Below are positions 1 to 23,207 of a DNA stretch of 23,207 bases, piece after piece. The notes under the pieces are model-generated. The model ran no database searches and was not told the DNA's origin. It worked only from the letters and a program-made list of their open reading frames with translations. Numbering within the stretch: the first letter of the stretch is position 1; every line of letters begins with the position of its first letter. This DNA comes from a virus: IMG/VR virus record IMGVR_UViG_3300010403_000056, positions 1-23,207 of that record. The stretch is one strand, 5' to 3'. The translations under genes and the position numbers were made by a program.

Positions 1-47
1 GGCCCATCTGGGCCGACGAGGTCGCCGAGGAGATGAGCCATGGCTGA
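1..47 (+). CDS. 3' end of an unknown gene (5' partial)
   Basis: The third frame is open from the window edge and ends at TGA 45-47. It gives an acidic C-terminus, PIWADEVAEEMSHG. The stop overlaps the next start (ATG at 40), the tight packing seen throughout the window. Too little is present to assign a function. The call rests on the frame being open, its acidic composition and the overlap. Confidence 0.5.
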   Translation, partial: PIWADEVAEEMSHG

Positions 48-273
48 CTTGCCGATCGCGCACCGGAAGGTGATCGTCGAGCCGGGAGAGGTCAGACTGC
101 TGGCGATGGACGAGACGGGCCAGGTGCGCTCATTCGCCGACGCGCGGAAGGTCGCCGCGTGGATCAGACGCCGGGACCGGGACTGCGCGGGCGCTGGTCA
201 GTCGGTGACGACCGTCGTGGAGTGGCGGGACATGCCGCCCGGCTTCGTCTCGCCGCTCGGCGAGGAGGGCTGA
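40..273 (+). CDS. Small protein of unknown function
   Basis: Encodes 77 aa, with ATG at 40 preceded by a purine-rich site (gaggag, 27-32). I do not recognise a family. The middle reads VRSFADARKVAAWIRRRDRDC, a basic helix-like stretch, and the C-terminus is short and acidic. It is followed after 3 nt by the next gene, whose ribosome site (gaggaggg) lies inside this gene's end, so the two are probably translationally coupled. Confidence 0.7.
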   Translation: MADLPIAHRKVIVEPGEVRLLAMDETGQVRSFADARKVAAWIRRRDRDCAGAGQSVTTVVEWRDMPPGFVSPLGEEG

Positions 274-276
274 GCC

Positions 277-540
277 ATGCATGAGGACCCCACCCCACTG
301 GCCCAGAGACTGTGCGGCATCGGCGGTTGTACCCTGCCGACTGGCCACAACATGGGCCGCGCCGACGTGCCGGAGAATCATCGGCCGCCGACTTCAGCCT
401 TGTTCCGCCTGTCCATCGAAGACTGCCACCTCATCCGGGAGGCGTTACTGCGACTGGGTCAGGCAACATCACAGACGTTCGTCGCTGAGCGCGTCGGCCG
501 GCTGGCCGACCGGTTCGGCGAGCACCTTGCGAGATCGTGA
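277..540 (+). CDS. Small Cys/His protein, unknown function
   Basis: Encodes 87 aa. The N-terminal third carries CGIGGCTLPTGHNMG followed by a further His (ENH), a Cys/His pattern of the C-x-LP-x-GH type; a related C-x-LP-x-GH motif ends the 134-aa protein at 16864. The second half (about residues 45-87) looks helical. The first residues (DPTPLAQRL) resemble the start of the gene at 4600 (NLTPLARRL), with 14 identical nucleotides. Start ATG 277 has gaggaggg upstream. Metal binding is an inference. Confidence 0.75.
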   Translation: MHEDPTPLAQRLCGIGGCTLPTGHNMGRADVPENHRPPTSALFRLSIEDCHLIREALLRLGQATSQTFVAERVGRLADRFGEHLARS

Positions 541-971
541 TGGCCAAGCATCGAGGCAAGCGCAAGACCCGGCGACTGCTGCGCTGGGCTGGGCGAAAGC
601 TGGCTCGCCATGCTCGCCGTCGGCTGCGGGCGATGCGTCGTGGTGCCACTCGAGTGTTCGAGGCGAAAGTCATCAGGAGCTGGAGTCGCGACGGCTGGGC
701 CAGCGAGTTCCCAGACCCCGCTCGTCCCGGCCCTCTGGTAATGCACCGTGCCGAGCGCGAGGAGTACGTGGCCACCTTCGATGAGCTGTTGACTGTCGAG
801 TTCTCGGTGAGCCCAGCGGCCGGTGCCGACTTGGCTGAGGCCGCTCAGGACGCGGCGGTAGCGGTGCACGGGCCGGTGGCCGCGTCGTGGGTGCTGACCG
901 CGATCGAGGGCACCAACGACGCCGGCCGCGCTGTTCTTGCCGGCGCACCCGCAGGAGTGTTCAAGCCGTAA
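540..971 (+). CDS. Small protein with a very basic N-terminus, unknown function
   Basis: Encodes 143 aa from ATG 540, which shares its A with the upstream TGA (TGATG); GTG at 537 is an alternative. Residues 1-45 are strongly basic, with KRKTRR, RKLARHARRRLRAMRR and similar clusters, and could bind nucleic acid or bury in a complex. The rest is acidic to neutral and Ala-rich, with AEREEYVATFDELLTVEF. I do not recognise a family. The sharp charge split suggests two segments with different roles. Confidence 0.7.
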   Translation: MAKHRGKRKTRRLLRWAGRKLARHARRRLRAMRRGATRVFEAKVIRSWSRDGWASEFPDPARPGPLVMHRAEREEYVATFDELLTVEFSVSPAAGADLAEAAQDAAVAVHGPVAASWVLTAIEGTNDAGRAVLAGAPAGVFKP

Positions 972-991
972 CGAGTAGGAAGCTGCCCCTG

Positions 992-1198
992 ATGAGCTAC
1001 ACCGCGAACGACCCCGAGATCGACGAACACACGCTGGATCGGATGCGCAACTGGCTGGCCGGTCCGACCGCCGGGGGGATCGAATGGATGGATGGTGCCG
1101 ACGATGACGAGGTGCTCTCCACCATCGAGGAGGCTTACGGCTACGGCGTCGAAGGCTTCCTGGCCGACCTGCGTGCGGGCAACGGTGAACTGCCATGA
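992..1198 (+). CDS. Small acidic protein, unknown function
   Basis: Encodes 68 aa starting at ATG 992, with aggaag about 10 nt upstream. Longer in-frame extensions reach back to 887 but overlap the previous gene and lack a ribosome site. The protein is strongly acidic (DPEIDEHTLDRM, GADDDEVLSTIEEAYGYG) and probably helical. Its stop overlaps the ATGA start of the WhiB-like gene, so the two are likely co-translated. No family recognised. Confidence 0.7.
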   Translation: MSYTANDPEIDEHTLDRMRNWLAGPTAGGIEWMDGADDDEVLSTIEEAYGYGVEGFLADLRAGNGELP

Positions 1199-1488
1199 GG
1201 ATGCAGCCAGGGTTCCTGCCGGGTCCGTTCGCCGCGTCCCCGCTCGATGACCTGTTCGGTCCGGTCAAGGGCCAGGAGTGGATGGCGAGCGGACTGTGTG
1301 GTCAGATCGGAATACCCGACCGGTTCTATCCGAGTGGTGGTGACACCCGCGAAGTCCAGAAGATCTGTGAAGCCTGCCCGGTGCGCACCGAGTGCCTCCA
1401 GTGGGCGCTGGACAACGACGAGCGTTTCGGGATCTGGGGCGGCGTGGGTGAGAAGGCCCGGCGCAGGATGAAGCGCCGGAGCGCGTGA
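1195..1488 (+). CDS. WhiB-like iron-sulfur transcription factor
   Basis: Encodes 97 aa with the WhiB signature: C35, then C58-x2-C61-x5-C67, followed by GIWGG (residues 79-83) and a basic tail (EKARRRMKRRS). In the family the four Cys hold a 4Fe-4S cluster, the G[I/V]WGG turn contacts the primary sigma factor and the basic tail binds DNA. Phage members such as TM4 gp49 lower host whiB2 expression and contribute to superinfection exclusion. The gene is joined to its neighbours by ATGA/TGATG overlaps. It is a candidate regulator of host or phage promoters, including the palindromic-spacer promoters in this window (inference). Confidence 0.92.
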   Translation: MRMQPGFLPGPFAASPLDDLFGPVKGQEWMASGLCGQIGIPDRFYPSGGDTREVQKICEACPVRTECLQWALDNDERFGIWGGVGEKARRRMKRRSA

Positions 1489-1784
1489 TGCACGACCACC
1501 CAGGGTCGTGGAGTGGGGAGTGCGCTCAGTGCTGGCGAGATTGGGACGGGGTCTCGACCGGTGATACTGATGACGCTGAGGTGGCGATCACCAATCTGCA
1601 CCGCGGTGGCCGCGTCTCCCCGCTGTCGAGTCGGGTGGTCCGGATCGGCGGTGCACACGAGCGTGGCTGCCGGTGTCGCGAGTGCGCTCGTCGGCAGCGG
1701 ATTCCGTGGTCGATCCCGTGGGTGCGGGTGTGGTGGTGTGCGTACTGGGCGACGGCGCTCTACCTGGTGCACTTCCACTCGTGA
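1488..1784 (+). CDS. Small Cys-rich protein with C-terminal membrane segment
   Basis: Encodes 98 aa from ATG 1488 (TGATG overlap with the WhiB-like gene; GTG 1485 is possible). C12-x2-C15 near the N-terminus and C61-x-C63-x2-C66 could form one metal site. Residues about 72-96 are rich in Trp and aliphatics (IPWVRVWWCAYWATALYLV) and may span or sit in the membrane. It is the last gene before the promoter at 1806. No family recognised. Confidence 0.7.
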   Translation: MHDHPGSWSGECAQCWRDWDGVSTGDTDDAEVAITNLHRGGRVSPLSSRVVRIGGAHERGCRCRECARRQRIPWSIPWVRVWWCAYWATALYLVHFHS

Positions 1785-1805
1785 CGAAAAAGTACAGGGG
1801 ATGCC

Positions 1806-1834
1806 TTGTCACCCCCTGTTTTCAGGGGTAGGGT
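1806..1834 (+). promoter_or_regulatory. Palindromic-spacer promoter, copy 1 (DUF932 gene)
   Basis: -35 TTGTCA at 1806-1811, a 17-nt spacer CCCCCTGTTTTCAGGGG that is itself an inverted repeat, and a -10-like TAGGGT at 1829-1834. It lies 21 nt after the preceding stop. The leader to ATG 1884 is about 45 nt and contains gaggag. The -10 departs from the TAACAT of the other intergenic copies. Promoter activity is inferred from spacing and recurrence. Confidence 0.7.
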
Positions 1835-1883
1835 TCTAGTTGTAAGGAATAAGGACCCGAGTACCGCACCCGAGGAGATCGCA

Positions 1884-2912
1884 ATGCACGCCTTCGAGAC
1901 TGGCTTCTGCGTCCGGCAACCGAGCTGGCACGGGCAAGAAACCCTGCTGACCGAGGACCAGCGACCCCGCACCTGGAAAGAGGCGCGCAAGGTCGCCGGC
2001 TTGGACTGGGAGCCGATCGTGGAACCCATGTACGTGCGGGTCCTGACCGGTGTGGACGCTGAGGGCAACCCCACCTACGACTATCGAGAGGTGCCCAACT
2101 TCCAGACTATCCAGCGCGACAGCGATGGCTCGGTTCTGGCCGCCGGCCGCGACAGCTACGAGGTCATCAACAACACCCAGATGGGCGAGATCTTGCACGC
2201 GCTCACCGACAAGACCGAGCTGGAGTACGAGACCGGCGGGTCGGTTCGTGAGGGTCGCTCGGTGTGGGCGCTGGTCCGGCTCGGCCCCGACGTGATGATC
2301 GGCAACGATCCCAGTCCGACGCGGCCCTACATGGGCATCGTGAACCACTTCGACAAGACCGGCGCCTGCCGGGCCTACGCCACGGACATCCGGATCGTGT
2401 GCTGGAACACCATGAGCGCCGCCGACGCCCAGGCCGACCGCGACAACACGGTTGCCGTGTTCCGTCACACCAGCAACTGGCGCGACAACCTGGAAGCCGC
2501 CCGCCAGGCGATCCTGGGCGCGCAGTCCGAGTTCGACGAGTGGAAGAAGATCGCCGAGTTCCTGATGGGGACCACGGTGACCGAGGCGCAGGCTGAGGAC
2601 TTCGTCCAGGAGTTCATGCCCTATCCCGGCAGCGTGACGACCACCATCACCGAGCGTGTCAAGACCAATATCGACACCGCCCGCATGGAGCTTCGGACGG
2701 TCCTGCACAGCAGCAAGACCACCGACGGCATCCGGGGCACCGCGTACTGGACGGTCCAGGCCGCGGCCGAGTACCTCGACCACCTGCGCCCGATTCGCAA
2801 GCAGGAGGCCTACGTGCGCCGGACCGTGATCGACCCGAATCCCGGCAAGGCCTTGGCGATCACGAAGATTGCAGCGATCACGGGGATCAAGGTCCCGATG
2901 CTGACTCGATAA
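1884..2912 (+). CDS. DUF932 / TIGR03299 phage-plasmid-like protein
   Basis: Encodes 342 aa; ATG 1884 has gaggag 7 nt upstream. Earlier in-frame starts run through the promoter and were rejected. The sequence matches the DUF932/TIGR03299 pattern: PSWHG near the N-terminus, KVAGLDWEPIVEP, a tyrosine-containing SYEVINN, a GGSVREGRSVWALVRLG strand, RIVCWNTM near the middle and FRHTSNW. This family is common in actinophages and conjugative plasmids, and its biochemical role is unsettled. It has its own palindromic-spacer promoter. The last codons (KVPMLTR) are duplicated at 3202-3226, so the original gene end and terminator appear to have been separated by an insertion. Confidence 0.88.
   Translation: MHAFETGFCVRQPSWHGQETLLTEDQRPRTWKEARKVAGLDWEPIVEPMYVRVLTGVDAEGNPTYDYREVPNFQTIQRDSDGSVLAAGRDSYEVINNTQMGEILHALTDKTELEYETGGSVREGRSVWALVRLGPDVMIGNDPSPTRPYMGIVNHFDKTGACRAYATDIRIVCWNTMSAADAQADRDNTVAVFRHTSNWRDNLEAARQAILGAQSEFDEWKKIAEFLMGTTVTEAQAEDFVQEFMPYPGSVTTTITERVKTNIDTARMELRTVLHSSKTTDGIRGTAYWTVQAAAEYLDHLRPIRKQEAYVRRTVIDPNPGKALAITKIAAITGIKVPMLTR
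2887..2911 (+). repeat. 25-bp direct repeat, copy A (end of DUF932 gene)
   Basis: Begins tcaaggtcccgatgctg and runs to the stop codon of the DUF932 gene. It matches 3202-3226 at 24 of 25 positions. The distance between copies is 315 bp and encloses one small gene. Confidence 0.9.
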
Positions 2913-2966
2913 CGCGCGGGTAGTGGCTGTCCGCTTGCCGGCTAGTCGGTTGGATGAGAGGTTTCC

Positions 2967-3197
2967 ATGACCGGCAAGATCACGCGTCGACTGTTGGACG
3001 CTGGCTGGCAGCGCATCAATCTGCCCGCCAGGGCAATCGACCAGTGCGGATCCGTGTCAAATGCGGCGACAGGAACCGGCTGGTGTACACACCCGGCCCG
3101 TTGGCGAAAACTGGTGGTGACCCGCAGTGCGCTGTGTGCTGACCATGCATTACGGGCCGAGGTGGCCTACCAGTTGACGCGCGGACGGCCTTCGTGA
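2967..3197 (+). CDS. Small Cys/His protein inside a duplication-flanked insert
   Basis: Encodes 76 aa; ATG 2967 has gagagg about 6 nt upstream, better than the overlapping 62-aa frame at 2954. C27, C40-x-H42 and C57-x2-H60 could form a zinc site, and the rest is basic (ARWRKLVVTRS). It lies between two copies of the DUF932 gene's 3' end, so it was probably inserted together with that duplication. No family recognised. Confidence 0.65.
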   Translation: MTGKITRRLLDAGWQRINLPARAIDQCGSVSNAATGTGWCTHPARWRKLVVTRSALCADHALRAEVAYQLTRGRPS

Positions 3198-3201
3198 CGA
3201 T

Positions 3202-3226
3202 TCAAGGTCCCGATGCTGGCTCGATA
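3202..3226 (+). repeat. 25-bp direct repeat, copy B (displaced DUF932 gene end)
   Basis: Near-identical to 2887-2911, with one A-to-G change. In frame it would read KVPMLAR before a TAG stop, so it is a second copy of a DUF932 C-terminus with no gene attached. The terminator hairpin follows directly, which suggests this was the ancestral gene-terminator junction. Confidence 0.9.
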
Positions 3227-3238
3227 GCTTTCTCCCTG

Positions 3239-3279
3239 AGTCCGGACCCCGCCCTTTCCCGGAAGGTGGGGTCCGGACT
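3239..3279 (+). terminator. Hairpin terminator after the DUF932 unit
   Basis: A 12-bp perfect inverted repeat has arms at 3239-3250 and 3268-3279 (core GTCCGGACCCC / GGGGTCCGGAC) and a 17-nt loop. No T-run follows, as is common in actinobacterial phages. The right arm touches the -35 of the next promoter. Confidence 0.8.
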
Positions 3280-3307
3280 TGTCGCCCCCCGTTTCAGGGG
3301 GTAACAT
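3279..3307 (+). promoter_or_regulatory. Palindromic-spacer promoter, copy 2 (HNH unit)
   Basis: -35 TTGTCG at 3279-3284, a 17-nt spacer CCCCCCGTTTCAGGGGG, and -10 TAACAT at 3302-3307. A start site 7-8 nt beyond the -10 would fall on the A of ATG 3315, giving a leaderless message. The terminator stem ends at the first base of the -35. Confidence 0.75.
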
Positions 3308-3314
3308 GATGCCT

Positions 3315-3644
3315 ATGCCGAGCAGAGCCACAGTGACCACCCCCGTACGACGCGGCACCAGCAACCGCAACATTCGGGGCTCCAGCAAGGACCGGGCCGC
3401 GCGGAGACTGTGGTTGGTCAACACGTTCGGCGACGGCGAGTTCGTGGACTGCCAACTGCGGGCCACGCCGGACTGCTGGGTCGCCATGACGCAGTGGACG
3501 GTCTCGGCCGACCGCATCGTTCCCGGCGCCCTGGGTGGCAGCTACCGACGTGGGAACATCCGCCCCGCGTGCCCGCCTTGTCAATGTCGTACAGGCGGCC
3601 TGCTTGGCGCCAGCCAGGCCAAGGCGAGGAGCCAAGCGCCATGA
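3315..3644 (+). CDS. HNH endonuclease-like protein
   Basis: Encodes 109 aa from ATG 3315; ATG 3306 and 3309 are in-frame alternatives but overlap or abut the -10. The core reads ADRIVPGALGG (residues 65-75), then N81, and C86-x2-C89, with C46 and C54 earlier. This is the actinophage HNH layout, with two Cys pairs holding a structural zinc around a beta-beta-alpha metal site. The usual first catalytic His position is Asp66 (DRIVPG), so activity is uncertain. The family nicks or cuts DNA and often sits beside terminase genes, but none is found here. It overlaps the next gene by ATGA. Confidence 0.75.
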   Translation: MPSRATVTTPVRRGTSNRNIRGSSKDRAARRLWLVNTFGDGEFVDCQLRATPDCWVAMTQWTVSADRIVPGALGGSYRRGNIRPACPPCQCRTGGLLGASQAKARSQAP

Positions 3645-3937
3645 CCGACGTGGTGCGGTACGGGTATGCCGAGCTGTCGGTGCCGACGGGGGCAACCGCA
3701 GTGGGCTGCCGGCGCTGTCACCGCGTGTTCGTCAGCGACCGGTCGCACATGGCCGCGGCCGGCTTCTGCATGATGTGCCGGCCGTTCATTACGGTGGCCT
3801 GCCGCTTCTGCGGAGAGCGATGCCCCGGTCGCTACGACGGAGACGAGTGCTGCCAGGCCCATCGCGCCATGCCGGCCGAGGAGTTGCAGCGAACCTTCCC
3901 GGATGCACCGCCCGCGCTTGTCGCTCGACCCAATTGA
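3641..3937 (+). CDS. Tandem zinc-ribbon protein, unknown function
   Basis: Encodes 98 aa from ATG 3641 (ATGA overlap with the HNH gene). There are two likely metal sites: C23-x2-C26 with C43-x2-C46, and C54-x2-C57 (plus C61) with C70, C71 and H74. The C-terminus is a short helix and a Pro/Ala tail. The coupling suggests co-expression with the HNH protein, perhaps acting on the same nucleic acid (inference). No specific family recognised. Confidence 0.75.
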   Translation: MTDVVRYGYAELSVPTGATAVGCRRCHRVFVSDRSHMAAAGFCMMCRPFITVACRFCGERCPGRYDGDECCQAHRAMPAEELQRTFPDAPPALVARPN

Positions 3938-3958
3938 TCACCAGCAGGGAGATCCGAC

Positions 3959-4171
3959 ATGACTGCCCCCGAAGCGCCGCAATTCATTGCCCAACCCGAC
4001 TACCTGCGATACCGCGAAGCGCGCGACTTGTCGAGACACCTGGCCGTCACGCGGAGTGTCGCGGGAGACTTCGCCCGGCTACCGCTGTGGGCCCAGCTTG
4101 AGATGAACTACATGGCCTCGATCATCCTGGTCGCAGGTCCGGGAGGGCTGTCCGATGACCACCGTCGCTGA
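3959..4171 (+). CDS. Small protein of unknown function
   Basis: Encodes 70 aa; ATG 3959 has gggaga about 8 nt upstream. The middle looks helical (YLRYREARDLSRHLAVTRS) and the end is moderately hydrophobic (MASIILVAGPGG). The last 17 nt overlap the next gene. No family recognised. Confidence 0.65.
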   Translation: MTAPEAPQFIAQPDYLRYREARDLSRHLAVTRSVAGDFARLPLWAQLEMNYMASIILVAGPGGLSDDHRR

Positions 4172-4349
4172 GCCCTATGTGCCGGCTCCCGGCGACCGTG
4201 TCGAGGTATGGGGCTACGACGCGGTGCAGTGCACCGCCGTTGTGGACAGCCCGACCGAGCGTGATTACTGGATCATCACCGAGGACGGGACGGGGCAGAC
4301 CTACGCGGCCCCGACGAGCTTTCTCACCAAGATCGAGGAGGGCCCATGA
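4155..4349 (+). CDS. Small beta-rich protein, unknown function
   Basis: Encodes 64 aa. VPAPGDRVEVWGYDAVQC followed by an alternating-hydrophobic stretch and DYWIITEDGTGQTY suggests a small SH3-like beta barrel. This is inferred from pattern only. The first 12 nt of the gene (atgaccaccgtc) are identical to those of the next gene. The stop overlaps the next ATGA. Confidence 0.7.
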   Translation: MTTVAEPYVPAPGDRVEVWGYDAVQCTAVVDSPTERDYWIITEDGTGQTYAAPTSFLTKIEEGP

Positions 4350-4603
4350 CCACCGTCTACGAGCCGCCAGACCTCACCGGTACCGCGATCACCTGGGGCG
4401 ATGAGCCCAGGTACCACGGATCCGAGTACCGAGAGTATGTCTACCCCGGTCGCCGGGTGGCCTCGATTCCCGGCCGGGCGTGGCCGAACACGCCCGAGAG
4501 GTGCGAGATCGCCGACGAGTTCCAGCCTGGTCACCGGGAAACTGAGTGGCTGGCCGGCGGCAACCTACTGGTGTGCATCGGCTGCGGACTGGATGTGACA
4601 TGA
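4346..4603 (+). CDS. Small protein with C-terminal Cys pair
   Basis: Encodes 85 aa. A Tyr-rich N-terminal half (RYHGSEYREYVYPGRR) precedes a possible metal site formed by C, H and C-x2-C (PERCEI, GHRE, VCIGCG). The codons for GNLLV near the C-terminus are part of a 17-nt exact match with the gene at 8792. It is joined by ATGA overlaps on both sides. No family recognised. Confidence 0.7.
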   Translation: MTTVYEPPDLTGTAITWGDEPRYHGSEYREYVYPGRRVASIPGRAWPNTPERCEIADEFQPGHRETEWLAGGNLLVCIGCGLDVT

Positions 4604-4854
4604 GGAGCAACCTCACCCCACTGGCCCGGAGGCTCACGGAAGCAGCCGCGATCGGCATGGCCGGCGAATCTGAAGCCGACGATCACCTGCGCGGCTGGAC
4701 CGGCCGGGGACTTTCCGGAGATGCGAGCGCCGCCGTGGTCGCCGTACTGCGGGAGCTGGCCGACGAGCACACGTCCCGGGACGGGAATTGGCTCGCGATC
4801 CCCCCGCCGATGCTCATCGGGTTGGCCGACTCCATCGAGAAGGGAGAGGGGTAG
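4600..4854 (+). CDS. Small helical protein, unknown function
   Basis: Encodes 84 aa from ATG 4600 (ATGA overlap); the longer in-frame GTG at 4546 lies inside the previous gene and was rejected. The protein is mostly helical and Ala/Glu-rich (RRLTEAAAIG, VVAVLRELADEH). Its start resembles that of the gene at 277 (TPLA-x-RL), with a shared 14-nt stretch. The stop directly abuts the next ATG. Confidence 0.7.
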   Translation: MRSNLTPLARRLTEAAAIGMAGESEADDHLRGWTGRGLSGDASAAVVAVLRELADEHTSRDGNWLAIPPPMLIGLADSIEKGEG

Positions 4855-5064
4855 ATGGGTGAGCCTCAGGTTGACAGCAGGCGTGGCGCACGGGCACGGG
4901 CACGCGTCCGTCACCCCGGCAAGAACCTGACCGAGTATCTCTGTCCAGTGTCGGAGGGTTGGCACATCGGGAACCTGCCCGCCGGCGGTCGGGACGAAGC
5001 TCGTCGAATTCAGGCGTACAAAGCCGTGAAGGCGCGTTCGTCGAACCTGGTCGAGGAGCTGTAG
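4855..5064 (+). CDS. Small basic protein, unknown function
   Basis: Encodes 69 aa. It starts directly after the upstream stop, with gggagagggg at the end of that gene as ribosome site. The N-terminal 25 residues are Arg-rich (RRGARARARVRHPGKN); the remainder is mixed (EYLCPVSEGWHIGNLPAGG). It could bind nucleic acid, but no family is recognised. The stop TAG shares its G with the next GTG start. Confidence 0.65.
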   Translation: MGEPQVDSRRGARARARVRHPGKNLTEYLCPVSEGWHIGNLPAGGRDEARRIQAYKAVKARSSNLVEEL

Positions 5065-5525
5065 TGGCTGTAGGTGCCGGTCAACTCCGCGTGGACAACC
5101 GCGCGGAGTTCGAGGCGCTGCTGGACTGGCTCAGTGAGCCACCCTCCCTCGGCGCGCAGTACCCCCGGTTGATCGAGACTTTCGCGGTGTCCGGCTCGCG
5201 CGAGTGGGCCGACCCGCGGCCAGTGCACTATGTCCTGTGGCACATGCCGCACAGCGCCACCATGTTCCATGGCGCGGCGCGGGGTTTCGATCGCATCGCC
5301 GCCGCGTACTGGACCAGTCTTGGCGGCCTGGTACGCGACTTCCCCGTCTCCCGCGAGCGCTGGAACGAGCTGGGCAAGCGTGCGGGGCACCTGCGCAACG
5401 AGCACATGCTCAACCACATGCCAGCGTGCCTGATCGCCTGCCATCTGGGGGATTCACCCGGTACCGCCGGAGCTATCGCCTACGCCAAGAAGCTGGGTAT
5501 CCCCACGTTCGTGTTTCGATCCTGA
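5064..5525 (+). CDS. YspA/DUF2493-type SLOG-fold protein
   Basis: Encodes 153 aa from GTG 5064, which overlaps the upstream stop; an in-frame extension back to 4959 overlaps the prior gene and was rejected. It carries the cpYpsA-related SLOG pattern: a first strand with SGSREWAD (about residues 38-45), HGAARGFDRIAAAY, then GKRAGHLRNEHM and a final GTAGAIAYAKKLGIPTFVF. In the SLOG superfamily the Gly-rich loops bind a nucleotide or nucleotide-derived ligand. Phage members are usually annotated DUF2493, with roles proposed in nucleotide sensing or processing. The ligand cannot be told from sequence. Confidence 0.85.
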   Translation: MAVGAGQLRVDNRAEFEALLDWLSEPPSLGAQYPRLIETFAVSGSREWADPRPVHYVLWHMPHSATMFHGAARGFDRIAAAYWTSLGGLVRDFPVSRERWNELGKRAGHLRNEHMLNHMPACLIACHLGDSPGTAGAIAYAKKLGIPTFVFRS

Positions 5526-5534
5526 GAGGAAGTC

Positions 5535-5873
5535 ATGCGCTCAGCCCTAGACCCCCACCTCGCCGACGAGATCTTCCAGCACGCGTGCGCGGCCGGGGAG
5601 AAAGCCGCCGACGAGGCACTGGAGCGGCATCTGCTTGTGGCAGGCGAATCGGGGGGTTGCTACGACGTTGCCCACCTGGTCGCCGAGGTCGTCAACGCGG
5701 CGCTTCAGGAGGCGGGGAGGCGGATGGTCACCCTGATCCCCGGCAATCCCTGCCCACCGGGCGCCACGACCTACGGCTACATCACCGCGGTCAACGATGC
5801 CACTCACGTGCTGGGTGCGTGCGAGCATCACCGGAGTGAACTGCTGGCCTTGCGCCACGCCCGGCGCAAGTGA
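5535..5873 (+). CDS. Small protein of unknown function
   Basis: Encodes 112 aa; ATG 5535 has gagaggaag about 6 nt upstream. The N-terminal 65 residues look helical (LADEIFQHACAAGEKAADEAL, VAEVVNAALQEAGRRM), followed by a Pro/Gly-rich segment (PGNPCPPGATTYGY) and a basic C-terminus (ELLALRHARRK). Scattered Cys and His (HAC, CEHH) could bind a metal. No family recognised. Confidence 0.7.
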   Translation: MRSALDPHLADEIFQHACAAGEKAADEALERHLLVAGESGGCYDVAHLVAEVVNAALQEAGRRMVTLIPGNPCPPGATTYGYITAVNDATHVLGACEHHRSELLALRHARRK

Positions 5874-6049
5874 TGGATGCCCTGACGGTTGAGTTCGCCG
5901 TGCCGGAGCAGCTGAGCTGGGCCATGGTGGGGCTGATCTTCGGTGATGATGATGGATCGATGGTCACGGGGATTCGGCGCGACATCGACGACCTATGCCG
6001 CTGGGACGATGACGGGGGATACAATCTTGCCCCCAATGGACAGGGGTGA
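5873..6049 (+). CDS. Short acidic protein (58 aa), unknown function
   Basis: Reads as 58 aa from ATG 5873 (TGATG overlap with the previous stop) to TGA 6047-6049. It is acidic and beta/alpha-like (EFAVPEQLSWAMVGLIFG, then DDDGSMVTGIRRDIDDL). The overlap and continuous acidic composition support coding. Its last codons contain the divergent palindromic element near 6020. No family recognised. Confidence 0.65.
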   Translation: MDALTVEFAVPEQLSWAMVGLIFGDDDGSMVTGIRRDIDDLCRWDDDGGYNLAPNGQG

Positions 6050-6052
6050 GAT
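6020..6052 (+). promoter_or_regulatory. Divergent palindromic element, copy 3
   Basis: The 17-nt palindrome CCCCCAATGGACAGGGG occupies 6030-6046. In place of TTGTNN upstream there is ATCTTG, and in place of TAACAT downstream there is TGAGAT. A TACAAT hexamer, close to the sigma-70 -10 consensus, lies just upstream at 6020-6025, so the palindrome may act downstream of a promoter rather than in its spacer. It lies at the end of a coding region. Confidence 0.4.
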
Positions 6053-6117
6053 TCGTTGGTAAGGTCGCCCTTGTTCTTGTTGGCTGGACCCTCGCCGATC
6101 CAGGCCGTAAGGCGTAG
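6046..6117 (+). CDS. Possible 23-aa hydrophobic peptide
   Basis: GTG 6046 overlaps the previous stop as GTGA, the same junction used by certain genes here. The frame reads a basic start, then KVALVLVGWTLADPG, and ends at TAG 6115-6117. It would be a membrane-inserted micropeptide. The evidence is only the junction and the hydrophobicity, so the call is tentative. The rest of 6050-6249 shows no other gene, only the terminator. Confidence 0.3.
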   Translation: MRFVGKVALVLVGWTLADPGRKA

Positions 6118-6182
6118 GCCAGTGCCTCGCACAAGGTCGGGCCTGATGGTATGGATCATAAGGGTCTTAGCTGACGAGAACC

Positions 6183-6227
6183 CAAGAGGACCCGACCGTG
6201 CCACGCGAACACGGAAGGGTCCTCTTG
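6183..6227 (+). terminator. Hairpin terminator
   Basis: An 11-bp perfect inverted repeat, CAAGAGGACCC (6183-6193) and GGGTCCTCTTG (6217-6227), encloses a 23-nt loop with a nested 5-bp stem (CCGTG/CACGG). There is no T-run. It closes the transcription unit that starts at 3279. Confidence 0.75.
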
Positions 6228-6249
6228 CGCGCTACCACACTAGGCTTCG

Positions 6250-6594
6250 GTGGTGCTCATGGACCTGACCCGTCAGGTGGTCGTCTACAGGAGCTGGTGG
6301 CCCGCCTCGGTGCTGCTTCCCGACAAGAAGACCCGGCATCGCTGCCGCGTCTACGTCACCGATCAGGGCCTGGCGATCTACGAGCGCCCGGCCGACTCTC
6401 CGCACTTCTTCTCGCCGATGGACTGGGCCGCTACTCCGGAGCCGCATTCCCGTCGCCATGTGGGAATCGACCTGGCGACCCGGGCGGGGCTGGTCGTGGT
6501 GACCTTGACCGGCGGTGCTCCCTGCTGCGGGACGGCTTTGCGGGGCTGGCGTCCGTCGTGGGTGGGCATTGAGCAAGCCTGGCCGAAGCAATGA
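6250..6594 (+). CDS. Protein of unknown function
   Basis: Encodes 114 aa from GTG 6250; GTG 6253 and ATG 6259 are alternatives. No clear ribosome site precedes any of them. A TAGGCT hexamer at 6241-6246 would place a start site near 6252, so a leaderless message is possible. The sequence is beta-rich (RQVVVYRSWWPASVLLP, CRVYVTDQGLAIYER, AGLVVVTLTGG), suggesting a PH-like or sandwich fold, but I do not recognise a family. It follows the terminator at 6183-6227 and ends with an ATGA overlap. Confidence 0.65.
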   Translation: MVLMDLTRQVVVYRSWWPASVLLPDKKTRHRCRVYVTDQGLAIYERPADSPHFFSPMDWAATPEPHSRRHVGIDLATRAGLVVVTLTGGAPCCGTALRGWRPSWVGIEQAWPKQ

Positions 6595-6632
6595 CAGATA
6601 GCGCCCGCACCGCTGAGTGGAGGAGACCCGGT

Positions 6633-6953
6633 ATGGCCACGATGTGTGAGAAGTACGAATGCGCCATCTGCTACGAGGTGTACGACCTCTTTGAGGCTGC
6701 ACGATCATGCTCGTTCGGGCATGATCTCCTCGGCCAAGATCCTCCCGATCCGTCTGTAACTGTTCTGCCGTTGTGGGCCTGCGAATGGCAAGGGTGCGAC
6801 AACGTTTTCGACAGCCAGTTCTACGCGGAGGGGTGCGAAACGGAGCACGAGCTGGCGGAGATGGCAGGGCGGTCGGGGCTCGATACCGGCAAGCCTCCTG
6901 GCCCGATCGCCAAGGGCTTGCGCACTCTGCTGGCAAAGGTGGGTCGGCCATGA
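6633..6953 (+). CDS. Tandem C2CH zinc-finger-like protein
   Basis: Encodes 106 aa. I chose ATG 6633 because ggagga (6619-6624) sits 8 nt upstream; ATG 6591 (ATGA overlap) would add 14 residues. There are two matching metal motifs: C10-x2-C13-x12-C26-x3-H30 and C50-x4-C55-x12-C68-x3-H72. Each has the spacing of a classical zinc finger, with Cys at the third position. Such fingers usually bind nucleic acid or protein. The C-terminus is a short helix (KGLRTLLAKVG). No named phage family recognised. Confidence 0.75.
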   Translation: MATMCEKYECAICYEVYDLFEAARSCSFGHDLLGQDPPDPSVTVLPLWACEWQGCDNVFDSQFYAEGCETEHELAEMAGRSGLDTGKPPGPIAKGLRTLLAKVGRP

Positions 6954-7534
6954 ACGGGTGGGCGTGGGCCGCTTTGTTATGCCTGACAGCCGGCAACATC
7001 GGTGCTTTCCTGTTGAGTGCGTGGTGGGCACACGAGGCGTCGCGCTCAACCCGACTGGCCTACCTAGCCCGATGCGATAGCACCGCTGTGGTGCCGGGCC
7101 GGTTGGTCGTCGCGCCACGGCCGGTTCGTGAGAACTCCGAAGTTGATCCCGACGCGTTACCTGAGGGCTTCGCCGATAACGTGCGGGCCGCAAGCTGGCC
7201 ACTGACCGGCAACGGAGTGGTGTGGTTGGACGACACCAACGTGGATTCGATCAGCCCGATCATGGTCCACACTGATTCACCCGGGGACACCGAGCGAATG
7301 CGCCACATGGCACAGATCGCCGTACACGGCGTGGGCGAGCTGCTGCGTCACCATCCGAGCATCACCCCGCCCACGGTGGTCACTCGATCCGCCTACCATG
7401 CCAACCGCCCTCGGTTCGACGCGATGTCACCGGGCGATGTGATGATCATTCCTGATGATCTCGAACTGATTCACAATGGTCATGTGCTCACCTACGATGA
7501 GCGCTGCGTGGCCTGCCGGGTGATCACGTCATGA
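6950..7534 (+). CDS. Membrane-anchored protein of unknown function
   Basis: Encodes 194 aa from ATG 6950 (ATGA overlap); the in-frame extension back to 6773 overlaps the previous gene. Residues 3-25 form a hydrophobic segment (WAWAALLCLTAGNIGAFLLS) that would anchor the N-terminus. The rest is soluble, with two strands (NGVVWLDDTNV, SPIMVHTDSPG), a helix (MAQIAVHGVGELLRHH) and a C-terminal segment with CVAC. No family recognised. Confidence 0.7.
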   Translation: MNGWAWAALLCLTAGNIGAFLLSAWWAHEASRSTRLAYLARCDSTAVVPGRLVVAPRPVRENSEVDPDALPEGFADNVRAASWPLTGNGVVWLDDTNVDSISPIMVHTDSPGDTERMRHMAQIAVHGVGELLRHHPSITPPTVVTRSAYHANRPRFDAMSPGDVMIIPDDLELIHNGHVLTYDERCVACRVITS

Positions 7535-7788
7535 TCCATTGCTGGGGCTTCCACGCCTCCTCCATTCCCGATGACTCATCTCAGGTGGCAGACCGAACCG
7601 ACCAACTCTGGGCTCGAGAGGGTGTGCGGATCTGGCGTTCGCCGGAGGGTGCCGTCAAACATGAGGGCTGGCTGCTGCGCACGCTGGGCCCGGTACGGTG
7701 CCCAGTCGAGCTGGACTTCGGCCTACCGCTCACGGACAGGGCCAACCCTCCGGTTGTGGTTGACGTGTTCAACCGGAGGAAGCGATGA
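7531..7788 (+). CDS. Small protein of unknown function
   Basis: Encodes 85 aa, overlapping both neighbours by four nucleotides. It contains a Trp-rich middle (DQLWAREGVRIWRSPEGAV, HEGWLLRTLG) and a C-terminal strand and basic tail (VVVDVFNRRKR). It looks beta-rich. No family recognised. Confidence 0.65.
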   Translation: MIHCWGFHASSIPDDSSQVADRTDQLWAREGVRIWRSPEGAVKHEGWLLRTLGPVRCPVELDFGLPLTDRANPPVVVDVFNRRKR

Positions 7789-8198
7789 GCTCTGTCGATG
7801 CGATGATCAGGCATCCCTGGTCGGGCCTGATCGCACACGTCGATCAGGGGACTGTTGATGGCCGCACCCTGGCAGTGCCGGTCAAGCCCTGGGGCGAGTG
7901 CTGGCGTGAGCGCATCCCGGTCCCATTGATCAAGAATGGCGCCCCCGTCGGTGTGGCCGCGACGATGAGCATCGCGGATGGCAAGGTCTGGGCCACCGGC
8001 TGGAGTCGAGATGCGATACCGGATGTCGGCTGGCCGGTTGCGGTGGACATAGTCACAGGAGCGCCACCGGAGCTACTGGGGACCGGCGAGAGCGTCCACA
8101 TAACGCTGTGCCACTGGGTGATCGTCGGCCTCACCGTCGGTGATTCCGCGTGGGGGGACACCCGCATTATGCCAGTTCGGAGGGCAGGCTGTGAGTGA
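7785..8198 (+). CDS. Beta-rich protein of unknown function
   Basis: Encodes 137 aa (ATGA overlap at the start). Alternating strands are suggested by GRTLAVPVKPWGECW, GVAATMSIADGKVWATGW, WPVAVDIVTG and HITLCHWVIVGLTVG. The composition could suit a virion or host-interaction beta protein, but nothing specific is recognised. Its end overlaps the next gene by 8 nt. Confidence 0.65.
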   Translation: MSSVDAMIRHPWSGLIAHVDQGTVDGRTLAVPVKPWGECWRERIPVPLIKNGAPVGVAATMSIADGKVWATGWSRDAIPDVGWPVAVDIVTGAPPELLGTGESVHITLCHWVIVGLTVGDSAWGDTRIMPVRRAGCE

Positions 8199-8484
8199 CT
8201 TCCGCACCGTCTATGTGTCGGTGGGCAACAGTGACAACCGTTTAGCCCAGAGCGAGTGGGTGGACTTCGCCTGTTCCACGTTCGCCAAGGTCCAGGCCAG
8301 TGCCCGCGAGGTGTTCGGCGTGTGGTGGTCGGCACCCGACTCGCCGTTCCAGAACGCCTGCATCGCGGCCAGTCTGCACAGTACTGAGATCATTCCCCTG
8401 CAGGCCGCGCTGACCCTGTTGCGTCGCTCGCACCGGCAATCCTCGGTCGCGTGGGCCGAGGCCATGGACGTGGTGATGATCTGA
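8191..8484 (+). CDS. Small conserved-looking actinophage protein
   Basis: Encodes 97 aa; GTG 8191 has cggaggg upstream, while the in-frame extension to 8140 overlaps the previous gene. VYVSVGNSDNRLAQSEWVDF at the start and HRQSSVAWAEAMDVVMI at the end resemble a small protein type I have seen in several actinophage genomes, with a Trp/Pro-rich middle (FGVWWSAPDSPFQNA). Its function is unknown. Confidence 0.75.
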   Translation: MSDFRTVYVSVGNSDNRLAQSEWVDFACSTFAKVQASAREVFGVWWSAPDSPFQNACIAASLHSTEIIPLQAALTLLRRSHRQSSVAWAEAMDVVMI

Positions 8485-8795
8485 TGTGGACAGTTCAGGT
8501 CGAGGACCAGGTGGGCGGCTTCATCGTCACCGACTACCCACACCCGGCATCCGAGCACGACTTCCGGCCGGAGGGCGACCCCGACAAGCGCGGGCACATC
8601 ATCGCCGAGTGCCATTCTCGGGACGACGCCGACCTGATCGCCCAGTTGCTCAATGCGCACGGGCGTACCGACGTGGTGTGCCAACATCCACGGCCCGGTC
8701 CGGGCGACAAGGGGCTGTGCGAAGGCTGTGGAGTGCGAATCGTGGAGCGGCCCGGCCGCGGCTACCGGCACCTGGTCGCACTGGACGAGCTGTGA
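8484..8795 (+). CDS. Small zinc-ribbon-like protein
   Basis: Encodes 103 aa from ATG 8484 (TGATG overlap). The N-terminal half is beta-rich with a helix (RDDADLIAQLLNAHG). The C-terminal half has C-x-H followed by C-x2-C (VVCQHP, GLCEGCGV), a likely single zinc site. No family recognised. The stop overlaps the next GTG start as GTGA. Confidence 0.7.
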   Translation: MWTVQVEDQVGGFIVTDYPHPASEHDFRPEGDPDKRGHIIAECHSRDDADLIAQLLNAHGRTDVVCQHPRPGPGDKGLCEGCGVRIVERPGRGYRHLVALDEL

Positions 8796-8929
8796 CCCCG
8801 CGCCAGCTCTACGCCTTCGCCCATCCGATCACCGAGCCGCGGGGCGCGGCTGATCTCGCCTACCGACGTGTTGAGCCACAGCCGGACGGCAACCTACTGG
8901 TGTCGGTACTGGCGGCAGGCCATGGTTGA
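8792..8929 (+). CDS. Short protein (45 aa), unknown function
   Basis: GTG 8792 overlaps the previous stop (GTGA), and the frame ends at 8929. The peptide is RQLYAFAHPITEPRG, then ADLAYRRVEPQPDGNLL and a short hydrophobic end. The codons for GNLLV share a 17-nt exact match with the gene at 4346. The overlap on both sides supports coding. Confidence 0.6.
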   Translation: MTPRQLYAFAHPITEPRGAADLAYRRVEPQPDGNLLVSVLAAGHG

Positions 8930-9110
8930 GCGCGCCTCAACCATGCTTCGCGGGGTGGGCGGCGACATGGAGTGGTGGCTCTGGAATCCCCGCACTCGGG
9001 TAGCGCACCTCCGCGTATCGGTCACCGACGCTGAACATGAGCGGATACCGTCCGGTGTTGCGGTCGCCGATGCCGGACCGTCCGGCCCGGAGCGCAGGCG
9101 GACACCGTGA
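8922..9110 (+). CDS. Short protein (62 aa), unknown function
   Basis: ATG 8922 overlaps the previous gene by 8 nt. The protein begins MVERASTMLRGVGGDMEWWL and ends in a Pro/Arg-rich tail. A strand follows the Trp pair (RVAHLRVSVTDAEH). No family recognised. Confidence 0.6.
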   Translation: MVERASTMLRGVGGDMEWWLWNPRTRVAHLRVSVTDAEHERIPSGVAVADAGPSGPERRRTP

Positions 9111-9129
9111 CGAACGAGAGGCGACGCTG

Positions 9130-9477
9130 ATGCGCAACATCTTCGGGCGTGAGCCAGCCGTGTTCTGGGCCATGGCCGCCACGCTGGCCAACGCCCTGTT
9201 TCTGCTCGCCCCCTGGTCGGATGAGGTGCACGGCGCGGTGAACGCGTTCGTGCTGATCCTGGCGGGGTTCCTGACCGCTTCATGGGTGTCGCTGGAGAAA
9301 GCCCTCCCCTTGCTCGCGGGCCTGATCAAGGGGATCTTCGCGATCGTGCTGGCATTCGGCTTGGACGTGTCGGCGCCCACCCAGGTGGCGATCCTGGCCA
9401 TCGCCGCCGCCGTGAGCGCGTTCTTCATTCGGACCCAGGTCGTCGCGCCCGTGCGGGCTCAGGTCGCGGCAGCATGA
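9130..9477 (+). CDS. Multi-spanning membrane protein, holin candidate
   Basis: Encodes 115 aa; ATG 9130 is preceded by gagagg (9115-9120), and upstream in-frame starts overlap the prior gene. Hydrophobic segments lie at about residues 11-31, 37-57, 64-82 and 86-104, with a basic N-terminus (MRNIFGREP). Size and topology suit a holin or another small phage membrane protein. No endolysin is visible nearby, so the holin label is only a possibility. Confidence 0.75.
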   Translation: MRNIFGREPAVFWAMAATLANALFLLAPWSDEVHGAVNAFVLILAGFLTASWVSLEKALPLLAGLIKGIFAIVLAFGLDVSAPTQVAILAIAAAVSAFFIRTQVVAPVRAQVAAA

Positions 9478-9501
9478 CAGAAGAGGCGGCAGGGGAGACG
9501 A

Positions 9502-9858
9502 GTGACACATGGGAGACGAGGGACGAACGGCGCCAATGTGGCCGTTGATGCACTAGCGACATTCCGACTCACCAAGCTGCTCCAGCAGGACACCGTGCCC
9601 CCGCTGCCGCGACTCCGAGCCACGGTCGCTCGGCACTTGGACGGCTCCCCCTGGATGGACCTACTCGACTGTCCCTGGTGTCTGTCGGTGTGGGTCGGCC
9701 TCGGCGTGGCAGTGCTGCGCCGCGTGTGCCCGCGACTCTGGGGCCTGGCCAGCGCTGGTCTGGCAGCATCGGCAGTCACTGGCCTGCTGTCCCAAGTGGC
9801 CGCCGAGCTGGATCGCGACGACGAGGTTCAGGTGCGGGTGGTCGAGCCGAAGGGGTGA
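9502..9858 (+). CDS. DUF1360 family protein
   Basis: Encodes 118 aa. GTG 9502 has aggggag 5 nt upstream; GTG 9538 is a shorter alternative that keeps the whole conserved region. DALATFRLTKLLQQDT and LLDCPWCLSVWVG, with C57-x2-C60, are typical of DUF1360. Two hydrophobic segments follow at about residues 58-76 and 78-97. In phages the family tends to lie near head or lysis genes; its function is unknown. It ends 12 nt before the portal gene. Confidence 0.8.
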   Translation: MTHGRRGTNGANVAVDALATFRLTKLLQQDTVPPLPRLRATVARHLDGSPWMDLLDCPWCLSVWVGLGVAVLRRVCPRLWGLASAGLAASAVTGLLSQVAAELDRDDEVQVRVVEPKG

Positions 9859-9870
9859 GGCGCCTTAATC

Positions 9871-12435
9871 ATGCCCCTGCTGGGATCACGCAAGCGCAAG
9901 CCGCGGCCGGCACTGACCGCCTCCGGCGAGCGCATCGACCTGCTGGATCGGACGCTGCCGGAGCGCATCCGACGCCAGCGCGGACCGTGGCAAGGGCAGG
10001 CGTGGAACTATCGGGAGCTGATCGGCGAGTTGGGCGGGGGCATCGAGGCGGAGGCCAACGTCATCAGCAAGGTCCAGTTCATCGCGGGCCAGGTCACCGA
10101 CGAGGACGAGCCGCTACCCGTCACCAGTGAGGACTGCGACCTTCCCGACCGGATCAAGCACGCCGCACAGGAAGCCCTCGACGCCTTGCCTTTCCGTAAC
10201 GGATACGCGTTTCAGGGCGTGCTGTCGGTGTGTCTACGGGTGGCCGGAGAGTGCTGGCTGCACGGGCGCACCAAGGACGGCCGCGAGGATTGGCGGGTCC
10301 TGAGTAGCGACGAGGTCCAGCCGTGGAATGCCGGCCTGGGGATCATCGAGATGCCCGGCATGCCGCCGGCCGCCGTGGGCAAGGACGAGGTGCTGCTGCG
10401 ACTGTGGAAGCCGCATCCCCGCTGGAAGCAGCTCGCCGACTCCCCGATGCGCCGGCTGCTGGACACGTGCGAAGACATCGTCCTGATCGGTCGGGAGATC
10501 CGGGCCGCATCGCGCTCGCGCATCGCGGCCAACGGCATCCTGCTGATTCCCCTGGGCATGTCGATCGTGCGCAAGCCGGACGGTGCCGCCGACGACTTCC
10601 AGTCCCAGCTGGAGGCGGTGATGCTCTCGCCGATCGGCAACGAAGGCGACGCGGGCGCCGTCGTGCCGGTGGTGCTGCAGGGCGACCCCGAGGATCTGGA
10701 GAAGGTTCGGCACCTCACGCTCCAGCGCGAGGACAGCGAAGAGTTGATCAACAAGCTCCAGGCCGCCCTGCAACGGCTGCGTGAGGGCATGGACATGCCG
10801 CCCGAGACCGGCACCGGGGTCGGGGACATGAACCACTGGTCCGCGTGGCTGATGGACTCGACCCGGTTCAAGAGCTACATCGAGCCTCAGGTGCGGTTGA
10901 TCGTGGACTCCCTGACTGAGGCTTACCTGCGTCCGAGCCTGATGCAACCGGTCACGAGTGGCGGATGGGGTCTGACCCGCGAGGAGGCCGACCAGGTCCA
11001 GGTCTGGTACAACGCGGGCAACGTCACGGAGAACGCCAACCGCGGCACCGACGCCAAGGACGCCTACGACCGCGGCGAGCTGAAGGGTTCGATACTGCGC
11101 CAGTCCCTGGGATTCAGCGAGGACGACGCTCCCGACGATGACGAGCTGCGTCGCATGTTCGCATGGAGGCTGGGCGCCGATCCGCAGACCGCCGCACGGC
11201 TACTGGCCACCGTGCTCGGTCCGGACTCGGGCATTCAGATGATCCAGCCAGGTGCTGGACCTGTCAGCATTGAGCAGCCCCCCGACGCCGCACCGGCTAC
11301 GGGGGGACCTGGTCGGGTGCCGACGGCCCCTGCTCCGCCGGCACCCGATGGAACACGCGTGGCTAGTGCGGCACCCGTTGAACCTGGGGCACGTGTGGTC
11401 ACTGGGGACGAGTTGGCGGAGATCGAGCGGTCACTGCGGGAGCGCCTCGCCGTAGCCTGCGACATGGCCCTAGTCCGCACGTTGGAGCGCGCGGGCGCCA
11501 AGGTACGTGCTGCCGCTCAGCACACCTCCCTGGCCGCCGAGCTGAAGGGCCTGGAGCCCCTGGCGGTGTGCCCCCTGGTTGTCGAGCGCGCCGGAAACGG
11601 GCCGGTGGCGCTGATGGAACTGGGCCTGAGCGAGGACTCACTCCTCGGCGAGGCGTTCACCGCACTGCGGGACAAGTTCACCCGTTGGAGCACGGACGCC
11701 ATCAAGGCCACCGTCCGCACCCTGGCATCCACCCTCGACATCCCGCTCACCGCGGTCTCGGCGCTGGCCCAAACCATGACGAGTCGAATCGACACCGCGT
11801 GGAAGGGGCTGGAGGAGACCCTGCGCAGGCGGGCCCTCCGCAAGCTGTACGGCCTCGCCGAGGATGAACTGCGAGGAGAAGTGCCCGACTCCATCGTGTT
11901 ACCCGGCGAGATCCGCACCGTACTGACCGAGATCGGCGGCCTGCCCCCCGGCGGGGTCAGGGAGGACGGATCCCCCGTTCGGTCCGACGAGACGCTGGGC
12001 GGGCTGGCGACTGGCCGCGACGTGATGGCCCTGGCGCGGCAGCACGCTGATCACCTGGGTTTCGTGTGGAAGTACGGCGTCACCCCGCGCGGGCGCCAGT
12101 TCGAGCCGCACCGCAAGCTCAACGGCGAACGGCTGAGCGGCTGGAATGACGCGGCCTTGGCGCCGGCCGGTGAGATGGCTTGGGTGGGGCCGCACTATGC
12201 GCCTGGTGACCACGCTGGCTGCGCCTGTGACTACGTCCCCGTCTGGGCTTTGCCGGAAGCTCGGGAGCTGGCTGAGGGGATCGCCATGGATGAGCGGCCG
12301 AGTATGCGCTCAACGCGGGTGCTGGCTGATCTCGACACCGCCGTCGGCCGTCGCGGCACCGTCACGCAGACCACTCGAGCGCAGGGGGATCGCGTCGTGG
12401 CCCTGCAACGAGAGTGGCTGGAGAGGACAAAGTGA
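9871..12435 (+). CDS. Portal protein fused to MuF-like head protein
   Basis: Encodes 854 aa; ATG 9871 has aaggggtgagg upstream. Residues 1 to about 455 are portal-like: an N-terminal region with NVISKVQFIAGQV, then KPHPRWKQLADSP (from residue 180) and a helix ending SRIAANGILLIP. A Pro/Ala-rich linker follows at 459-510. Residues about 520-854 resemble a MuF minor head protein, with HLGFVWKYGVTP (728), EPHRKLNG and a closing GDHAGCACDYVP. The portal is the dodecameric DNA gate at the capsid vertex, and MuF-type domains sit inside the head in early assembly. These parts are more often separate genes. The gene end carries copy A of a 40-bp repeat. Confidence 0.93.
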   Translation: MPLLGSRKRKPRPALTASGERIDLLDRTLPERIRRQRGPWQGQAWNYRELIGELGGGIEAEANVISKVQFIAGQVTDEDEPLPVTSEDCDLPDRIKHAAQEALDALPFRNGYAFQGVLSVCLRVAGECWLHGRTKDGREDWRVLSSDEVQPWNAGLGIIEMPGMPPAAVGKDEVLLRLWKPHPRWKQLADSPMRRLLDTCEDIVLIGREIRAASRSRIAANGILLIPLGMSIVRKPDGAADDFQSQLEAVMLSPIGNEGDAGAVVPVVLQGDPEDLEKVRHLTLQREDSEELINKLQAALQRLREGMDMPPETGTGVGDMNHWSAWLMDSTRFKSYIEPQVRLIVDSLTEAYLRPSLMQPVTSGGWGLTREEADQVQVWYNAGNVTENANRGTDAKDAYDRGELKGSILRQSLGFSEDDAPDDDELRRMFAWRLGADPQTAARLLATVLGPDSGIQMIQPGAGPVSIEQPPDAAPATGGPGRVPTAPAPPAPDGTRVASAAPVEPGARVVTGDELAEIERSLRERLAVACDMALVRTLERAGAKVRAAAQHTSLAAELKGLEPLAVCPLVVERAGNGPVALMELGLSEDSLLGEAFTALRDKFTRWSTDAIKATVRTLASTLDIPLTAVSALAQTMTSRIDTAWKGLEETLRRRALRKLYGLAEDELRGEVPDSIVLPGEIRTVLTEIGGLPPGGVREDGSPVRSDETLGGLATGRDVMALARQHADHLGFVWKYGVTPRGRQFEPHRKLNGERLSGWNDAALAPAGEMAWVGPHYAPGDHAGCACDYVPVWALPEARELAEGIAMDERPSMRSTRVLADLDTAVGRRGTVTQTTRAQGDRVVALQREWLERTK

Positions 12436-12445
12436 TGCTTGATCA
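12406..12445 (+). repeat. 40-bp direct repeat, copy A
   Basis: Spans the end of the portal-MuF gene, its TGA, a purine-rich ribosome site (gagaggacaaag) and the first codons of the next frame (ATG 12435). It is identical to 12511-12550, with a period of 105 bp, exactly 35 codons. Confidence 0.95.
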
Positions 12446-12740
12446 TCTCCGGACGGAGCCTTTCGATCATCCTAAGCAGACACAATTAGCGACCCGATTC
12501 CCTTGCCGCACAACGAGAGTGGCTGGAGAGGACAAAGTGATGCTTGATCACCATGTGACCATCCCCGGCTGGGAGGGTTCCCTCGGGCCGTTTCGTCACC
12601 AGCACGCCATCCCCCACGTCTACGCGCGGGACATTCTGTCGGGCGCCGGCAACTGCGTGTGCGGTTCCGACCTGGGCGATTCGGTGCACGTGCAGGCCGC
12701 GCCTGGCGTCGCGGTGCCGGAAGGGATGCGCCACCCATGA
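12435..12740 (+). CDS. Small protein with duplicated start site, unknown function
   Basis: Encodes 101 aa from ATG 12435 (TGATG overlap) or 66 aa from ATG 12540. Both starts have an identical ribosome site because of the 40-bp repeat, and the frame is open through both. The shorter form begins MLDHHVTIPGWEG and looks like the native protein, with C-x-C near the middle (NCVCGSDLG). The 35 extra residues of the longer form read differently (FDHPKQTQLATRF) and come from lower-GC inserted DNA. Which start is used cannot be decided by sequence. Confidence 0.65.
   Translation: MLDHLRTEPFDHPKQTQLATRFPCRTTRVAGEDKVMLDHHVTIPGWEGSLGPFRHQHAIPHVYARDILSGAGNCVCGSDLGDSVHVQAAPGVAVPEGMRHP
12511..12550 (+). 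repeat. 40-bp direct repeat, copy B
   Basis: Exact copy of 12406-12445. The 65 bp between the copies (12446-12510) are not part of the repeat and are noticeably poorer in G+C than the flanks. Confidence 0.95.
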
Positions 12741-13039
12741 GGCCGAGCGTGGGGCGAATCGTCCACTACGTGTCGTACGGGACCCCTGGCGGGGAGTACA
12801 CCTCGCAGTGTCGGGCGGCGATCGTGACCGAAGTACCCAACACGAACTTCGGAGAAGGTGAGGAGAACATCGGCCTCGCGGTGCTCAACCCGACCGGGCT
12901 GTTCTTCCACTCGATCGCCGACGGGGGCTGCGACTACGACGAAGGCGGGACGGGCGTTGACCACTCCGGCGAGCCGATCCCCGCGCGCTCGTACCACGGT
13001 GGTACCTGGCACTGGCCGGAGAGGATCGAAGATGGCTGA
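12737..13039 (+). CDS. Small head-region protein, unknown function
   Basis: Encodes 100 aa from ATG 12737 (ATGA overlap); the in-frame extension to 12659 was rejected. VGRIVHYVSYGTPGGEY, CRAAIVTEV, LAVLNPTGLFFHS and the end GGTWHWPERIEDG form a recognisable small protein that occurs in many actinophages beside structural genes. It looks like a compact beta protein. Its role is unknown. Confidence 0.82.
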   Translation: MRPSVGRIVHYVSYGTPGGEYTSQCRAAIVTEVPNTNFGEGEENIGLAVLNPTGLFFHSIADGGCDYDEGGTGVDHSGEPIPARSYHGGTWHWPERIEDG

Positions 13040-15272
13040 CGAGTCGCACACCGGCGGCATGATCGCCCTCGTCCCCGAGTCACCCGGCAAGCTCACCGTC
13101 CCCGGTGGCTATCCCGCGAGCGAGATCCACCTGACATTGGCTTACCTGGGTGACGCGCTGGACCAATGGGCCCAGACGGTCACCGATGAGATCACCGCTC
13201 TGGGTGCCAGGGTGGCCGCCGACTTCGCACCACTGGAGGCCCAGATCATGGGGTACGCGGTGTGGAACCCCGACGGCGGGCCGGACGGGTCCATGCAACC
13301 GTGCGCGGTCTACGAGCTGGCCGACGACCCGCTGCTCTCGGAGATGCACGAGGTCGCGTGCGGAAGCTCGCGGGAAATCATCGGCACCGGGTTGTGGCCC
13401 GACCAGTTCCCGGTCTATGAGCCGCACGTCACCGCGGGCGAAGGCATCGACACCTCCAGTATGAAGGCCACGGGGCCGATCCGGTTCACCGCGCTGCGGG
13501 TGGCCCTGGCCGGCTCAGTGACCGACTACCCGCTGAGTGGCACCCGTGGTGCGGGTGACCCGATGGTCGCGGGGTACGACAGTGAAGGGATCGAGACCAT
13601 GGCCGAGACCACAGTGGATCAGGCCAAGGCGGGCGAGGCCGAGGTCATCGAGAAGGACGGAGAACTTCAGCTGCACTGGCCGTGCCTGGTGCTGGAGGGC
13701 ATCCGGACCGGGGACGGCCGGTTCATTCCCTACGGCTCGCTGGGCGCGCGGGGCCTGCCCCTGCCGGTGGCTGGACAAGTCACCAACGACGAGGGGCACA
13801 AGGGTGCCGAGGTGTTCGGCAAGATCACCAAGCTGGAGCGCCACGAAGGTCCCACCGTGACGAGTAAGGAGACCGGCGAGCCGTTCGCCGAGGGCACCGC
13901 GGTCTGGGAGGCGTGGGGTGTGGGTGACCCCGATTCCCGGCCCGGCCAGCTCGCGGCCAAGGGCTACCTGATCGGCAACAGCGCGGACATCGCCGACGCC
14001 ACAGTCGAGGACAGCCTGGCCGACGGGCACCCGACGCGCTCCTTGGTGGGTGGCAACATCGGCGGCACCACGCTGGTGCCGATCCCCGCCTTCGCCGACG
14101 GCTTCGTGGAAGTCAACGGCAAGCGGTTGGATGCCCAGCCCGCGGTCGCCCCGATCGCCGCCAGCGCGGCCTGGACCATCACCGACACCCCTGCGGCCCT
14201 GGTGGCCAGCGTGGAAGACCTGCCTCCGGTCGAATGGTTCACCGACCCCAAGTTGCCGGCACTGACCCCGCTGACCCGTCAGGGCCGACATGTGTTCGGA
14301 CACGTCGCCGACTGGAACCGGCCGCACATCTCGTTCAACGGCGCGCCGATCCACGCCGCGCGCTCCCGCGCTGACTACAAGTGGTTCCGCACCGGGAGTT
14401 ACCCGGCGGTGGACGCGGATGGCACCGAGCGTCAGGTGGGCGTGGGTCGGCTGACTATCGGCAGCGATCACGCGCCAGGCCATCTCAACCACCGGGAGGC
14501 GCAGCGTCACCATGCCGACGAGTCGCTGTGCTGGGCTTACGTGGCCGCTGGCGGGGATGAGTTCGGGATTTGGGTCAACGGGGTGATCAAGGATGATGCC
14601 GACGAGTTGACCGTCCGCAAGGCTTTCGCCCACCCACCGTCAATCGACCAGCGGCCCATTGACGGGCACCTCGAGCTGTCGGCAGTGCACTGCGTCAACA
14701 CCGCGGGCATCCCGATCCCCCGAGCGCGGGTCGCCAGCGGGGAGATCGTGTCCCTGATCGCTGCCGGCTACGTCCCGCCGGCCGCTGACAATCCCGACGC
14801 GCTGGCCGAGGCGGTGGCCGAGCGAGTGCTGGCCGGGTTGATCGAGCACTTCAAGTCGGCGCCGGCCGAACCGTCGCTGGCGCAGCGCCGAGACGATGCG
14901 GTGCTCTCGCTTCGGGCCAGCGGCCTGGTCGAGGAGTTGGGGCTCCCTTTTCCCATCGGTGACGACTGGAAGGGGAGTCTGACCAACCTCGACCAGGAGG
15001 ATTGGGCCGCGCTGGAGGAGCTGACCGGCTACCCGGTGCAGGAGCTGAAGACCCTGCACATCCCGCCGTACATGAAACGCATCGAGAAGCACCTGATCGC
15101 CAAGGGCATGTCCGAGTCACGGGCGATCGCGACCGCGGTCAACGCGGCCAAGAAGATGTGCAGTACCGGCGATGTGTCGTGGCCCGGCCGGCAGCAGATC
15201 AACGCGGGCAGTAGAGCCGAGGCGTGCGCGGCGGTGGCGCAGTGGCGTAAGGACCGGCCGGGGGCGACATGA
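13032..15272 (+). CDS. 2H phosphoesterase-capsid maturation protease fusion
   Basis: Encodes 746 aa from ATG 13032, overlapping the prior gene by 8 nt. Residues 1 to about 190 have the two H-x-T motifs of the 2H phosphoesterase (2'-5' RNA ligase-like) fold: H33-L-T35 in EIHLTLAYLGD and H132-V-T134 in YEPHVTAGEG. From residue 211 (HWPCLVLEGIRTGDGRFIP) the sequence resembles actinophage capsid maturation proteases. A further domain spans about 417-570 (GHVADWNRPHISF, then GIWVNGVIK, ELSAVHCVNTAG). A C-terminal module has RIEKHLIAKGMSESRAIATA and ACAAVAQW. The protease part would process the scaffold-fused capsid protein encoded at 20602. The substrate of the 2H domain is unknown. Confidence 0.85.
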   Translation: MADESHTGGMIALVPESPGKLTVPGGYPASEIHLTLAYLGDALDQWAQTVTDEITALGARVAADFAPLEAQIMGYAVWNPDGGPDGSMQPCAVYELADDPLLSEMHEVACGSSREIIGTGLWPDQFPVYEPHVTAGEGIDTSSMKATGPIRFTALRVALAGSVTDYPLSGTRGAGDPMVAGYDSEGIETMAETTVDQAKAGEAEVIEKDGELQLHWPCLVLEGIRTGDGRFIPYGSLGARGLPLPVAGQVTNDEGHKGAEVFGKITKLERHEGPTVTSKETGEPFAEGTAVWEAWGVGDPDSRPGQLAAKGYLIGNSADIADATVEDSLADGHPTRSLVGGNIGGTTLVPIPAFADGFVEVNGKRLDAQPAVAPIAASAAWTITDTPAALVASVEDLPPVEWFTDPKLPALTPLTRQGRHVFGHVADWNRPHISFNGAPIHAARSRADYKWFRTGSYPAVDADGTERQVGVGRLTIGSDHAPGHLNHREAQRHHADESLCWAYVAAGGDEFGIWVNGVIKDDADELTVRKAFAHPPSIDQRPIDGHLELSAVHCVNTAGIPIPRARVASGEIVSLIAAGYVPPAADNPDALAEAVAERVLAGLIEHFKSAPAEPSLAQRRDDAVLSLRASGLVEELGLPFPIGDDWKGSLTNLDQEDWAALEELTGYPVQELKTLHIPPYMKRIEKHLIAKGMSESRAIATAVNAAKKMCSTGDVSWPGRQQINAGSRAEACAAVAQWRKDRPGAT

Positions 15273-15976
15273 CCCGCGCGGGGGAGCCTCCCGAGATGGA
15301 CCTCGCCGCGGTCGCCGACCGCGGCGACCGCGTGCCGGCGCCGGACCCCACGCGACTCACCACCCAGGCCCTGCACCGAGCCCTGGCGGGGCTCCGCGAA
15401 TTGATCGAGATCCGCCTGGAGGGGATGGACAAGGCGACGGAGCGGCTGGCCACCGACACCGCCGAGCTGCGTCGATCCGCGGAGAATAACCGCGAGCTGC
15501 AGCGGGAGGATGTGGAGCGTCAGCTCGCCGCGCTGCGCGAGTTCCTCATGACTAAAATCGACGGACTGGAGACGGCTATCGCCCAGCGGTTCAACACGGT
15601 GGGCATCCAGTTCTCCGAGCGCGATGAGCGCTTGCGTCTGGCCGACATTGAGCGCCAGAAGTCATTGGACGCCGCGCTGGCCGCGCAGAAGTCGGATGTC
15701 AACCTCCAGAACCTGGCCAATACGCGCGCCGCCGAGAAGGCCGAGACGGCGGCCAAGGAGTCGATCTCCTCGCTAGGCGAGTTGACCAGCAGCAGTCTGG
15801 CATCCCTCGGCGAGCAGATCCGCCGAGTCGAATCGAGACTTGACCGCGGGGAGGCCACGCAAGTGGGTGCGACCACGCAGCGTACCGAGTCGCGGCTTGA
15901 TGCGGGTCAGGTCGTGTCCTACGTGGTCATGGCGCTCCTGGCTGTCGGCCTGGCCGTCTCGCTGCTCGCCCGGTAG
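15269..15976 (+). CDS. Coiled-coil protein with C-terminal membrane anchor
   Basis: Encodes 235 aa (ATGA overlap with the protease gene). After a charged N-terminus, residues about 35-190 are long helices with heptad character (LAGLRELIEIRLEGMDKATE, QREDVERQLAALREFL). The last 22 residues form a transmembrane helix (VVSYVVMALLAVGLAVSLLA) ending in Arg. Similar proteins sit beside capsid proteases in other actinophages. The role is unknown; assembly on, or association with, the membrane is an inference. It is the last gene before the accessory block. Confidence 0.8.
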   Translation: MTRAGEPPEMDLAAVADRGDRVPAPDPTRLTTQALHRALAGLRELIEIRLEGMDKATERLATDTAELRRSAENNRELQREDVERQLAALREFLMTKIDGLETAIAQRFNTVGIQFSERDERLRLADIERQKSLDAALAAQKSDVNLQNLANTRAAEKAETAAKESISSLGELTSSSLASLGEQIRRVESRLDRGEATQVGATTQRTESRLDAGQVVSYVVMALLAVGLAVSLLAR

Positions 15977-15982
15977 CGGCGA

Positions 15983-16011
15983 GTTGTGCCCCCCTGATCC
16001 GGGGGGTAACA
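15983..16011 (+). promoter_or_regulatory. Palindromic-spacer promoter, copy 4
   Basis: -35 TTGTGC at 15983-15988, a 17-nt spacer CCCCCTGATCCGGGGGG and -10 TAACAT at 16006-16011. It begins 7 nt after the preceding stop. The leader to GTG 16047 is about 30 nt and holds gaggag. Confidence 0.78.
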
Positions 16012-16046
16012 TGAAGTCACACATCACCCGACCGTGAGGAGATCGC

Positions 16047-16571
16047 GTGCTACCCCTGATCGTCATCGGTGCGGATGAACGCACCCGCGAGGCTGTCACT
16101 TCGGCATTGAATCTGGTGGGGCTACCCTCGCCGTTCAAGTGCCTGCACATGGACTACGAGGACATCGCTCAGGCTTCCTGCAGCCTGAGTGATGCGTTGC
16201 GGTGTGAGCGCGACAGCCCGGGCACCTTCACTCGATATGTCGAGTTCGACGACGAGCGCCCGGGCTGGAAGGCGAGTGTCGCCTACGGCCCGAAGGCGTT
16301 GGGACCGGCGACCGTAGCCCAATCGTCGCGACTCGCTCACACCGGCTGGACCCTCGTCCTGGCGTGGGGCGCTCCCGACCTGTCAGCCCCACGCCGCGTG
16401 ACTGAAGGCGTGGCCGAAGGTGCCGACCAGTCCAGCATCGCATGGCAGGCCGCGCCGATGCTGGGGGCCAACTTCCTAGTGGACCTGTCCGCCGAGGATC
16501 CGCGCGGCAAGCTGCGCTATCCCGGTCTGGTCACCGTGCTTACCCAGATGCGAGAGAGAGTCGAGCCATGA
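16047..16571 (+). CDS. Protein of unknown function, first gene of accessory block
   Basis: Encodes 174 aa; GTG 16047 has tgaggag about 7 nt upstream. The first strand and helix (LPLIVIGADERTREAVTSAL) look like the start of a Rossmann-type alpha/beta fold, and later segments are ASVAYGPKALG, WTLVLAWGAPDLS and a C-terminal helix. No P-loop or other catalytic motif is visible and no family is recognised. It is driven by the promoter at 15983. Confidence 0.72.
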   Translation: MLPLIVIGADERTREAVTSALNLVGLPSPFKCLHMDYEDIAQASCSLSDALRCERDSPGTFTRYVEFDDERPGWKASVAYGPKALGPATVAQSSRLAHTGWTLVLAWGAPDLSAPRRVTEGVAEGADQSSIAWQAAPMLGANFLVDLSAEDPRGKLRYPGLVTVLTQMRERVEP

Positions 16572-16867
16572 ACCTTTTCGACAACGTGATCTCCGGTCTG
16601 GTCGCCAAGGGCGAGGCCATAGTGGTCGGTAACACGCCGGCTCAACCTGTGACCGATTGGGGCGCCTCTCCGAGCTTTGCCCGCTGGTACGGCGAAGTCG
16701 TTGTGGGCCGCAACGTAGATGGTGGCACGGAGACCGATTACCACTACGGCTACTCCAACGACGAGGACCCCAACGTGCACGACCTCGTGCCGGAAGGCTG
16801 GGACCTACTGGAGGAGACGCTCAACGAGATCAAGCCGCCCGGCACGAAGGGCTGGCTGGATGAATGA
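16568..16867 (+). CDS. Small acidic protein, unknown function
   Basis: Encodes 99 aa from ATG 16568 (ATGA overlap); the extension back to 16442 lies inside the prior gene. ISGLVAKGEAIVVGNTP and FARWYGEVVVGRN suggest strands, followed by an acidic loop (YSNDEDPNVHD) and a helix (WDLLEETLNEI). No family recognised. Confidence 0.7.
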   Translation: MNLFDNVISGLVAKGEAIVVGNTPAQPVTDWGASPSFARWYGEVVVGRNVDGGTETDYHYGYSNDEDPNVHDLVPEGWDLLEETLNEIKPPGTKGWLDE

Positions 16868-17268
16868 TCGATGACGACCGCACTCCGCAAGAGATCGAGT
16901 ACGCGAGAGTTATGCAGGAGCCATTCGAGCCCGACGAAGATCCACTGGAGGGCTGGAACCACGCGAAGGCGATTCGGGACGCGTTCGACCGCGAGGATCG
17001 CCTGCACGGCGTGGTGCGTCGTCAGGAACTGGAGGGCACCTGGCCGGCGATCGAGCCGAGTGAGAACCCCGGCTACCTAGAGCCGATCCCGTGCAGCAAC
17101 CATGGCGTCCACTCCGAGCACGTTTGGGAATCGACCCGATGGGGCAGCGTGGAGTGCCTCGGCGTGGGCGGACCTGACCAATGCTCACTGGGCGTCCCCA
17201 ATGCCTACGGCTCGGCACCGGAGCGGTGCGCTTTGCCGAGTGGCCACGAGGGGGTATGTAAGCCGTGA
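16864..17268 (+). CDS. Small Cys/His-rich protein, unknown function
   Basis: Encodes 134 aa (ATGA overlap). The N-terminal half is acidic and helical; the second half carries PCSNHGVHSEHVW, two further Cys, and a closing ERCALPSGHEGVCKP. The C-x-LP-x-GH motif is also seen in the gene at 277. Metal binding is likely but unproven. The stop overlaps the next GTG start. Confidence 0.7.
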   Translation: MIDDDRTPQEIEYARVMQEPFEPDEDPLEGWNHAKAIRDAFDREDRLHGVVRRQELEGTWPAIEPSENPGYLEPIPCSNHGVHSEHVWESTRWGSVECLGVGGPDQCSLGVPNAYGSAPERCALPSGHEGVCKP

Positions 17269-17447
17269 GGACCATCGTGAAGCTCCTTCGTGGCATGAAG
17301 GAAACGGTGTACGACGAGATGGACCTGCCGTATATCCCCGAAGGTGCGCTCCTAAGGACGCCGCACGTCGCTTCTTGCCGAGTGGTGGTCAGTGCCATCG
17401 ACATCGCGCCCGCATCCGGCCCCATTCAGACACTGGTCGTGCAATGA
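17265..17447 (+). CDS. Short protein (60 aa), unknown function
   Basis: GTG 17265 overlaps the previous stop (GTGA) and the stop overlaps the next ATGA. The protein reads MRTIVKLLRGMKETVYDEM, then a Pro-containing loop and a hydrophobic strand (CRVVVSAIDIA). No family recognised. Confidence 0.65.
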   Translation: MRTIVKLLRGMKETVYDEMDLPYIPEGALLRTPHVASCRVVVSAIDIAPASGPIQTLVVQ

Positions 17448-17677
17448 CCGAGGAGCGTTGTGGAACGACTGAGCTGCTGGTCTCCGCGTGCGGGTGCCCA
17501 CAGCACCGTGGCGGCCGGACCCCGCAGGAGGAAGCCGACACCGATCGGCAACCTGGCCCGTGGTTCGTGGCCAGCTACGCGGGCGTGTGCAGCAACGACA
17601 GCGAGGGCGTGCACTACTTCAACCCTGGCGAGTACGTCCGGGCCGACGGCCGCGGCGGCTGGGAGTGTCACGAGTGA
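17444..17677 (+). CDS. Small Cys/His protein, unknown function
   Basis: Encodes 77 aa from ATG 17444; the in-frame extension to 17102 lies inside other genes. ACGCPQHRGG (C16-x-C18-x2-H21) near the start and WECHE at the end could share a metal ion. The middle is WFVASYAGVCSNDSEGVHYF. No family recognised. Confidence 0.68.
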   Translation: MTEERCGTTELLVSACGCPQHRGGRTPQEEADTDRQPGPWFVASYAGVCSNDSEGVHYFNPGEYVRADGRGGWECHE

Positions 17678-18027
17678 CCAAGCCGACGCGAGCACAGAAG
17701 CATGCCGAGCTGGATGGCATACCGCGGTGCGAGTTCTGCCGGGAACGGATCCGCTGGGCCTTCCCTGTCCCGTCACCCAAGGCGCGTTCGGAGGCCGGCA
17801 AGAAGCCCAAGCCGATCCCCCTGGACTACGAGCCTGACCCCTTGGGTCGGTACACCCTGTACGACGAGGGCGGCCGGTCCATGGTCGGCGAGTTGACCCG
17901 TGGGCAACACAGGGGGTGGCTGGAGGCGGGCAAGCCCACCTACCAGCGACACTTCCGCACCTGTGTCAAGAAAGATGAGTGGGGCAAACTGGGTAAGCCA
18001 TACGGCACTCGCCAAGTCACGCGGTGA
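17674..18027 (+). CDS. Small zinc-binding-type protein
   Basis: Encodes 117 aa from GTG 17674 (GTGA overlap). C19-x2-C22 near the N-terminus and a late HFRTC could form one zinc site around a Lys/Pro-rich middle (ARSEAGKKPKPIPLDY). The layout recalls small nucleic-acid-associated zinc proteins, but no family is recognised. Three nucleotides separate its stop from the next promoter. Confidence 0.7.
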   Translation: MTKPTRAQKHAELDGIPRCEFCRERIRWAFPVPSPKARSEAGKKPKPIPLDYEPDPLGRYTLYDEGGRSMVGELTRGQHRGWLEAGKPTYQRHFRTCVKKDEWGKLGKPYGTRQVTR

Positions 18028-18030
18028 TGG

Positions 18031-18059
18031 GTGTGCACCCCCGACAAAGGGGGTAACAT
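18031..18059 (+). promoter_or_regulatory. Palindromic-spacer promoter, copy 5
   Basis: -35-like GTGTGC at 18031-18036, a 17-nt spacer ACCCCCGACAAAGGGGG and -10 TAACAT at 18054-18059. It begins 4 nt after the preceding stop. The leader to ATG 18108 is about 42 nt. Confidence 0.75.
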
Positions 18060-18107
18060 CGGTCCGTCCACATGCTTCAAACTGCTCGAGCCCCAGGGGG
18101 CAAATCC

Positions 18108-18446
18108 ATGAACGGTCCAGACCCGGTCCAGGGTGTCGCGGTAGGCGAAGGGGTACCACGACGGCGGCGCGAGCACCTCGCTGAGGTCAGCCGAGAGGCC
18201 GCTGAAGCTCCCGAGGGTTTCGAGCCCGCCAACATGGCTGACCGGTTCGTCAGCGTTCCGCTCGCCTTGCTCGGCTGGGTCGGCCGCGGGGACTTCGAGG
18301 GGTTCGAGTACCGCTGGGTGTGCATCATCACCGACCCTGGCAGCCTGCAGCGATGCGGAACGATCGGACGGGCGGACACCGAGGAGGAGGCCATCAGCGG
18401 CTTGACCATCCACATCTGCCACGACCACGGAGGCTTGCCCGAATGA
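18108..18446 (+). CDS. Small protein of unknown function
   Basis: Encodes 112 aa from ATG 18108, with caggggg about 8 nt upstream. ATG 18072 is in frame (124 aa) but lies only a few nt from the predicted transcription start. A basic, helical N-terminal third (VPRRRREHLAEVSREAAEA) leads into a compact domain with Trp and Cys (LLGWVGRGDFEGFEYRWVC, HICHDHGG). No family recognised. Confidence 0.68.
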   Translation: MNGPDPVQGVAVGEGVPRRRREHLAEVSREAAEAPEGFEPANMADRFVSVPLALLGWVGRGDFEGFEYRWVCIITDPGSLQRCGTIGRADTEEEAISGLTIHICHDHGGLPE

Positions 18447-18730
18447 CCGCGATGACCCGCGAGGAGATGCTCCAGGCGCTTGCCAGGCATGGCGAGAACC
18501 CGCACGTCGACTACGACGACAACGACGAGACGGTGGGGCATCTCGGCTGGTTGGTTGAGCCGACTGGGTCCGGTGAGGCCGTTCTATCCGTGACGTATGA
18601 GGACACGAAAGAAGGCACCGGCCCCGTGCTGACCCTGAAATGGCGCATGGTTCCCATGGGCTTGCCCACCCCGTTCGTCCCGGTCAAGCAGCCGGTCACC
18701 GTGGACTTCCCCGAGGGCGGACGCGCGTGA
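18443..18730 (+). CDS. Small acidic protein, unknown function
   Basis: Encodes 95 aa from ATG 18443 (ATGA overlap). It begins TAMTREEMLQALARHG, followed by an acidic run (HVDYDDNDETVG) and strands (GEAVLSVTYEDTKEG, PVLTLKWRMV). No family recognised. Its stop overlaps the next GTG. Confidence 0.7.
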   Translation: MTAMTREEMLQALARHGENPHVDYDDNDETVGHLGWLVEPTGSGEAVLSVTYEDTKEGTGPVLTLKWRMVPMGLPTPFVPVKQPVTVDFPEGGRA

Positions 18731-19353
18731 GCGAACTGGGCACGCCACTGTCCGATGAGCCACTGCGGATCGACTGGGGGCAAGGCACTGACGGGGAGGG
18801 GATGCCTGTCGATATCTCGTGGTGGGCGCCGACCACCGCAGCTCACGGCGGCCGGCGCAACACTCGCGTGGTGATCGCCAGTAACGGCTACATGTACACG
18901 TTCAACTCGCGAGGCTCCTACACCGGCACGGTGAGTGTCCGTGAGTCGTGGCGCAGCAACCTGGGTGGATCCGAGTTCTGGCCGCTGACGCGGAGGACAC
19001 TCACCGTAGGGCTGTGGCTTGACGCCGATCGCATCCGGCCGTCGCGCACCATCCTGGCTATGGCTAATGGAATGCTCGGCGTGACAGACCGTACTGACAG
19101 TGACCAGCGGGGTCGGTCGTGGCGCGTGGCCCATGCCTGCTTGCTGCTCGGTTTCTCCCCGCCCTTGGGGCTGGACTTCGGGGACATCGCCACAGCGTTC
19201 GCCGAGGGCGTGGGGGAGTGCGGTGACCGCGCCGCCCGACGCATCAAACGAGCGCTACTGTCCAGGCTGGCTATTGAGCGCCGGGCCCGGCGTGCCGAGG
19301 CCGAGCGCGAGGTGCGCCAGCGTGCCGAGACGATCGAGAGGTGCTGGCGGTGA
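18727..19353 (+). CDS. Protein of unknown function with basic C-terminal helix
   Basis: Encodes 208 aa from GTG 18727 (GTGA overlap). The first 80 residues look beta-rich (NTRVVIASNGYMYTFNS, GTVSVRESW). A middle segment has HACLLLGFSPPLGLDF. The last 45 residues are a long Arg/Glu helix (RRIKRALLSRLAIERRARR) that may be coiled coil. It is the largest gene of the accessory block. No family recognised. Confidence 0.72.
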   Translation: MSELGTPLSDEPLRIDWGQGTDGEGMPVDISWWAPTTAAHGGRRNTRVVIASNGYMYTFNSRGSYTGTVSVRESWRSNLGGSEFWPLTRRTLTVGLWLDADRIRPSRTILAMANGMLGVTDRTDSDQRGRSWRVAHACLLLGFSPPLGLDFGDIATAFAEGVGECGDRAARRIKRALLSRLAIERRARRAEAEREVRQRAETIERCWR

Positions 19354-19484
19354 GGCGTTCACCGTGGCCAGAGGACGGCCTGGCGTTCAAGGTGTGGTTC
19401 GTGATCGCGGCACTGCTCGGCCTGGCGGTTGCGGGGGTGTTCGTGTGGGCTGCGATCAAAGTTGTCCTGTTTGTGACCGGTTGA
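19350..19484 (+). CDS. Short single-span membrane protein (44 aa)
   Basis: GTG 19350 overlaps the previous stop (GTGA), and the frame ends at TGA 19482-19484. Residues about 14-41 are a hydrophobic span (FKVWFVIAALLGLAVAGVFV followed by WAAIKVVL) after a charged N-terminus (MRRSPWPEDG), so the N-terminus is probably cytoplasmic. Overlap plus a clear membrane helix support coding. Confidence 0.68.
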   Translation: MRRSPWPEDGLAFKVWFVIAALLGLAVAGVFVWAAIKVVLFVTG

Positions 19485-19490
19485 CATCAC

Positions 19491-19519
19491 TTGTTGCCCC
19501 TGCTGACGGGGGGTAACAT
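19491..19519 (+). promoter_or_regulatory. Palindromic-spacer promoter, copy 6
   Basis: -35 TTGTTG at 19491-19496, a 17-nt spacer CCCCTGCTGACGGGGGG and -10 TAACAT at 19514-19519. It begins 7 nt after the preceding stop. The leader to ATG 19550 is about 25 nt and holds gagagg. Confidence 0.78.
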
Positions 19520-19549
19520 GAGTGCTACCGACCCGAGAGAGGCAACGAG

Positions 19550-19852
19550 ATGCCCGAAATCGTCGTCCACGCCCCCCGCCACGGCGTCTTCGATTGGAAT
19601 GGCCAGAACTGCGCTCACGGAGAGTTCCGTGCGACCACCGTTGGCAGCTATCTGATCACCTACTTCCAGCCCTACGAGGCAGGCGCGAAAGGTTCGGTAC
19701 AGATCCACTACGGGGTGGACATCCAGTTCGCCTGGACTGTCCGGGCCCGCGCCGTCGCCGAGAGGTTCGCCGAGGTGGTCGCCCGGCGCGATGGTGGGGA
19801 TGCCTACGTGCTGATGATCGACGAGTTCGCGGAACTCCTCCTCACCGGATAA
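19550..19852 (+). CDS. Small protein of unknown function, sole gene of its unit
   Basis: Encodes 100 aa; ATG 19550 has gagagaggcaa upstream. The sequence suggests a small alpha/beta fold: PEIVVHAPRHGVFDW, GSYLITYFQPY, VQIHYGVDIQFAW, then a helix (ARAVAERFAEVVARR) and YVLMIDEFAELLL. It is framed by its own promoter and a strong hairpin terminator, so it forms a monocistronic cassette. No family recognised. Confidence 0.75.
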   Translation: MPEIVVHAPRHGVFDWNGQNCAHGEFRATTVGSYLITYFQPYEAGAKGSVQIHYGVDIQFAWTVRARAVAERFAEVVARRDGGDAYVLMIDEFAELLLTG

Positions 19853-19867
19853 ACCCCGGACTGATCC

Positions 19868-19906
19868 GCCGAAGCCACGCGTACAGCACGCACGCGTGGC
19901 TTCGGC
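19868..19906 (+). terminator. Strong hairpin terminator closing the accessory block
   Basis: A 15-bp perfect inverted repeat has arms at 19868-19882 and 19892-19906 (core CCGAAGCCACGCGT / ACGCGTGGCTTCGG) and a 9-nt loop. No T-run follows. The stretch 19907-20105 after it holds no gene I can assign with confidence, and must contain a promoter if transcription restarts here. Confidence 0.85.
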
Positions 19907-20105
19907 CTGTCAGGCTGACCCGGTGAGCGGACTCCCGCGAGGCAAGATCACCGACTACGGCCACCTGCTCCACGAAGAGCGCTGGCTAGTCAAGGGCCAC
20001 GGCCTTACGGCTGTGTTTCATATCGGCGCGGCTCGCGACACCACACCGACTGATCGAGAGACCGGCCGGTCCACCACGCAATCGACCGACAGAGCGGATG
20101 TAGTA

Positions 20106-20426
20106 ATGGATCTTCTAGCGGACAAGGCCCTCCCCCTCAGCATCGGCTGGACGGACGAGGTCGGCAATCCGGTGCCGGCGCCGGGCGACGCTTCTGCGAC
20201 TTTCACCGTGGATGACGGAACGATCATCAACCTGACGGACAACGGCGACGGCACCGCGCTGGCCGCGGCGACCGGGGTTCTCGGTCAGGCGATCGTTCAC
20301 ATGGAGGCCAGTGCGGTGGGCGTCAGTAACCAGACTGGTGACCTGCTGATCGTCGTGGTCCCGGGCCTGGCCGAGCGTGCGGAGATCGTCGCGGGCGAAC
20401 CGCAGGAGGTCACCCCCGACGCGTAA
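20106..20426 (+). CDS. Ig-like capsid-associated protein
   Basis: Encodes 106 aa from ATG 20106. The frame is open back to GTG 19923 (167 aa), but the recognisable domain starts at MDLLADKALPLSIGW. The pattern (WTDEVGNPVP, ASATFTVDDGTIINLTDNG, ATGVLGQAIVHMEASA, LLIVVVPGLAERAEIVAGE) matches small Ig-like proteins that many actinophages encode beside the major capsid gene. They are thought to decorate the capsid surface. The gene lies directly upstream of the capsid gene, separated by a hairpin. No good ribosome site is visible for either start. Confidence 0.72.
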   Translation: MDLLADKALPLSIGWTDEVGNPVPAPGDASATFTVDDGTIINLTDNGDGTALAAATGVLGQAIVHMEASAVGVSNQTGDLLIVVVPGLAERAEIVAGEPQEVTPDA

Positions 20427-20466
20427 AGCGTGAAGCGATTCGCGTTACGCGAGTCCCCGGCTCCTC

Positions 20467-20504
20467 GATGCCCCGTCTGGCTAACCTGCCCACGACGGGG
20501 CATC
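20467..20504 (+). terminator. Hairpin between Ig-like and capsid genes
   Basis: An 11-bp perfect inverted repeat, GATGCCCCGTC (20467-20477) and GACGGGGCATC (20494-20504), has a 16-nt loop and no T-run. It may be a partial terminator that sets the ratio of the two genes, or an mRNA-stability or processing element for the capsid message. A smaller stem (TCGCG/CGCGA) lies just upstream, near 20439-20451. Confidence 0.6.
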
Positions 20505-20601
20505 TGCGTGTTCGACCGACCCAAGGTCGCCGACACTGGCCGCTCTAAGCGCCTTCCGCCCCCGTGGACAGAACACCCCTGGCCCAACGGAAGGCAAGTC
20601 C

Positions 20602-22377
20602 GTGACACCCGAGCGCATCGCAGAGATCATCGCCGGGCTGGCTGGCCCCGATGTCACCGTCGTCACCGATCAGGACATCGCCGACGCCTTGGCCTCCATC
20701 CGGGAACAGGCCACCGAGTTGGCCGCCGCGCCCGTCACCGTGGACTCGGTTGCCGGCCTGGAGACGCTCGTCAGTCAGCACAAGACCCTGCTGGCAGCTC
20801 AGGCCGCCCGCGCGGCGACGGCAACCCTGGCCGAGCGCCACGCCGCCTCGCTGGCCGAGCTGGACGGCCGACACGACCCCGAGCGGGACCACATCCAGCA
20901 CGACCCGGAGGCGGCCCCCGTTCCTGAGCCGGGTGCCGGAGCGCCTGAAGGGGATCGCGCCGACGAACGCAAGCCGTCGGGCGCCAAGGCCAAGGACGAC
21001 GAGGGTGATGAGGGCAAGAGGAGGCCGACGCGCAAGCCGCGTGAGCTGGCCGACCTGGCCCGTGACGACACCCAGCCCGAGCCGGAGTTCGCGGGGGTGG
21101 TCACCGCGGTCACCAAGGTTCAGGGCTCGGTGCCCGGCATGTCCCCCGGCCAGGAGCTGGGCTCGCAAGAGAACCTGATCAAGGCATTCCGGGAGAAGGC
21201 CAACGCGCTGTCGGGGACCGCCGCCGCCGGCCGGCACGACGTGGCACGCATGGAGTTCACCTACCCGCCGGAACGGGTGCTGGAGGGCACAGGCGAGGCC
21301 GCGAACATGGCCAAGATCGCCGCCGCGCGGCAGCAGGGCGCGCTGACCGCTTCCTCGCCGACCCCTGGCGGGCTGTGTCTGCCGCTGGAAGTGCGCTACG
21401 ACATCCAGACCATCGGCGTGACCGACCGCCCCGTCAAGGCCGCCCTCTCGGCGTTTCAGGTCGAGCGTGGCGGGTTGCAGTACCGGGCCCCGTTCGACGC
21501 GCTGGTGATGAGCGAGGGCATGGGGGTGTGGACCCAGGTCGATGACGTGGCCGACCCGCTGGTGCCCAAGACCTGCCTGGCGGTGGAGTGTCCGGGCGTG
21601 CTGGAGGCGTCGATCTATTCGACCTACCTGTGCCTCGAGTTCTCGAACATGACGGCCCGGTTCGACAACGAGTGGGTGGACGCCACGACCCAGTCGTCCA
21701 TGGTGGCGTGGGCGCGCTTCGCCGAGAACCAGCTGCTATCGCGCCTGGCCAGCGGATCGAAAATCATTCTCGGTACGCACCAGCTCGGCGCCGTCCGGGA
21801 TGTGCTGGTCAACTTCGACAAGATCGCCGCGTACTACCGCAACCGGCACCGTCTGAGTACCACGCAGCCGCTACACATGCTGGCACCTCAGTTCCTGATC
21901 GACCTGCTGCGGGCCGACCTGGCGATGCAGATGACCAACGCGAGTCCCGCCGAGCTGTTCGCGATCTCGCAGGCCACCTTGGAGTCCTGGTTCGCCACTC
22001 GCTCCATCAACGTGAGCTGGCATCTCGATGGCCTGGACGGCGCCACCGTCTCCGGCATCACCTATCCCAACCAGTGGTACGCGACGCTGGTCGCCGGCAA
22101 CAGCGTGCCCGAGTTCCCCGTCGCGATCGACACGCTGCTGTGGGTCGAGGGTGACTGGCTGTTCCTGGACGGCGGCACCCTGGATCTCGGCCTGGTGCGC
22201 GACTCCACGCTCAACCTGCGTAACCGCTACCAGACCTTTGTGGAGACCTTCGAGGGTGTGGCGTTCATCGGCAAGGAGTGCCTGCGCCTGATCCTGCCGA
22301 TCATCCCGAGCGGCGCCGCCAGCGGCACGATCGACCCGGTCGCGATCGACGACACCCTGCCTGTCGTCACCCCCTGA
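20602..22377 (+). CDS. Scaffold-fused major capsid protein (HK97-type)
   Basis: Encodes 591 aa from GTG 20602. Residues 1 to about 95 are helical and resemble a scaffold or delta domain (IADALASIREQATELAAA, RAATATLAERHAASLAEL). Residues about 95-165 form a charged, low-complexity linker (KAKDDEGDEGKRRPTRKPR). From about residue 190 the sequence becomes capsid-like (SQENLIKAFREKANAL, GGLCLPLEVRYDIQTIGV, ARFAENQLLSRL, FPVAIDTLLWVEGDWLFLDG). HK97-fold capsid proteins often carry an N-terminal scaffold removed by the phage protease, here probably the product of 13032. The cleavage site is not evident from sequence. Confidence 0.9.
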   Translation: MTPERIAEIIAGLAGPDVTVVTDQDIADALASIREQATELAAAPVTVDSVAGLETLVSQHKTLLAAQAARAATATLAERHAASLAELDGRHDPERDHIQHDPEAAPVPEPGAGAPEGDRADERKPSGAKAKDDEGDEGKRRPTRKPRELADLARDDTQPEPEFAGVVTAVTKVQGSVPGMSPGQELGSQENLIKAFREKANALSGTAAAGRHDVARMEFTYPPERVLEGTGEAANMAKIAAARQQGALTASSPTPGGLCLPLEVRYDIQTIGVTDRPVKAALSAFQVERGGLQYRAPFDALVMSEGMGVWTQVDDVADPLVPKTCLAVECPGVLEASIYSTYLCLEFSNMTARFDNEWVDATTQSSMVAWARFAENQLLSRLASGSKIILGTHQLGAVRDVLVNFDKIAAYYRNRHRLSTTQPLHMLAPQFLIDLLRADLAMQMTNASPAELFAISQATLESWFATRSINVSWHLDGLDGATVSGITYPNQWYATLVAGNSVPEFPVAIDTLLWVEGDWLFLDGGTLDLGLVRDSTLNLRNRYQTFVETFEGVAFIGKECLRLILPIIPSGAASGTIDPVAIDDTLPVVTP

Positions 22378-22413
22378 TCCGTCCATTCGTGATCGATCGG
22401 AGGGAGGGGTCCA

Positions 22414-23207
22414 GTGCTGTTCACCGAAGTCGAGGCCGCACACGCCGCGCTGCCCAACGCGGTCAACCTGCTGGCGTCCGCGCTCCGGCCCGGTGACGGT
22501 GCGGGCAAATGGCAGCAGGGCATGGCCTGGCGCAGTGAACTGTGTCCCGACTACCAGGGATACAACCCGTGTGCCGAGCTGACCGAGGCACCCGACCTCG
22601 GCGGGGACGGGCTGGTCTACTACGTGCCGGTGGCCTACCGGGTCAAGGACGAGTGCACGTTGATGTCGGGCCGATTCGATAAGGACCGCGTGACGCGCTT
22701 GGCCAACGCGGTGGCGAGCTATGTCGTGGCGACAGAGCTGTGGACCGGTTCGCTCACCCTGCTGGAGCCCTACGACCTGCCCAACGGTGGAGACACCGGC
22801 CAGGTCAACGCCTACCTCGCCAACGGCAATGCCGCCGAGGTGACCGTCCCGGCGGGCGCACGGATCATCGACGCCTTCGCCGCACTGGAGGAGGAGACCC
22901 GCCAGGCCACCCGCGGCCAGCAGGTCTTCATTCACGCACCGCTGCACATGGTGATCGCCGTGGCATCGGAGCTGCGCCGTGTCGGCAATGAGCTGCGCAC
23001 GGCCACCGACGGGATCGTCATCGGAGATGCCGGCTACTCCGGCACTGACGGCGGCACCCCCGGCACTTCGGAAGTCGAGACAGTCACCCTCACCGGCAGC
23101 CCGGCCGGGGGGACGTTCACCCTCACATTCGAAGGCCAGACCACCGGCCCGATCCCCTTCAACGCGACTGCGGCCCAGGTGGCCACGGCGTTGGAGGCCC
23201 TGTCCAA
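22414..23207 (+). CDS. Capsid-proximal structural protein (3' partial)
   Basis: GTG 22414 follows a strong purine-rich ribosome site (ggagggagggg), and the frame stays open to the window end (264 codons). The N-terminal part (AWRSELCPDYQGYNPC, then VAYRVKDECTLMSG and ATELWTGSLTLLEP) resembles proteins encoded just after the capsid gene in actinophages. The last part (VTLTGSPAGGTFTLTFEG, then PFNATAAQVATALEAL) is a beta-domain unit often repeated in phage structural proteins. It is probably a virion protein; the exact role is unknown. Confidence 0.8.
   Translation, partial: MLFTEVEAAHAALPNAVNLLASALRPGDGAGKWQQGMAWRSELCPDYQGYNPCAELTEAPDLGGDGLVYYVPVAYRVKDECTLMSGRFDKDRVTRLANAVASYVVATELWTGSLTLLEPYDLPNGGDTGQVNAYLANGNAAEVTVPAGARIIDAFAALEEETRQATRGQQVFIHAPLHMVIAVASELRRVGNELRTATDGIVIGDAGYSGTDGGTPGTSEVETVTLTGSPAGGTFTLTFEGQTTGPIPFNATAAQVATALEALS

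Follow-up and report, generated by a model that had tools for sequence, protein, structure and literature searches.

Near-identical palindromic start signals, repeated ahead of small gene blocks in what we take to be an uncultured family of actinobacterial viruses, point to one viral protein that may control many of these blocks at once. In the window, the whole 23,207-nt stretch of viral DNA analysed here, five sites with palindromic spacers lie between genes on the plus strand and align without gaps. On sequence grounds, they are best read as promoters whose spacer would hold the operator of a dimeric repressor. The explanation as a whole, which combines sigma promoters, a spacer operator and one phage dimeric repressor, seems to us reasonably probable.

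Five sites in the window

Site 1 (1806–1834, plus strand), read directly from the sequence, comprises the -35 hexamer TTGTCA (1806–1811), the spacer CCCCCTGTTTTCAGGGG (1812–1828, palindrome CCCCTG-TTTT-CAGGGG) and the -10 hexamer TAGGGT (1829–1834). It heads a gene for a DUF932 protein (1884–2912, plus strand; Pfam PF06067, E=8e-44), whose orthologues in relatives also have a related site upstream. Site 2 (3279–3307, plus strand; TTGTCG / CCCCCCGTTTCAGGGGG / TAACAT) follows a separate plus-strand hairpin with an 11-bp stem (GTCCGGACCCC...GGGGTCCGGAC, 3240–3278), which by its sequence is the probable terminator of the upstream unit. The gene behind site 2 encodes an HNH endonuclease (3315–3644, plus strand; PHROG 960 HNH endonuclease, E=8e-22) and is probably leaderless, with its ATG (3315) placed 8 nt past the -10 box.

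Site 3 (15984–16012, plus strand; TTGTGC / CCCCCTGATCCGGGGGG / TAACAT) starts one position later than the 15983 first assigned to it, and the plus-strand gene behind it (16047–16571) has a GTG start and a GAGGAG ribosome-binding site. Site 4 (18031–18059, plus strand; GTGTGC / ACCCCCGACAAAGGGGG / TAACAT) has a weaker -35 box and precedes a plus-strand gene (18072–18446) whose start codon is uncertain (18072, 18108 or later). Site 5 (19491–19519, plus strand; TTGTTG / CCCCTGCTGACGGGGGG / TAACAT) opens a unit that extends into the major capsid gene, with its own first plus-strand gene (19550–19852) beginning 31 nt after the -10 box.

The five gapless sites of hexamer-spacer-hexamer form described in the initial annotation are present. 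Allowing up to three mismatches, the pattern gives six matches in the window, including the reverse strand of site 5, while dinucleotide-preserving shuffles yield an expectation of 0.01. The four exact TTGnnn-N17-TAnnnT pairs in the window all carry a palindrome in the spacer. A stop codon precedes the sites by 3–21 nt, or else, as at site 2, the GGGGTCCGGAC terminator stem (3240–3278) comes immediately before.

Promoter anatomy across related phages

A motif search of related phages recovered 183 distinct copies in 31 IMG/VR records, counts that are inflated by the kinship of these records. Each genome of about 60 kb holds roughly 8–17 copies. The initial annotation had held that copies found equally often inside genes and in both orientations would speak against a regulon; instead, 165 of the 183 are intergenic and 178 point the same way as the next gene. 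Its proposal of a promoter with a built-in operator, shared across a phage-wide regulon, is supported by the relatives. Orthologues of the gene at 16047 have an upstream palindromic promoter in 14 of 14 genomes, with the arms kept while loop and flanks drift. In phage L187, which was found by protein rather than by motif, all six promoter-like pairs in a 20.6-kb locus are palindromic. A search of annotated phages for near matches to the whole window found none.

The carrier lineage apparently consists of lytic actinophages. No Phage_integrase match occurs in the 31 records and no Resolvase (serine recombinase) match in 17, complete genomes included, and an immunity operator of a temperate phage was rejected on these grounds, which would still allow lysogeny of the partition type.

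A spacer of exactly 17 nt, as first described, holds in the window and gives way in the family to two lengths, 17 bp at 121 distinct sites and 18 bp at 57. Across these sites, TTGnnn and TAnnnT, 17 or 18 bp apart, are conserved outside the palindrome. The -35 box varies among TTGTnn, TTGCGT and TTGACA, and the -10 box among TAACAT, TAAGAT, TACGAT and TAGATT. The inner letters differ from site to site but TTG, TA and the last T do not, a pattern shared with sigma-70 promoters. An ATG or GTG also stands 7–8 nt past the -10 box in 64 of 183 sites, against a baseline of 0.0067 per offset (about 1.2 sites expected at each offset), and these start codons would mark a leaderless +1 position. With hexamers at sigma-70 spacing and an intergenic, gene-facing position, the sites are very likely promoters of the sigma-70/HrdB (SigA) type. 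No Sigma70_r2 match, and so no phage sigma factor of this kind, was found in these phages.

The palindrome accompanies nearly every such promoter. Arms of at least 4 bp occur in the spacers of 151 of 166 intergenic TTGnnn-N17/18-TAnnnT pairs, compared with 11.5% for random spacers. Phage phiAsp2 has 22 promoter-like pairs, 20 of them intergenic, and none of those 20 has a palindromic spacer. The phiAsp2 genome is similar in size and has a distant portal match.

The spacer palindrome and its alternative readings

In the main group, the palindrome has the form C6-N5-G6 and fills the 17-bp spacer, with half-site centres 11 bp apart. Its dyad symmetry and half-sites about one helical turn apart agree with the operator of a dimeric repressor. 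Polarity is fixed, with the C-run on the left and the G-run on the right in 139 cases and the reverse in none. A sister group has different arms, CCCAY..RTGGG, with paired changes. In the 18-bp sites, positions 10 and 20 swap jointly between C-G and A-T, so that 52 of 57 are complementary, compared with 28 expected. These sequence patterns make it likely that the spacer palindrome is a protein operator. Of the 181 distinct intergenic palindromes of C5+/G5+ type that the main group contains, 46 lack a clear promoter; some of these are probably terminators, and C-run/G-run hairpins thus also occur away from promoters. A G-quadruplex was dismissed, as a site offers no more than a single run of G and a single run of C.

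The hairpin might instead work as RNA that ends or caps the transcript arriving from upstream, with the flanking hexamers initiating the following one. Such a composite would suit the 141 of 182 sites that stand behind a co-directional gene, often less than 20 nt from its stop codon, and the promoterless C/G hairpins that also sit between convergent genes (7 of 46). However, arm length hardly differs between divergent (mean 5.63, n=41) and co-directional gene pairs (5.76, n=141), TTTT lies within 8 nt in only 4 of 183 sites, polarity is fixed although an RNA hairpin would work either way, and site 2 is already preceded by a separate terminator hairpin. We consider the composite quite improbable. 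A simple intrinsic terminator, meaning a hairpin and T-run behind genes, was rejected in view of the divergent sites, the missing T-runs and the fixed polarity; of the gene pairs with promoter-flanked palindromes, 36 are divergent and 3 convergent. DNA shape is also changed by runs of C and G, and MerR-type activators twist long spacers. It is nevertheless improbable that the C-run/G-run geometry raises or tunes transcription, whether with a phage factor, a host factor or none: many -35 boxes are weak (TTGTGT), which would suit activation, but the spacers have the optimal 17 or 18 bp, many copies carry the consensus TTGACA, and the paired changes at positions 10 and 20 point to a symmetric protein site.

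That the copies are short, repeated and dispersed could suggest a small mobile repeat without function or a GC-rich pattern that arose by chance. This has a negligible probability given the shuffle expectation and the gene that keeps its site across 14 genomes, and the copies are not recent duplicates, since their loops and flanks differ. A further question is whether a host repressor recognises the operator, or a phage protein other than the candidate discussed below, such as WhiB or the winged-helix family G004_23549. Winged-helix and WhiB genes are indeed widespread in these genomes; WhiB occurs in 13 of 31 records, and the window has a WhiB-like gene (1195–1488, plus strand; PF02467, E=3e-19). 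Yet scanning 84,980 prokaryotic genomes for near-exact copies of the motif gave a single MAG contig, so hosts apparently do not use the whole element, and no similarly constant place behind a palindrome is seen for the winged-helix gene. The initial annotation had suggested the WhiB-like or a zinc-finger product. WhiB is not the general factor, because the complete or near-complete motif-bearing genomes G006, G012 and G013 lack it, and no zinc-finger candidate emerged. A reader of this other kind is therefore rather unlikely. Besides the winged-helix family, a conserved DNA-binding HTH protein of replication shares the same genomes.

Candidate regulator and comparable systems

For the preferred reading, a dimeric phage repressor at the spacer operator, the leading candidate is a tandem ribbon-helix-helix (RHH) protein. 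AlphaFold2 models of both of its subfamilies predict the beta-alpha-alpha motif; in the candidate it occurs twice, with pLDDT about 90 in those elements. Foldseek matches it to F-plasmid relaxosome chains with a probability of up to 0.98 and more weakly to AvtR, and its PHROG 'Arc-like repressor' matches are weak (E=0.08–0.26). No sequence homologues were found in annotated phages or in the PDB. A palindromic promoter lies directly upstream of its gene in 18 of 18 records and in three contigs found by protein, 21 phages in all; the -35 box stands at 19 bp in 5 of the 18 sites. The sister group with different arms has diverged tandem-RHH homologues. About ten other genes per genome also stand behind palindromic promoters, which means that the RHH protein cannot be picked out by position alone. 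Judged from its predicted fold and place, its role as the regulating factor falls just short of an even chance.

Under this model, the host's principal sigma factor would use each site as a promoter, and a phage-encoded dimeric DNA-binding protein would occupy the spacer and block RNA polymerase at some 8–17 promoters at once. The computations show the family, its promoter anatomy and leaderless +1 signal, the fixed polarity and paired changes of the palindrome, and where the candidate lies and how it is predicted to fold; from these we infer protein binding, repression rather than activation, which factor acts, and the timing of such control. One factor would then set many small-gene units, including the one with its own gene, and the likeliest factor would be the tandem RHH protein, at the head of a recombination/replication operon. 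More tentatively, and somewhat below an even chance, these lytic actinophages may place most of their recognisable promoters under one autoregulated tandem-RHH repressor whose operator replaces the spacer, with protein and arms changed together between sister groups at no fewer than ten sites per genome.

Several known systems share parts of this design. The F-plasmid relaxosome chains (entries 9f0x–9f12), unnamed in the Foldseek output, are presumably TraY-type tandem RHH proteins; they and AvtR (4hv0) have the fold arrangement predicted for the candidate, without detectable sequence similarity to it, and we know of no role for them at phage promoters of the present kind. At the Pant promoter of phage P22, the operator of the RHH repressor Arc lies between -35 and -10. 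By analogy, an RHH operator inside the spacer may likewise act by repression; unlike that single promoter, the present case involves about 8–17 per genome, another operator and, as candidate, a fused tandem RHH chain. L5 stoperators are repressor sites that are also dispersed and oriented in short genomic gaps. They are asymmetric and mostly promoterless, whereas each copy here makes up an entire promoter and is symmetric at its centre, in phages in which no integrase was found.

The closest comparison is with ESAS of cluster K mycobacteriophages, a pair of imperfect inverted repeats of about 17 bp that reaches from -35 to beyond -10 and is usually accompanied by SAS (GGGATAGGAGCCC) before the start codon (PMC3203893; PMC11373665). 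Both families are dispersed, intergenic and in one orientation, with SigA-like boxes at 17–18 bp, a built-in inverted repeat and small genes downstream, and the roles of both are putative. In Adephagia, by contrast, the arms lie on the -35/left-spacer side and the -10/downstream side and together span about 46 bp, and its nine promoter-like pairs in the 39.6 kb examined include no spacer palindrome of at least 4 bp; the palindrome described here lies wholly within the 17-bp spacer and is unrelated in sequence. No GGGATAGGAGCCC-type leader was seen before the listed main-group genes, and the SAS-like leader of the sister group is a different one, GGGAAGGACC. By geometry and sequence, the family thus falls outside ESAS of the Adephagia type. 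The contrast with ESAS drawn earlier stands in these respects but was overstated, given that a later description presents ESAS, too, as SigA promoters containing inverted repeats (PMC11373665).

Cluster O mycobacteriophages have many 17-bp dyad repeats per genome and predicted leaderless SigA promoters (PMC4351075), and cluster EG Microbacterium phages have many 18-bp repeats (PMC7302621). As far as the available portions of these reports go, both resemble the present family in their many short, dyad-symmetric, operator-like copies, but their repeats are not described there as promoter parts, whereas nearly every recognisable promoter here carries the palindrome. In Corndog, 10 of 34 copies lie mid-gene or in the 3' part, and orientation seems irrelevant in that same available text (PMC4351075).

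Promoters are poorly mapped in actinophages, and what their dispersed repeats (SAS/ESAS, cluster O repeats) do has been a question since at least 2011. Here, a single sequence predicts where transcription starts, contains a putative operator and comes with a named candidate protein, and therefore a two-plasmid reporter test can decide. If the explanation is true, these phages would possess a regulon of lytic phages in which many promoters are under repressor-like control, and would offer naturally matched variants of operator and protein as a series.

The sites as predicted promoters

The 23-kb record is probably a fragment of an actinophage genome. It encodes a portal protein (9871-12435), a head maturation protease (12858-15272) and a major head protein (20602-22377), together with holin, WhiB and DUF932 genes. 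The head protein shares about 36% identity with its counterparts in Gordonia, Arthrobacter and other actinophages, and no near match to the window was found among annotated phages. All five elements proposed in the initial annotation are present (1806, 3279, 15984, 18031 and 19491), the third having been placed one base early, at 15983; like every called gene in the window, they lie on the + strand. A pattern built from them has six matches at up to three mismatches, one being the fifth site on the reverse strand, against 0.01 expected from dinucleotide-preserving shuffles. Small-gene blocks with promoters of their own occupy 15984-19519, downstream of the protease gene and ahead of the major head protein gene, and regulon units thereby break up the head operon. 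Directly before the major head protein gene, 19896-20426 gives a weak match, below its cut-off, to Invasin domain 3 (PF09134), and it may encode a head decoration protein.

Scanning IMG/VR for exact matches to two motif versions gave 13 and 61 stretches, and the records examined are the window plus thirty of those behind these matches. A head-protein family is shared by 20 of them, and most have head, tail or replication proteins in common, so they form one lineage of about 58-61-kb phages. Identical ends, as in circular assemblies, indicate that related records G004, G005 and G006 (127 bp) and G013 (80 bp) are probably complete genomes. Altogether 183 distinct sites were collected, with 8-17 per near-complete genome, mostly on the strand bearing most genes (split 11:1 in G004, 1:14 in G005 and 8:0 in G006). 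In G005, one divergent gap holds a back-to-back pair of these promoters, at 38194(-) and 38198(+), with a separate palindrome for each. The sole motif match in prokaryotic genomes, L110 (PQAK01000172.1, 7189 bases), is a short contig in a Deltaproteobacteria MAG and probably a mis-binned actinophage contig.

Outside the palindrome, the conserved letters are TTG on the left and TA...T on the right, across 121 sites with the 17-bp spacer that the initial annotation had taken as fixed and 57 with 18 bp. The remaining letters vary (TTGTGT, TTGCGT, TTGACA; TAACAT, TAAGAT, TACGAT, TAGATT), and this free variation is the informative part, since site collection demanded most of the conserved ones. Judged from sequence, it is the pattern of a sigma-70 promoter rather than of a fixed repeat. 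In 64 of the 183 sites, the -10 is followed by a start codon at an offset of 7-8 nt (baseline 0.0067 per offset), the +1 position of a leaderless message, so these codons mark the expected transcription start; because genes were called with a simple purpose-written caller, start codons are approximate. At most of the remaining sites, the gene is preceded by a leader of about 28-50 nt that contains a ribosome-binding site. Copies spread equally through genes and orientations would have spoken against a promoter family, as the initial annotation noted; instead, 165 of 183 are intergenic, though the larger genomes are more than 90% coding, and 178 precede a same-direction gene. The sites are predicted promoters.

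The spacer palindrome as a putative operator

The palindrome is closely tied to these promoters. Among the 166 intergenic TTGnnn-N17/18-TAnnnT pairs, a count that covers the window but not G027, 151 have arms of 4 bp or longer in the spacer, compared with 11.5% of same-composition random spacers and 0 of 20 intergenic promoter-like pairs in the comparison phage phiAsp2. Records were picked by motif, a choice that adds no more than one or a few seed sites per record; in the 20.6-kb locus L187 (G032), found via protein alone, 6 of 6 pairs are palindromic. The control phages Clawz, Chunky, GMA2, Phendrix and Adephagia show at most scattered three-mismatch matches. A palindromic promoter precedes the orthologues of window gene 16047 in 14 of 14 genomes, 34-50 nt upstream where measured, with arms kept while loop and flanks drift.

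In the main group, the palindrome is C6-N5-G6, two 6-bp half-sites 11 bp apart on the same helix face; in the sister group (G012, G013, G015, G032) it reads CCCAY...RTGGG. The 18-bp class shows C-G and A-T swapping together at pair 10/20 (52 of 57 complementary versus 28 expected). A terminator is rejected on three grounds. The C-run lies left and the G-run right 139 times and the reverse 0 times, although either polarity would serve an RNA hairpin. Arms are equally long at sites with a divergent upstream gene, which have no incoming transcript to terminate, and only 4 of 183 sites are followed by a TTTT run. The gene pairs around promoter-flanked palindromes are divergent in 36 cases and convergent in 3. 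The operator reading in the initial annotation is supported, and the palindrome is best read as a putative operator for a symmetric protein, which, bound to the spacer, would exclude RNA polymerase.

Promoterless C/G hairpins make up 46 of the 181 intergenic ones in the same genomes, 7 of the 46 lying in convergent-gene gaps, and some of the 46 probably act as ordinary terminators. The gaps between co-directional genes in several relatives (G014:20433, G017:12605, G021:25351, G022:8585, G024:423) contain long hairpins that lack a promoter, ACTCACCCCCC...GGGGGGTGAGT, which are probably terminators as well.

A candidate DNA-binding factor

WhiB, suggested earlier as a possible factor, fails as a general one: 13 of the 31 records encode it, but G006, G012 and G013 (all 58-59 kb) lack it. 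Searches for a tyrosine integrase (31 records) and for a serine recombinase or a sigma factor (17 records) found none, so the phages look lytic and appear to use host sigma. A predicted tandem ribbon-helix-helix (RHH) protein offers another candidate. Its gene heads a recombination/replication operon adjoining a divergent HNH gene. In most relatives this HNH endonuclease gene (L043:17173-17571 and orthologues) is the neighbour, with a palindromic promoter between the two.

AlphaFold2 models show beta-alpha-alpha twice (pLDDT about 90 in those parts), and the nearest Foldseek structures are F-plasmid relaxosome chains (probability up to 0.98, E about 0.1), which we take to be TraY, a tandem ribbon-helix-helix protein; AvtR matches more weakly. 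Two family members match the PHROG 'Arc-like repressor' below threshold, and no homologue is detectable in annotated phages. In 18 of 18 records a palindromic promoter immediately precedes the gene, which is mostly leaderless, and in five of them the -35 is at 19 bp; three more contigs found by protein search show the same arrangement. The sister group, with its other operator arms, has a diverged homologue at the same position (profile E 1.5e-4 to 2.8e-3) that retains both units plus an insert. In most main-group members the second-unit strand has RIRF plus a following R, K or S, and its sister-group counterpart is LRFT; arginines at alternate positions might suit a G-run. Because other conserved DNA-binding proteins are present in these genomes, the RHH protein is a tentative choice, falling a little short of an even chance of being the factor.

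Relation to known phage elements

Mechanistically, the arrangement resembles the P22 Pant promoter, within which the Arc operator is located. The nearest known kind is the ESAS of cluster K, dispersed SigA promoters of unknown function with an inverted repeat (PMC3203893, PMC11373665); in Adephagia, the ESAS arms leave the middle of the spacer free and are found over the -35 and past the -10. The repeats of clusters O and EG are dyads for which the available text of the reports describes no promoter link (PMC4351075, PMC7302621). Between promoter and start codon, G012, G013 and G015 (L120-L125, L129-L131) and L187 carry a second conserved leader, GGAACAACCC...GGGAAGGACC, like the start-associated sequence GGGAAAGGACCCC of Microbacterium cluster EF phages. 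The spacer-palindrome promoters are new as a variant, not as a category.
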